IMG/VR virus record: IMGVR_UViG_3300020220_003517
Coordinates: 1-64,000 of that record
Origin: a virus
Length of the DNA stretch: 64,000 nt
Direction: 5' to 3' (one strand)
Shown here: piece by piece, positions 1 through 64,000 of the stretch
Layout: each line of letters opens with the position of its first letter
How positions within the stretch are numbered: the first letter of the stretch is position 1
The notes under the pieces: model-generated
What the model was told of the DNA's origin: nothing
What the model saw: only the letters and a program-made list of their open reading frames with translations
The model's database searches: none
Program-made: the position numbers and the translations under genes

Positions 1-7531: not shown

Positions 7532-7540
7532 ATATATACC
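7532..7540 (+). promoter_or_regulatory. ATATATACC box
   Basis: This is a copy of the recurrent ATATATAC(T/C) box in the 28-nt gap before the glycosyltransferase at 7555. Promoter function is inferred from recurrence. Confidence 0.3.
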
Positions 7541-7554
7541 CAAATAACTTATCT

Positions 7555-8334
7555 ATGAAAGTTTACATTCCTTCTTATTTGGGTAGAGAACCTAAACTCA
7601 TAGCAAAAAGAGTTGCTAAGCAAAATGCTCAACTTGAGTGGTTGTTAGCATCTGATAAGATTACACAAATCATACTGTGTTCTCAAGAATACCCATCTGA
7701 CTTAAAAATGTTGCACGATAAAGTGCATTACATAGACGCACCCGCTAAAGGGCCTTCTGCAGCAAGAAACGTCTTATTAAAGCACTTTTACCAATCTGGT
7801 GATAGCATGTGCATGTTTATGGATAATGACATAACCAGCAAATTATATGCTGTTGACCTTTTCATAAATATAGCAAATGAATTAAGTAATCATACAACAT
7901 GGAATCTTGTTGGTTTTATACCTCATGGGCATGCTCGTGATAAGTCACTTCCTGATACGCTTAACTTTAAAAGAAAGACCCTTTTTGCTACTGGTGCTTT
8001 TTTTATACAAGGCATAAAAGATTTGTACTTTGATGAAAACCTACAAAGTCTTGAAGATGTAGATTTTGCTATGCAAGCAATGACAAGTGGGTATTCCTAC
8101 TATGAAATTGAAAAGTATTGCCTCTTTGACCACAGCTATGCTGATAGCGTGATTTATGAAGAGCGTGATCGTGAAAAAGAATATGAAGAAATTCGTAAGC
8201 AGATAAGAAATAAATATGATGCGGTTGTTAAGAAGATAGGATACTCTTCAATGCAATCTTTCATAAATTCATTTAAGCAACCCAAGAGCGTTGAGATATC
8301 AACACTTAAGTACCAAGCACGTAAACTATTCTAA
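7555..8334 (+). CDS. GT-A fold glycosyltransferase
   Basis: This 259-residue protein has a nucleotide-sugar-transferase layout: an N-terminal strand MKVYIPSYLGR, the segment APAKGPSAARNVLL, then a DxD-type metal site in CMFMDNDI and a later acidic SLEDVDFAMQAM loop. This pattern matches small family-2-like transferases. The acceptor is unknown. It is followed after one nucleotide by a second glycosyltransferase-like gene. Confidence 0.75.
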   Translation: MKVYIPSYLGREPKLIAKRVAKQNAQLEWLLASDKITQIILCSQEYPSDLKMLHDKVHYIDAPAKGPSAARNVLLKHFYQSGDSMCMFMDNDITSKLYAVDLFINIANELSNHTTWNLVGFIPHGHARDKSLPDTLNFKRKTLFATGAFFIQGIKDLYFDENLQSLEDVDFAMQAMTSGYSYYEIEKYCLFDHSYADSVIYEERDREKEYEEIRKQIRNKYDAVVKKIGYSSMQSFINSFKQPKSVEISTLKYQARKLF

Positions 8335-8335
8335 C

Positions 8336-9799
8336 ATGAGTAAATTAACATTTGAAAAGAACAAGTTTGTTGAAAACGACCCAAAGAAAAAGAACATCCT
8401 AATTACAGTTTCACAATTAGAGACTCGTGAATATACTTACGGTTATGTTTTTCCACTTGTTGAACTTCTTAAAGAAGAGTATAATGTATACTTCTTTTAT
8501 GAAGGTGGCCTTAAGGCTATTGAGAATTTAGGCATGACTAATGTTTATCGCATGAATAAAGCGGTTTATCACAAGTTTAAGGAAGATAACCTAAAGAGAA
8601 AAAAAGAATTAGAAACTTCTGATGTTTACAATCAAGACAAGATTGATTCATCTATACGTGAGTTTTTTGTCAACGAACCGGAGTTTGATAACATCATGAT
8701 TATTGACAATCACAACTTGATGTTGCCTTTCAACCCACTGTCAAACCATCCTAAACTGCGTGATCTGTTTAATGATTACTTTGACACCTTTGAAGATGAT
8801 GATCCGGAAGTACTGTCTGAGATTGAAAAACTTAATCACAAGCTCTTTGATGTAACCGCTAAATCTTTTTCACCGCTTGCTTTTCGTTATATGTACAAAA
8901 ACGTAATGCTTTCAGTGGTTGAGCAAGTCTCTAAGATGAACGAAGCAAAAGTTCATATCATGTTGATTGATCCTTCTGCTGCTATTCCATTCTTTAAACA
9001 CAAAGGTCTTGACCACAAGTTTTGGTATTACTCTGATGATCATCGACATACTCGTGATTTCTTTGCTTCTCCGTTTACTGAACTGCAGCATTTGGTTTAT
9101 GAACCTGTTTGGAAAGGCATTAAACCGGAGAAAAAGAACTTACTTGATGATTTCTTTAGCAGTGACAAGAAGATTCCCTTTTTCTTCGCAGGTTCGCTTC
9201 TTAACGATAAAGGATTAAGAAAATACATCTGGCAAGATTTCTTTAAAGACTATGATTATGCTGGTTCTCAGCTCTACTTTAAGGTTAGTCTTATTTACGG
9301 AATGGATAAAGATTCATTTGAAAAAATGGGCGCTGAGGTTTCTGCGCACCCTAACTTCTGCGGTGACTTTATGCCAAACTCTGAGTATATGAACGTTCTT
9401 AAGAAATGTAAAACAGCTTTTATTGCAAGAAACGTATCAGCTAACGGAGGTTTAACCTACCGACATATTCAATACTTATACTTTGATGTACTTCCTATCT
9501 TTGACTACTTGTATGACCAGGATTACTTGTGGATTCCTAAGGAATTCCAAGATAAACTGACTGTTAAGAATGCAGAAGAATTACGCCAAGTAGTTGAGTA
9601 TTATGACAAGAACGAAAGTGAAAGAAAAAAGATACTTGACGCAATGAAAAAACATTACGATATTGACGGCTGGTTAAGCGATTGGAAAAAGAAAGCAAAA
9701 GGAACAAATTTAATTAAAGAACTTCTTTATGAAAATAGAAAAAGTGTACGTGATCAATCTGCCTCACCGGCAAGATCGCAGACAAGAGTGCATTCGTGA
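8336..9799 (+). CDS. putative GT-B type glycosyltransferase
   Basis: The ATG at 8336 directly follows the previous stop and is preferred over an upstream in-frame ATG inside that gene. The 487-residue protein has two Rossmann-like halves: an N-terminal KNILITVSQLETREYTYG strand region and a C-terminal half with IPFFFAGSLL, an ANGGLTYRHIQYL acceptor-like helix and DVLPIFDYLYD. This resembles retaining GT-B enzymes. The last 71 nt overlap the next gene in another frame, so its C-terminal tail may be variable. Confidence 0.65.
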   Translation: MSKLTFEKNKFVENDPKKKNILITVSQLETREYTYGYVFPLVELLKEEYNVYFFYEGGLKAIENLGMTNVYRMNKAVYHKFKEDNLKRKKELETSDVYNQDKIDSSIREFFVNEPEFDNIMIIDNHNLMLPFNPLSNHPKLRDLFNDYFDTFEDDDPEVLSEIEKLNHKLFDVTAKSFSPLAFRYMYKNVMLSVVEQVSKMNEAKVHIMLIDPSAAIPFFKHKGLDHKFWYYSDDHRHTRDFFASPFTELQHLVYEPVWKGIKPEKKNLLDDFFSSDKKIPFFFAGSLLNDKGLRKYIWQDFFKDYDYAGSQLYFKVSLIYGMDKDSFEKMGAEVSAHPNFCGDFMPNSEYMNVLKKCKTAFIARNVSANGGLTYRHIQYLYFDVLPIFDYLYDQDYLWIPKEFQDKLTVKNAEELRQVVEYYDKNESERKKILDAMKKHYDIDGWLSDWKKKAKGTNLIKELLYENRKSVRDQSASPARSQTRVHS

Positions 9800-10397
9800 A
9801 TTTGAAAAAATAGGCTTTAATGACTATGAGTTTATAGAAGCAGTCAATTGGAAGCTCTTTTCAACGGATCTTCTTGATGATATGGTTAATCGTGAGTATA
9901 AGTACAGAACTAAAGACAAACGCGCTCAATACGGAAACGTTGCTTGTGGTTTATCACACTTAAAGGTTTACGAACACATCGTTAAGAATTACGGAAAGTC
10001 CGGTGATAAAGCATTTATCGTGTTAGAGGATGATTTTCAAATTGAGAACCCCAATGAATTTTGGAACTGTGTAAATGAATCTTTAACAATCACTAATGAT
10101 TGGAATATCATTTACCTGGGCGGTCTTAAGAATACTAAAGGTGACAAGAGAGAAGCATTTTTACCAGGTTTTGAGAAAGCAATTAGCGTTTGGAACTCGC
10201 ATGCATACATAATTAAGAATGCCCCTGATTGGTTTGCTGCAATGAAAGAAGTTGAGAAAAGAGGTTATTACGCAGACCGCGCTCTTAGAAAAGTTGCTCG
10301 AGATGATAAACACAATGCACATCGTTACTTAGTTATGTGGCCGTACCAAGTTTTACAACGTAAAAGTTATTCTGATATTAATCACGTGGTCCGTTAA
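9729..10397 (+). CDS. glycosyltransferase family 25 (LPS-type)
   Basis: This 222-residue protein carries clear GT25 marks: VYVINLPHRQDRR near the N-terminus, FIEAVNW, GLSHLKVYEHIV, and the metal site VLEDDFQ, then a WNIIYLGG strand. The family transfers hexoses, usually galactose or glucose, onto LPS or collagen-type acceptors. Here the acceptor could be DNA-linked sugar, virion protein or host glycan. It overlaps the end of the preceding gene by 71 nt, unusually long for this genome. Confidence 0.88.
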   Translation: MKIEKVYVINLPHRQDRRQECIREFEKIGFNDYEFIEAVNWKLFSTDLLDDMVNREYKYRTKDKRAQYGNVACGLSHLKVYEHIVKNYGKSGDKAFIVLEDDFQIENPNEFWNCVNESLTITNDWNIIYLGGLKNTKGDKREAFLPGFEKAISVWNSHAYIIKNAPDWFAAMKEVEKRGYYADRALRKVARDDKHNAHRYLVMWPYQVLQRKSYSDINHVVR

Positions 10398-10449
10398 GAA
10401 TTTTTTTCCTTGAAATGTATAGAAATAAATAATATAGAAATCAATTAAC

Positions 10450-11838
10450 ATGAAGACTGATAATCTCAAGATCGCTGTTTTTCCGATAGGTTCAGCAATG
10501 AAATTCCGCAAAGAAAACATTAAAAGAGCGGACGGTACCTCGGAGTACTACAAATTGTTTTACGGGCTGGTTAGAAACCCTAATGTTTCCGAAGTGTGGA
10601 TTCTGCAACGCAGTGACTGGAAGAAACTATCTAGTGAAGAAAAAATTGCATTCGATCCGCGTGGAGTACTTAGAGACATTTACATGGAATACAATGTAAA
10701 GGTATCTCCTGGGCGTCGACAGGGAGCAGACGGAGTTCTTATTCCACATACAAAAGAAGAGCAAGAAAGTTACAAAGATCTGTGGAGCAAAATTAAAGAA
10801 ATAGAACAACCTGACTTTGGGATTGGTTTTGCTTCCCAAGGTTTAACAATGGTAAACATACCAGGAATAATTCCAAGTATTAAAGATCCAAGCAAAATGA
10901 CGGGTGCTCTTGATATGACTCTTATCTACGGTGCACCGCTTGTACACTACTTAAATATGTCAAAGATTCCATGGTTCATGGTTATGACTGATCCTCGTTA
11001 CATCAAGAAGAACCAAAAATGGCGTGACATGATAAACGGCCCACGTGAGTGTATTGCTCAATACAACAGTTTCATTAACTTTACTCACTTTGATACTTAC
11101 CCAAATCCTTCAACAGGAACTGAAATTACTGAGCCTCTTACATTAACTTACTCAGGAATTGAAAAACTTAATCTGATTGGTGAAGAAGTAATACACCCTG
11201 GTACTGAAAGAAATACCAAGTTTGCTATTGTAGCAATGCAATCTTCTTATGGCAAAGCAGAAGTTGATTACCGACTTGAAGCTCTTAAGAAATGGATTCT
11301 TAATCAGCCAAACAGCGAAGACTTTAAGATTTACGGTAAATGGGATGAGCGCTTCACAAAGAACTATACACAGTTTCAGGGTTACAAAACACCCGAAGAA
11401 ATCGACGCTATCTTTAAAGATACACGCTATACTTTAATCATTCCTATTCGCCCTGATTGGGTTACAAGTAAATATGCTGAAATGTTAAGAGTTGGCGTAG
11501 TACCATTCTTTCACCCAGATTACGATACGCAATACTCACTTATACCAAAAGATCATTACTTGCGCGTTAAAGATGCAAAAGAAATGTTTGAGAAAATAGA
11601 ACAAATGGAAAATGATCCTGAACTTCGCATCCAGATAGTTAAACAATTACAAATGCAATTCTTAATTGGTGTTCGTAAAGGTGAATTCTTATGTGATGTC
11701 ATTAACCCGTTCTTAGAGAGAGCCGGTGTTAATGTAAAGATGGTTAAAGGATTCAGTGAAGAAGTGTTAAGAGTTCCTGAACTCAACGATGATAACAAAG
11801 TTAAAAAAGAAAACATACAAGCTAAATCATTATTCTAA
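10450..11838 (+). CDS. GT-B glycosyltransferase resembling T4 DNA beta-glucosyltransferase
   Basis: This 462-residue protein parallels remembered features of T4 beta-glucosyltransferase. A strand-turn WFMVMTDPRY matches the YLFTDIRLP region. A FKIYGKWDERF segment then a TQFQGYKTPEEI segment match FFGNAR and FTGKIP. A donor-site stretch (TLIIPIRPDWVTSKYAEMLRVGVVPFF) matches the region where T4 BGT binds UDP-glucose. T4 BGT glucosylates 5-hydroxymethylcytosine in DNA, and a dCMP hydroxymethylase homologue lies 2.4 kb downstream. The stop overlaps the next gene, a C5-cytosine methyltransferase homologue, which also points to DNA as acceptor. The match is by eye and a different acceptor remains possible. 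Confidence 0.68.
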   Translation: MKTDNLKIAVFPIGSAMKFRKENIKRADGTSEYYKLFYGLVRNPNVSEVWILQRSDWKKLSSEEKIAFDPRGVLRDIYMEYNVKVSPGRRQGADGVLIPHTKEEQESYKDLWSKIKEIEQPDFGIGFASQGLTMVNIPGIIPSIKDPSKMTGALDMTLIYGAPLVHYLNMSKIPWFMVMTDPRYIKKNQKWRDMINGPRECIAQYNSFINFTHFDTYPNPSTGTEITEPLTLTYSGIEKLNLIGEEVIHPGTERNTKFAIVAMQSSYGKAEVDYRLEALKKWILNQPNSEDFKIYGKWDERFTKNYTQFQGYKTPEEIDAIFKDTRYTLIIPIRPDWVTSKYAEMLRVGVVPFFHPDYDTQYSLIPKDHYLRVKDAKEMFEKIEQMENDPELRIQIVKQLQMQFLIGVRKGEFLCDVINPFLERAGVNVKMVKGFSEEVLRVPELNDDNKVKKENIQAKSLF

Positions 11839-13070
11839 TGACAAAGAAAAAACAAGACAAAATTAAATACGGTTCAATAGTCCCTCTTATTGGCGGAATG
11901 ACAATCGCAAATCGCGAGGCTACCGGTGAAGAACCTGCATTCCTTATTTCGTATGAAGCATTTCGCGGAAACGATTCTCACTGCGTAAACTACTTTAAAG
12001 ATACGCCGTATATGATAATTGATGCTGAAACCAACCGGCTTCCTGAAGATGTTGATCCGGGTGATATGTTCAGCAACGTTGACTTTGTTTCAACGGTTTG
12101 CCCATGCGCTGGCCTCTCAATGCTAAATGCAAACAACGGAACAAGCGGTAAAGCACGCGGATCCGACGCGGTTCAAAATGATTGGATGTACAAAACAGCC
12201 GGCTTTGTTTTGGAACATATTCAACCTAAAGTATTCTGGGGCGAAAATGCGCCAGGTTTATACACTGCTATGGGCGCTGGTGTTGTAGACAAATTACGTG
12301 AGATTGGAGAAACTTTTGGTTATTCCTTTTCGCTAATTAAGACAAACACCTTCTTACATGGTATTCCACAAAATCGTATTCGTTCTTTTTACTTCTTTTG
12401 GAAAGACAGCGATGCTCCGCTATTTGATTACAAATTAAAAGAAGCACCGTCCTTAGAAAACTATCTTTCTGCCATTCCTAAAGGAACTTCTTTAATGGAC
12501 CGCGGGTTTGGCCTTGGTGATTTAACCAGTAATGCTTGGGTTCGTTTTGTTAAGTCTAAGGGTATGACAATGAAAGAAGCTATGGCATCTGAAGACCATC
12601 ACTCCCTTTTACAAATCATTTTATCTAAAGGCTGGTTAGATGACGGTATTGCATGGGCAGAAGAAAATGAAGCACCAGATGTTGCTAAATTCTTAAATCA
12701 CGTCAAGTACAAAATCAGCTTAAACAAAGGCTGGTGGGACGGAACTCCGCTAGTCTTTAAAGATGCTACAAACGCAATCATTGCCAAAAACTCTGGAATT
12801 GTTCATCCAAACGGAGAAAGAGGAATTACACTTCGTGAAGCAATGTGGCTAATGGGTCTTCCACATGATTTTCAACTTGTTGAAGGCGGACACTGGAATC
12901 ATATATGCCAGAACGTACCGGTTACAACTGCTTGTGATTGGACTCGAGAAGTTGTAAGTTTTGTGAAAGGTGAAAAGACAGAATTTGGTGGTAAGTTCTT
13001 AAAGCAAAATAACATATCTAAGCGAATAGACTTCGCAGAGAAATTAGAAAAATCAAAAGTGTTGTTTTAA
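11838..13070 (+). CDS. C5-cytosine DNA methyltransferase homologue
   Basis: This 410-residue protein has C5-methyltransferase motifs in order: a degenerate AdoMet motif I near VPLIGGMTIAN, motif IV with catalytic Cys in VCPCAGLS (Pro89-Cys90), motif VI GENAPGL (Glu136-Asn137), motif VIII PQNRIRS (Gln178, Arg180, Arg182), then a target-recognition region and a C-terminal ITLREAMWLMGLPHDF motif IX/X. The key catalytic residues are present. It sits in a tight run with the BGT-like gene and an EEP nuclease. If cytosines are replaced by hydroxymethylcytosine, it might act on host DNA, a special site, or do other chemistry at C5. Confidence 0.83.
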   Translation: MTKKKQDKIKYGSIVPLIGGMTIANREATGEEPAFLISYEAFRGNDSHCVNYFKDTPYMIIDAETNRLPEDVDPGDMFSNVDFVSTVCPCAGLSMLNANNGTSGKARGSDAVQNDWMYKTAGFVLEHIQPKVFWGENAPGLYTAMGAGVVDKLREIGETFGYSFSLIKTNTFLHGIPQNRIRSFYFFWKDSDAPLFDYKLKEAPSLENYLSAIPKGTSLMDRGFGLGDLTSNAWVRFVKSKGMTMKEAMASEDHHSLLQIILSKGWLDDGIAWAEENEAPDVAKFLNHVKYKISLNKGWWDGTPLVFKDATNAIIAKNSGIVHPNGERGITLREAMWLMGLPHDFQLVEGGHWNHICQNVPVTTACDWTREVVSFVKGEKTEFGGKFLKQNNISKRIDFAEKLEKSKVLF

Positions 13071-13723
13071 TGATAAAAATTGTTACTTGGAATATAAGAC
13101 ATGCATTAGGGAATGATGGCCTTGTGGATATAGATAGAATAGGCAAGAAACTAAAATCTTTAAACGCTGACATATATGCAGTCCAGGAAATTGACATATT
13201 TACAGAAAGATCAGGTGAAGTAAACCAGGTAAAGGCATTGGAAAAAGTTTTAGGCACGCCGAGTACATTTACCCAACTTTGTGAAACCGACGGAGGACTA
13301 TTTGGTTTAGCAACTTTTTCCAGACTAAAAACTGAAGGAGTAACTCACTTAAAAATAGCTAACGTTAAAGAAAACAACTCAGCGCAAATGATAAGATTTC
13401 GGGTAAAAAACTCGGTGTTTGATTTTGTAAACTTACATGCACCAAGAGTTCATAAAGTTACTTACTGGAAAAACTTTCACAAAAACTACGATTTTTCTGA
13501 CTGTATATTGTGTGGTGACTTTAATCTTAACGCAAACGACGAGATATTGCTAAATCTTAAAGAGAAGTATACGTACATAAACGAAGAAGATACGTGGGAT
13601 GCAGGAGAGGTGTTAGATTATACATTTATTCCCAAGAAATCCTTAAAGATTTTAAGTCAAACTGTAGAACCATCAAGCTATTCAGATCATAACATCTTGA
13701 TAACAACACTTGACCTTTGGTAA
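13070..13723 (+). CDS. endonuclease/exonuclease/phosphatase (EEP) family enzyme
   Basis: This 217-residue protein shows the EEP set: TWNIRHA (metal/catalytic Asn8), AVQEID (metal Glu), VNLHAP, CGDFNLNAND (Asp and Asn) and a C-terminal SDHN with the catalytic Asp-His. The superfamily cleaves phosphodiester or phosphate ester bonds (DNase I, ExoIII, sugar or lipid phosphatases). It overlaps the methyltransferase stop in a TAATG junction. A nuclease for host DNA lacking the phage modification is a plausible role, but substrate is not readable from the sequence. Confidence 0.87.
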   Translation: MIKIVTWNIRHALGNDGLVDIDRIGKKLKSLNADIYAVQEIDIFTERSGEVNQVKALEKVLGTPSTFTQLCETDGGLFGLATFSRLKTEGVTHLKIANVKENNSAQMIRFRVKNSVFDFVNLHAPRVHKVTYWKNFHKNYDFSDCILCGDFNLNANDEILLNLKEKYTYINEEDTWDAGEVLDYTFIPKKSLKILSQTVEPSSYSDHNILITTLDLW

Positions 13724-13752
13724 AAACTTATTCACTTATTCTGAATATAAAC
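13723..13752 (+). promoter_or_regulatory. bipartite promoter motif before the dNMP kinase gene
   Basis: AAAACTTATTCAC is followed by TGAATATAAAC beginning at 13742, an 18-nt register. It lies in the 33-nt gap before the ATG at 13757, giving the kinase-hydroxymethylase pair its own promoter. Confidence 0.5.
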
Positions 13753-13756
13753 TTAT

Positions 13757-14311
13757 ATGAAATTAGTTATTATAGAAGGTACTGACAGAACTGGTAAAGA
13801 CACCCTTGTTAAAGCCTTACAAGAAAAATACCCTAACTCTCAAAAAGTTCATTGGGGCTATCCTTATGGTGATACCAACGAAGAAAAAACTGAGTATCAG
13901 AAAATTTCGTTTGGCTTTTACATGAAAGATTACAAATTCAAACAGAGTCTCAAAGATTTAGAATTACTTATTTGGAATCGTTCACACATCGGTGAATATG
14001 TATACGGTACAATTTATCGGGATTCTCATCCAGACGGGTGGATTCCAGAATTAGAAAACAAATTTTTATCTGATGATGATAACATCACACTAGTTCTTCT
14101 TGAAGGTGACCCAGAATTTATTGTCAAAAATGATGATGGAGAATCTTACTCTAATCGTTTAGAAGATAAGAAAAAAGAAATTTTTAAGTTTCAGGAAGCA
14201 TTTAACAACTCAAACATAATTAACAAAATCAAAATCAAAATTAATGAAGGAGACAACTACATTGATGCGGAAAGCATCTTTAACCTCGTCAACAGAACTA
14301 TCAATCTCTAA
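13757..14311 (+). CDS. deoxynucleoside monophosphate kinase (thymidylate-kinase-like)
   Basis: This 184-residue protein opens with a strand and P-loop MKLVIIEGTDRTGKDT, as in thymidylate kinases, then has WNRSHIGEYVYG (DR(x)-like substrate helix) and a VLLEGDPEFIV strand. Phages with modified bases carry dNMP kinases that phosphorylate the modified monophosphate. It overlaps the dCMP hydroxymethylase gene by 47-68 nt. Together they would make hydroxymethyl-dCDP; the substrate link is inferred from context. Confidence 0.83.
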   Translation: MKLVIIEGTDRTGKDTLVKALQEKYPNSQKVHWGYPYGDTNEEKTEYQKISFGFYMKDYKFKQSLKDLELLIWNRSHIGEYVYGTIYRDSHPDGWIPELENKFLSDDDNITLVLLEGDPEFIVKNDDGESYSNRLEDKKKEIFKFQEAFNNSNIINKIKIKINEGDNYIDAESIFNLVNRTINL

Positions 14312-15140
14312 CGTTGTAAAAGAACTTATTTGCCGAATAAATTCTTTTGGTACAGAATCAGCGCCTCGCGGACAAAAAGTTCGTGAGCTTGAACTTGAAA
14401 TGCTAAGATTAGACCCTCATTTTTCCCTCATGGACTTTGAGGATCGCCCTTTTAACTACAAGTATTTTATGGGTGAACTTGGCTGGTATCTTCTAAAGGA
14501 TCGCAACATTGATTTTATCAATAACTTTTCCTCCTTTTGGAAAAACATCGCTGATGAAGGTGGTCATATAAATTCCAACTACGGAAACCTCTTGTTTGGT
14601 GATCAGTTACAGTGGGCGCTTGACTCTTTGAAAAAAGACAAGAATACCCGTCAAGCTGTATGCTTCTTAAATCAACCTAAATTTCAGTATGAGGGCAACA
14701 AAGATTTTGTTTGCACTATGTACTTAAACTTTTGGATCCGCGACAACAAACTTAACATGAAAGTTCAAATGCGCAGTAACGATATATTCTTTGGCCTTAC
14801 CTATGATGCTCCGTTCTTTTCATTCGTGCAGCAAAGTATGTGGTACTGGTTAAAAGATACATACAAAGATTTGGAACTAGGTACTTATTATCATTGTGCA
14901 GATAACATTCATTATTATGAAAGACATTTTGAACTTGCTGATAAAATAGTTCAAGAAGATGAAAAATCGCCGCTCTGGTTTCACCTTAGATCACCTTTGT
15001 TCTTCCTTAAAAACGGTAATATGTTACCTACCGTTGAAGGCATCAGATTCATGGAAAGCCTTACTGAATTAACCAAACAAGAAACCATAACACAAGAAGA
15101 ATCACGAGAATTACTATCACAGTATTTTTACATACAATAA
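14244..15140 (+). CDS. dCMP hydroxymethylase (thymidylate synthase family)
   Basis: This protein of about 298 residues aligns by eye with T4 gp42. Shared features are INSNYG (109-114), catalytic Cys157 in DFVCTM, the strand WIRDNKLN, phosphate-binding MRSNDIFFG and HYYERHFELAD. Crucially the position that is Asn in thymidylate synthases is Asp188 (FFGLTYDAP), the substitution that makes T4 gp42 prefer dCMP. The product would be 5-hydroxymethyl-dCMP made with methylene-tetrahydrofolate. The ATG at 14265 is an alternative start, since both lie inside the kinase gene. It is a key gene for the predicted modified-cytosine pathway. Confidence 0.88.
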   Translation: MKETTTLMRKASLTSSTELSISNVVKELICRINSFGTESAPRGQKVRELELEMLRLDPHFSLMDFEDRPFNYKYFMGELGWYLLKDRNIDFINNFSSFWKNIADEGGHINSNYGNLLFGDQLQWALDSLKKDKNTRQAVCFLNQPKFQYEGNKDFVCTMYLNFWIRDNKLNMKVQMRSNDIFFGLTYDAPFFSFVQQSMWYWLKDTYKDLELGTYYHCADNIHYYERHFELADKIVQEDEKSPLWFHLRSPLFFLKNGNMLPTVEGIRFMESLTELTKQETITQEESRELLSQYFYIQ

Positions 15141-15141
15141 A

Positions 15142-15573
15142 ATGGAAATTACAAACAAGACAATTAAAATCGCAAGAACCCGAACTGGAATACCTTGCCT
15201 GTGGGAAAGCTTAATGAATTTCTCTGAACTTAGCAGATCTACCGTCATACTTGACGCTAAAGGAAAACCTAAACCTGCTGTATTCTTAAACGAAACACGT
15301 GAAAAGCAAGCACTTGTTCCAATCAGTGAAGGTGACTTTATCTGTAAGTCATTTGAAGATCAGCATGGCGTTGCTATTTCAATCTTTAAAATAGTTGCTA
15401 TTAGTTCTATGAAAAACGAAGCAGAGGTTACCCCGGTTTATCGTAAGTCTTCACAAAGCAAAGAACTAAATTACCCGAGTGAATATAATACACTGGTAAT
15501 GACTACACTGCAAAAACTTCATGGTGAGATTGGTGTAGTATCTTATATAAAGGAAAAAGAAATCGTGATATGA
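15142..15573 (+). CDS. hypothetical protein
   Basis: This unrecognised 143-residue soluble protein follows the hydroxymethylase after one nucleotide and overlaps the next start (ATGA). It contains the segments TGIPCLWESLMNF and EKQALVPISEGDFI. No domain was identified. Confidence 0.7.
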   Translation: MEITNKTIKIARTRTGIPCLWESLMNFSELSRSTVILDAKGKPKPAVFLNETREKQALVPISEGDFICKSFEDQHGVAISIFKIVAISSMKNEAEVTPVYRKSSQSKELNYPSEYNTLVMTTLQKLHGEIGVVSYIKEKEIVI

Positions 15574-15788
15574 AATACTTTATACAAGTACACCCAGACG
15601 CTTTAAAGAAGTTGTCAGATTGGCTGGCTAACCCAAATGAAATACCCGAAGCGTGGCTTGTTGATAGAGTAAGAGTTGTAAATCAACACCAAGGAACTTG
15701 GGTAACTATTTCTGTTGCGCATGATAATTTTTATCAGATCATAGATAACTTTAATCACTACATAATCTATTCGCAGCATGAAGTATAA
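15570..15788 (+). CDS. hypothetical protein
   Basis: This unrecognised 72-residue protein is part of a chain of overlapping short genes after the hydroxymethylase. It has Trp- and His-rich strands (DRVRVVNQHQGTWVTISV) that suggest a small beta-rich fold. Confidence 0.65.
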   Translation: MKYFIQVHPDALKKLSDWLANPNEIPEAWLVDRVRVVNQHQGTWVTISVAHDNFYQIIDNFNHYIIYSQHEV

Positions 15789-16149
15789 AATCTTTCTTGA
15801 TAGTGTATTGAACCCTGAAGATGTGGTTCAACAAATGTCTGATTCCAAGTACGCAAATAAGTACAAAGAAGAAGACTGGATAGTCGCAAGGTCATATAAA
15901 GATTTCGTTAACACAGTCACCAAGAGGCACGTTGAGGGAGGAGTTCTTGACTTTATGTCATTCGGTTATGATCTTTTAGATGAAATTGATAAAGAAAAAA
16001 CTAGCTATGATGCCGCGGTATGGTTAGTTGCATACGCCGTTGATCTTAAACAATCTTTCCCTAATTTTGATATACACAGGAAAAATGTTAAAGGGTGGGA
16101 AAAGATGAATAATTACATAAAAAACTTTCACTATGAGTATTACGGTTGA
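15778..16149 (+). CDS. cyclic-phosphate processing receiver-like domain protein
   Basis: This 123-residue protein resembles small stand-alone cyclic-phosphate processing receiver (cpRD) proteins. Visible marks are an N-terminal KIFLDSVLNPEDV strand, the WIVARSYKDFVNTV segment, then FMSFGYDLLDE where the family usually has SFDHDL, a YDAAVWLVAYAVD helix and a late DIHRKNVKGWEKMNNYI helix where the family has HSxNPxGxxN. The acidic position is altered, so activity may be lost or changed. Such domains are linked to RNA-end processing. The call rests on pattern memory. Confidence 0.6.
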   Translation: MKYKIFLDSVLNPEDVVQQMSDSKYANKYKEEDWIVARSYKDFVNTVTKRHVEGGVLDFMSFGYDLLDEIDKEKTSYDAAVWLVAYAVDLKQSFPNFDIHRKNVKGWEKMNNYIKNFHYEYYG

Positions 16150-16429
16150 TGAAAAGTATTGTCACTTAAAGGCCAGTAAACCTGTTATAGTCTTAAGCAA
16201 GTATAGGTCTCCTCACTTGACTGAGTACTATGAAGATCCTGAAGACAACTGGTTCTTTTATGTAATGACTAAAGCTAAGAAGAAAAATGAGTTTACCCAC
16301 TGTTCCATAGTGATTAGAAAAGATGTCGCAGGGTGGGTAAGACACGCAATATCTAGAGGTTGGAAAGTAGAAACAGATGAAACCGACCTGATAAAAGAAT
16401 ACACTAATAACACAATCAATAATGGCTGA
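16133..16429 (+). CDS. hypothetical protein
   Basis: This unrecognised 98-residue charged protein overlaps both neighbours. It contains CSIVIRKDVAGWVRHAISRGW, a helix-like segment, and no known motif. Confidence 0.65.
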   Translation: MSITVDEKYCHLKASKPVIVLSKYRSPHLTEYYEDPEDNWFFYVMTKAKKKNEFTHCSIVIRKDVAGWVRHAISRGWKVETDETDLIKEYTNNTINNG

Positions 16430-16670
16430 TTTTTGTACAAGATGCACACCGCGGATGTGGGGCGAAGGAGTTCTGCCCGACATCAACATACAAGAGGTCT
16501 TTAATAAACTAACCGAAGGATCATATGCGCCTGTCCTATGTGAAGGCTGTGGTCTATCTGCCATCGGAAAGTTTAAAGACAACATGTTAAAGTTAGCGAT
16601 GCCTAACAGCTCAGGCACATACGAATGGCTAACAGAACAAGAATTTAATAACCTTAAAACAACAATTTAA
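16422..16670 (+). CDS. small zinc-ribbon-like protein
   Basis: This 82-residue protein has two Cys pairs, CTRC at residues 5-8 and CEGC at about 40-43, spaced as in zinc ribbons. The rest shows no known domain. It may bind nucleic acid or protein through a zinc-stabilised knuckle. Confidence 0.62.
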   Translation: MADFCTRCTPRMWGEGVLPDINIQEVFNKLTEGSYAPVLCEGCGLSAIGKFKDNMLKLAMPNSSGTYEWLTEQEFNNLKTTI

Positions 16671-16672
16671 TT

Positions 16673-17017
16673 ATGAATCAATTCACAATCGAAAAAAACA
16701 CAAGTGGCTACAAAGTAAATGTTAAACACTCAAGATTAAGCTTTTTGAAAGCATTCATCGCAGGTAGCCTAACACTAGAAATGGACAAAGACACTGCTTC
16801 TTCTGTAAGTAATGCTCTTTATACTCCTAAAGTAAAGAAATCTACTACATCATTTACCGGATTTGCTTCTACACTTAAATCTACTCTTACTGAAGAAAAG
16901 CCAGTGAGAAGAGAATCAATCGCATCTGATGAACAAGTTGAAAGCACTTCAAAACCAGCTCCGAAGAAAAGAGCTCCACGCAAGAAATCTACTCTTATCG
17001 CGAAGGCAGATAAATAA
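16673..17017 (+). CDS. hypothetical protein with basic tail
   Basis: This 114-residue protein has an ordered N-terminal half (FTIEKNTSGYKVNVKHS) and a low-complexity Pro/Lys/Arg C-terminus (KPAPKKRAPRKKS). The tail resembles histone-like or ribosomal-protein extensions, so nucleic-acid binding is plausible. The gene precedes a glycosyltransferase by 14 nt. Confidence 0.66.
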   Translation: MNQFTIEKNTSGYKVNVKHSRLSFLKAFIAGSLTLEMDKDTASSVSNALYTPKVKKSTTSFTGFASTLKSTLTEEKPVRRESIASDEQVESTSKPAPKKRAPRKKSTLIAKADK

Positions 17018-17031
17018 TCAAATCACAAATC

Positions 17032-18219
17032 ATGGCAGAAAAGAACTCCATCGTTCTCAATATGATCGTAAAGAATGAAAGCAAGATCATAGAGAGATGT
17101 TTAAAAAGCGTGTATCACTTAATCGACTCTTGGTGCATAGTCGATACTGGGTCTACGGATGGCACGCAGGAAATCATTAAGAACTTCCTAAAAGATAAAC
17201 CCGGTAAACTTATCGAAAGACCGTGGGTTAATTTTGGTCACAACCGTAATGAAGCATTAGAATTTGCTTCTTCTATGGGAGATTGGATCTTATTAACTGA
17301 TGCTGACATGGTCTTAATCGATAATGGTTTTAGCAAAGATGAACTAGACATTAACATAGACGGATATGATGTCATACAAGACAATCATGGTGTTCGTTAT
17401 GATAACTTTAGAATCTTAAATGCCAAAAGAAATTGGAAATGTATTGGTGTTACGCACGAATACTATTCACCTGCTGACGGTCTTAAAACACGAGCAAGAC
17501 TACTTTCGATTTTATTTAACGATGTGAGTGATGGCGGTTCGAAGGGTGATAAGTTCGAGAGAGATATTCGTCTCCTTGAGCAAGGGCTGATTGATGAACC
17601 AAACAATCCTCGCTATATGTTCTATTTAGCGCAATCTTATAGAGATACAGAAAACTGGGAAAAGGCAATTCATTGGTATCAGCAGTGTCACGAGAAGAGT
17701 AATTGGGACGAAGAATCTTGGTTTGCTCTTTACATGGTTGGATGGTGCATGTGTAGGTTTCCTGGTAAATATAAACTTGATGAAATACAAGAAGTTTTAC
17801 TAAGAGCTTGGATGTTACGTCCTTGGAGATGTGAACCAATTTTCCAATTAGGTGTAATCTATAAAGATTCCAAAAAATGGGAACAAGCTTATCAAATTTT
17901 TAAGTCTTGCGCAACTATGGACTACCCTTATAAAGACTTGCTATTTATTACTTCTTCCCTGTACGAAGGCGCTTCTATAGATGAATTTGCAGTTTCTTGT
18001 TTTTGGACTAGACACTTTGAAGAATCTATAAAAGCAAATGAAAAACTACTAGAAAGCGAATACGGTAAAGCACACAAAACACGTATTGCAAAGAACATCT
18101 GGTTCGCGGAAAAAGAATTGGGAAACTTCTCAACTGAAAATCTTTTTAAGTTCATAGAGCAAAAGAAAGCAGAAGTAAAAGAAACATTACATAACAAACA
18201 ATTATCACTTAACATATGA
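17032..18219 (+). CDS. family 2 glycosyltransferase with C-terminal TPR-like helices
   Basis: This 395-residue protein begins with the GT2 signature SIVLNMIVKNESKIIERCLKSV, then CIVDTGSTDGTQEII and the metal site LLTDADMVL. Residues from about 180 on are helical repeats (NPRYMFYLAQSYRDTENWEKA and later copies) like tetratricopeptide repeats, an arrangement known from SPBc2-type and other bacterial GT2 proteins. It overlaps the next transferase by 4 nt. Acceptor unknown. Confidence 0.87.
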   Translation: MAEKNSIVLNMIVKNESKIIERCLKSVYHLIDSWCIVDTGSTDGTQEIIKNFLKDKPGKLIERPWVNFGHNRNEALEFASSMGDWILLTDADMVLIDNGFSKDELDINIDGYDVIQDNHGVRYDNFRILNAKRNWKCIGVTHEYYSPADGLKTRARLLSILFNDVSDGGSKGDKFERDIRLLEQGLIDEPNNPRYMFYLAQSYRDTENWEKAIHWYQQCHEKSNWDEESWFALYMVGWCMCRFPGKYKLDEIQEVLLRAWMLRPWRCEPIFQLGVIYKDSKKWEQAYQIFKSCATMDYPYKDLLFITSSLYEGASIDEFAVSCFWTRHFEESIKANEKLLESEYGKAHKTRIAKNIWFAEKELGNFSTENLFKFIEQKKAEVKETLHNKQLSLNI

Positions 18220-19874
18220 AGACAGCTATATTAGCAGCGGCTGGAGGATATTGCCCTGAAGACGTTAAACCTTGGGTAGAAAGTCTAAAGAAATCTGGCT
18301 TTAACGGAAAAGTGTTTGTTGTTGTATATGACAACAACATAGAATTAATGGAATACTTTAAAGAAAATGATTTCTATGTTTTACAAACAAATTTTAGAGG
18401 TTTGTATAATGTAGCAACACAAAGGTTTGAAGACTACGATCATATACTAAAAAGTGAGCTATGCAATGACGTGGATCTTGTTATTCACACCGACATACGT
18501 GATGTTATCTTTCAAGAAAACCCTGATAAGTGGTTAAGAGAAAACATAGAACATTATGAAATCATGGCAACCGCAGAAGGCGTTACATACAGACACGAAG
18601 ATTGGAACGGCGATGGCATGCAAAAACAATACGGTAAAGAGGTTTACGATAAACTTGCTGATACTGAAACTTTATGTTCGGGTATTATTGCTGGAACAAA
18701 GAAAGGTCTTCTATCCCTCTTCGAAACTATTCTTGAGCTATCCTGGTATTCTGCTGAACCTGGAGGTTTTGTTGACCAACACTTTTATAATGTTGCTATT
18801 CGTTTCATTTACAATAAAGTAACTAAGATCGTTCCTGCAGATTCTCCATGGGTGTTAAATTGCGGGACTATGATAGCGCTTCCTATGAATGTGCCTGATT
18901 GGTCCACAGAACCTAGAACTCCTTACAACTCATATGAAAGAATCCGTAAAGGCTCTTACGTAGAAAACATGCTTGTTGATCTTCCTTACATGGATTCAAC
19001 GAATCTTGTATGTACAGCTAACGGAGAAGTATATCCAATCGTTCATCAGTACGACAGATTCCAACCCTGGAAAGAAAAGCTTGTTGGGCGAGAAAAAGAT
19101 GTAACAGTTGTTACAGCATTGTATGATCTAAAGAGAAGCAATTGGAAAGGGTTCGAGAGACCGTTTGAACAATACAAAGAATGGATGAAAAACATACTGT
19201 CTTATGCTACTCCAATGGTCATATATGTTGACCCGGAAGACGTTGAGTTTATTGAGATGATGAGAGTTGGTAAAGAAACTCTAACTCAAATTATACCAAT
19301 GAAAGTTGAGGACTTTTACATTGAGCGTACATACGGTAAAAGAATCCGAGAAGTTATGAAGTCAGAAGAATTTTTGAAAGATCAAACAGTTCCGAATCAT
19401 CCGCAAATATGCGTACCAGAATATAACATCTTGATGCATGAAAAGATTCAGTTTGTAAAACGTGCAATAGAAAAGAATTACTTTGACACTGAGCACTATA
19501 TGTGGCTTGATGCTGGAGTATATCATATGAATCAGAGATATGATTTAATAGGTACTAAATTCCCAAAGAAAAAGAATCGCTTTACAAACGATAAAATGCA
19601 CTTTATATGTGTTGAAGAACCTAAAGAATCTGACTTAAATCTTGAGAGCTTTTACAAAGGACATAACGTTAGAATAATTGGAACTTCATGGATGGGTCAC
19701 CGCGATGCTATCTTACAGTTTGAAAAATCTTATACTGAACTGATTGAAGAATCTTTAAGCCAGAATTTAATGGACCAAGATCAATCATTTTTAACAGTTG
19801 CATATTTAAGAAACCCAGAAATCTGCAAAGTTTACAAAGGTACTTGGGCAGATGCACTAAATCTATGGTCATGA
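18216..19874 (+). CDS. two-domain glycosyltransferase-like protein with HtrL/YibB-type C-terminal half
   Basis: This 552-residue protein has an N-terminal half with a nucleotide-sugar-binding look (VFVVVYDNNIELMEYF, VIHTDIRDVIF, FVDQHFYNVA) and a C-terminal half from about residue 290 resembling the HtrL/YibB family (KDVTVVTALYDLKR, FVKRAIEKNYFDTEHYMWLDAG). The second half probably is another GT-A-like domain. The fusion suggests successive transfers on one acceptor. It is coupled to genes on both sides by ATGA overlaps. Confidence 0.72.
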   Translation: MKTAILAAAGGYCPEDVKPWVESLKKSGFNGKVFVVVYDNNIELMEYFKENDFYVLQTNFRGLYNVATQRFEDYDHILKSELCNDVDLVIHTDIRDVIFQENPDKWLRENIEHYEIMATAEGVTYRHEDWNGDGMQKQYGKEVYDKLADTETLCSGIIAGTKKGLLSLFETILELSWYSAEPGGFVDQHFYNVAIRFIYNKVTKIVPADSPWVLNCGTMIALPMNVPDWSTEPRTPYNSYERIRKGSYVENMLVDLPYMDSTNLVCTANGEVYPIVHQYDRFQPWKEKLVGREKDVTVVTALYDLKRSNWKGFERPFEQYKEWMKNILSYATPMVIYVDPEDVEFIEMMRVGKETLTQIIPMKVEDFYIERTYGKRIREVMKSEEFLKDQTVPNHPQICVPEYNILMHEKIQFVKRAIEKNYFDTEHYMWLDAGVYHMNQRYDLIGTKFPKKKNRFTNDKMHFICVEEPKESDLNLESFYKGHNVRIIGTSWMGHRDAILQFEKSYTELIEESLSQNLMDQDQSFLTVAYLRNPEICKVYKGTWADALNLWS

Positions 19875-20470
19875 AGGTAAGATATTTTGAACATACATAT
19901 TATTCTGACTTAGGAGAAAAACCTGTGCTTGTTGACTTAGGTGCTTGTACGGGAGAATTCACAGCGCACTTTTTAAAAGAATACCCAGACGGTTATTCTT
20001 TTATGATAGAACCGCTTGACAGAAACTTTAATGTTATTGTGCCAATTGAAGGTCGCTCGGAAAAAGTACTAGGAGCTGTTGTCGGTAAAGAAGTTGATAC
20101 TGTCACTTTTTATGAAGATGTAAACTCAACTCAAGGAGGTTCAGCAACAGTAAATTACTTTTCTGGAGTACCTCATACAGTTAAAGGCTACACTCTTAAA
20201 CAAATTTTTGATAAGTTTGATAAAATAGACTTAGTTAAAGTTGATATTGAAGGCGCTGAATGGGATATGTTTATACTAGCCGACAATGAAACTCTAAAGA
20301 AACCTGACCAATACACAGTAGAATTCCATGACTTTTTAGATCCTGCTTTAAGAATTAAAACATTTGAGTGCATACAAAAGTTAACATATTTAGGATATAA
20401 ACACGAGGCAATAGGTACTAACTGGCGCCATGGAAGTCCTTATTATGATGTTTTATTTCATAAAAGATAA
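19871..20470 (+). CDS. FkbM-family methyltransferase
   Basis: The ATGA overlap at 19871 gives the start. The 199-residue protein has an AdoMet motif I VLVDLGACTGEFTAHF, an acidic strand MIEPLDRN, and the FkbM hallmark LVKVDIEGAEWDMFI. FkbM enzymes usually O-methylate sugars or polyketides. Being the last gene of the glycosyltransferase run, it may cap the assembled sugar with a methyl group. Confidence 0.86.
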   Translation: MKVRYFEHTYYSDLGEKPVLVDLGACTGEFTAHFLKEYPDGYSFMIEPLDRNFNVIVPIEGRSEKVLGAVVGKEVDTVTFYEDVNSTQGGSATVNYFSGVPHTVKGYTLKQIFDKFDKIDLVKVDIEGAEWDMFILADNETLKKPDQYTVEFHDFLDPALRIKTFECIQKLTYLGYKHEAIGTNWRHGSPYYDVLFHKR

Positions 20471-20484
20471 ATTGTTAATAACTT

Positions 20485-20502
20485 TGCAAACAAAAGTTTG
20501 CA
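20485..20502. other. inverted repeat in the gap after the FkbM gene
   Basis: TGCAAAC (20485-20491) and GTTTGCA (20496-20502) are perfectly complementary around AAAA. No T-run follows, so it is not a normal intrinsic terminator. It could be an operator for the promoter-like box 15 nt downstream or a weak terminator. Confidence 0.35.
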
Positions 20503-20516
20503 TTAGTCAAAACTAT

Positions 20517-20536
20517 TGGTTAATTTTATACCATAA
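20517..20536 (+). promoter_or_regulatory. TGGTTAATTTTATAC promoter-like box
   Basis: This is the second copy of the 20-nt element at 951-970, differing at one base. It ends 13 nt before the lipoprotein ATG. The shared spacing supports a promoter role. Confidence 0.4.
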
Positions 20537-20549
20537 TTAAATAATCAAT

Positions 20550-20804
20550 ATGAGAAAACTATTTCTATCCATTTTTGCTGTTGCTGCTTTAGTTTCATGC
20601 TCAGTAAAACAACCCGAAGGCGTTATTCATCGTTGCGTAGTTACTGAGGTGACTGCTAAAGACAAGTACTCTTTTATACCTGATGGTAAGTATTACACAA
20701 TCTCCACTGACTGCGGTTACAAACTCACAAGCAGAACCAGCGTAGAAGTTGGAGACACCATTGATGTTCTTGTCGTTGATGCTAAGAACTATTTTCACAA
20801 GTAA
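20550..20804 (+). CDS. small phage lipoprotein
   Basis: This 84-residue protein has a typical lipoprotein signal: MRKLFLSIFAVAALVSCS, with Cys17 in an LVSC lipobox. The mature part is a small beta-rich domain with a second Cys (STDCGYKL) and no recognised family. Phage lipoproteins made early are often superinfection-exclusion factors that sit in the host envelope; this is possible here but not shown. Confidence 0.8.
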   Translation: MRKLFLSIFAVAALVSCSVKQPEGVIHRCVVTEVTAKDKYSFIPDGKYYTISTDCGYKLTSRTSVEVGDTIDVLVVDAKNYFHK

Positions 20805-20829
20805 GTATATAATCATAAATTAACCAATC

Positions 20830-21210
20830 ATGAAAGTAAACGAGAAAGTAAGTCATCAAGATGGCACGGTTACCGAAAGGGAACTAACAATCGAATTTGA
20901 GAAAGGAATTTCTCAAGTTGCCTGGACTCTCTGTCCAACTAATGAAGAACCGTTCTCAGTAAAAATCTTAAAGTCAGGTTGGCAAGATCATGGTTTACCC
21001 ATGTATCATGTACTTACCGAGTGGGGTTCTTACGAAGAAACATCTTATTCTCACTTAAACCAAGAACAGCTTTTTGAGAGATACCCTGAGTTTAAAGCAA
21101 TTTTAGACAACCACTTTCAGGATATCATAGTATCCGCTGAGGAATTTCAATCAATGCCTAATGACGGTGAAATAGGCAGATACATCCGTCGCAACTCAGT
21201 TAGTAAATAA
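20830..21210 (+). CDS. hypothetical protein
   Basis: This unrecognised 126-residue soluble acidic protein lies between the lipoprotein and a membrane protein. It begins with beta-like strands (KVSHQDGTVTERELTIEFE) and ends with a helical part. No motif was identified. Confidence 0.68.
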   Translation: MKVNEKVSHQDGTVTERELTIEFEKGISQVAWTLCPTNEEPFSVKILKSGWQDHGLPMYHVLTEWGSYEETSYSHLNQEQLFERYPEFKAILDNHFQDIIVSAEEFQSMPNDGEIGRYIRRNSVSK

Positions 21211-21235
21211 TCATAAATCTGTAAATTTAATCATC

Positions 21236-21556
21236 ATGGAAACACTTAACGAAAAAGTAAGCACAGTCTTACAAAAGTCTGGGCGAGTTTTAACAATCTC
21301 AGCCTTAGTAGCAATCGCAATCGTAGGTTCTTATTACTACGGCAAGTTCAAGAATTCTCCTGAGTCTACAAAACCCACAATGCAAATTCAGCCGTCGATC
21401 AAGCTGAAAGATGTATCTATCGCAGTCAATGAAAGAAACGAAGTACTTATCATTGACCGCAAGACTGGTGAATATATGACATACCAAGACTCAGTAGGTC
21501 TTGCTATTTTCAATATGTACGCCGGGAGATTGTACACTGCTAACGCCGGGAAATAA
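21236..21556 (+). CDS. single-span membrane protein
   Basis: This 106-residue protein has one predicted membrane helix at about residues 20-38 (LTISALVAIAIVGSYYYG), then a polar C-terminal domain. It overlaps the transglycosylase start by one nucleotide, so it may act with it at the envelope, for example as a lysis accessory. Function is inferred from position only. Confidence 0.68.
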   Translation: METLNEKVSTVLQKSGRVLTISALVAIAIVGSYYYGKFKNSPESTKPTMQIQPSIKLKDVSIAVNERNEVLIIDRKTGEYMTYQDSVGLAIFNMYAGRLYTANAGK

Positions 21557-22095
21557 TGAAACCTGTGTTTCAAATCTTAACGTCCGCGGCGGTCATCTTT
21601 TTATGTACTGCCGTAATGCTTGCCGACTTCAATGATAGCACCAAGGTGAAAAAAGAAACCTCGCTAAATCTTCCTCCGCTTACTGTTGTTGACAAGAATA
21701 GTCCTCCGTCTATTCAAATGGCGTACTACATTCAAAAGTATGCGAATGAATATGAAGTTCCAATTAACTATGCTTTTGGAGTTGCTTACGCAGAAACTCG
21801 CTATGAAGGGCCATACCAATGGTCATATAACCCACATCAAGTTTCTTGTGCTGGAGCAGTCGGTCCTATGCAAATCATGCCAACTACTGGAAAAGAAAGT
21901 TGGAAAGATCGCACTGTTACTCGTGAAATGCTACTAAGTGACATTGAGTTTAATGTTCGCACAAGTATGAAATTACTTCGTACTCTTCATAACAGATACG
22001 GTGATTGGAAGACTGTATTTGGTTGCTATAATACCGGGCGCCCTTGTGTTAATGATTATGCGATTAAAGTCTATAACTTTTCACCCTCATTCTAA
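21556..22095 (+). CDS. lytic transglycosylase (SLT domain)
   Basis: This 179-residue protein has an N-terminal hydrophobic signal or anchor (about residues 5-23) and an SLT-type lysozyme fold. The catalytic Glu80 lies in AYAETRYEG, followed by SCAGAVGPMQIMP and a final FGCYNTG motif. The family cleaves peptidoglycan to 1,6-anhydromuramic ends. With an export signal and its own upstream membrane protein, it could help in lysis or in cell-wall remodelling during infection. Confidence 0.87.
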   Translation: MKPVFQILTSAAVIFLCTAVMLADFNDSTKVKKETSLNLPPLTVVDKNSPPSIQMAYYIQKYANEYEVPINYAFGVAYAETRYEGPYQWSYNPHQVSCAGAVGPMQIMPTTGKESWKDRTVTREMLLSDIEFNVRTSMKLLRTLHNRYGDWKTVFGCYNTGRPCVNDYAIKVYNFSPSF

Positions 22096-22102
22096 CCCAT
22101 CT

Positions 22103-22132
22103 AAGAACTTTTTAACTCCATTGAATATAAAA
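22103..22132 (+). promoter_or_regulatory. bipartite promoter motif
   Basis: AAGAACTTTTTAAC begins at 22103 and TGAATATAAAA at 22122, with the usual 17-nt register. It lies in the 56-nt gap before the gene at 22152. Confidence 0.55.
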
Positions 22133-22151
22133 CCATATAAAGCAAAAACAC

Positions 22152-23285
22152 ATGAATAATCAGGAAACAATCCAAAAAATCGAAGAGCAGGTAAACCCTA
22201 TTCTTGAGCGAATGGTAGACCGCGAGGTAACTACGTTCCAAATTAAAGATCTTGACATTGATAATGGGATCTACTTAAATGAAATGCCTATTCGCGGCAA
22301 AGCATTTGGAACTGTTATGTCAACTCTTAAAGTTCGTAACAACTTTACCGAGTTTGCTAACAAAATGGCACCTCAAGATTGGGACATGGTCTCTAAGAAA
22401 CTTAAATCTGCTGAAGCTGAAACTAAACTTTTTGCTAAAGTGGTTAAAGATGACCAAGGTAACGAAGAGATTGTTCATGTCTACAAACACAACGAATCTA
22501 AAAAGGTGTCTGATGATGCAAGCATTCCACAATACTTTAATTGGATAAAAGAATCCCTCACAAATTCGGAGACAGATTACTCGCTTAAGTCTTTAAACTT
22601 TAATTCTCAAACTGACATGTTTGACTTAGTACTTCTTAACGAAACTGATCGCGTAGATGTATTTGGTACTGACCTTGATGTTTGGAAGACGGGTGATCGT
22701 TTTACATTCAGCGGTTTGCGCTTTGACTACGCCCCATTCTTTGAGCGCTTAGTTTGCTCAAACGGAAACACTGCTTATCAGTATGGGTTTGGCGCTAACA
22801 TTGCACATGCAAAATTCAACAACAAGAGAATTCAAAGCGTCATCGAGAAAAACTTGATGTTTGCTAATGAAGGTCTGCCTGAACAACTTTCTCAGGCGGT
22901 TCAACACCTTAAGAATAACAACGTTTCTATTGCTGAGTTTGAGCAATTCCGCAAATTCTTTGAAGCTCGTAATGAAAACGAAAAATACGATGCTCTTATT
23001 CACCGTTTCTTTAATGATCAATACTTCTACAAAGCATACGGTCTAAACATTGCTGAGAAATCACGCAAATGGAAAACTACTGCTAACACCGGAATCAACG
23101 CTTATGATTTCTTTAACATGCTAACCTACATCGCTTCCCACCCACAAGATGTTAGAATGGACCGCGAACACCGTCGTGAACTACAATTACAAGCTTCTAA
23201 CATTCTCTTTAAGAAAGAACTTGATTTGGAGGACATTGCTACTAGCGTGCATATTGATTATCCACGATTGGCTGCAATGAACTAA
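22152..23285 (+). CDS. DUF932-like phage protein
   Basis: This 377-residue soluble protein has a central beta-rich part and the segment LRFDYAPFFERLVCSNGNTAYQ, which resembles the C(S/T)NG motif of DUF932 proteins found in phages and plasmids. The C-terminal third is helical. DUF932 proteins have no firm function. The gene is a single-gene unit between a promoter motif and a strong terminator, suggesting high independent expression. Confidence 0.62.
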   Translation: MNNQETIQKIEEQVNPILERMVDREVTTFQIKDLDIDNGIYLNEMPIRGKAFGTVMSTLKVRNNFTEFANKMAPQDWDMVSKKLKSAEAETKLFAKVVKDDQGNEEIVHVYKHNESKKVSDDASIPQYFNWIKESLTNSETDYSLKSLNFNSQTDMFDLVLLNETDRVDVFGTDLDVWKTGDRFTFSGLRFDYAPFFERLVCSNGNTAYQYGFGANIAHAKFNNKRIQSVIEKNLMFANEGLPEQLSQAVQHLKNNNVSIAEFEQFRKFFEARNENEKYDALIHRFFNDQYFYKAYGLNIAEKSRKWKTTANTGINAYDFFNMLTYIASHPQDVRMDREHRRELQLQASNILFKKELDLEDIATSVHIDYPRLAAMN

Positions 23286-23308
23286 ATCTTGATTAAGTGT
23301 TGCCCTGA

Positions 23309-23334
23309 AACCTCTGCTGTAGCAGAGGTTTTTT
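23309..23334 (+). terminator. intrinsic terminator
   Basis: AACCTCTGCT (23309-23318) and AGCAGAGGTT (23321-23330) form a near-perfect hairpin whose 3' arm runs into TTTT. It ends the DUF932-like transcript. Confidence 0.9.
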
Positions 23335-23338
23335 AGCG

Positions 23339-23347
23339 ATATATACT
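23339..23347 (+). promoter_or_regulatory. ATATATACT box
   Basis: This copy of the recurrent box lies only 2 nt before the ATG at 23350. If it is a -10-type element, the first gene would need a leaderless or downstream start, so the box may serve the following gene at 23538 or the true start may differ. Confidence 0.3.
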
Positions 23348-23349
23348 AT

Positions 23350-23541
23350 ATGAAAAAACGAGTACCTACGTTTGAAGATTTTATCGGCGACTTGGAGACA
23401 AGAAAACTCAGAAAACTCGCTGATCGCGAAGAAGAGAAAGACGGTGACGAGCTGTTCTTAGACCCTGATACGCAAAATCCTACTTACTACGGTGACGATG
23501 AAGAGACAGCTACTGCTGCTTATCCGTTTGGAGGAATATGA
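23350..23541 (+). CDS. small protein with capsid-targeting-like N-terminus
   Basis: This 63-residue acidic protein starts MKKRVPTFEDFIGDLE, a variant of the N-terminal peptide shared by eleven proteins here, with FIGD instead of FLNE at the cleavage-like position. The rest is charged and low in complexity. It overlaps the next gene, a paralogue in its N-terminus. Likely an internal head protein; this is inference. Confidence 0.62.
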   Translation: MKKRVPTFEDFIGDLETRKLRKLADREEEKDGDELFLDPDTQNPTYYGDDEETATAAYPFGGI

Positions 23542-23729
23542 AAAAACCTATAAAAACATTTGAAGAATTCATAGGTGACTTGCATGACAAGCATGTTATG
23601 AAAAAAGGCAAAAAGTACGCACATGGAAAAGAAGTCTTTTCCATAGACACAAATGAACCTGGCAAAGAATACGACCAAGAGAAAGACGGCAGTGATCAAA
23701 TCAATCGTTCTACTGTCCAAAGGTATTAA
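23538..23729 (+). CDS. small protein with capsid-targeting-like N-terminus
   Basis: This 63-residue protein begins MKKPIKTFEEFIGDLH, nearly the same leader as the preceding gene. The remainder is Lys- and Asp-rich (MKKGKKYAHGKEVF) and probably disordered. The ATGA overlap with its neighbour suggests a duplicated small packaged-protein pair. Confidence 0.62.
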   Translation: MKKPIKTFEEFIGDLHDKHVMKKGKKYAHGKEVFSIDTNEPGKEYDQEKDGSDQINRSTVQRY

Positions 23730-23740
23730 AAAAAACTTTA

Positions 23741-24355
23741 ATGCAGATAAACGTTTACAGTGATCACGGTGTAAGAGTATCTACTCCGTTGATATGGCAA
23801 GATTTTTTTGAAAGTTACTTGCCACACGCACAAGTTCATTATGTTTCAGCAAAAGACATTCTTCAAGGAAACCCTGATGCAATACTCTTCCCTGGGGGTT
23901 CTGCTAGCATCTTTGCCCGGACTCTGGGAAAAAGAAGATTAAGTAAGATCACTGAATGGGTTAAAAATGGAGGCCGTTACATAGGCGTTTGCGCGGGTGC
24001 ATATCTTGCATCAACTACATATTCTTGGTCTCTTGGAATTTCACCTGTAAGTATACATCGCAGGTGGAAAAGAGGTCATCATACTGTTAAGATACTAGTA
24101 GGATCGGAGTATCGTGACGTTGATTATTTTAACGGTCCGGTGTTTGAACAGTGGAAAAATGTGGACATTATTGCTCGTTACATGGATGACATACCTGATA
24201 CAGACGGTTTACATGACATGCCTACAACTCCAGCTATTATAAAGAATCGATGCGGTAATGGCAAAGTTCTTTTACTTAGCCCTCACTTAGAAAAAACTCA
24301 AGATCTCAAAGAATTCTTAGAATCACTTTTACTATCTTTTTTGAATGATAAATAA
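23741..24355 (+). CDS. BPL_N / class I glutamine amidotransferase-like protein
   Basis: This 204-residue protein has a flavodoxin-like alpha/beta fold with ILFPGGSASIFAR and the nucleophile elbow YIGVCAGAYLAS (Cys84), as in the N-terminal domain of biotin-protein ligase-like proteins and class I amidotransferases. A His (LSPHLEKT) near the end could complete the catalytic set. The family is poorly characterised, with a hydrolase or amidase role likely. It has no peptide leader of the packaged type. Confidence 0.75.
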   Translation: MQINVYSDHGVRVSTPLIWQDFFESYLPHAQVHYVSAKDILQGNPDAILFPGGSASIFARTLGKRRLSKITEWVKNGGRYIGVCAGAYLASTTYSWSLGISPVSIHRRWKRGHHTVKILVGSEYRDVDYFNGPVFEQWKNVDIIARYMDDIPDTDGLHDMPTTPAIIKNRCGNGKVLLLSPHLEKTQDLKEFLESLLLSFLNDK

Positions 24356-24375
24356 ACAAATTAAAAAAGAACATA

Positions 24376-24462
24376 GTGAAGAGAAAAATTTTAGAAATTT
24401 GTAGAAGAATACATAAGCAAAATAAATTCTTTGCTGTAACATCTAAAATAACTTCTGTATGA
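24376..24462 (+). CDS. possible 28-residue basic peptide (GTG start)
   Basis: A GTG at 24376 opens 28 codons (KRKILEICRRIHKQNKFF near the start) ending one nucleotide before the next ATG. It fills an otherwise empty 108-nt gap and resembles in size and charge the small peptide after the Ro60 gene. Evidence is only position and coupling. Confidence 0.25.
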   Translation: MKRKILEICRRIHKQNKFFAVTSKITSV

Positions 24463-24463
24463 A

Positions 24464-24820
24464 ATGAAACTAAAAATGATCGCAAGTTTGGAAAAGTTTT
24501 CCATCGCGCAGATGACATCAAATGCCAACGGTAAAACTTCTGGCTCTGGAACTATGGGCGTAATTATTTGTACTGTTGGAACTCTATGCTTTTTCTTAGG
24601 TTGCATTGACAAAATGTTTATCGGAAAAGACATTGATATCATAACGCAAGCCATCATATTTGTTGGCATCGGTGCTGCTCTTCTTGGGTACAGAAAATCA
24701 AAAGACGTATCAGGGGACATCGAAATCGCAAAATTGGAAAACGGTGCTCATGAAAACCAAATTTGTGATTGCCCCGAAGATTGCACTTGCGGTAACTGTG
24801 ATCGTTGCCAACCAAAATAA
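24464..24820 (+). CDS. two-span membrane protein with Cys-rich tail (holin candidate)
   Basis: This 118-residue protein has two hydrophobic helices, about residues 30-47 (MGVIICTVGTLCFFLGCI) and 59-76 (IITQAIIFVGIGAALLGY), and a C-terminal tail with seven clustered Cys residues in CDCPEDCTCGNCDRC. It lies 12 nt before the endolysin gene, the usual place for a holin. The Cys cluster is atypical for holins and may bind metal or form disulfides that control timing. Confidence 0.66.
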   Translation: MKLKMIASLEKFSIAQMTSNANGKTSGSGTMGVIICTVGTLCFFLGCIDKMFIGKDIDIITQAIIFVGIGAALLGYRKSKDVSGDIEIAKLENGAHENQICDCPEDCTCGNCDRCQPK

Positions 24821-24832
24821 ACTCACTAATCT

Positions 24833-25657
24833 ATGTTAATTAAGAAAGGATCTACAGGAGGCGATGTTAAACTCTTACAAGAAAAACTTGGTTTAACCGC
24901 AGACGGTTCGTTTGGACCAAAAACTGAAACAGCGGTTATTGCTTGGCAAAAGAAAAATGGCTTAACACCAGACGGAATAATTACATCAGGCAATGTCAGT
25001 TGGAAGTTAATGTTTGGTACACCGGAATTGCCGCCATTTACATCTACTGAATCAACTGGTCTAAAGATTAATGAACTCAAAGGTCACATATCTGATGCGG
25101 TTCTTGCGCAAATTCCTGAAACTGCTGCTAAATTTGGAATTACTACTAATTTACGTCTTGCGCACTTCTTGTCACAATGCGCTCATGAAAGTGGAAACTT
25201 TAAGGCAACTAGTGAAAACTTAAACTATTCTTCTAAAGGTTTACAAGCAACTTTTGGCAAGTACTTCCCGGGAAACCTTGCTGACTTATACGCAAAACAA
25301 CCTGAGAAGATAGCTTCACGAGTTTATGCCAACAGAATGGGAAATGGCGATGAAAAATCACGAGACGGGTATAAGTTTCGCGGTAGAGGTTATATACAAC
25401 TGACTGGTAAAAGCAATTACGAGTCCTTTACAAAATTCATCGGAGAAGATTGTGTTTCTAATCCTGATTTGGTAGCAACAAAATACCCGCTTGCTTCTGC
25501 TGCCTTTTTCTTTAACAACAATAAACTTTGGTCTATTTGTGATAGAGGTGCAACAGTAGCAGATATCACCGCTGTTACAAAGCGTGTGAATGGTGGAACC
25601 AACGGCCTTGACGATAGAATTAAACACTTTAACGAGTACTGGAGTTTACTTAAATGA
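24833..25657 (+). CDS. endolysin: peptidoglycan-binding domain plus GH19 lysozyme/chitinase
   Basis: This 274-residue protein has an N-terminal PG_binding_1 repeat (about residues 3-60, GSTGGDVKLLQEKLGLTADG with FGPKTETAVIAWQ) and a C-terminal GH19 domain from about 85. The predicted general acid is Glu119 in SQCAHESGNF; a second hallmark is KFRGRGYIQLTGKSNY. No signal peptide is present, so a holin is needed for export. The architecture is typical of phage endolysins against Gram-negative walls. Confidence 0.93.
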   Translation: MLIKKGSTGGDVKLLQEKLGLTADGSFGPKTETAVIAWQKKNGLTPDGIITSGNVSWKLMFGTPELPPFTSTESTGLKINELKGHISDAVLAQIPETAAKFGITTNLRLAHFLSQCAHESGNFKATSENLNYSSKGLQATFGKYFPGNLADLYAKQPEKIASRVYANRMGNGDEKSRDGYKFRGRGYIQLTGKSNYESFTKFIGEDCVSNPDLVATKYPLASAAFFFNNNKLWSICDRGATVADITAVTKRVNGGTNGLDDRIKHFNEYWSLLK

Positions 25658-25680
25658 AACACTTAAAACTAAAGTCCTAG
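25654..25680 (+). pseudogene. aborted copy of the packaged-protein leader
   Basis: An ATGA overlap with the endolysin stop begins MKHLKLKS and then stops. Its first 17 nt are identical to the start of the gene at 26532 (MKHLKLFEQ). It looks like a remnant left by duplication or recombination of leader-bearing genes. Confidence 0.4.
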
Positions 25681-25706
25681 TAGGAATACCTGAATAAATA
25701 AAAATT

Positions 25707-26513
25707 ATGAAATACGTTAAAACATTTGAAAGTTACATCCTAGAAGATTCGATGGAGATTCATGGAAGAGGTGATGTTATTCCTTTAAGTAAAGTTAACA
25801 AGAAAGCTGCTGATGCCTCAATTGGCAGAGGTGGTAAAGACGGTGATAAGAGAGATGATGCAGTTGCTGGGAAGAAAGTAAGCGTTCCTGTTAAAAATCT
25901 TCAAGCTGCCCAAACAGAGATTATCGCGGAAAAGGCTATTGGAATGGCTATTGGAACAATGCTAAACACAAAACCTGCAAAAATTGGTGGTGATTTAGGT
26001 TCAATCGTTTCTAAAGACAATTTTATTATGGATGGTCATCATCGTTGGGCTGCTACATTTCTTTGCGATCCAAGCGGAAAAGTTGAAGCAACACAAATTG
26101 ACTTACCTGGAGTATCCTTAGTATCTGCATTAAACACAATTACCGTTGGTATGTTTAATCGCGGTGGTAACTACGGAGACGGAGACATTAAAGATTTTAC
26201 CGGAAGAAACATTGGAAATCTTTTGGATAACTTTTTAGAGAACGGAATTCAAGGAAAGTTTCCTATTACACCTGAGCAAGTTAAAGAAAGCTTGAGTAAT
26301 ATGCCAGGAGCAGGTGGGGACTACGAAAAGGGTAAAGAGATTATGATGAAAAACGCTGACGCGTTGCCTAAGCAAATCATGCCAGGGGCCCCAGCACGAG
26401 TAGAAATGCCTGTAATTGGGCCGGACGAAGTTGAGAAAGTAAAACGAATGTTAGCTAATGGTGAGATTGATCTGACAAAACCATACAGCACCGACGTAAA
26501 CAAAGAATTGTAA
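25707..26513 (+). CDS. ParB/sulfiredoxin-like protein with capsid-targeting-like leader
   Basis: This 268-residue protein starts MKYVKTFESYILE, which matches the shared leader with a possible cut after ILE (I-x-E). The next part holds a ParB-type core: NLQAAQTEIIAEKAIGMA, then IMDGHHRWAAT, the classic ParB/Srx DGHHR motif. The C-terminal third is helical. ParB-like folds bind DNA or CTP or act as nucleases. If packaged in the head, this would be a DNA-acting protein delivered with the genome. Confidence 0.72.
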   Translation: MKYVKTFESYILEDSMEIHGRGDVIPLSKVNKKAADASIGRGGKDGDKRDDAVAGKKVSVPVKNLQAAQTEIIAEKAIGMAIGTMLNTKPAKIGGDLGSIVSKDNFIMDGHHRWAATFLCDPSGKVEATQIDLPGVSLVSALNTITVGMFNRGGNYGDGDIKDFTGRNIGNLLDNFLENGIQGKFPITPEQVKESLSNMPGAGGDYEKGKEIMMKNADALPKQIMPGAPARVEMPVIGPDEVEKVKRMLANGEIDLTKPYSTDVNKEL

Positions 26514-26531
26514 CATGAAAGCGCAACTCCT

Positions 26532-26993
26532 ATGAAACACTTAAAACTTTTTGAACAGTGGCTGTATGAAAAGAAACCTGCAGGCGCCCCTGAATGGAAA
26601 GATAGCGATGCACCTGATGCAGAAGGACGTTTTAGAGATTTAGGCATTGAGGATCTTGCTGCTTGGCTAATTAAGACTCGTAAAAAAGATCTTAAAAAGA
26701 TTAGCGGTAGTCTTACACAGCAGGTCGTCTTTAACCGCAATGATGATCCTGAATACGCAGAGAAAATGGAAAAAGTTCGTAAAGAGGTGTACAAGCAGCT
26801 TGGTCGAGAAGACTTACTTGACGAAAAAGAATCTCCTTATGATGAAGATACTCTTAAGAAGTATCAAAAGGAATACGAAGACGGTAAAGACATACCATTC
26901 GGTATAAGAGTCTCATTGATCGCGCAAGGCATGATACCCCGAGAAGGTGGACCAGATAAAGGCAAGAAAGTCAAGTCCCCAGACTACAAGTGA
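26532..26993 (+). CDS. putative internal head protein with capsid-targeting leader
   Basis: This 153-residue protein begins MKHLKLFEQWLYE|K, the shared leader ending in an L-x-E site. The mature part is highly charged, with AAWLIKTRKKDLKKISG and repeated Lys/Glu/Asp segments, and no known domain. The adjacent short frame at 26515 (MKAQLL) is probably meaningless. Confidence 0.68.
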   Translation: MKHLKLFEQWLYEKKPAGAPEWKDSDAPDAEGRFRDLGIEDLAAWLIKTRKKDLKKISGSLTQQVVFNRNDDPEYAEKMEKVRKEVYKQLGREDLLDEKESPYDEDTLKKYQKEYEDGKDIPFGIRVSLIAQGMIPREGGPDKGKKVKSPDYK

Positions 26994-26994
26994 G

Positions 26995-27003
26995 ATATAT
27001 ACT
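26995..27003 (+). promoter_or_regulatory. ATATATACT box
   Basis: This copy of the recurrent box lies 31 nt before the ATG at 27035. A GAAAATATAAAC stretch follows, so two promoter types may overlap. Confidence 0.4.
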
Positions 27004-27034
27004 CTGAAAATATAAACTATAAAACACAGTATAC

Positions 27035-27259
27035 ATGGCACATTGGGCTGTAAGAGTAAAAACCTCTGAGGAGGACATGGAAACTGGAAAGATTCGCAGT
27101 AAGTCTGAAACTTTCTTAGTAAGAGCAGAAACTATGGAAGAATCTCAACGTAAAGTTCGAGAGTACTTTCGTGGAATGACTATTGATTACGAACTTCGCG
27201 CCGTTAGCAAGAGTAACATAATGGGTTACATTGATAACGACGGTAATGCAACAGAATGA
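27035..27259 (+). CDS. DUF4494-like small protein
   Basis: This 74-residue protein has the pattern WAVRVKTSEEDMETGKIRSKSETFLVRAETMEE with a K-x-S/T-E-x-F/Y-L-V core, resembling DUF4494 proteins known mostly from Bacteroidota and their phages. Function unknown. It is one of the host-pointing features of the window. Confidence 0.62.
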   Translation: MAHWAVRVKTSEEDMETGKIRSKSETFLVRAETMEESQRKVREYFRGMTIDYELRAVSKSNIMGYIDNDGNATE

Positions 27260-27321
27260 CATTAGAAAAACTTTAAAACAAATTATATTGGTTACCCAAT
27301 AAGAAAATATAAAAACATACT

Positions 27322-28215
27322 ATGGGTCTTCTAGATTACGAATCTTTCTTGAATGAATCTGTTAATGAATCTGTTAATGCACAAAACATTTTTCAGTTCT
27401 TAACACAGTATATAGGATCAAGCGGTGCTAAGGCTGGGGCAACAATTTCTTATAGTGATATCTTGAAAGATAAGAAGTTTGCTGCTGATGACGGGCCTCT
27501 TTTGAATGAAGCAAACTTTTTTCATACGTTTGTTACAAATCTTGGAACAAACGCTAAAGATACAGCAGTAGGTGGAATTAGAACTTCAACAATAGCTGAA
27601 CATATAGTTGAAAAAGTATTAGGCGGGCAACAAACTAATCCTACGGCTGTTGGAGCAGCAGGCGCTGATTCGATTTTTTCTGACGTAAGTAAAGGAGATG
27701 AAAAGATATCAGTAAAAGCTTCTAAAAAGGCTGGTTTTTCTGGTGTATTAAGTATGTCTGCAATTAAAATTAATCAGATATTAAGTATTCTTTTTTCAAA
27801 TGGCTTATCTTCTACCATGGATAAAGACAAGCCTGAACAATTTAAGAAACTTAAAGAAAACACTCCACCTGACGCTATGTCAGGAAAGTATTCAATTGCT
27901 GCTGTTTATACTAGTGGCGAAAGCTGCGTAATTGAAAAAACTTCCCCAATAGACGCAAAAACTCTTTGGGATAATTGTGTTGCAACATTTAATACAAATC
28001 AGCCATTAGATAGCAAGTATTGGGAATCTCTCGACAGTGCAAAAAAGCTTTCTACTCTTGGTTTTTCTGTTGGCGAAACTTATACTATTGCAGGTCTTTC
28101 AGAAAAAGAAATTAATGATTTAGCAAACGTAAGAAACGTAATACTAAAGAAAATTGAAGTATTACCTACAGCCGAACTAAAAGACATTGCAGATTACAAA
28201 AAAATAAATTACTAA
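27322..28215 (+). CDS. putative packaged protein with duplicated NESVN leader
   Basis: This 297-residue protein starts MGLLDYESFLNE|SVNESVN, a leader variant with an L-x-E cut site followed by a repeated NESVN. The mature part is alpha/beta with ISVKASKKAGFSGVLSMSAIKINQIL near the middle, which might hold a restriction-endonuclease-like core (I-S-V-K), but this is not certain. An unusually long gap of 62 nt with A-rich sequence precedes it. Confidence 0.66.
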   Translation: MGLLDYESFLNESVNESVNAQNIFQFLTQYIGSSGAKAGATISYSDILKDKKFAADDGPLLNEANFFHTFVTNLGTNAKDTAVGGIRTSTIAEHIVEKVLGGQQTNPTAVGAAGADSIFSDVSKGDEKISVKASKKAGFSGVLSMSAIKINQILSILFSNGLSSTMDKDKPEQFKKLKENTPPDAMSGKYSIAAVYTSGESCVIEKTSPIDAKTLWDNCVATFNTNQPLDSKYWESLDSAKKLSTLGFSVGETYTIAGLSEKEINDLANVRNVILKKIEVLPTAELKDIADYKKINY

Positions 28216-28230
28216 CAAAAAACCAATAAC

Positions 28231-28425
28231 ATGGATCAAATCATCGCGTATTGTCTAAAGACAAAACAAAAGGAAGAAATGCACGAAGCTGTAATTTCTC
28301 GAACTTCTAAAGGCGGTTATATCGCAAAAGGTGTAACTAAGGACGGTCACAAGATGGCGCTTATTCTTTCAAAAGCTAATGCTGAATTGGCGGTAGAAAA
28401 AGGACTCGCTAAATTAGAAGACTAA
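28231..28425 (+). CDS. DUF5679-like small protein
   Basis: This 64-residue protein (IAYCLKTKQKEEMHEAVISRTSKGGYIAKGVTKDG) follows the outline of small DUF5679-type proteins but lacks their second Cys pair. It lies 15 nt after its neighbour. Function unknown. Confidence 0.6.
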   Translation: MDQIIAYCLKTKQKEEMHEAVISRTSKGGYIAKGVTKDGHKMALILSKANAELAVEKGLAKLED

Positions 28426-28523
28426 AAAACTTTGTGGAAGACACGCTAAGTCAAAGACTACAAACAACAAGAATTCGAAGAATTACGTTAAAAAGTACAA
28501 AGGCCAAGGCCGGTAAAAAAGAT

Positions 28524-28670
28524 ATGGAAATTACATTGATAGTTACTATAATCGTGGCTGTGATAACCGCGATCGTAGGTCCAGCATTGGTTGAGTATAT
28601 TAAGGCAAAGATGAAAGGCCGTAGCGAAAATGAAGATACTATGTATCGTGAGATGGAATTGACATACTGA
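28524..28670 (+). CDS. short membrane-anchor protein, probably the N-terminal half of a TM-GAF protein
   Basis: The ATG at 28524 gives 48 residues with one membrane helix (MEITLIVTIIVAVITAIVGP) and a charged tail ending MYREMELTY. A longer GTG-started version from 28434 adds only low-complexity sequence. The following GAF-like frame continues in the -1 frame without a normal start, so these two parts together look like one split gene. Confidence 0.6.
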   Translation: MEITLIVTIIVAVITAIVGPALVEYIKAKMKGRSENEDTMYREMELTY

Positions 28671-28717
28671 TAAACGAACAGTTAGAATATCTTATCAAAG
28701 AGATTGATTGTGATAGA

Positions 28718-29143
28718 GTGTGGATCGCGCAATTTCATAACGGGGGACACTATTACACTTCTGGGGTTTCTATCAAAAAGTTTAGCATATTTTATGAAAC
28801 CGTATCAATAGGAGTTTCTACCATTAGGGAAAAGTTTCAAAACATACCGACAAGCTTCTTTAGCAGAAGTCTCAAAGAGATTCACGATAATGATTATCTT
28901 TGCATTGACAACATGGCAGACGAAATACGCCCAACATTTGGGTTAAGAGACACGGCAGAAGGCACAGGATGTAGATCCGTATTCATAGCATCTCTCAAAA
29001 CTCCTAGCGGCAAACTTCACGGCTCGCTGGGCGTCGAATTTGTAAAAGAAGCAAGAGTTTTTACAAAAGATCAACAAGAGTTGATCTTAGACACGGCTGC
29101 TTATATTTCGGGAACAATGGGATTGATACACAAGTTCAAATAA
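28718..29143 (+). CDS. GAF-like domain protein (C-terminal half of the split TM-GAF gene)
   Basis: The GTG at 28718 starts VWIAQFHNGGHYYTSGVSI, but the open frame reaches back to 28652 and reads ILINEQLEYLIKEIDCDRVW before it, the part where homologues of this type continue from a membrane anchor. No ATG, GTG or TTG is available there. The domain carries FHNGGHYYTSG, FQNIPTSFFSR and a C-terminal GSLGVEFV strand. The gene would be made by -1 frameshifting, by reinitiation at a non-AUG codon, or is a real or assembly frameshift. The ligand is unknown. Confidence 0.6.
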   Translation: MWIAQFHNGGHYYTSGVSIKKFSIFYETVSIGVSTIREKFQNIPTSFFSRSLKEIHDNDYLCIDNMADEIRPTFGLRDTAEGTGCRSVFIASLKTPSGKLHGSLGVEFVKEARVFTKDQQELILDTAAYISGTMGLIHKFK

Positions 29144-29144
29144 G

Positions 29145-29153
29145 ATATATAGT
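29145..29153 (+). promoter_or_regulatory. ATATATAGT box
   Basis: This variant of the recurrent box lies 18 nt before the ATG of the leader-bearing gene at 29172. Confidence 0.35.
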
Positions 29154-29171
29154 CAAAATAACTCTTTAAAG

Positions 29172-29501
29172 ATGGCATACATTAAACTTTTCGAAGAATT
29201 CTTAAATGAGAATTTAAATGAAGGAAAGAAAATTACCGTTATCACTTACGGTAATAAACAACATACATACACCGATAAAGATATTCAAGAATTCATTAAG
29301 GATCCTAACATATCGGCAGACAATCTTCCAAGTTGGTTGTATGGTGCTGGATTAAGAGGAGCCAATGGATTTCCTAGAAAACCTAAGCAAGTCGTAGATT
29401 ATCTTAAATTAATCCTTAAACATAAAGGGAATGTTACAATCAATGTAGCATCAGATAAACCTAGTTATCAACATTCTATCGTTTTTGAATCTAGTATATA
29501 A
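29172..29501 (+). CDS. putative packaged protein with capsid-targeting leader
   Basis: This 109-residue protein begins MAYIKLFEEFLNE|NLNE|G with two possible L-x-E sites. The mature part is a small alpha/beta domain without a known motif. It is followed by a terminator, so it ends a transcription unit. Confidence 0.7.
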   Translation: MAYIKLFEEFLNENLNEGKKITVITYGNKQHTYTDKDIQEFIKDPNISADNLPSWLYGAGLRGANGFPRKPKQVVDYLKLILKHKGNVTINVASDKPSYQHSIVFESSI

Positions 29502-29512
29502 AGTAGGACCGG

Positions 29513-29567
29513 AGTTTGTTACGACAAACTTGAGACCCGGAGATTTCGCTATCGTCCGGGTTTCTTT
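29513..29567 (+). terminator. two-hairpin terminator region
   Basis: AGTTTGT-TACG-ACAAACT (29513-29530) carries a UNCG-type tetraloop. A second hairpin pairs ACCCGGA (29535-29541) with TCCGGGT (29555-29561) and is followed by TTTCTTT. The second hairpin is probably the terminator; the first may be protective or a protein site. Confidence 0.7.
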
Positions 29568-29574
29568 ATGCAGA

Positions 29575-29602
29575 AAACTCTTTACAAACATGTGAATATA
29601 AA
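29575..29602 (+). promoter_or_regulatory. bipartite promoter motif
   Basis: AAACTCTTTAC begins at 29575 and TGAATATAAA at 29593, an 18-nt register. It follows the terminator directly and precedes the ATG at 29622. Confidence 0.5.
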
Positions 29603-29621
29603 TATATCAAAGGATATCACA

Positions 29622-29888
29622 ATGGAACAAAACAACGAAAAAGAATTAGAACAAGCAAAGGAAAATCTTAAACTTATGCTTGAAGCACAAAAAAATATCA
29701 AGTATGAAGATTGGGATAACATCATTATACAATTAATGGACGGTGACAAAGCTGTTCTTAATACTCGTATGATGCGTCAAGATCTTGAAGCAATCGGCAA
29801 CTTGCATAATCAATCACGAGCAGATATTTTTGAATTGCTTGTAGCTGCAATGGAAACAGAAATCGCTAACAAGGAAGGAAGCAACTAA
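29622..29888 (+). CDS. hypothetical acidic helical protein
   Basis: The ATG at 29622, after the promoter motif, is preferred over an upstream ATG at 29568 inside the terminator. The 88-residue product is helical and charged (ELEQAKENLKLMLEAQKNI). No known domain. Confidence 0.65.
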   Translation: MEQNNEKELEQAKENLKLMLEAQKNIKYEDWDNIIIQLMDGDKAVLNTRMMRQDLEAIGNLHNQSRADIFELLVAAMETEIANKEGSN

Positions 29889-29889
29889 C

Positions 29890-30219
29890 ATGCCGTTTCA
29901 TAAAGATTTCAGTACATTAGCTGGTACAGGGACTTTTGACATTGAAGTTCCTAAATGGACATCACCGCTTGTCATAGAGTATGGGTATGAACACATAAAC
30001 CGTATACTTTACATGTACTGGCGAGTGCAAGGAACTTATCATACATTTAAGATATCAACAATAGACATACTTCACTTAGCGGACAATGATTATGAAGGGC
30101 ATATTCAAAAATTTCTTCAAGGCTTTAGGAATGAATATATCGGATGGATCCACCAAGGACTTCCAGAGCCCTGGATGCAAGAATACCATGAAGAATACAA
30201 ACATTTCATCGAATTTTAG
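29890..30219 (+). CDS. hypothetical protein
   Basis: This unrecognised 109-residue protein is rich in aromatic residues (INRILYMYWRVQGTYHTF), lies one nucleotide after its neighbour and ends before an ATATATACT box. No motif found. Confidence 0.66.
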   Translation: MPFHKDFSTLAGTGTFDIEVPKWTSPLVIEYGYEHINRILYMYWRVQGTYHTFKISTIDILHLADNDYEGHIQKFLQGFRNEYIGWIHQGLPEPWMQEYHEEYKHFIEF

Positions 30220-30226
30220 TGATGAA

Positions 30227-30235
30227 ATATATACT
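30227..30235 (+). promoter_or_regulatory. ATATATACT box
   Basis: This exact copy of the recurrent box ends 12 nt before the ATG at 30248 and lies in a 28-nt gap. Confidence 0.42.
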
Positions 30236-30247
30236 AAAACAAATAAA

Positions 30248-30805
30248 ATGACAGAGACTACACAAAAAACATTTCAATGGCTTAAAGGAGAAAAAGCCGG
30301 AGAATTCGTTAGATGGAATGGAGAAATCCATAACGACGGATACCTAAACTTTTTAATCTTTGAAGACGGATCTCGTGCTAATGAAGAGCTACTAGGTGAT
30401 TACTTTATTGAAGTAGCGGGTGAACATGACGGTTTTGTAGACATTGAAATGATGAAACCACAGCCTACTTTTCAACCTTTACCTCAGCAACATAATCCGC
30501 CATTGCAAAGGGTTAACGCCTCAGCAGATAAACCTTTTGAACCAAATAATCGCGCGCCAGAAAACCCAATATCACGTCTTTTGCTGGACAGCAAAAAAGT
30601 TAATACCAAAATTAAACTAGATCTTGAACTTGACATTCCGTCAAGTGAGTTGATGAAAGTTTTAGCAGATTCTTACGAAGAAGGTGAAGAACATGTATTA
30701 GAGTTCTTAGCAAGTACTATAAGTGTTATGCGCATGGAAGCAGCAAAACAAATTTGGTCAGATATTAAAAAGAAACAAAAATCTAATAAAAATGAAACAA
30801 CCTAA
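30248..30805 (+). CDS. hypothetical protein
   Basis: The ATG at 30248 after the box is chosen over a longer frame from 30086 lying in the previous gene. The 185-residue protein has an N-terminal beta-rich part (GEFVRWNGEIHNDGYLNFLIF), a Pro/Gln-rich linker (FQPLPQQHNPPLQ) and a helical C-terminus. It overlaps the Nudix gene by 14 nt. Function unknown. Confidence 0.66.
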   Translation: MTETTQKTFQWLKGEKAGEFVRWNGEIHNDGYLNFLIFEDGSRANEELLGDYFIEVAGEHDGFVDIEMMKPQPTFQPLPQQHNPPLQRVNASADKPFEPNNRAPENPISRLLLDSKKVNTKIKLDLELDIPSSELMKVLADSYEEGEEHVLEFLASTISVMRMEAAKQIWSDIKKKQKSNKNETT

Positions 30806-31331
30806 AGTATTACACGAAGACAAGTGGTTCGACGTAGTAGACATTGACGGGCATGTTGGTATAAGATCTAAACATATGTCAGTCGCAGTTTTACCTTTTA
30901 CCGTAGAAGCAAACGGCATGATAGAAAACATTGGTTTGCTTCATGAGTATAATCAATTTCGTGAAGGGAATCATTGTGATACGCTTATTACAGGCACCGT
31001 TGAGTACGAAGATGATAGTTTGCTATTTACCGCCAAGAGAGAACTCCTAGAAGAAAGCGGTATTGATATGATTGATGATGCGGAAAAATGGATCTTTTTA
31101 GGCACAATCTACCCATCTAAAGATAGCGATAAGGTAATACCAATCTTTGCAGTAGATGTGTCTGGTAAAGACATTAATAAACCACAGAAAGACGGATCAA
31201 AAAAGGAGAGATTGTCAGAATTTAATCTTGTTAGAGTCGGTGACGGCTTAATCTCAGATGAAGGATTGGTCCTTAGTGCATTCTTGAGATTGTTCAATTA
31301 TATGTACGCAAAATCAATGAATTATGTATAA
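30792..31331 (+). CDS. Nudix hydrolase
   Basis: The ATG at 30792 gives 179 residues with a Nudix box GTVEYEDDSLLF then RELLEESGI, in which the first glutamate of the consensus is replaced by Asp but the REUxEExGU core is intact. The fold resembles ADP-ribose or nucleotide-sugar pyrophosphatases. It may clean up or recycle NAD or nucleotide sugars during infection; the substrate is not clear. Confidence 0.8.
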   Translation: MKQPKVLHEDKWFDVVDIDGHVGIRSKHMSVAVLPFTVEANGMIENIGLLHEYNQFREGNHCDTLITGTVEYEDDSLLFTAKRELLEESGIDMIDDAEKWIFLGTIYPSKDSDKVIPIFAVDVSGKDINKPQKDGSKKERLSEFNLVRVGDGLISDEGLVLSAFLRLFNYMYAKSMNYV

Positions 31332-31671
31332 TCATAAACAACGTCGTGAAATGGAGAAAAACTTAGGTCTCCTTAAAGAATATCAGAGCAAAAGTGAAGC
31401 TGAAAAATCTGAGATTCGCAAAAAGAAGCGTGAAGCCGGAAACCAGATTCACTTAAGAAATCTTCAAGAAGTTGAAAATTCTAGAATCCAAGCAGAAGCT
31501 GATCGTGATGCAGAGATCATACAGCGTTTAATGAAAGAGGGTAAATCTTTTGAAGAAGCTGAATTGCATGTCAAGAAAAACCGTGAATTTGCTGAAAAAC
31601 GCGCTCTTAAGCTTGCTGAAAGAAGACTAAGGCAAGAAGAAAGATCACGCCTTAAAAATAACACACAATAG
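31324..31671 (+). CDS. coiled-coil protein
   Basis: This 115-residue protein is almost entirely charged helix (EAEKSEIRKKKREAGNQ and later Glu/Arg/Ala heptads), predicted to form a coiled coil. It overlaps the Nudix gene by 8 nt. A scaffold or structural role is possible. Confidence 0.65.
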   Translation: MYNHKQRREMEKNLGLLKEYQSKSEAEKSEIRKKKREAGNQIHLRNLQEVENSRIQAEADRDAEIIQRLMKEGKSFEEAELHVKKNREFAEKRALKLAERRLRQEERSRLKNNTQ

Positions 31672-31673
31672 AA

Positions 31674-32147
31674 GTGAATTTGTATCTTACCTTTGATGAT
31701 AGAAACAAGATTAAGAAGTGTTTCTTAAATCTTAGAAAGTATCTTATAGTTAACAGTGATGAGGTAATAGAACAGATGGGATTTGATAAAGAATCTTTAG
31801 ATGTATGTTCAGGATTCATAGTTAATGAAGAGATTCGCAAAATGATTGTAGAAGGTGCCAACAGTAAAAAGTTATTGGGCGTTGTCTACAGCAATCCCGA
31901 GTTTAATGATGAAATCATACGGGAGGTAATACATTTTTCCCAAGACATTCGTGGAATAGAAAGTATTATATTTTTAACCGATAAGTGGTTAAAAGAAGAG
32001 TACTATGAACTCTTCGAAGAAGTTTTGTTTTACCCGACAATAAAAAAGGTTCACATGATTAATTGCGAACCTGTGCCAGTAGTTTGGTTGGATTCTTTAG
32101 AAAAAGTGGATCGGAAGCTCTTCCTCGATAAGAGAACAATCTCTTAA
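31674..32147 (+). CDS. hypothetical protein (GTG start)
   Basis: A GTG at 31674 starts a 157-residue protein with alternating strands and helices; no motif recognised. Its last 51 nt overlap the tail of the convergent CapA-like gene, an unusual arrangement for this compact genome. Confidence 0.6.
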   Translation: MNLYLTFDDRNKIKKCFLNLRKYLIVNSDEVIEQMGFDKESLDVCSGFIVNEEIRKMIVEGANSKKLLGVVYSNPEFNDEIIREVIHFSQDIRGIESIIFLTDKWLKEEYYELFEEVLFYPTIKKVHMINCEPVPVVWLDSLEKVDRKLFLDKRTIS

Positions 32148-33161
32148 AGTTTTACGAATTCTTTCCAGTTCTTCAAGAAGTTCATCTCGCTGTTTAACAG
32201 AAACCCAATCATAGTTACCACCTTCAAGCGTAGCGATAGGAATAACATAGTAGTGGTTATTACTTTCGTTCTTAACGGTTGCTATCGGTAAGAAGGTATA
32301 TCTTATATTTGAAAACCCATCACAAGACATTATCATAATGCACCCGCAGTTAGTAGTATAATGAGGAGGGTTCCACATGGTAGAAAAGAAATTTCCAAGT
32401 GAATAGACAATGATCTTTCCCTCTTCAAGAATTTCTGCACCTTGAAAGTAATGCGGATGTCCACCAATAACTACGTCAGCGCCAAAATTACTTACGGAAG
32501 CCAAGAACTCTCGTTGCTCGCTGGTGCTTGTTCGTTCGAGTTCTCTTGCATTACTTTTTCTAGATGATTGATGGACTCCAACAAAGACAAGTTCAGATCT
32601 CTCCTTCGCCAGATTAATCGTTTCCTGAGCTTGGGTTTTAGAGTAAAAATTGATGAGGTTTGTTGGTGTTTCTGGGGTATTAATTCCTTTGTAAATTGGG
32701 TCTTTCTTCGTTTCATTAATAAATTGTGTATAGTTTAGAAAAGATAATTTATGACCTTTTAAGTCAGCATCGAATGTTCTGCGAATTTTTGGTAAAGGAT
32801 TAGTTCCTACGTAATTTATACCAAATTCATCCAGTATTTCAATAGTCCTTTCAACTCCTTTTGTTCCAAAATCATAGCAGTGGTTGTTCGCAGTAAACAC
32901 AAGATTCACAAAACTACTTAGGTCATCCGCTAACAGATCATTCGTTGAAAATTTAGGATAACTGCTCGTTTCTCCACTAAAAGTTGTTTCAAGATTTCCT
33001 ACAACATAATCAGTGGAATACAGAAACGGCTTTATGAATTGGAATGGTTCATCATTGACAACTGACATAAGTGCGGAGTCTTCACACATTATGTCTCCAA
33101 GAAAAGCTATCTTAAAGACGCCTTTTTCTTTGCTGAACTTATCGAACGGTAAAACGTGCAT
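32097..33161 (-). CDS. CapA-like metallophosphatase (PGA_cap family)
   Basis: This 354-residue leftward protein has the PGA_cap pattern: FLGDIMCED, VGNLETTFSG, FTANNHCYDFGTKGVERTIEIL, VFVGVHQ, and VVIGGHPHYFQGAEIL with metal-binding His. The family includes CapA of poly-gamma-glutamate synthesis and related calcineurin-like phosphoesterases. In a phage it may modify cell-surface polymers or act on nucleotides. It heads the end of the leftward block of leader-bearing genes, overlapping the next by one nucleotide. Confidence 0.82.
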   Translation of the reverse strand: MHVLPFDKFSKEKGVFKIAFLGDIMCEDSALMSVVNDEPFQFIKPFLYSTDYVVGNLETTFSGETSSYPKFSTNDLLADDLSSFVNLVFTANNHCYDFGTKGVERTIEILDEFGINYVGTNPLPKIRRTFDADLKGHKLSFLNYTQFINETKKDPIYKGINTPETPTNLINFYSKTQAQETINLAKERSELVFVGVHQSSRKSNARELERTSTSEQREFLASVSNFGADVVIGGHPHYFQGAEILEEGKIIVYSLGNFFSTMWNPPHYTTNCGCIMIMSCDGFSNIRYTFLPIATVKNESNNHYYVIPIATLEGGNYDWVSVKQRDELLEELERIRKTLRDCSLIEEELPIHFF

Positions 33162-33460
33162 TAGTTTTCGTCCTTTAACATTCCGCCAGTTTTCATATCT
33201 CCTTGAACTGGTACTTCAATTTTCTTCTTGCCGCCTTCGCCTTTCATATAACCAAGAATAGCTTCCATGTTGTGTTCAGCGATAGTTATCTTGTCTTGCA
33301 CCCAGGCCTCAAGATCTTGGTCGTCGGTAACAAGGGATTTGATTTCTTCAGCGCTCTTTATGATTGTATCAAGAGATACTTTATACATTTTGCCTTCTGC
33401 TTCTTCATTGGTTTTGGTAGAATCACCAAGAAAGTCTTCAAACGTTTTAATGTTTTTCAT
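33161..33460 (-). CDS. putative internal head protein with leader variant FLGD
   Basis: The start at 33460 gives MKNIKTFEDFLGD|S and a 99-residue acidic/basic helical protein. The L-x-D in place of L-x-E may weaken or alter cleavage. It is the third of four consecutive leftward genes with the same leader. Confidence 0.68.
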   Translation of the reverse strand: MKNIKTFEDFLGDSTKTNEEAEGKMYKVSLDTIIKSAEEIKSLVTDDQDLEAWVQDKITIAEHNMEAILGYMKGEGGKKKIEVPVQGDMKTGGMLKDEN

Positions 33461-33485
33461 ATTAATTCTTTTTTTAGTACCTACT

Positions 33486-33797
33486 TCAAGACTCTTGCGC
33501 AATCATTGCAGTGATGATGTTTCCGTTAATAGTCTTAAACTGTTTCCAATAACGGATTGCCAAATCACCGATATGTTTTTCTGATGGTTTAGACACACGG
33601 TCCCCGCCGTCTGCTTCTGCTGCTTTGTTCCATGCAGCAATAGAATCGTCAACACACTTAATAACGTGTGACATATCTGTGCAAGGCTCGCTCATCCAGG
33701 CTTCTGCTTGTCCAGAAGTGTCTTCCGCGTAGTCAGACCAGTATGCAAGGCCGTTTGCCTCATTGAGGAAGTTTTCAAAGGTTTTTAGGTGTTTCAT
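33486..33797 (-). CDS. putative internal head protein with capsid-targeting leader
   Basis: The start at 33797 gives MKHLKTFENFLNE|A, matching the consensus leader exactly; an upstream ATG would add nine residues before it. The 103-residue protein has two Cys in the mature part and no known domain. Confidence 0.72.
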   Translation of the reverse strand: MKHLKTFENFLNEANGLAYWSDYAEDTSGQAEAWMSEPCTDMSHVIKCVDDSIAAWNKAAEADGGDRVSKPSEKHIGDLAIRYWKQFKTINGNIITAMIAQES

Positions 33798-33811
33798 CTT
33801 ATTATGTTTTT

Positions 33812-34153
33812 TTATAGTGCCCATCCCATGCTTGCACCGTGTGAACCATAGAAATCATCGACTGCGCTGAAAACGAAAGTTAGACCTGAGTTATCTTTTC
33901 CAGGTTTAAGCAGTAGAACTTCCGAGCCGTGCGGGTCTGTAGTCCACTCGTACTTTACACGGGCTGCGCCCTTTTCACTTTTAATTGCTTTTTCAATTGC
34001 ATCTTTATCTACACCTTTATCAAAGGAGATCTGGAATTCATCTTGGTACGGCTTATCAAAAGGAGGAAGGATAAAGTTGATATTCTTTAGTTTAGATGTA
34101 TCAAAAGCCAGGGCTTCATTTAAGAAGTTTTCAAATGTGTGTATGTGCTTCAT
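33812..34153 (-). CDS. putative internal head protein with capsid-targeting leader
   Basis: This 113-residue protein begins MKHIHTFENFLNE|A. The mature part is a small alpha/beta fold (NINFILPPFDKPYQDEF) of unknown function. It lies 14 nt after the neighbouring gene. Confidence 0.73.
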   Translation of the reverse strand: MKHIHTFENFLNEALAFDTSKLKNINFILPPFDKPYQDEFQISFDKGVDKDAIEKAIKSEKGAARVKYEWTTDPHGSEVLLLKPGKDNSGLTFVFSAVDDFYGSHGASMGWAL

Positions 34154-34168
34154 TATGTTAGAATTTTT

Positions 34169-34390
34169 TTAGATATCTGCTCCACCGTCTGAAGCAACGG
34201 AATCATCGGATGCGACGTCGTCATCGTCGTCATCGTCGTCATCGCTAACTTCTGCTGCATCGATTTCTTCTTCTTTTTCTTCTTCTTGTTCACCGCCAGC
34301 TTCAGCACGAAGATTCTTCTTAACAAGATCTTTTTCCAATTCATCAGCTTCTACCAAAAAGTCGGAAAAATTTAATACTCTTCTATTCAT
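34169..34390 (-). CDS. acidic prohead-core-like protein (gp67-type candidate)
   Basis: This 73-residue protein starts MNRRVLNFSDFLVE|A and then becomes a mainly Asp/Glu tail including a nine-Asp run. T4 prohead core protein gp67 is likewise short, has an FLIE cut site and an acidic Asp/Glu tail. The function as an internal core or scaffold component is inferred. The acidic run is encoded by a repeated GTCGTCATC unit at 34217-34244. Confidence 0.66.
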   Translation of the reverse strand: MNRRVLNFSDFLVEADELEKDLVKKNLRAEAGGEQEEEKEEEIDAAEVSDDDDDDDDDVASDDSVASDGGADI

Positions 34391-34408
34391 AGTTTGTCTG
34401 TATTTTAG

Positions 34409-34417
34409 ACTATATAT
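34409..34417 (-). promoter_or_regulatory. ATATATAGT box, leftward
   Basis: Read leftward, this variant of the recurrent box lies 18 nt before the ATG at 34390, the first gene of the leftward block. Confidence 0.38.
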
Positions 34418-34445
34418 TCATGGTTAAGAATTGTATATGAAGGTG

Positions 34446-34454
34446 ATATATACC
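34446..34454 (+). promoter_or_regulatory. ATATATACC box for the baseplate block
   Basis: This copy lies 17 nt before the ATG at 34472, directly divergent from the leftward box at 34409. A back-to-back pair fits two divergent late units. Confidence 0.42.
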
Positions 34455-34471
34455 TAAAATAAGTGTAATAA

Positions 34472-36754
34472 ATGGGTAACGGAAAAAAATCGAAAGGGCC
34501 TACGGGGAAAGCAAATGGGACTCCGAGAGACTCTGGACTTTCCGGAGGCTCACCACCGTATAGCGGGCCAAAAGACCCACCGTATAAAGTTGCTGTTAAG
34601 TCTGTCGGTCCCGACGTATACACTATGAAGTTGGGTCCAGACGGTCCACTGGTTGAAACCCAGCCAAATGGAGCAACCGGGCAAGCAGGGTGGGTTTTGA
34701 ATTATGGACTTACTTTTGATGACGCTTATAGCAAACTTGAAGCTGTATATGGGACAGGAACAGTTTATCCGCCACAGCCTGCGGCGGGTGAAGAGGGCAC
34801 AGAACCCAGTACAAACGACGGAAGTGCTCCAGGTTTAACAGGAGGCCCAAATACTACTTTACCTTTTGACCCTCGCTTAATTTTTAATGTAGCTGATGAC
34901 GGTTCTGTTGTTTACAGCTTTTGCACATCCGAAGATATTCAATCGACTTTAACCGAAGGTTTCGTAGTATCTGTGCCAAGTGCAACGGCCGGAAACACCG
35001 GACCTGTTAGTGCATCAAATCCTGAGGTGACTCCAAAGCAAATGAAAGATCTGGCACCTGAACATTGGGGTGTACCTTCATTAATGAACTACAATGCTTA
35101 CATTAATTTGCAGGCTGCTGCTGGTAAATTAGGAAATAAGTATTTGATAGATCGTGAAAATCAGCCGCGTTTTTATGACGTAACAGCAAATGTGCAAAAT
35201 CCTAATTCAGGATCTACAGGTAGTGGTGCTGTTTCAGGATTAACAACTGACCTAACAGTTTCACAACTTGTTGAATGGTGTGAAAGACCAGGTAATACAA
35301 AATTTCCATACCGATACCAAGACTTTGTTTTCTTAAAGTATTGGAAAAAGATCCCTCTTAACTATATGATTACTTTGCGTCGTTATACATTTCCTTGTAT
35401 TGACAACGTTTCATCGGTATCTGAAGCAAAAGGAGAGATACCAAAGGACAAAATAACGCCAGCTGCTACAGCTATAACTTTTTTAGGCGAGGACCCTGGA
35501 AATAAAATATCAACTATACTTGGGCCTATCAGCGCTGGTCTTAAATGGAAAGAAGTTAAAGCAGATGTTTGGGAAGTTAGCTTTAGCGGGTCCCCAGGAA
35601 CAGCAAATGGTCCCGCTCCGGGTTTAGCTACCGTTCTTGGTTACTTAGCGGGTGGTGCCAATGCAGCCAAACCTTCTGTAGGTGGTGGGCCACCGCCTGA
35701 TCCGTACAACAACGGCCCTTATGCTAACAAAATACTTGGTCCTGTTACCGTGATTGATAGCACAAAGGCTCGTGAGCGAGGTATTACATTCAAACACGAG
35801 ATTAAGTTACAGTTTGAGTATGTCGCAAGAAGTATTGGAGGTATAAACTCCAAAGCAGCTATACTTGACATACTTGGAAATTTAATGTTACTTACATATA
35901 ATGAAGCAACTTTCTGGGGTGGTATGAACCGCTATATGCCAGCGGCTGCTCAAGGTGGTATTCCTCCTTTTTTAGGAGGAAGCGAAGGTAGAGATGCCTG
36001 GATGAGAGGTGACGTTGACGGATTCTTTAATGCGCTTGGTAAACAATTTGCTAAAGCGATAGAAAATGTGGGTGAAATGTTTCAAAAATTCTTTGATGAT
36101 CCTATTGGTGGACTAAAATCAATCGCAGCAGGAGCGCTGAGTGGACACATGTTAATGAATACTACTTCGGGATCAGGATTCATGCAGGGAATGCACTCCC
36201 TCTTAACGGGTAATCCTGTTGGAGAATGGCACTTAACTGTAGGTAATCCTCTTAACCCGATGATGATGGTTGGTAATCTTATCTGTACGGGTATAGAAAT
36301 CAGTTTTAACGAAGAGCTTGGCCCAGATGATTTTCCTACTGAGTTAAAAGCAACAATTTCACTTGAACACGGAATGCCCAGAGATAGAGCTGGTATAGAA
36401 TCTATGTTTAACAAAGGATCGGGTAGAATTTATTCAGTTCCTAAAGGATATGAAAATAGTTTTTCATCATTTAATCAGAGTGCTGTTGATTCTTCTACAG
36501 GCGGTTCAACAACTGGTCCTAACCCTTGGGGAGAAAGCAGTGGAATTAAGAAAAACAGTAACGGGAAAGGCAGGGGTGGAGCTAAAGGATACTATAATGG
36601 TGGAAGAAGCGGGTATTCAGGAAAAAACCCACTCCTTGGAGATCCACGCGAAATTGACAACATTATAGGATACTATAAGCAATCAGTAATACCAAGGTTA
36701 AAAAATACATATAACGCAACTGTCGCAGCTGGTGTAAAATGGATGTCAAAATAA
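34472..36754 (+). CDS. large virion protein, probably baseplate or tail associated
   Basis: This 760-residue protein starts with a Gly/Pro/Ser-rich disordered region (about residues 1-130), then has FVFLKYWKKIPLNYMITLRRY, KHEIKLQFEYVARSIGGINSK, and VGEWHLTVGNPLNPMMMVG, followed by a Gly-rich C-terminus. I recall similar segments in large structural proteins of T4-like phages but cannot assign it. It heads the baseplate operon just before the gp53-like gene. Confidence 0.6.
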   Translation: MGNGKKSKGPTGKANGTPRDSGLSGGSPPYSGPKDPPYKVAVKSVGPDVYTMKLGPDGPLVETQPNGATGQAGWVLNYGLTFDDAYSKLEAVYGTGTVYPPQPAAGEEGTEPSTNDGSAPGLTGGPNTTLPFDPRLIFNVADDGSVVYSFCTSEDIQSTLTEGFVVSVPSATAGNTGPVSASNPEVTPKQMKDLAPEHWGVPSLMNYNAYINLQAAAGKLGNKYLIDRENQPRFYDVTANVQNPNSGSTGSGAVSGLTTDLTVSQLVEWCERPGNTKFPYRYQDFVFLKYWKKIPLNYMITLRRYTFPCIDNVSSVSEAKGEIPKDKITPAATAITFLGEDPGNKISTILGPISAGLKWKEVKADVWEVSFSGSPGTANGPAPGLATVLGYLAGGANAAKPSVGGGPPPDPYNNGPYANKILGPVTVIDSTKARERGITFKHEIKLQFEYVARSIGGINSKAAILDILGNLMLLTYNEATFWGGMNRYMPAAAQGGIPPFLGGSEGRDAWMRGDVDGFFNALGKQFAKAIENVGEMFQKFFDDPIGGLKSIAAGALSGHMLMNTTSGSGFMQGMHSLLTGNPVGEWHLTVGNPLNPMMMVGNLICTGIEISFNEELGPDDFPTELKATISLEHGMPRDRAGIESMFNKGSGRIYSVPKGYENSFSSFNQSAVDSSTGGSTTGPNPWGESSGIKKNSNGKGRGGAKGYYNGGRSGYSGKNPLLGDPREIDNIIGYYKQSVIPRLKNTYNATVAAGVKWMSK

Positions 36755-36765
36755 TTAAGTAGACT

Positions 36766-37389
36766 ATGCCGATTGAATTTAACGTAACACAGAATACTAA
36801 ACCCGAAATTAAAGACAAAAAAACAAATGAGTTTTATATTGACTTTATTCATAGAGACCTTAATGTTGACCCTTCAAACGGGCCAAAGGGTATAAAGTAC
36901 TACCTAGTTACTGATGAAACTGCAATGAGAATAGACTTAATATCCAAAGCAATGTACGGTAACATGGATATGATTGAAAAAATTCTTAAGTTTAATGACA
37001 TAAGTAACCCTCTTGCTATCAATACTGGTGATCTTCTTGTTATATATGACCCAATCAGTCTAAACAAAAACTTTAGAAATGAAGAAAACCAGGCAGAAAA
37101 AATTAAAGATGTTCGTAAACAATATCTTTCCCCTGAAAAAGGTTCCCAGCTTGACCCTAAACTTAAAGAGTTTGAAAAAAGAAATAAAAAACCTGGTGAA
37201 AAATCCGCGCAAGAAAATGCTTTACCTCCTAACTACGCTGACTTTGGGGATAAAGAAATACAATTAAGAAACGGTAAACTCTACTTCGGCCCTAATGTTA
37301 CAAAGAGCAAAGAAGCTTGTGAAGAACCAATTTCTAAAAGTGAATTCTTAGCAAGGCTAGTTAAAAACCGACTAAATAATAACAAGTAA
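36766..37389 (+). CDS. baseplate wedge protein with LysM-like domain (gp53-like)
   Basis: This 207-residue protein contains AMRIDLISKAMYGNMDMIEKIL followed by NPLAINTGDLLVIYDP, a LysM-type repeat as found in T4 baseplate wedge protein gp53. The C-terminal half is Lys-rich. It overlaps the next gene by one nucleotide, consistent with a baseplate assembly operon. Confidence 0.7.
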   Translation: MPIEFNVTQNTKPEIKDKKTNEFYIDFIHRDLNVDPSNGPKGIKYYLVTDETAMRIDLISKAMYGNMDMIEKILKFNDISNPLAINTGDLLVIYDPISLNKNFRNEENQAEKIKDVRKQYLSPEKGSQLDPKLKEFEKRNKKPGEKSAQENALPPNYADFGDKEIQLRNGKLYFGPNVTKSKEACEEPISKSEFLARLVKNRLNNNK

Positions 37390-38981
37390 TGGCAGATAAC
37401 TTTGTTAACCCGTTTTTTATTGAACCGCCGGAGAATCCTAATCAAATTAGAAACACTAATCAAGAAGAGTGCATAATTAGGTCTTTGCTAAAACCTACGA
37501 TAGAGGTTGATGATATGATAATTGAAGATGCATTCCAAGGAACTTCTGAAAATCTTTATGACCAAAAGGGTGTTGAATCTGGTTATCAAATTCAGAACGA
37601 TATAGGCACTTCATATCCGTTTATTATGATTAACGCGGTAGTTTTTAACACAGGTGACATTTACGATTTTGAGATAGATTCAACAGGATTCTTGCCTGCT
37701 CTTAGATTAGAAATTGTATTAGACTCGACTAAAACAGGTTTTAAGTTTACATCTGTGCCAAAAGACGGTGATTTAGTTAATGTTTTTATTAGAGCCAAGT
37801 CTGACGCATTTAAGCCTATCAGAAATGATTTCTTAATAACACGAGTTGATATATCGCCAGGTGTGTCACAAGGGCAAGGTGGGACACTTACTATCTTTGG
37901 CGAACTTTTCGTTCCGCATATACACGATGAAGTGTTAAAGTCATATAGTGGAACAACCTTTGAAGTTTTACAAAAAGTTGCAGGAGACTTGGGGTTAGGT
38001 TTTGCTACCAACGAATCTTTTACTAATGATTCACAAGTCTGGCTATGCACAGGTGATACATTGCATAATTTCATTAAGCATGTTGCCAACCACGCTTGGA
38101 AAAATGAACAATCTTTTTACAAGGTCTTTATTGATAACTATTATCACTTAAACTTTGTAAATGTTAACCCACAGGTTGCTGGTGATGGTAAGATTGAAGT
38201 TGCTCTTTTAGACGTAACACAATTTAGGGATTTGTATAATGATAAAGATAACATGGTAGAAAATTCTCAGACAACTACAGCCAAAATGTTAACTGACATA
38301 CAATCTTTAAGAGACACAAACATGTTCATAAAACAGTATGGCGTTGAGAATAATTCATCAGCGGTTTCTAAGAAGTGGGGTTACAAAAGTTTTTCGCAAA
38401 TCTTTGACTATCAAAGTTTGCAGTTTTGGAACATATTTGTTGATCCGCTAGTTACCGAAGGCGCGAATGAAAAAAAGATATTGCTAAAGGGGCGGTCCTT
38501 TAAGAAATTACCGGACGGTACGTCCGAAGAAACATATTGGAAAACACAATATAAGAGGTATTGGCAAGGTATTCAATATGAAGATGTTCATGACAAGTAC
38601 TACTATTCAGAACTATGGAATACTCGTAATAACGAAGAGCTAGAAAAATTGTATTTGATAGCTCACGTAGAACGCTGGAACCCAAACATATATCGTGGAG
38701 AAAAGATACCTGTTCTTGTTTACTCACAAGACAACGTAAACGCAAGAAGGCAGAATGCTACCCCTAACGAAGTCTCCGATGTAATGGATGTCGGTTCTGA
38801 GGCAAACATGGTTGCCAATCAGATTTACAGCGGTTTTTACATGGTAGACGGCATAAAGATTACATATTCAATGTTACCTACTTCAACTAACTTCATATCC
38901 AATAATAAAGCTATCGTCCCATCTTACACCGAGATCTTTTACTTAAAGAGAAGAGAATGGCCAGTACCTGGAACAGGTTAA
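37389..38981 (+). CDS. baseplate hub protein (gp27/gpD-like)
   Basis: This 530-residue protein resembles hub proteins with the two-barrel fold of gp27/gpD. A segment near residue 200 (GTTFEVLQKVAGDLGLGFATNESFTNDS) is the conserved hub helix and loop, followed by WLCTGDTLHNFIKHV. It precedes a probable gp5-like spike gene, matching the usual hub order. Hub proteins form the trimeric centre of the baseplate. Confidence 0.72.
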   Translation: MADNFVNPFFIEPPENPNQIRNTNQEECIIRSLLKPTIEVDDMIIEDAFQGTSENLYDQKGVESGYQIQNDIGTSYPFIMINAVVFNTGDIYDFEIDSTGFLPALRLEIVLDSTKTGFKFTSVPKDGDLVNVFIRAKSDAFKPIRNDFLITRVDISPGVSQGQGGTLTIFGELFVPHIHDEVLKSYSGTTFEVLQKVAGDLGLGFATNESFTNDSQVWLCTGDTLHNFIKHVANHAWKNEQSFYKVFIDNYYHLNFVNVNPQVAGDGKIEVALLDVTQFRDLYNDKDNMVENSQTTTAKMLTDIQSLRDTNMFIKQYGVENNSSAVSKKWGYKSFSQIFDYQSLQFWNIFVDPLVTEGANEKKILLKGRSFKKLPDGTSEETYWKTQYKRYWQGIQYEDVHDKYYYSELWNTRNNEELEKLYLIAHVERWNPNIYRGEKIPVLVYSQDNVNARRQNATPNEVSDVMDVGSEANMVANQIYSGFYMVDGIKITYSMLPTSTNFISNNKAIVPSYTEIFYLKRREWPVPGTG

Positions 38982-38982
38982 A

Positions 38983-38991
38983 ATATATACT
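38983..38991 (+). promoter_or_regulatory. ATATATACT box
   Basis: An exact copy of the recurrent box ends 3 nt before the ATG at 38995, inside the baseplate operon. Confidence 0.35.
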
Positions 38992-38994
38992 AAT

Positions 38995-41040
38995 ATGTAC
39001 TACACTAACAAAATTACAAAAGGGTTTTTAACTGGCGGGGGCCAGTGGTTACCATCTCCATCTCGCCCCGAAAAATTTGATGAGGAGATTAGTAGATGGC
39101 AAGACTACGAAGACCCTACTTACATGGGCTTCTACTTTAGAATTATCCCAGACGGATATTATGATCCAACTAACATGGACATGGATGTAATGCCGATGGG
39201 CTTATTTATGAAGTATGATGAAAATTACAATAAGGCCAATGATACGGAGAAAGGCCTTGGTGATGGGTATACAAACTTACCTGATGGCGCTGAAAGCTTT
39301 TTAAGAAGGCGAGGCGAGTATTACCGCGCTGGCATGATTCGAGAATTTAGAGAGGGTTTTATGAAAGTATCCACATACGAGCCATGGACATTCGAAAAAG
39401 TTGAAGGATTAGCTGACTTATGGAGAGTTGACCCAAAAAACCCTTATCGCGCAAAAGAAAAGAAAATTATATTTGATTGCCATGAAAGCATTTCAATGAA
39501 GATGACGTATCTTATTGATTGTTATCGAAAAGCTTCATATGATTTCTCTAACATGCGTCATATGTTACCCGATAACCAAAGATACTTTTCAATGGACTTG
39601 TGGGTCACTGAAATACGCCATATTAAGCGTCCGAATACTGCGGCTGATCCTAAGGGGCTCTCACCAAATTCTTTTTTCAACACAGGTTCGTTTATTAGGT
39701 TCAGATTAGACTATTGTGAATTTGACTTTTTGACTGAAGAAACTGTAGGTTATTTGGCAGATGTCGCAAGATACGCGAGTGATAAACCAGCACACGTAAA
39801 AATACCAATTAAGATTGGAGCGATTCGTGAAGTCAATAACTATGGTATGATGGGTGGACTTATCGCAGACACTTTTTACAATTACCAGCGAGGAAAAGAC
39901 ACGATGTATTCATCATTTAATAAAACAACCAGCATACAGGGGGAACCAGAGGGAGATGGTGTAACAAGAGGTGACGATGTTGAAAAATTCTCGCGTGACT
40001 TACAAACTTTGTCTTATAATAACGTTGATGGCTTTAAAGATCTTAGATCACTGCTCTTTTCAGCTGCGACGCCGCCATTTTTTACGGCGGGGGAAACAGA
40101 ATGGAGAGAGGGGCAAAGCGTCGGGAAAAGGACAGAGGATAAACAATTTAGTTTTGGCGTGGGGAACAAAAATAATGGAACTGAAAACAAAGCACCAGGA
40201 AAACAAGGGTTTGAATCAAAAGTATATAATGCACAAGGCGAGCTGGTAGATAGAGTAAACACTTCACTTAATGCACAAAACATTCAGTTAGGTGGGGCAC
40301 CTGCACAAGAAACCAATCTTGCTGGAGAAAATGCATTAGGTGAAAATTTACTTGTACCACCATCTGGCACTTTGATAGAACGTAACTTAGGAAGCGTTGA
40401 TGTAGGATCAAGAGCTCGTGCATTGGCTGGAAATTTGCTTAGAGGCGCATTTCTTGGTAATGTTTATGGTTTATCTTTAACCACACTTGTAGGTGAACTA
40501 CAAGGGATTCTGAATAACCCCGTAGCCGCCCTGCAAGGTTTATTAAGTAAATTTGCAAAGTCCCCTAAAGAAGCTTCTACAATGGCGGATAACATTAACT
40601 TAGATGGTGCTGATATTGAACTTCTAAAAGGCTTTATTGGAGACATAAAAGAGATACAATCAGTAACAGCTGGTACATCTTTAGAGAATGCCACGCTTGG
40701 AGAACTTGTAAGATTAGAACCACCTAAAGCTACTACACCAAATCCTCGAAAAGAAGATTTGCTATCATCGGGTAAGACATCACTGTTACAGTCTGACCTT
40801 GGTAGAATCTTATTTGGTTCATCCCCAGTTGCTGCGCAAGCTGTAGCAAAAGCACAGCTTGAAGGACCTGTATCTACTATAGATGCTAGTCTTGATACCT
40901 CAATCGTTACTTTAGAAGGTGATAAGATTGATAGTGATTCAACTCCTAAACCAGCTAATGTTAACCTTGAAAGCCAAGGGTCATCTTTAAAATCTACTGG
41001 TTTAGGTAACATTGGTTTTTCTAATAAAAGTCGCAAATAA
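38995..41040 (+). CDS. virion protein, probably baseplate/tail
   Basis: This 681-residue protein has an N-terminal beta-rich part with many aromatic residues (YEDPTYMGFYFRIIPDGYYD) and a Gly/Ala/Asn-rich C-terminal third. It shows no sure homology. Its position between hub and spike candidates suggests a baseplate role. Confidence 0.6.
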   Translation: MYYTNKITKGFLTGGGQWLPSPSRPEKFDEEISRWQDYEDPTYMGFYFRIIPDGYYDPTNMDMDVMPMGLFMKYDENYNKANDTEKGLGDGYTNLPDGAESFLRRRGEYYRAGMIREFREGFMKVSTYEPWTFEKVEGLADLWRVDPKNPYRAKEKKIIFDCHESISMKMTYLIDCYRKASYDFSNMRHMLPDNQRYFSMDLWVTEIRHIKRPNTAADPKGLSPNSFFNTGSFIRFRLDYCEFDFLTEETVGYLADVARYASDKPAHVKIPIKIGAIREVNNYGMMGGLIADTFYNYQRGKDTMYSSFNKTTSIQGEPEGDGVTRGDDVEKFSRDLQTLSYNNVDGFKDLRSLLFSAATPPFFTAGETEWREGQSVGKRTEDKQFSFGVGNKNNGTENKAPGKQGFESKVYNAQGELVDRVNTSLNAQNIQLGGAPAQETNLAGENALGENLLVPPSGTLIERNLGSVDVGSRARALAGNLLRGAFLGNVYGLSLTTLVGELQGILNNPVAALQGLLSKFAKSPKEASTMADNINLDGADIELLKGFIGDIKEIQSVTAGTSLENATLGELVRLEPPKATTPNPRKEDLLSSGKTSLLQSDLGRILFGSSPVAAQAVAKAQLEGPVSTIDASLDTSIVTLEGDKIDSDSTPKPANVNLESQGSSLKSTGLGNIGFSNKSRK

Positions 41041-41071
41041 AATATAAAACTATTAAAGCTAAAAACTAAAA

Positions 41072-41905
41072 ATGGCAAGTACTCTTGAAAAAAGATATTT
41101 ATCCCAAGGTTCATTTGTAGGACGAGTAGTTGATAATGATGACCCAAATCGTGAAGGGCGTTGTAGAATCATGGTGTTTGGAGTCTTTGACTTTGAAGAA
41201 CCTGTATATGACAAAAACAATAAACCTATACCCGGGCAGACTAAAAGAACAGAATTGAAAAAAGAAGACATTCCGTGGGCGTATCCTAAAAATAACAATT
41301 TCTTTGCGGGTGGTGAAGGAGGGTTTGGTAATTTAAGTGTGCCTAAGATAGGAGCAATCGTATCAGTAAATTTTTGTGATGGTAACATTTATTCACCCGA
41401 GTATTCTTCTATCATAAACATAAACACTGATATGCAGGCTGCTATCAGCGCTTCATATCTAAACAGTCATGTGTTTGGCTGGGACCAAGATGAAGAGTTA
41501 AAAGTATACTACACACCAGATATCGGTATGGAGATATCTTTAAAAGATTCACATATAACGATAAACCCTGATACAAGTATAACTATAGAGCATTCGGGTA
41601 GTGAAAGCATAATTGAACTTGTAGGACCTAACATAAACATCACATGTAATTCAAGCATCAATCTAGCTTCTAACTCTCTAATCAGAGCAGAATCTACAGA
41701 AGTTGCCATGAATGGCTCAGCAGTTACAAAACTTGGGCCAGCTCCTACATATTCAGCCGTTCTTGCTGAACCGCTATGGGCATTTCTAAAATCTCTTGCT
41801 ACTGCGGTTGACGGCAAGTTGCCTTCAACCCCTGGAGTTTATAGTTCGCAGGCTTCTGCGTTTGAACAGTTGTCTACATCTAAAAACGTTAAAGTAAGTT
41901 CATAA
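41072..41905 (+). CDS. baseplate spike-like protein with N-terminal OB domain (gp5-like)
   Basis: This 277-residue protein begins with an OB-fold-like region (SFVGRVVDNDDPNREGRCRIMVFG) as in the N-terminus of gp5 and VgrG. Later strands (DSHITINPDTSITIEHSGS and similar) suggest the beta-helix spike. No lysozyme domain is present. It overlaps the next gene by one nucleotide. Confidence 0.72.
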   Translation: MASTLEKRYLSQGSFVGRVVDNDDPNREGRCRIMVFGVFDFEEPVYDKNNKPIPGQTKRTELKKEDIPWAYPKNNNFFAGGEGGFGNLSVPKIGAIVSVNFCDGNIYSPEYSSIININTDMQAAISASYLNSHVFGWDQDEELKVYYTPDIGMEISLKDSHITINPDTSITIEHSGSESIIELVGPNINITCNSSINLASNSLIRAESTEVAMNGSAVTKLGPAPTYSAVLAEPLWAFLKSLATAVDGKLPSTPGVYSSQASAFEQLSTSKNVKVSS

Positions 41906-44900
41906 TGGATGAATTAAAAAAAGGGTGCGACTGCTGCGATGAACTATCTGATGATGCCAAAAGTGTATTAAATGAAATAAGTTCTCTTCTTGACCCCAAC
42001 GCAGGTAAGAATGCTAACGGCAGTGCTAACGGCAGTGCTAACGGCAGTGCTAACGGCAGTGCGCAAGATGACGCAGATAACTGTATTAAGGCATTCGCAA
42101 AGAAAGCACTGCCCGCAGTAGAAAACCCTAATGACAAAGATCGCATTTTAAAGTTATTAGAAGCAATCAATTCAGCTTTGAGTGGTGCTATTAGTGATAT
42201 TGTAAGTTTAACCAAAGAAGTTTTTTCGATTGACTTTGCTTCCTTAGATACTTCAAAAATACAAGCCGCTGCTAATTCAGTAAATAATCTATCTGACAAT
42301 CCTACGATTGATGTAAGTAAAGTACTTCCCGGTCTTGACACTAGTAAAATGAAAGATGTCAAGATTTCTCTGACTGTTCCGGCTATCACGCTGAACAAGT
42401 CTATCAATATGGGACCGGTTTCAATAAACTTGCGTTTTGCAATATCTACAAAAGAAGTTTCATGGGGGCCAGCTATCGACACAAACTTCAGTACTCCTAA
42501 GAAAGCTCTTGATGCTCTTAAAAATGATAAGATAAAATCTCTACTAACGCCTTCTGTTGGAAAGTCGTTAGAGGAATTAAAAGAAATAGCAAAAAAGGAG
42601 GTTAAAGATATTGCTATTCTAACAGAACTTTTAGCAGCTACTAACGCAGATATGTTTTTTGAGATATTGGAAAGGGAGGGAATTAATCTATACATAGAAG
42701 AAAACCTTGGTGATATTGCAGAAAAAATCTATAAAGACAATCTAAAAGCGGCTAAAGCGATTAAGAAAAACTTAAACAAAAAAGTTGGCAATTCGTTGGT
42801 TAAAGATCTTAAAGAAGTTGGTAAAATGGACTTGTGTGGAAAGAGACCTTCAAAAACCAAGAAATTTTCTACTGATGAAGTAGAAGAAGCGATACCTTGT
42901 GTTGTTCCCATTGAACCAGAGATACCTCTTGCAAACATAAAAGAAGTAGAGGATTTAATCAACGGTTTAAGTTTACCTAATCCTGAAGATGAACTAAATA
43001 AAATAAAAAACATGATGGCTTGTATAAAGAAAGCGCAAGACATTATGAATGAGTGTGGTAAGAAAAAAGTTAATGCTATAAACAGATACTATGCGTTTAA
43101 AGAAGTGGCTCTTTTACACGACTTGAATCACAAGTATGTATCAGAAAGAGCTACCACAAATAACTTATTGAATCCGCCGTTTATTGCGATAGCAAAAGAG
43201 AAGTCGTCTATAGAATCTCAGCTAGCGGATGTTACCGCAAAGCTGTTATCAACTAATTTATCCGCCGTAGAAACAGAAAATTTGAATGCACAAAAAAATG
43301 ATTTGGATCAATCATTAATTTCTTTACAAGAAGATTTTCAGAGTTCCGTAGACAACTTTAATGCTGGCCTTGAAGCTGAAATAAAAGATGAATTTGACAT
43401 TGCAGAATTTAATACATATGATTTTGAAGATTATGTAGAAAAGGCTCGAAAAAAAGTAAAAAGAACTACAAATGCTTTATCTAATCTTACAGGATTTAAA
43501 GATAACGGCAAGTCACTTGAACTGATTGTTACAAATCCCGAAATTAAAGGCAGGCTAGACTTTTTGCTAGCGCAATCTTTAAATGGCGCGCAAGACACAA
43601 TTTTTGACGGTTATCTTAAAGTTGATAACTATACATTTGTACCAGGAGAGGGACTACCAAGGACTGGTTTTTTAGAAAACGGACTTTGGAGAAAATACTA
43701 TTCTCCTAACCGTATAGATGACCTGTTTACATGGAAAGAACAAGGATACACAGGACCTAAACCACAATATGATGATCAGGGAAATGCTTTAGGTGCAAAG
43801 TCTACAGTAGAAATCAAGTCAGGCGACGGTTCTACCATAGTTCAAGAAGTACCAACTTCTGTAAAGAATTGCAACGTAGATCTAGCGATTGCTATTCCAT
43901 TTATTGAAAATTTAGAAGAACTTACGAGAGGTAAAATAAACTCTTTAGCGAATCAAATACTTACTAGCTCTGATGCCAAGCCTTACATAAAAAAAATTAG
44001 GTTTTATGCAAGGTTAGAAGCAAAGCTATCTTTTTATGATATGATAAGTTCTACCGATTTTTCTAGTATTAGCGTATCAAATTTTGAATCTTTTAATCCT
44101 GACAAGTTTATAAATGAATTAGACATTTCAAACAGATTTCTTAATAAATTACAAAAAGAGCTAAACTTTTTCGTTAAGACGATAGAAGAATGCAATACTT
44201 GTATAGAAGAGCAGAAAAAAGCTATTACTGCATGTGCAGAAAAGGCAGGAGGCGGTGATAGTTCACCTGGTACTGAAAAGAAATGCAAAGATCTTTTAGG
44301 AAGTGATCCTCTGGGTCTTAAAGGATCCAATGGCTGCCCCGATTACAAAAAGAATTGTTATTGGCGTGAATATACCAAGATTATGCAGATAGTAAGTCTT
44401 ATGCCGATACCTGACTTGATGTTCTTAAATAAAAGATTATTTAGATATTACCCAGTAGCTTTACAGATACCCGTTCCGGCCCCTATCCCTTCACTTGCAC
44501 TTGGAATACCCGACCCTGTCATAAGCATTCCCCTGCCATTCTTGTGGGTTCATCTCTTAACTTTGCATACATCAGTTGGTACTTTTGTGTTTTGGATTGG
44601 CGCAGCAGGGGGGATCATTCCTAATGTCTATGTAATGTTCATTGATGAAAAGCAACAAACTATTTTTGCTGTTACTCTCACAGGACCTAGTAAGATTCCG
44701 GATCCTTCTTTGGGAATTACCGAGTTTGACGAAAAAAGTCTTCTTGAGTTATTACCAGGTCTTGATACTACATTAAAAATTAATCTTACACAATTTCCGG
44801 GTAACCTATTTACAGGATCCACAAGACTTGATGTAAACAAACCAGATTCATCGAAAACTGTCATTGATAGCATAAAAGGTAAGATTAAGAAATCTGTAGA

Positions 44901-46491
44901 TGAACTAGTTATACCTGACCCACCTGTCTTTGGAGGATTTTCCCCCACTGCTTTGCGGATGAAAGACTTAATTAAGAATGCTTTAAAGTTTACTAACTGC
45001 GATAATGTAGAAGCAATTAAGTTGTCACTAAAAACTATTATAGAGCTTTTAATTGCAAGTTTGGATGGACTTGATGTACCAGGAATAAAAATACCGCGTG
45101 ACTCAAAGGGCATGATGATGGAGCTTCCCAGTGCGATTGCTATGCTTGACACTATTAATTCTTTGTTGAGTATTCTTAAGACAGCTCCGGATAAAGCAAA
45201 GAAGCTTCTTAAAGAAATAGGATTAAGTATAAACAACCCTTTTGATGTTACTGCTAAATTAAAGGAACTGGTTAGAGCCAATACATCGTATGCTGCATCG
45301 ATAGAAATCTTTTCTGAGTTCGACACAAAGATTGACGCACTTGAAGCTGAAGTAGATTTAGGAAGTCCTGAAGAAGCGGCTAAGAAGAGATTAGATTTAG
45401 TTAAAGATCTTTTAAAGAAGCAGATAGAAGATGCAATTAAAGATATAACCCCTGAGAAATTGGGTTTTGTTTCATCTGCAGATATCTTGGTATCTTTGCC
45501 CGAGCCGTGTTATACTAACGTTTCAATCCCCCCTCTTAACCCTGGAATATCTCTTGCTTTGGAAGCAATTAAGAATATACCCAACATTATTCTGGGTCTT
45601 AATGATGACTTGATACTAAAAGCACTTAGTAAAATTATTGACTTTGCTGTTCAGCTGCCTTCTGCTGAAGAATTATTTCAGCTTGGAATTAACTTGTTTT
45701 TGGACTTAATACCCCCTCTTGTTATCCCTATCGATATAAGTGTTTCTCTTCTTAAAGAGATTAAGATAGCTTTAAAAAACTTCATCGCATCATTTACCGT
45801 AAGATTGCCTAAAGTTGGTCTTCCTATACAAATAGAAATCCCTGGGACAAAAATTCTTTTTATCATAAAAAAGGCGTTAAAAGATTTCTTATCTTCTTTT
45901 AACGAGTTTGCGAACTGTTACATAAATCAAATATGCAAAAACTTAGGTACTTCTGCTGTTGCATCAAAGATTGCCGTTATTTTGAATATCATAAAGCTAT
46001 TGTTTAGCGTGAGTCTTGAACAAATATCAGGACCGGACATAAAAGCATTTTTGTTTTCTTTGCTAGAGACGATAGCATTTCCAGCGCTGGATGTTTTAGG
46101 TACACTTATAGACGCTGCTTCTAATCTTAAATCTCCATTTTTATCAATCATATCTCAATTCGTTACACCTGATCCTCCTAAACCAGAAGGGCCATTTTTT
46201 GAACTTAACCCCAAGTTAATAAAAGATTATGTAGATCCTATCATAAAAGGTGCTGCTTCGTTTACAAGCGAAAACATACCTTTTCCTGTAATACTTCTTG
46301 GGTGTGCTTTTCCAGCAACTCGAATTGCGCTTACAAAAATTCATCCATCGAAACCAAAAGAAGTCTTACCTGCATGGGAAGGGCTTTCGACAAAAAACTT
46401 TCCATTCATCATCTGGCTTGACCAGCTTGTCGCCACAGCACAAAGGAACGCTTTGTTAGGAAATAGCTATGTGGCACCATACTTTGCGTAA
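41905..46491 (+). CDS. giant virion protein (1528 residues) with Ala-Asn-Gly-Ser repeat
   Basis: The protein has a short Cys-containing N-terminus (KKGCDCCDELS), a four-fold ANGS repeat at about residues 36-52, long helical/coiled-coil parts and a central hydrophobic, Pro-rich region (IPVPAPIPSLALGIPDPVIS). It lies between the spike candidate and the S1 gene. It could be a tail-hub or tape-measure-like component, but the location of the tail genes does not settle this. It has no recognised enzymatic domain. Confidence 0.62.
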   Translation: MDELKKGCDCCDELSDDAKSVLNEISSLLDPNAGKNANGSANGSANGSANGSAQDDADNCIKAFAKKALPAVENPNDKDRILKLLEAINSALSGAISDIVSLTKEVFSIDFASLDTSKIQAAANSVNNLSDNPTIDVSKVLPGLDTSKMKDVKISLTVPAITLNKSINMGPVSINLRFAISTKEVSWGPAIDTNFSTPKKALDALKNDKIKSLLTPSVGKSLEELKEIAKKEVKDIAILTELLAATNADMFFEILEREGINLYIEENLGDIAEKIYKDNLKAAKAIKKNLNKKVGNSLVKDLKEVGKMDLCGKRPSKTKKFSTDEVEEAIPCVVPIEPEIPLANIKEVEDLINGLSLPNPEDELNKIKNMMACIKKAQDIMNECGKKKVNAINRYYAFKEVALLHDLNHKYVSERATTNNLLNPPFIAIAKEKSSIESQLADVTAKLLSTNLSAVETENLNAQKNDLDQSLISLQEDFQSSVDNFNAGLEAEIKDEFDIAEFNTYDFEDYVEKARKKVKRTTNALSNLTGFKDNGKSLELIVTNPEIKGRLDFLLAQSLNGAQDTIFDGYLKVDNYTFVPGEGLPRTGFLENGLWRKYYSPNRIDDLFTWKEQGYTGPKPQYDDQGNALGAKSTVEIKSGDGSTIVQEVPTSVKNCNVDLAIAIPFIENLEELTRGKINSLANQILTSSDAKPYIKKIRFYARLEAKLSFYDMISSTDFSSISVSNFESFNPDKFINELDISNRFLNKLQKELNFFVKTIEECNTCIEEQKKAITACAEKAGGGDSSPGTEKKCKDLLGSDPLGLKGSNGCPDYKKNCYWREYTKIMQIVSLMPIPDLMFLNKRLFRYYPVALQIPVPAPIPSLALGIPDPVISIPLPFLWVHLLTLHTSVGTFVFWIGAAGGIIPNVYVMFIDEKQQTIFAVTLTGPSKIPDPSLGITEFDEKSLLELLPGLDTTLKINLTQFPGNLFTGSTRLDVNKPDSSKTVIDSIKGKIKKSVDELVIPDPPVFGGFSPTALRMKDLIKNALKFTNCDNVEAIKLSLKTIIELLIASLDGLDVPGIKIPRDSKGMMMELPSAIAMLDTINSLLSILKTAPDKAKKLLKEIGLSINNPFDVTAKLKELVRANTSYAASIEIFSEFDTKIDALEAEVDLGSPEEAAKKRLDLVKDLLKKQIEDAIKDITPEKLGFVSSADILVSLPEPCYTNVSIPPLNPGISLALEAIKNIPNIILGLNDDLILKALSKIIDFAVQLPSAEELFQLGINLFLDLIPPLVIPIDISVSLLKEIKIALKNFIASFTVRLPKVGLPIQIEIPGTKILFIIKKALKDFLSSFNEFANCYINQICKNLGTSAVASKIAVILNIIKLLFSVSLEQISGPDIKAFLFSLLETIAFPALDVLGTLIDAASNLKSPFLSIISQFVTPDPPKPEGPFFELNPKLIKDYVDPIIKGAASFTSENIPFPVILLGCAFPATRIALTKIHPSKPKEVLPAWEGLSTKNFPFIIWLDQLVATAQRNALLGNSYVAPYFA
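42013..42060 (+). repeat. four tandem copies of a 12-nt unit (GCTAACGGCAGT)
   Basis: Four perfect copies of GCTAACGGCAGT encode Ala-Asn-Gly-Ser four times. Identity down to the codon suggests recent slippage; a 12-nt unit keeps the frame, so the copy number could vary between isolates without a frameshift. Confidence 0.85.
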
Positions 46492-46503
46492 AGAACTTGT
46501 ATG

Positions 46504-46512
46504 ATATATACA
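46504..46512 (+). promoter_or_regulatory. ATATATACA box
   Basis: This copy of the recurrent box lies 13 nt before the ATG of the S1-repeat protein at 46526, in a short gap that also contains GAACT. Confidence 0.4.
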
Positions 46513-46525
46513 AAAATCTAAAATA

Positions 46526-47722
46526 ATGAATACACAAAAAAACAAACAAGAAATTGATTGGGACAGACTCGAATCTGGTAAACGCAGAAAACCTAATCCT
46601 GAAATCTTAGCAAAGTATGGTGCTAAGAATTACTGCTTAGAACCATACGCACTAGATCTTTATGAGAAAATGATTCTTGGACAAGAAATCTTAAGTAAAG
46701 AACTTAGAGAAGGTGAGACAAGGAGAATCATTGCTGTTAGAGCAGCTAATAAGAATGAGGTGCATGTAATACTAGGCGGGCTGATTGATGGGATAGTAGA
46801 TCTTAAAAGAGAAAAAGGCTACTTAAACACAATTAACATGGATTCTGAAGGTTTTTCAGAGTATTTGAGTACCGAAGAAGGGCAAAACTACTTCTTAAAC
46901 CAGGAAATACAAGCCACCGTTGAGCAAGTTGAACCTTACGTTAAAGTTTCAATTTCAAGAGGGATGGAAGAAAAGATTAAAAGTGAATTTGTCAAGCAAA
47001 TTGCTAAACCAACATCGGCTTACATTGGTAAGATTCTTGAAAAGAATGGAGGCGGTTTTATCATATTTGTTGCGGGTATCAAAGGATTTTTGCCAGGGTC
47101 ACTCGCTGCTACAAATATCGTAAGAGATTTTGACAGTATGATAGGAAGAGAGATTCCTGTCGTTGTAGAAGATTATTTACGCGAAAGTAATACATTTGTA
47201 TTCTCGTATAAGAAATATGTGAGTATGATATTGCCTAGCAAAATTAGTGAGTTAGAGACCGACAAAATGTATACCGGAAGCGTTACTGGAGTTGCAAAGT
47301 ACGGTGTATTCGTTGAGTTTGATGAGATATTCACGGGTCTATTGCACACAAGCAAAATGACTCCAGAGATGAAGAAGAAGTTTACTGACCGTGAGATCAC
47401 GGCTGGAAATGAATTAACTTTTTGGATCAAAGAGATCACACCTGACAAGAAAATTATTCTTACAGATGAAGATCCCACGGCTAAAAGATTAGAACTTGAA
47501 GAGTTTAAAGAAAAAAATCTTGGAACTATTCGGGGTGGTGAAGTTATTTCAATTCAGCCGTTTGGTACATTGGTTAAGTTACAAAAAGATATCTGCGGAA
47601 TGATTTCTCAAAAAGAAATCAAAACAAAGAAAAAGAACTTTACGGTTGGAGACACAGTAATGGTCTCGATTGATAGAGTTCACAACGACAAAATTTTCTT
47701 ATCATTGCCAAATGAAGGTTAA
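46526..47722 (+). CDS. S1-repeat RNA-binding protein (ribosomal protein S1-like)
   Basis: This 398-residue protein resembles part of ribosomal protein S1. At least three S1 (OB) repeats are visible: about residues 155-225 with GKILEKNGGGFIIFVAGIKG, 250-310 with GSVTGVAKYGVFVEFDEIFTG and LLHTSKM, and 330-395 with GTIRGGEVISIQPFGTLVKL; an earlier degenerate repeat covers 60-115. S1 brings mRNA to the ribosome and is important where Shine-Dalgarno sequences are rare, as in Bacteroidota. A phage S1 could redirect translation or act in RNA handling. It overlaps the next gene by 11 nt. Confidence 0.84.
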   Translation: MNTQKNKQEIDWDRLESGKRRKPNPEILAKYGAKNYCLEPYALDLYEKMILGQEILSKELREGETRRIIAVRAANKNEVHVILGGLIDGIVDLKREKGYLNTINMDSEGFSEYLSTEEGQNYFLNQEIQATVEQVEPYVKVSISRGMEEKIKSEFVKQIAKPTSAYIGKILEKNGGGFIIFVAGIKGFLPGSLAATNIVRDFDSMIGREIPVVVEDYLRESNTFVFSYKKYVSMILPSKISELETDKMYTGSVTGVAKYGVFVEFDEIFTGLLHTSKMTPEMKKKFTDREITAGNELTFWIKEITPDKKIILTDEDPTAKRLELEEFKEKNLGTIRGGEVISIQPFGTLVKLQKDICGMISQKEIKTKKKNFTVGDTVMVSIDRVHNDKIFLSLPNEG

Positions 47723-49136
47723 AAAGAATTACACTAAGACTGAGGTTCTTGACAGCGCCCGTTGCGGATTCGAGTTTGAGTTTTACAGCTCGATGGATGT
47801 GTTTGAAACCGCTAAAGACATCGCAAAATTTGTAAAAAGAAGGGTAGTAGTGCCTCTTGCATTAAGTTCTATAACAGAACCTAAGCCTCTTTATCACTCT
47901 CCAGTAGCTCCTACTGCTGACATATTTAAACTAGAACCTGATTATTCAGGTGGTAAGAGTATGTGTGAGTTAGTCACTGGACCGATGAAATACAAAGATG
48001 CTCGCAACGTCTTAATTAAAGTCTTTGAATGGATCAGCAGTAATGGCTATACTAACGAAAGGTGTTCTATACACGTAAACATTAGTATTGATGAAAATGC
48101 GGTCCCTACCCGTTTTACTATTCCTAACATCAACATACCTAAGTTTATCTTATCTTTTGATGAGAAAAAGATATATGACATCTTTCCTAAAAGAGAAGGG
48201 AGTGTTTATGCTAGAAGTATTAAGTCTCTAAGACCTAACAGAGTACTTTTTTATTCTCCTACATTAGAAGAATTTAGTCGCGCCACCCTAACTCTTCCAG
48301 CTGACGAAAAGTACTATGGAGTTAACTTCTTGAAGGCGGAAAAGGGTTATCTGGAATATCGTTACCTTGGTGGTAAAGATTATGAAAAGACGACAAAGAA
48401 AATTCTTGACTTGGTCGATTACTTTATTCTTCATTTATATGATACGTTAAACTTTGAAGGATTTACTGACAAAGAAAAGGCGGACTTTAAAAAAATGACG
48501 GCCATTGACGAAAAGGTGTATAAATCTTTTGTTAAATACGAAGTTTTCCAAAAAGCGTTTCCTGGAATAGAAGTTGGGGTTGATATGAACGCAGACCCAC
48601 AAGTACTGGAATCTATGTGGGTTAACATTCGAGAAAAACTATTTGATCTTATAATTACAGGAAAGATGAAGAAAGGCGCCTTTAATTATGACAAAGAAAT
48701 TGGACGTTTTCAATTAAAGGACACCAAGTTGCGTAACTGCAAGTTAACTGACATGGAATTTATTAACTGCGAACTTGAAGGTGTTATTCATAGAGCATGG
48801 TTTTATGATTGTAAAATTAAGAACTCAAGGATACAAGACGGTAATTTTGTAAAAGGAAATACCGTTGATTTTAGTAAAATTTCTGAATGCGAGCTTCATA
48901 TTGATAATAAGCTTAATGACTGTTTTATAGAAAACAAGAAAAACATCATTAACTGTCAAGTTAACCGCGGTGTTATTCGAAACGGCGAAATTGGAAAACT
49001 TGCAAAAATTTCCAAAGAAACTATGATTGTTGAAGGTCAACCAATCGAAACAGGGAATTCGGGTGGTAATACATTTCAAGATGCTGCACAAGACGAAAAG
49101 AATAGAGAAAAGAATAAAGAATCCAAGAAAAAATAA
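47712..49136 (+). CDS. amidoligase-like enzyme with C-terminal beta-helix-like repeat
   Basis: The ATG at 47712 gives 474 residues. The N-terminal two thirds resemble the Amidoligase_2 (glutamine-synthetase/COOH-NH2 ligase) family: CGFEFEFYSS, SMCELVTGPMKYKDARN, CSIHVNISID, LEYRYLGGKDYEK. The remaining part from about residue 330 has short repeats (LRNCKLTDMEFINCELEGV, CKIKNSRIQDGNF) like pentapeptide or beta-helix repeats. The family ligates amino groups to carboxyl groups of peptides. The substrate could be a phage structural protein or the host wall. Confidence 0.72.
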   Translation: MKVKKNYTKTEVLDSARCGFEFEFYSSMDVFETAKDIAKFVKRRVVVPLALSSITEPKPLYHSPVAPTADIFKLEPDYSGGKSMCELVTGPMKYKDARNVLIKVFEWISSNGYTNERCSIHVNISIDENAVPTRFTIPNINIPKFILSFDEKKIYDIFPKREGSVYARSIKSLRPNRVLFYSPTLEEFSRATLTLPADEKYYGVNFLKAEKGYLEYRYLGGKDYEKTTKKILDLVDYFILHLYDTLNFEGFTDKEKADFKKMTAIDEKVYKSFVKYEVFQKAFPGIEVGVDMNADPQVLESMWVNIREKLFDLIITGKMKKGAFNYDKEIGRFQLKDTKLRNCKLTDMEFINCELEGVIHRAWFYDCKIKNSRIQDGNFVKGNTVDFSKISECELHIDNKLNDCFIENKKNIINCQVNRGVIRNGEIGKLAKISKETMIVEGQPIETGNSGGNTFQDAAQDEKNREKNKESKKK

Positions 49137-49141
49137 CCCTT

Positions 49142-49228
49142 ATGAGTAGTGGCAAGAGCAAAAAAAGAAAAACAGGGAATGCCTCGCAACCGGCGCACTA
49201 TGGCAAAGAACTTAAAAAGAATTCTTAA
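49142..49228 (+). CDS. possible 28-residue basic protein
   Basis: An ATG at 49142 opens MSSGKSKKRKTGNASQPAHY and ends at 49228. The frame overlaps another small frame (49179-49277). Only one of them is probably real; evidence is position and basic composition. Confidence 0.3.
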   Translation: MSSGKSKKRKTGNASQPAHYGKELKKNS

Positions 49229-49277
49229 AAATGAAGCTATTCTCAAAAAACTGAAAGCTGAATATGAAACACATTAA
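49179..49277 (+). CDS. possible 32-residue basic protein
   Basis: An ATG at 49179 starts MPRNRRTMAKNLKRILKNEA in a second frame and overlaps the next start by 14 nt, the coupling typical here. It is helical and basic. It competes with the preceding small frame. Confidence 0.35.
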   Translation: MPRNRRTMAKNLKRILKNEAILKKLKAEYETH

Positions 49278-49608
49278 AACATTTGAGAACTTTTTGAATG
49301 AAGGGCACTTGGACTTTAAGATTCAAAAATCACTACAATTAGGTGGTGTAACTTTCGAGTTTAATGAAGAGCTTACCGATGAAGACGATGATAATCGTTT
49401 TGATTTTGTTCAAGTTTACTATGCAGACGAAAGAAGAAACGGGAATGAGTGGGTGATTAAAGTAGGAACTACTGGTGAAGGTAATTACATCTTGGAAATT
49501 ATTGAAGACGAGAAAGTAGTTTTTACTCATGAATATCCCAAAAATCAACGCGCATACTTTGATCAAGATTGCATGAATAGCCTTGGTTTTTTACCTGAAT
49601 TAGATTAA
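49264..49608 (+). CDS. putative internal head protein with capsid-targeting leader
   Basis: This 114-residue protein starts MKHIKTFENFLNE|G, a perfect leader. The mature part is a small beta-rich acidic domain (VTFEFNEELTDEDDDNRFDF). It sits alone among tail genes, far from the other members. Confidence 0.74.
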   Translation: MKHIKTFENFLNEGHLDFKIQKSLQLGGVTFEFNEELTDEDDDNRFDFVQVYYADERRNGNEWVIKVGTTGEGNYILEIIEDEKVVFTHEYPKNQRAYFDQDCMNSLGFLPELD

Positions 49609-49615
49609 TCTTTAT

Positions 49616-50347
49616 ATGACTAGAGAAGAATTAATAGAACTGATAAATAATGAAATCACCGCAAGTGGTGCTCTTCCTTATTCCATTCCTGCAAGGGAAG
49701 CTGAACGCATAGTTGACCAAGCTCTAAATTGGTTCTATATTAATTACGGGCCAGCTGTAGAAACACAGTATTATGTAATACAGCGTCAATGGTTTAGCGA
49801 TCCTGAGTTTAAAAAGACTCGTAGCATATTACTCCCTGATTGTGTAGTCAGCGTGTTTGAGTGCCGAGAAATCTCAGGCGGTGGAAGATTAGGAACGATT
49901 GATAGAGACTTTAGTGATAACCGACTTCTTGCTGCTGAAATTTACCTTGCACCATTTGCTTCTGATGATTTGGTATTACGTACTGCACAGTATTCTTATT
50001 GGGATCTTACTAAAGCGTTTATACTTGAGAGAGTAAGGTACGACTTTAACTTGAATACACATCGCTTAAAGATTTTAGGTCGAGATCCAAGGAAGAATCT
50101 TTTCATAAATACTTACGTTAAGATACAAGAAAACAAACTTTACGATGACTGGTTTTTCCAAAGATATGTAACTGCGCAAGGTAAAATATCGCTCGGAAGA
50201 ATACTTGGAATGTTTCAATTTAATCTTCCCGGTGGAATTACTATAGACGGTAGTAAAATGACCGATGAAGGGAAAGAAGAAATTGAACAGCTCAAAACAA
50301 AAATAGACGAAGAGAACAGCCCAGACTGGTTCTACATATTTCATTGA
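49616..50347 (+). CDS. virion structural protein (unassigned)
   Basis: This 243-residue protein has helix NWFYINYGPAVETQYYVIQR and a beta-rich centre. It lies directly before the gp25-like gene, so it is probably a tail or neck/baseplate component, but I could not match it to a named T4 protein. Confidence 0.62.
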   Translation: MTREELIELINNEITASGALPYSIPAREAERIVDQALNWFYINYGPAVETQYYVIQRQWFSDPEFKKTRSILLPDCVVSVFECREISGGGRLGTIDRDFSDNRLLAAEIYLAPFASDDLVLRTAQYSYWDLTKAFILERVRYDFNLNTHRLKILGRDPRKNLFINTYVKIQENKLYDDWFFQRYVTAQGKISLGRILGMFQFNLPGGITIDGSKMTDEGKEEIEQLKTKIDEENSPDWFYIFH

Positions 50348-50348
50348 T

Positions 50349-50711
50349 ATGTTAAAGGAAATATACTGTCGAAATATAAACGACCCGCAGTACAATTACA
50401 AGCAACTAGAGACGCACAATCCTATAGAAGCTCTCTTAACCAAACTTCGTATGATTCTTTTTACTAATCGCGGTGAAGTACTTGGTATGCCTGACATCGG
50501 GTTAGATCTTGAATATCATCTATTCGAATTAAACTTTAATGCATTTCAGCTACAACAAAACTTTTTTGGCCAAGTATCAAAGTATGTGCCCGAATCTCAG
50601 TACTATAACTTAGACCTGCAGGTTAATTTTGTGCCCGGGACAGTAAGAGACATTGCTTACATAGATATATACATAGACGGCAGGAAATACCTTGGCGTAC
50701 TAGCTAAATAA
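50349..50711 (+). CDS. baseplate wedge protein gp25-like (GPW family)
   Basis: This 120-residue protein carries the gp25 pattern: HNPIEALLTKLRMILFTNRGEVLGMPDIGLDLEYHLFE and YINLDL-like strands at the end. gp25 is the small wedge component present in all contractile injection systems. It precedes the gp6-like gene, the standard order. Confidence 0.88.
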   Translation: MLKEIYCRNINDPQYNYKQLETHNPIEALLTKLRMILFTNRGEVLGMPDIGLDLEYHLFELNFNAFQLQQNFFGQVSKYVPESQYYNLDLQVNFVPGTVRDIAYIDIYIDGRKYLGVLAK

Positions 50712-50720
50712 AGAATTGGA

Positions 50721-52415
50721 ATGGCATTAGAAATCTTTAAGTACAACAGAATACGATACGATGAATTAGCCGCTGATGCACAAAATTATCTCGTAAGAAC
50801 TTTTGCGCAAGTAGGAGATGTATTTAGCCCAGCAAGTGCGTATGGTCAACTTTTAGGTGTAATGATAGATCTAGGTAAACTTATCTTTTATTACGTAGAA
50901 GATGGAATTACTGAGATGAACATATTTACTGCTACTCGCGATGTATCTATTCGCAGTCTTGCGCGTATTTCTGGACATAACCCTTCTAGGGCGGTCGCTG
51001 CGACAGGTACGATTAATCTTACATACAACGGCAATCCTATTGATATTTATGGCAACACGGTTATCATACCAAATTACACACGATTGTTAGATAATTCGAC
51101 GGGTCTTTCTTATACTATTACTACTGATGTAGAAGAAATAAGAATGAATCTTACTGGTAAAAATACTATAGAGGTAAAGGTTACACAAGGCTCTGTTGAG
51201 GCTCAAACTGTAACCGGTACTGGATTGCCTTTACAATCATACGCAATCAATCCTAAGAAGAATGCGCAAATCGACAACTTCTTTGTTAAGGTATATGTAA
51301 ATTCTGAAGAGTGGAAACAATATGATTCTGTTTATGATATGCCGTACGAAGCTAAAGGCGTAGTAATAAAAACCGGAATAAGTGGAGGATTAGACCTATA
51401 CTTTGGAAACGGGTTCTTTGGCGCTCCACCGCCTATAGGTTCATCAATCAGGGTTGAGTATCTGACTACAGCTGGAAACGCTGGTAATATAGTAGAAGAT
51501 GATGCGCAATTTGCTTTTGATGAAGCGGTTTATGATTTGCTAGGTAACTCGCTAAAAATTGATGAAGTGATTGACATTTCGATTAACAAATCTATAATGT
51601 TTGGGTCTGACGCAGAACCTATCTATTTAACGCGAGTTCTTGCTCCAAAAACTAGCCGTTCTTATGTGTTAGCCAACGCTGATTCTTACGTGTATTTCTT
51701 ACAAAAGTTTAACATCTTTAGTGTTATAGATGCATTTAGCTCACTTGATGACGATGACATTACAGATGACAATGTAGTTTATCTTTTCTTGATACCAGAT
51801 GTTAATAAGAGAAAGCCCACGAATGGCGATTATTTCACCGTGCCTTATTCTCTTTTTTTGCTATCAGATGAAGAAAAGCAAAAAATTTATGATTACGTTG
51901 AACAAAGCGGACAAAAGATTCTAACTACGGTTGTTAAGATCATTGATCCCGTTGTTAAAAGATACGTGATCAATATAAATATATCTGCGTTTGAAGGGTA
52001 TAGCAAAGAAACTATATCCCAGCAAGTAATTTCTAAATGTAGCGAGTACTTCTTAAATAATCGCAGGCGCGATAAGATACCTAAGTCTGACTTAATTTCA
52101 ATTATTGAAAATGTCCCAGGAGTAGATTCAGTTAATCTTTGGTTTGTTTCTGAAGAAAATGAAGTTTATAAGAGCGATCCTGCTAACATAAATAAACCGG
52201 ACATCGGTATAGATTCTTTTGGGGATGTGGTGATAGGCAGAGGAGAATACGCTCTTATTCGCGGTGGTTGGGAGGCAAGGAATGGATATTTCTATCATGA
52301 CACATCTGATCAATCTAAACCTGGTAGTATCAACATTGCTTACGGAAAAAGTACTTCTAAATCTCTTAACATGGACATTCACAGAATTAACATTGAAAAT
52401 ATAAAGTATACGTAA
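50721..52415 (+). CDS. baseplate wedge protein gp6/gpJ-like
   Basis: This 564-residue protein begins with a helical region (MALEIFKYNRIRYDELAADA, then DVSIRSLARISGHNPSR) and beta-rich middle parts, fitting gp6/gpJ-type wedge proteins that dimerise around the hub. The RSLARISGHNP segment is characteristic of the family. It lies after gp25, as in T4. Confidence 0.85.
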   Translation: MALEIFKYNRIRYDELAADAQNYLVRTFAQVGDVFSPASAYGQLLGVMIDLGKLIFYYVEDGITEMNIFTATRDVSIRSLARISGHNPSRAVAATGTINLTYNGNPIDIYGNTVIIPNYTRLLDNSTGLSYTITTDVEEIRMNLTGKNTIEVKVTQGSVEAQTVTGTGLPLQSYAINPKKNAQIDNFFVKVYVNSEEWKQYDSVYDMPYEAKGVVIKTGISGGLDLYFGNGFFGAPPPIGSSIRVEYLTTAGNAGNIVEDDAQFAFDEAVYDLLGNSLKIDEVIDISINKSIMFGSDAEPIYLTRVLAPKTSRSYVLANADSYVYFLQKFNIFSVIDAFSSLDDDDITDDNVVYLFLIPDVNKRKPTNGDYFTVPYSLFLLSDEEKQKIYDYVEQSGQKILTTVVKIIDPVVKRYVININISAFEGYSKETISQQVISKCSEYFLNNRRRDKIPKSDLISIIENVPGVDSVNLWFVSEENEVYKSDPANINKPDIGIDSFGDVVIGRGEYALIRGGWEARNGYFYHDTSDQSKPGSINIAYGKSTSKSLNMDIHRINIENIKYT

Positions 52416-52416
52416 G

Positions 52417-52689
52417 ATGGAAAATAAACCGCGAAGGGGTGCATACTTAACAAGACAGAGCTACTATCAATACACTTATCATCAGTATGATGATCTTAAG
52501 CACACTGGCTATGATTGGAGAAATAATTCTATCAAAAGATCTGTTTCATTCTACCTTCTTAGTGATCCCAAGAGAGAGGCAATCATCGTTGAATTACAAA
52601 AATTCATTGCGTATATTATGGACTACGCAAGTAACATAAAGAAATCCTTTAATTACACCGTAGATAAGAACTATAAGTACTTAAATTAA
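52417..52689 (+). CDS. hypothetical protein
   Basis: This 90-residue tyrosine-rich protein (TRQSYYQYTYHQYDDLKHT) lies between the wedge proteins gp6-like and the giant wedge protein, and overlaps the latter in a TAATG junction. It is probably a baseplate component. Confidence 0.68.
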   Translation: MENKPRRGAYLTRQSYYQYTYHQYDDLKHTGYDWRNNSIKRSVSFYLLSDPKREAIIVELQKFIAYIMDYASNIKKSFNYTVDKNYKYLN

Positions 52690-55600
52690 TGCTGTTAGTA
52701 AACAAATTAAGACTATTTGATAAGAAGGGTAACAGCTTATCTCCAACAGAGTCAAAGTCGATTGTTGTTACGGTTGTCGATCCCGGAGACATAAAGGGAA
52801 ACGGCGCACTTATTAATGCGTATACCGATTTTGAAGGCAGAATTATTTATGTAGAGATTTTGGCCGGTGGGCAAGGATACAATCCCGGAAGTTACTTAAG
52901 ATTTGAAGATGCACAAACTGAAGCGATATGGAATACTGATCCTATTGATCTAACTCTTTCAGTTAGTGGAGAAATTACAAGTTTTAATGTAACTTATCCA
53001 TTAGAAAACAAAGGGTTTTCATACATTTCATCTTTCTTATTTACCAACCATTTTCTTGAGCCGATTTCAACGGGTTTAGTATCAACCGATCAATTATTCA
53101 TTGTTGAAAATGTATATGACTCCAATGGAAACGATTCATATACATATCCAAGATCAGATGAATACAGCCCTATTGATGTTGTGAGTTATTCAGCCAATGG
53201 TACAAGTGCTTCTATAAAGATTGCTACTATTACTGTGACGGGCAATGTTTTGGCCTCAAAACTCAGTAAAATATGGGGAATCCCTCCTGGAATAATATCT
53301 ACTCTTGAGATTGGAATGTTTGTAACTGGTGGAGTCTTGACCCAACCCTCTTTTATAACAGAAATAGACACAACGTACAACACAGTAACTATCAGTACGG
53401 ATTTATCAGCTGGTAATGTAACATTAGAGTTTTTTAAGCCTCATAATCTACGCGTAGGTAATACTATACGCATTTTTGATACGTTCGGATCTACTTCATT
53501 AGACGGAAGACATGATTTGGTAAAAGTTTCTCCAACCGAACTTACCTTTGAATCTGCTCAGATTATTCCTACTACTTCAACGGGTACAATGAAATTTGGA
53601 GTTATTCCAATATATCGTGCATACATAGAAGAGAATAGTGATAAAGAATTTTTCTTGTTTGACGTAGTCTACAATGAAGATTACCCAACAGTAGAAAAAA
53701 TAAATGATTTTTTCTTTGAGTTTAATGACCCACAAGAAAGTGCGGCGCCTGATACATTTCCAATAGGGAATTCTACTTATCAAAGAACTGTTCATCAAAG
53801 AATTCCACAAGAAGCCTTTGCTCTTAACATTGGTTTAAGATCTGATATTGAAGGTGTTTACGCGGCGCAGATTAACATTGATGATGTTACTTATGAAACA
53901 CCTATAAGAATCTTTCTTGGTCTATATGAAGGAGAAACCGTCGCAGAAGATGAAAGATTAGGCTTGCTTCTACAAAACTTTGGTCGTGATGTTGATTACG
54001 AACAAGAGCTCATACTCAGAAAATCTGATATAAACGAAGATTTAACAGATAACTTGCTTCTTAACGCCAAGAGAAAAGAAATGTTGCTTGAAGGCAACAA
54101 TATCTGGCCCTATGTAGGATCTTATAAAGGATTGGTTAACATACTTAACTGGTTTGGTTATTATGACATTCGTGTTAAAGAATACTTCTTAAATGTTAAC
54201 CAAGATGACGAGTATTTTGGTAAGTACAGGCAAGTACAAATTCCTTTTCAACTAGACACAAAAGGCGACACCAAGAAAGAAATTTCTTTAGTACCTAGTA
54301 AACACTATAAGAAAACTAGTAGATTTGGTTTATTTTATGACATCATAAAAGATAAAGGTGTATTTGATACATTTGGCGTGCCTCTTACGCAAGATGCTTT
54401 TGATTATACTAACGAAGAAGTCTTAGTTAAACTATTTGCATTAAAGAGATACTTAAAAGAAAAATTCTTGCCTCTTAACTCAAAAATAGTTGATATTACA
54501 GGTGAAGGTGTTTATTATGATAGATACTCAATAAATTCTTGGAATGATCCAAGTAATTACTTTAATGTAGATCTTACTCGTCAGATCGACTTTGATGCTG
54601 AAAAGAAATCGATTGAAATAGAAAGTACTATTTCTTTTGATTCAGATGAAACTCTGCCTTCGCCGCCATACTTTGATTTATTAGAAGAATATACAAATAA
54701 GTATAACATAAACGGTGCGCTTATTGCAACTTCAGGTGGACCTTACTGGGGTGAAATACCTCAAGTATCTTTTCCCGGACAAGCATACCAGCAAGCAACC
54801 GGGTACGCAAAGATGCGTGCATATTCTTTAGGAATCATTGCTCCACTTACACCAAGTGGTACGGGTTATCAGCCTGGAGATGTCATTACGTTAAGCGGTG
54901 GTGTATATGAAGTGCCGATAAGAATCACGGTTAATGTTGTAGGCCCTAACGGAGAAGTGACCAACTTTGCGATTCAAGCAGGATTGCACCAAGGTTCTAA
55001 TTATTCCGCCTTACCTACAGCAGGGTTTTTTCAGGCAAGCGTTTTTAGAATCTCAGGAACACAGTACGTAACTGCATCAGCTCAAGGTTTTAATTGCTTA
55101 TCAACAGACATTCCTTTCGAAATCGAAAGCATTGGTTTTACTACAAAAGGCTTAAAGTATAGCAACATACCAACTGTTGACATTTTACCAAATATAGGTT
55201 CTTCTATCAACTTAGACCTGGTAACAGTGAATAATTCGCCGATTGGCTATCTTAATGATAACGCACCAATCTTTGGCTTTATTAATGTTGCAGGTTCACC
55301 TGTGGGTGCACCTCTTGACTTAAAAACTCAGTTTGACATTACATGGAACGAAGTCCCATACACATGGAACTCACTTGGTGGAGGAAGCGATGCAGTACTT
55401 AAAGGATATGTGAGTGAATTGCCTTTAGGTTCTGGACAGTTGCTGGCCGTTGAAATAGTTAGTCCTGGCAACGTTTATAGATATGCCCCAACTTTTGTTG
55501 TAGGAGGTGGAGACGGAACTGGCGGCGAAGTCTGCGGTTTATCTGCGCCCGCTGAATTAAGAAACGGACAACTAAAAATTCTCAACTTTACCGTAACTGC

Positions 55601-58600
55601 TGTTGCAGGAAACGTTTTAGACTTGACTCCATTGTTGCCTGTTGTTGGTAGCAACGCTGTTAGCCCAAACAGAATAATAAAAGGTCCAGGCATTCCTGAA
55701 GGCACGATTGTAAGTGGCGTGATCCAACCTTTTTCACAAGTTGTTCTTTCTAAGTTCGATGGTTCTCCGGTTGTGATTACTACTGTTGCTGGTGATGAAA
55801 TTGAAATTCACGAAGGTGTAAGTGTTACTAACCCAGGCATTGGTTATACTTCAGTACCAACTATTTCACCTAAAGGTGGGCATGTTGGAAACTTATATAC
55901 ATGGGATGAATTAGGTAGAGGTGATTTCTATCAGATGGAATGGAAAGTTACTCTGACTGCACCAGAAAATCCTATTCATCAGTTCAATTATGTCTCAGGA
56001 ATTAAACCTATAGACGATTTAATCAATCACCAACTTATACTTCCATATGTAGGTAAGTACACAGTTGAAATGATTGCTTATGATACAGATAACAACTTCA
56101 TAAATGAGATAAAGAATAACTTTATCGACGTAATACTCCCAGAAGCTACTTATGCTTATGTAGCAAAATACGCTAATGGCTATGAAGATAGCTGGGAGGG
56201 TTATTACCAGGCACCTATACCGGAGTTCGAACCTAATCCTGTTGATCTTCAGCCTGTTATACCGGATGATATTCGCTACACATGGGAAAACGCATTTGGG
56301 CGCTGGGTGAATCCCATATTCACCATGACGACGTGGGATTCTTCTCAAGTAAGATGGGATAGTTTAGAGACTGGAAACTTAGATGGTGTAAACAAATATA
56401 ACTACCCTATAAAGTTACCTATCGAAGTTATTCAGGTTTCGCCTGAAGATAATGTCGAAGGTGCAGTTATTTCTTATACTGATTCTACTACTACTCCTTC
56501 TACGCTTAACCCAACAATAATCGTTTCCGGTCAAAGACCTTACCCGGAAATAGAACCTGCAATTAACCCTAATGATTGGGTATTCATTAGACGTGATGAT
56601 GTTACATATCAGCTAGAAGTCCTGAATGCAAATTATGCAACACCAGGTCAAACTGAAATTGAACTTACAAGTACGCCTCCATCTGCTTTTACCAACAGCC
56701 CTACTACATGGCAAGTGTTAAGAGAAATTGGAGGAACCATTGTTCTTGATGGCAATCAAATCTATAATGCTGTTACAAACCCCACTGGAATAGTTATTGG
56801 TGATTATATTAGACTTTTTGGTCATGATGAGATACCTGTAAGATTCCGTAAGCAGATCATAAACAAAGACACGCTTCCTTTACCAGGTCAGCCTAATAGT
56901 ATCACCATTGACGGTGGTGCTTCAGATCCAGTTTATTCCAAGGGCGGTGAGTTAGGAATGATATACCAGTATAGAGGCACTGATGTAGCAAACGGTAATC
57001 TAAATTGGGACACTAACCCTGTAAATTCTACTTGGGTTATAGAACCAAGTGTATCAAACGACCCTCTCGTAAACGATCATATTGGAAAACTTTACATATT
57101 AAGCGCAACAGCAGGTCCAGGTGTTCCGGGTTGTTTGCCAGCCAATCCAACTGGAGAACTTACTCCCGGTTTTTCTGTCATATCAATCTACCTGATAGAC
57201 CCTGTTAGCGGTAATTCATATGAACAGCGGTTAAGAACGACACATGTATTCTTTGACACAAGCAACACAGGTCACCCTTTCGATATTTGGGGCGGTTTAC
57301 CTCCTGGATATGACGGAGTACACGTAATCGATTTTGTTGCTCTTGATGGAGGGAGCATCAACGGACTCACAGCACATCTAGCAGCTACACAAGCCGCTGG
57401 TTCAAGTATTTGGTTAGAGTATGAGTATAACGAGTTTCCAACTAGATCTTATCTTTTTCAGAATTCTGGCCCTAACGCTGAAATTTTTATGGACTTTAAC
57501 ATGTACCCGTCAAGTGGAGACTTTAATAGCGCCCTTGCGGCAGAATTTGCTGTCACCACAACTGGCGAAGGTTGGTATTACGATCACGGTATTGTTTCTG
57601 GCGATTACAGCCTTCTTGTAACTAATACAGGTTACTGGAGAAACGGACTTGGCACAATACTCACCCTTGACGATGAAGAATCCGAGCTATTAAGAAGTTC
57701 TTCTTCTTTCTATGTAATGCAAAGAAAGTTTGATGAAGACTTTGCTGAAAGAAGAATTGGGACGCTTGTTCAACAATGGCAAAATTACAGATCTGTTACA
57801 TGGAAAGAATCTTACTATCATACATGGGATACTTTAGACTTTCAAGAAAGAATTGCATGTGATTTTACAATCACGGGTGTTGACCAAAATGGAAACATCC
57901 AATTTAATAATGATCCTACGTTTTATTTTCAGGGCATAGTTGGTGGTATGTCTAATGGAGAAAAATTTTCTCAAGCTCTTTATGAATTACGAGCAACAGA
58001 CAACCCTGGGTTATCTAGATTCGAATATGAATTGCTCGGTGAAGAAAATGTAGACAAAGAAAAAATTACTGGAACCTTAAACACATATGATCACCCTGAT
58101 TTAATTATTCAACCTACAGTAGTAACCTCACCTTCTGCGGGAGATGTGATCATCTCCGAATTTACTGGCCCTGCTGCTGAAATTCAAACATATCCTTTTA
58201 TAGGTGTTACACCCAATGATATTAAAATGGTTAACCCGTTACCTAAGAAACTTAGTTTTGTAGGCAATCTTAAAAACGGGTCAGCTATAATATCCAAGAT
58301 TACTGGCCTTAACGAAAATGAAATATACGTAGGAGAGATAATATCTGGACCGGGGTTGCCTACTTCGCCAGCTTTTCCCGCAAGAATCGTTGAAATCAAT
58401 TCTTATCAAGGCAGTGTTAATACTCTTAAACTTGACATTGCTTCAACTGTAACTCAGGTTAATTGTTCATTTGATGTGGAGTGGTTTTCAAATGAACAAG
58501 TTGACTTTACATTAGTTTTCCAAAATGCCACTAACTTAAAAATACACGCGGTTGCAGCAACTCCTTCTACTGACCATTTAGGCTGGTTAATAGGTCAAAA

Positions 58601-59228
58601 CGGTATTAGTTTTGAAGACCCGCTTAACCTCGTAAACACTCCGATTTGTCACACATACCCTCTAAAAAATGTGGCAAAACACTTTGGTTACGGACCAGGG
58701 CTTGTAGGCGCGTTTGAAGGAGGACTAAAAGAATTCTTAATGACAAGCAGATACTATCAAATTTATCAACATGAAGGTCTTAACCCTCTTTCCTTGCCAG
58801 GAGGCTGGTATCCTGCTGCTGACTTACCACTTCAATACAGTTTTACTATGAATCCGCCACCGCCGGCGTTGCCTGTTTGGGACAATGATTTAGTAGCAGA
58901 AGCTCAATCAAATCGTTTGCCGTATGAATCTGCGATAGGAGGTGCTTGGCGATGGGAGGATACCTACATTGGAATTGAACCAGTTAAATTACCCTCCGGG
59001 ACTACAGTTTATTTTTCTTCTGATGCTAGTAGAATTGCTGGAAAAACTAGTTTCTATTGGAAACTTTCCAATGAAAATAGTACCTTGGTAGAATTGACTG
59101 ATTCTGAAATGATGTTTACATTTGATCGTCCTGGCAAATTTACGTTAGAATTAGAAATTACTGATACCAATGGCAATAAGAAGAATTACACAAGAAATGA
59201 CTTTTTAACCATCTATGAGAATTCGTAA
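52689..59228 (+). CDS. giant baseplate wedge protein (gp7-like, 2179 residues)
   Basis: This 2179-residue protein is the largest in the window and far longer than T4 gp7 (about 1032). It has an N-terminal beta domain, a LVNILNWFGYYDIRVKEYF helix region typical of long wedge proteins, repeated Gly/Pro-rich beta modules (for example GYQPGDVITLSGGVYEVPI and GQGYNPGSYLRFED), and a C-terminal PKD-like domain (about residues 2098-2175, including GKFTLELEITDTNGNKKNY). The repeats suggest accretion of surface domains. The gp7 call rests on position and helical pattern. Confidence 0.68.
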   Translation: MLLVNKLRLFDKKGNSLSPTESKSIVVTVVDPGDIKGNGALINAYTDFEGRIIYVEILAGGQGYNPGSYLRFEDAQTEAIWNTDPIDLTLSVSGEITSFNVTYPLENKGFSYISSFLFTNHFLEPISTGLVSTDQLFIVENVYDSNGNDSYTYPRSDEYSPIDVVSYSANGTSASIKIATITVTGNVLASKLSKIWGIPPGIISTLEIGMFVTGGVLTQPSFITEIDTTYNTVTISTDLSAGNVTLEFFKPHNLRVGNTIRIFDTFGSTSLDGRHDLVKVSPTELTFESAQIIPTTSTGTMKFGVIPIYRAYIEENSDKEFFLFDVVYNEDYPTVEKINDFFFEFNDPQESAAPDTFPIGNSTYQRTVHQRIPQEAFALNIGLRSDIEGVYAAQINIDDVTYETPIRIFLGLYEGETVAEDERLGLLLQNFGRDVDYEQELILRKSDINEDLTDNLLLNAKRKEMLLEGNNIWPYVGSYKGLVNILNWFGYYDIRVKEYFLNVNQDDEYFGKYRQVQIPFQLDTKGDTKKEISLVPSKHYKKTSRFGLFYDIIKDKGVFDTFGVPLTQDAFDYTNEEVLVKLFALKRYLKEKFLPLNSKIVDITGEGVYYDRYSINSWNDPSNYFNVDLTRQIDFDAEKKSIEIESTISFDSDETLPSPPYFDLLEEYTNKYNINGALIATSGGPYWGEIPQVSFPGQAYQQATGYAKMRAYSLGIIAPLTPSGTGYQPGDVITLSGGVYEVPIRITVNVVGPNGEVTNFAIQAGLHQGSNYSALPTAGFFQASVFRISGTQYVTASAQGFNCLSTDIPFEIESIGFTTKGLKYSNIPTVDILPNIGSSINLDLVTVNNSPIGYLNDNAPIFGFINVAGSPVGAPLDLKTQFDITWNEVPYTWNSLGGGSDAVLKGYVSELPLGSGQLLAVEIVSPGNVYRYAPTFVVGGGDGTGGEVCGLSAPAELRNGQLKILNFTVTAVAGNVLDLTPLLPVVGSNAVSPNRIIKGPGIPEGTIVSGVIQPFSQVVLSKFDGSPVVITTVAGDEIEIHEGVSVTNPGIGYTSVPTISPKGGHVGNLYTWDELGRGDFYQMEWKVTLTAPENPIHQFNYVSGIKPIDDLINHQLILPYVGKYTVEMIAYDTDNNFINEIKNNFIDVILPEATYAYVAKYANGYEDSWEGYYQAPIPEFEPNPVDLQPVIPDDIRYTWENAFGRWVNPIFTMTTWDSSQVRWDSLETGNLDGVNKYNYPIKLPIEVIQVSPEDNVEGAVISYTDSTTTPSTLNPTIIVSGQRPYPEIEPAINPNDWVFIRRDDVTYQLEVLNANYATPGQTEIELTSTPPSAFTNSPTTWQVLREIGGTIVLDGNQIYNAVTNPTGIVIGDYIRLFGHDEIPVRFRKQIINKDTLPLPGQPNSITIDGGASDPVYSKGGELGMIYQYRGTDVANGNLNWDTNPVNSTWVIEPSVSNDPLVNDHIGKLYILSATAGPGVPGCLPANPTGELTPGFSVISIYLIDPVSGNSYEQRLRTTHVFFDTSNTGHPFDIWGGLPPGYDGVHVIDFVALDGGSINGLTAHLAATQAAGSSIWLEYEYNEFPTRSYLFQNSGPNAEIFMDFNMYPSSGDFNSALAAEFAVTTTGEGWYYDHGIVSGDYSLLVTNTGYWRNGLGTILTLDDEESELLRSSSSFYVMQRKFDEDFAERRIGTLVQQWQNYRSVTWKESYYHTWDTLDFQERIACDFTITGVDQNGNIQFNNDPTFYFQGIVGGMSNGEKFSQALYELRATDNPGLSRFEYELLGEENVDKEKITGTLNTYDHPDLIIQPTVVTSPSAGDVIISEFTGPAAEIQTYPFIGVTPNDIKMVNPLPKKLSFVGNLKNGSAIISKITGLNENEIYVGEIISGPGLPTSPAFPARIVEINSYQGSVNTLKLDIASTVTQVNCSFDVEWFSNEQVDFTLVFQNATNLKIHAVAATPSTDHLGWLIGQNGISFEDPLNLVNTPICHTYPLKNVAKHFGYGPGLVGAFEGGLKEFLMTSRYYQIYQHEGLNPLSLPGGWYPAADLPLQYSFTMNPPPPALPVWDNDLVAEAQSNRLPYESAIGGAWRWEDTYIGIEPVKLPSGTTVYFSSDASRIAGKTSFYWKLSNENSTLVELTDSEMMFTFDRPGKFTLELEITDTNGNKKNYTRNDFLTIYENS

Positions 59229-60579
59229 TAATGCACCCGAGATTTACTCAAACTTTCAAGACCAGGTCTTAAGATCTCCGTCTATAGAAGATGGTAACGT
59301 TCCTAGCGGAGAATTGCAAGGAAAGATTTTTACATCTGAACTCACAAGCGCAGATGACTATAGCGTTTCGTATGAAGCTTCTCTTCTTACAGCACCAACT
59401 TCTCAAATAAGTGTAACTGGCGAATTAAGTACTTTTACTTTTATCGTTGAGTATGATGCCACGCTAGAAACTTCAGCTACGAATCCTGGACTTTACGGAT
59501 CAAACATAATTAAAGACGGTGATACTTTTGTAGTTAAGAGTTCTACACACGATTGGGTTAGAGGATATATCGCAAAAGTTACTGACATATCATTTACAAT
59601 CGCTGGCAGTACTTATAGCTACACATATACATTAACTTGTGTAATTACGCAAGGTCAGCCTTTAGATATGGAATCAGGAGATGTGTTTGCTTGGAACCGG
59701 CGACTGTTCCAAGACCCAAGCACTTTTAATAATGCTGTTCCACCAATTAACCTAAGCGTTTCGCACGACAGAAATACAGGTGACTTATATTTTTACTGGG
59801 ATGACGTTAATCAGGAGAGCCGAAAGTATAGAATCATGGCCAGAGATGTTTCTGACCCAACCAATTACTTTGTGTATAATGTGACGGGTTTAGATCAGAA
59901 CCCTGATATTTCTTTAACACCTTTTGTTGGTGGTGGTGGAATCACAACAATTAAGATAAATAGAACAGCAGGCAATATAGCCGGCCCAAAACTGCTTGAC
60001 ATAAAAGGAACAGGAACTGGTGGATTAGCGTCTATGATACCCGACATTGATGGCAATTTAACTATTAATGAATTTACAGTTTATGATGCAACAGTAGGTA
60101 CTAATCAAATATATGTTTATTCACAAAAAACAATAGCTCAATATCCTAACGGAAATCCGACGTGGCCTGCTCCGTATTTGTTTTCTTACATTGACGGACT
60201 GCCCGTTCTTTTAGGTACCAGCGATTTTTATGTAGACAATAAAACATTTCCTGTTCCTGGTAATGGTCGTTATCTTAGGTTAGACGTAAGAAGAGCTGAC
60301 GGTGGTTTAATTAACATAACACCTGCATGGAGAAGTTCTATTCTTAATACTAAGATTAAAACACACGATGGTATTCTTAAGTCAAGTGGTGGTTCTTATA
60401 CAGGTAAAGTAATTGCTTTTCCTAAAAAGACACAAGAAAGAGCTCGTTTTTATGCAGACCCAAATTATTGGGGTTCATTCTCGTCAGGTACTACTTGGGC
60501 CTTTTCAGTATCCGCAATTTACGACGAGATAAATAAACTATACACAGAATGGTCAACAGAAGAATACGTAAAGTTCTAA
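59215..60579 (+). CDS. tail or baseplate-periphery protein with FN3-like domain
   Basis: This 454-residue protein overlaps the giant wedge gene by 14 nt. It is beta-rich with an immunoglobulin/FN3-like segment (PPINLSVSHDRNTGDLYFYW). It may be a distal baseplate or fibre-attachment protein. No closer call possible. Confidence 0.64.
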   Translation: MRIRNNAPEIYSNFQDQVLRSPSIEDGNVPSGELQGKIFTSELTSADDYSVSYEASLLTAPTSQISVTGELSTFTFIVEYDATLETSATNPGLYGSNIIKDGDTFVVKSSTHDWVRGYIAKVTDISFTIAGSTYSYTYTLTCVITQGQPLDMESGDVFAWNRRLFQDPSTFNNAVPPINLSVSHDRNTGDLYFYWDDVNQESRKYRIMARDVSDPTNYFVYNVTGLDQNPDISLTPFVGGGGITTIKINRTAGNIAGPKLLDIKGTGTGGLASMIPDIDGNLTINEFTVYDATVGTNQIYVYSQKTIAQYPNGNPTWPAPYLFSYIDGLPVLLGTSDFYVDNKTFPVPGNGRYLRLDVRRADGGLINITPAWRSSILNTKIKTHDGILKSSGGSYTGKVIAFPKKTQERARFYADPNYWGSFSSGTTWAFSVSAIYDEINKLYTEWSTEEYVKF

Positions 60580-61133
60580 AAGAGGCAACGATTAAAGGTA
60601 GTCGTGCAGAGAAGTTAGCGATTTTTGACCTTGATGACACCCTCATAATTTCAGCGGCAAAGATTAAAGTTCTTGACCCTAAAAAAGGTCGAGTTCTAAA
60701 GGAAATGACACCCGCTGAGTTTAATCACTTTGTTCATACAAACCCAAAGCAAACGCTATCTTTTGAAGAGTTTGAAGATGCTGATATCCTTAGAAAGAGT
60801 ACTTTCATTACTCACGTCATGGACGAACTTCTAAAATTTTACAACAGCGGCATACATGTATCAATAGTTACCGCAAGGTCAAGCTCTTCTCTAATTCGCA
60901 ATTTTTTCCTGGAGAATGGCATCGACATTCACACCGATTTAGTTATTGCTGTAAATGATCCTAAGTATGGCTTTAAGGGAAATATCGCGGAAAAGAAGAA
61001 AGAAGCTATTCATCGCTTTGTAGAAGAAGGATATAATGATTTCATATTCTTTGATGATAATGACGATAACTTAGCTCTTGCTAAGGAGATTGAAACGGAA
61101 AAAGATGTTAAAGTACAAACAGTTAAAGTATAA
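60549..61133 (+). CDS. HAD-superfamily phosphatase
   Basis: This 194-residue protein has HAD motif I FDLDDTL (Asp27, Asp29), a substrate-binding helix, a motif II TAR, a Lys in GFKGNIAEKK and motif IV FFDDNDDN. It resembles phosphatase domains of phage polynucleotide kinases. The N-terminus (RKVLKEA) contains an L-x-E, but not the rest of the packaged leader. It overlaps the preceding gene by 31 nt. Confidence 0.82.
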   Translation: MVNRRIRKVLKEATIKGSRAEKLAIFDLDDTLIISAAKIKVLDPKKGRVLKEMTPAEFNHFVHTNPKQTLSFEEFEDADILRKSTFITHVMDELLKFYNSGIHVSIVTARSSSSLIRNFFLENGIDIHTDLVIAVNDPKYGFKGNIAEKKKEAIHRFVEEGYNDFIFFDDNDDNLALAKEIETEKDVKVQTVKV

Positions 61134-61136
61134 CAC

Positions 61137-61391
61137 ATGGCTCTTAAACACATAGCAGAAGGTTGGTTCAACAGCTTTCTTAATGCAGTAAATTTATTAG
61201 ATCCCGAGATTAAAGTGCTTGGAGAATCTAGAATGTCAATCTGCGCAACTTGCCCACTTCGGCAAGGTTTAATATGTTCCACAGAAAAACACGGTATTAA
61301 ACCTAATGGAGATTTCTTCAATGGTTGCGGATGTCAAATCGACAAAAAGGTGCTGTGTGTAGAATGTAGATGCCCAGGAGAAAAGTGGTAA
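61137..61391 (+). CDS. small Cys-rich (zinc-binding) protein
   Basis: This 84-residue protein contains CATCPLR, then GCGCQID, and CVECRC near the end, about nine cysteines suitable for metal binding. I recall similar small phage proteins of unknown function. It lies 12 nt before the PhoH gene. Confidence 0.68.
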   Translation: MALKHIAEGWFNSFLNAVNLLDPEIKVLGESRMSICATCPLRQGLICSTEKHGIKPNGDFFNGCGCQIDKKVLCVECRCPGEKW

Positions 61392-61403
61392 AAAACAAAT
61401 TAT

Positions 61404-64000: not shown

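Follow-up and report, generated by a model that had tools for sequence, protein, structure and literature searches.

Eleven proteins encoded in the window, the 64,000-nucleotide stretch of DNA analysed here, begin with variants of a common 13-residue leader of consensus MKxIKxFExFLNE. The window belongs to an 83.7-kb fragment from a huge myovirus of the T4 type. Judged from sequence comparisons, the leader is very probably a capsid-targeting sequence (CTS) of the T4 type, which would mimic a scaffold repeat to attach cargo to the prohead core and would be cut after [LIV]-x-E. What the sequences themselves show is the constrained leader, the S77 and gp23-type genes of relatives, the matching sites and a shared late-promoter-like element. 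The first-pass annotation had proposed an eleven-member family, and ORFs were found at all eleven starts that it named (a slash marks the predicted cut):

23350..23541, + strand: leader protein, 63 aa, MKKRVPTFEDFIGD, D-ending variant (ORF and regular expression)
23538..23729, + strand: leader protein, 63 aa, MKKPIKTFEEFIGD, D-ending variant (ORF and regular expression)
25707..26513, + strand: leader protein, 268 aa, MKYVKTFESYILE, with a DGHHRW-motif ("ParB-like") domain
26532..26993, + strand: leader protein, 153 aa, MKHLKLFEQWLYE (ORF and regular expression)
27322..28215, + strand: leader protein, 297 aa, MGLLDYESFLNE then /SVNE (ORF and profile)
29172..29501, + strand: leader protein, 109 aa, MAYIKLFEEFLNE then /NLNE, a double site
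33161..33460, - strand: leader protein, 99 aa, MKNIKTFEDFLGD (ORF and regular expression)
33486..33797, - strand: leader protein, 103 aa, MKHLKTFENFLNE (ORF and regular expression)
33812..34153, - strand: leader protein, 113 aa, MKHIHTFENFLNE (ORF and regular expression)
34169..34390, - strand: leader protein, 73 aa, MNRRVLNFSDFLVE (ORF and regular expression)
49264..49608, + strand: leader protein, 114 aa, MKHIKTFENFLNE (ORF and regular expression)

A strict N-terminal regular expression run over the window recovered 10 of the 11 and matched nothing else; the one missed was 27322, whose variant lacks the MK..IK half and was recovered by a leader profile for which the leaders of the window had themselves served as training set. 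The same profile, scanned over the whole 83.7-kb contig, returned these 11, and contig positions 63000-82999 held no additional leader, so the family stands as proposed. The genes 23350 and 23538 overlap by 4 bp. For 33797 and 33460, alternative in-frame starts exist upstream, and the leader start is likely the true one. The protein starting at 34390, which has an orthologue in contig G023, carries a very acidic tail that recalls the T4 core protein gp67. The gene at 49264 lies immediately upstream of a gene at 49616 that matches a head-tail adaptor, and its orthologues in G023, G013 and G006 all carry the leader.

The occurrence of the leader at protein starts far exceeds chance. In related contigs it was enriched there about 1000-fold: 4.5% of predicted proteins had a profile match that started at residue 5, as against ~4e-5 per internal position. 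Across 11 contigs, 180 leader ORFs were found and 3 in the reversed-sequence control. The strict leader DNA pattern matched 9-23 times per record in five leader-rich records, while read backwards it gave 0 matches in 16 records. Leader lengths ranged from 10 to 16 residues, and in the 140 that have 13, position 7 was F/Y in 139, position 10 F/Y/W in 139, position 11 L/I/V in 123 and position 13 E/D in 134. These, the positions under the strongest constraint, correspond to CTS positions 4, 7, 8 and 10 of T4, of which mutagenesis has shown 4 and 7 to govern targeting and 8 and 10 to govern processing (PMC9026906).

The sequences behind the leader had been described as unrelated, and this holds across the group: 119 distinct leader proteins gave 88 families, of which 70 have a single member, and in an alignment of 100 leader proteins conservation was confined to MKxIKxFExFLNE. 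Shared N-termini of this kind could be mere leftovers of gene duplication or recombination hotspots with no targeting role, and some leader genes do form paralogous arrays (DUF285 and LRR families) and occur in clusters. However, 139 of the 140 leaders differ in their DNA and third codon positions are free while amino acids 7, 10, 11 and 13 are held, which shows selection at the protein level. Together with the number of body families and the retention of the leader across orthologues although their bodies diverged, this makes leftover N-termini very improbable. The body of 26532, for instance, also occurs in G002, G005, G006, G013 and G021, in every case behind a leader, and relatives of 25707 retain it as MKYVKTFESYLLE, YYKKFQKFINE and MKHIKTFESFIAE.

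Searches with Pfam and PHROGs gave almost nothing for the window bodies and no function for the 11; PADLOC returned a single weak match on the pooled leader set, and a PDB sequence search gave matches at chance level only. A ParB-like domain had been read into 25707, but no Pfam ParB match appeared at E values up to 1 and no ParB or sulfiredoxin family profile matched. The protein had only a match to phrog_2859 (2.5e-9) and the DGHHRW motif, and we regard the ParB label as weakly supported. The body of 27322 has homologues in G002 and G012 with a conserved AD.IFSDV...EK.SVK.SK; a PD-(D/E)XK nuclease was weighed for it and dropped, this motif being all that lay behind the reading. AlphaFold models of 25707 and 27322 were of low confidence (mean pLDDT 36 and 43, respectively), too poor for a fold search.

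Cargo across the group includes LRR, PAP2 and LicD-like proteins, which can be associated with the membrane or the envelope. As secretion and import tags likewise look like shared N-termini on unrelated proteins, the leader might instead have nothing to do with the capsid and be a host-directed address (secretion, membrane) or a tag for import into a phage compartment. We consider this highly improbable, since the leader is without a signal-peptide-like hydrophobic core, its conserved aromatics and terminal L-x-E recur in the T4 CTS and in the capsid propeptide, and in most of these proteomes it is the prohead protease-scaffold that gives the strongest internal leader match.

The likeness to T4 was checked on the T4 record itself. 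In line with the first-pass annotation, IPII and IPIII start with MKTYQEFIAE, a 9-mer of which takes the top rank of the leader profile in both proteins; in T4 gp23 its top 9-mer is the cleavage site QAFGSFLTE/A. Like IPI, IPII, IPIII and Alt of T4, the proteins described here start with a short leader in which two aromatics, spaced by three residues, come before [LI]-x-E, and as in the T4 internal proteins the bodies are diverse and the leader alone is conserved (PMC3012670). They differ from T4 in that the leader mostly has 13 rather than 10 residues and an MKHIK-type start, that a contig may hold up to 51 members rather than three IPs and Alt, and that the cargo includes recognisable enzyme-like domains.

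A further likeness to T4, seen in relatives, is an S77 (gp21-type) prohead protease together with a gp23-type capsid protein. The 83.7-kb contig was searched and holds no S77 and no gp23-type capsid gene, being a fragment without the capsid genes. The S77 protease was found in the leader-bearing G003, G005, G007, G012, G013 and LR756500; S77 and Gp23 genes are adjacent in leader-bearing relatives, and in G013 both share one contig with 16 leaders. The expectation that leader proteins go with a gp21-type protease was thus upheld in the relatives, and since its own capsid genes lie off the contig, it is from the relatives that we infer the same protease for the phage of the window. In the relatives, a conserved L-[NY]-E closes the major capsid propeptide where it would be expected (HYHSLNE/GF, HELYE/N, HNLYE/, HALNE/).

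Most relatives that bear leaders have a protease that continues into a scaffold-like tail, where a YSEYLAE motif resembling the leader occurs in 4-14 copies; protease and scaffold are thus one protein with tandem repeats, whereas T4 has separate gp21, gp22, gp67 and gp68. Under a loose definition the S77 protein held 7-14 copies, as against 0.1-0.2 in shuffles. Under a strict one it held 9 in G005, 7 in G013, 4 in G012, 13 in G007 and 14 in G008, and every other protein of these five held at most 3. In G010 the protease tail is without the motif and leaders are absent. A simple dosage relation of repeats to leader number was rejected, as the counts are not proportional: W01 has about 17 leaders and two strict copies, and G008, with its 14 copies, has 3 leaders (on 245 kb).

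The ends of the leaders bear on whether they are cut. Among the 180 leader ORFs, 157 end in E and 17 in D (8 and 3 of the 11 in the window), P3 is L/I/V in 162, A, S or G mostly follows the site, and in 23 a second [LIV]xE stands directly behind the first. In T4, a CTS whose tenth residue is D still serves targeting while its processing is blocked (PMC9026906). This favours the earlier suggestion that the FLGD/FIGD variants may be uncut, in the sense of packaged but not cut there. By this analogy the three -GD variants of the window are probably targeted and not cut at that site, and 23350, whose homologue in G012 has MKNIIKTYEEFIGD, is predicted to be so. The D-ending leaders and the T4 precedent would also suit a leader that is a virion-docking tag throughout, kept by the packaged proteins and only tethering them to core or shell. 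With most leaders ending in E and mostly followed by A, S or G, the capsid propeptide ending in the same L-N-E, and double sites frequent, we judge such a tag unlikely for the family. Clean cleavage does not fit every member; besides the three D-ending leaders, 33460 belongs to a conserved family in which the site is often shifted (KVNEE, TLNEE).

Elements of the type GATATATA[GC] lie upstream of leader, baseplate, protease and tail genes. In the window they include:

23338..23346, + strand: putative late-promoter element GATATATAC, preceding the 23350/23538 pair (enrichment computed)
29144..29152, + strand: putative late-promoter element GATATATAG, preceding 29172
34410..34418, - strand: putative late-promoter element AATATATAG, preceding the leftward group 34390-33161
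34445..34453, + strand: putative late-promoter element of the same type, preceding the structural gene 34472

Further putative elements lie upstream of 38995, 46526 and 50721 (baseplate wedge). The element was not enriched in W01 or G010, and neither the T4 (TATAAATA) nor the Bacteroidetes (TAnnTTTG) promoter motif was enriched upstream of leader genes. As the reversed pattern is likewise enriched in several relatives, the exact form and orientation of the promoter are uncertain there.

Docking, packaging, cleavage and injection of the leader proteins are inferred. Late in infection, the leader proteins would dock on the prohead core, probably because the leader looks like the YSEYLAE-type repeats, each of ~14 residues, that make up the scaffold portion of the fused protease. 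After the shell closes, the S77 protease would cut the major capsid protein, the scaffold repeats and the leaders after [LIV]-x-E; the freed cargo would remain in the head, probably to be injected with the DNA and to act early on the host. It is somewhat likely that in this group of huge phages head assembly as a whole obeys a single short peptide code, with a core of tandem YSEYLAE repeats, leaders on dozens of proteins that mimic the repeat, and the same [LIV]-x-E cuts by the fused protease in repeats, capsid propeptide and leaders, so that gain of a leader is enough to make a protein new cargo.

Among known systems, the giant phages phiKZ and SPN3US also eject head proteins that a diverged gp21-like protease has processed behind a glutamate (PMC5694885, PMC9026906). 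The phiKZ sites are S/A-x-E, however, and the inner head propeptides of SPN3US are mostly longer than 100 residues and without a common short leader; neither S/A-x-E sites nor long propeptides were characteristic of our set. In P1, the N-terminal signal of DarB sends a large anti-restriction protein to the head, but the Dar proteins have no common consensus leader (PMC9024508). LR756500, the Lak phages and the freshwater Bacteroidetes bS21 phages are huge myoviruses like the present one; the baseplate wedge of LR756500 is 38.5% identical to that of the window and its leader flavour is MKYIKEYEEFILE. In the literature searched, a capsid-targeting arsenal was not found described for these phages. 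The highest leader number was 51, in G007 (482 kb). The 13-residue pattern had no match in the 735-kb LR756501 or in the P-SSM2, Syn9, RaK2, PAU, PTm1 and Lak-A1 records, and a T4-spaced pattern matched 0-4 times per record in the latter six, so that no comparable arsenal was seen there.

On this reading the leader family is a much expanded form of the known T4-type CTS system. The protease-scaffold repeat suggests a mode of CTS recognition, for which the literature searched goes no further than affinity for the core. It is also a candidate for the scaffold of giant phages, whose counterpart of gp22 was unconfirmed as of PMC5694885. T4 IPI blocks GmrSD (PMC3012670) and IPIII is required on ECOR17 (PMC9391042); because the studied T4 internal proteins counter host defences, the leader-protein lists are candidate counter-defence or takeover proteins. 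If the reading is true, the leader allows cargo to be listed from sequence alone, uncultured phages included, and huge environmental phages would bring tens of different proteins into play at the moment of infection, about ten times as many as the internal proteins of T4.

The first-pass annotation had placed eleven proteins with a shared N-terminal leader in the window, and we found all eleven ORFs as described; the consensus of the 13-residue leader is MKxIKxFExFLNE. The virus record runs to 83,672 bp, of which the window takes up the first 64 kb, and no further leader was found in the remainder of this contig. A profile built from the eleven leaders was applied to eleven contigs and detected 180 leader ORFs, versus three with reversed N-termini. 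Among the predicted proteins of six contigs, profile matches started at residue 5 in 4.5% of the proteins, while internal matches occurred at about 4e-5 per position.

Leader ORFs detected by the profile in the window's contig (G000) and related virus contigs
G007 (482 kb): 51
G002: 27
G005: 21
G006: 18
W01 (LR756500): 17
G013: 16
G000: 11
G004: 10
G012: 6
G008: 3
G010: 0

An independent search, with a strict degenerate DNA pattern in place of the profile, gave 23 matches in G007, 20 in G002, 20 in W01, 11 in G005 and nine in G006. Read backwards, the pattern had zero matches across the 16 records covered and one match in each of two subsequent searches on other contigs. Eighteen leaders are carried by G021, a close relative of 71.5 kb. 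The 51 leader proteins of G007 (L176-L200), clustered mainly at 147-158, 201-205 and 458-470 kb, are the largest predicted capsid-targeted set among the contigs examined here. Repeat-protein paralogues, each with its own leader, were seen in clusters of W01 (LRR) and G005 (DUF285), and a 601-residue protein of G006 (170136-171941, minus strand) looks as if two leader proteins had been fused, its N-terminal leader being followed at residue 314 by another leader-like motif, QTFEEFVNE.

Selection on the leader acts at the protein level: 139 of 140 leaders of 13 residues differ in DNA, with third codon positions free to vary, while position 7 is F/Y in 139, position 10 F/Y/W in 139, position 11 L/I/V in 123 and position 13 E/D in 134. 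The sequences behind the leader (bodies) were said to be unrelated, and indeed 119 leader proteins fell into 88 families, 70 of them singletons; in an alignment of 100 leader proteins the consensus was confined to the leader. Orthologues retain the leader while their bodies diverge, as seen for 49264 (G023, G013, G006), 26532 (five contigs) and 25707 (down to 35% identity).

The proposed likeness to the T4 capsid-targeting sequence (CTS) was supported. In the T4 record, the leader profile ranked the MKTYQEFIAE start of IPII and IPIII as the top 9-mer of each protein, and in gp23 it ranked highest the propeptide end, QAFGSFLTE|A. The most constrained leader positions are also those with assigned roles in the T4 CTS, where residues 4 and 7 mainly serve targeting and residues 8 and 10 processing (PMC9026906). 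Aspartate at CTS position 10 allows targeting and blocks processing (PMC9026906), a result that bears directly on the three window leaders ending in -GD (23350, 23538, 33460).

No match to the gp21-type prohead protease (S77) or the T4-type major capsid protein (Gp23) was found on the window's contig, which says little as the contig is a fragment. In leader-bearing relatives, an S77 gene adjoins a Gp23 gene (in G005, PF03420 2.7e-12 and PF07068 3e-38), and in G013 the protease shares its contig with 16 leaders. The relatives' S77 proteins share GEL[DN]HP and SSR, around the expected catalytic residues, with T4 gp21. The propeptides of the adjoining capsid proteins end in L-[NY]-E (HYHSLNE|GF, HALNE|A, HNLYE|D), the same site as FLNE of the leaders. 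Another SET-domain gene lies near the G005 capsid gene (L052:4820-5302, minus strand), in addition to a tandem pair of SET-domain proteins (PF00856) encoded by the window (62126-62976, minus strand).

In this phage group the protease occupies the N-terminal end of a protein of 587-693 residues, whose tail carries tandem repeats of about 14 residues each (YSEYLAENLDKSIS...).

L052:9224-11065, minus strand: fusion of an S77 prohead protease with a scaffold-like tail of tandem ~14-residue YSEYLAE repeats (also L114-L147)

The motif occurred in 7-14 copies in 18 of 22 fusions examined, versus 0.1-0.2 expected, and in zero copies in the more distant L143, L144, L145 and L147. In whole proteomes, strict copies in the fusion numbered nine (G005), seven (G013), four (G012), 13 (G007) and 14 (G008), and at most three in any other protein. 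G010, with a protease of the motif-less group, has neither repeats nor leaders. A proportional relation of repeat number to leader number was ruled out by W01 (2 copies, ~17 leaders) and G008 (14 copies, 3 leaders). The fusion is a candidate counterpart of T4 gp22 in giant phages. In the simplest reading the leader would imitate the scaffold repeat, because the internal proteins of T4 use their CTS to associate with the core (PMC5694885).

The pooled leader set contained Pfam domains of the LRR, DUF285 repeat, PAP2, cytidylyltransferase-like, R2K ATP-grasp, PNK3P, LicD, GNAT and DUF2201 types; the window's own bodies gave zero credible Pfam matches. Protein 25707 has a DGHHRW-type domain in common with Ackermannviridae proteins, some annotated as 'structural protein'. 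Protein 34390 is acidic like T4 gp67, so the leader set may include proteins that belong to the core instead of being injected as cargo.

Some leader genes also share an upstream element, [AG]ATATATA[GC], which resembles a late promoter; several relatives are enriched for the reversed pattern as well, so the form given here is provisional.

Window 23338, 29144, 34418 (minus strand), 34445, 38982, 46503, 50664: putative late-promoter elements
Contig 64896, 79114: putative late-promoter elements

In the window's contig, 11 of 12 elements sit 12-85 nt before an ORF (baseline 0.195, p 1.6e-7). The genes that follow such an element include the leader genes 23350, 29172 and 34390, structural gene 34472, the baseplate wedge gene 50721 and two fibre-like genes; in G013 the protease gene follows one. 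The element is also enriched in G002, G005, G006, G007 and G013. None of the listed elements falls in the first 22 kb, a region of metabolic and glycosyltransferase-like genes. An ECF-type sigma-70 factor (4014-4613) is a candidate for reading the GATATATA late element. The same region encodes a TROVE (Ro60-like) RNA-binding protein (2224-3849, PF05731 1.2e-10) and a C5-cytosine methylase at 11838; judged by eye, it also holds a long run of nucleotidyltransferase/glycosyltransferase-like genes (5958-20470).

Compared with named phage records, the window's baseplate wedge protein (50721-52415) came closest to those of LR756500, a 462-kb uncultured phage (38.5%), Lak megaphages and 635-735-kb phages, and further genes of the window have matches to baseplate, hub and head-tail parts of the T4 type. 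This makes the window a piece of the genome of a large T4-type myovirus, probably a huge one.

We found no description of such a leader family in these huge phages in the open-access literature searched. Every sequence feature that could be tested agrees with membership of the T4 CTS family, the window's fragmentary contig being without an S77 match. Packaging, cleavage and injection of the leader proteins are inferred, as are their functions. Judged by sequence, this is a large and real family of T4-type capsid-targeting leaders in a group of huge phages.
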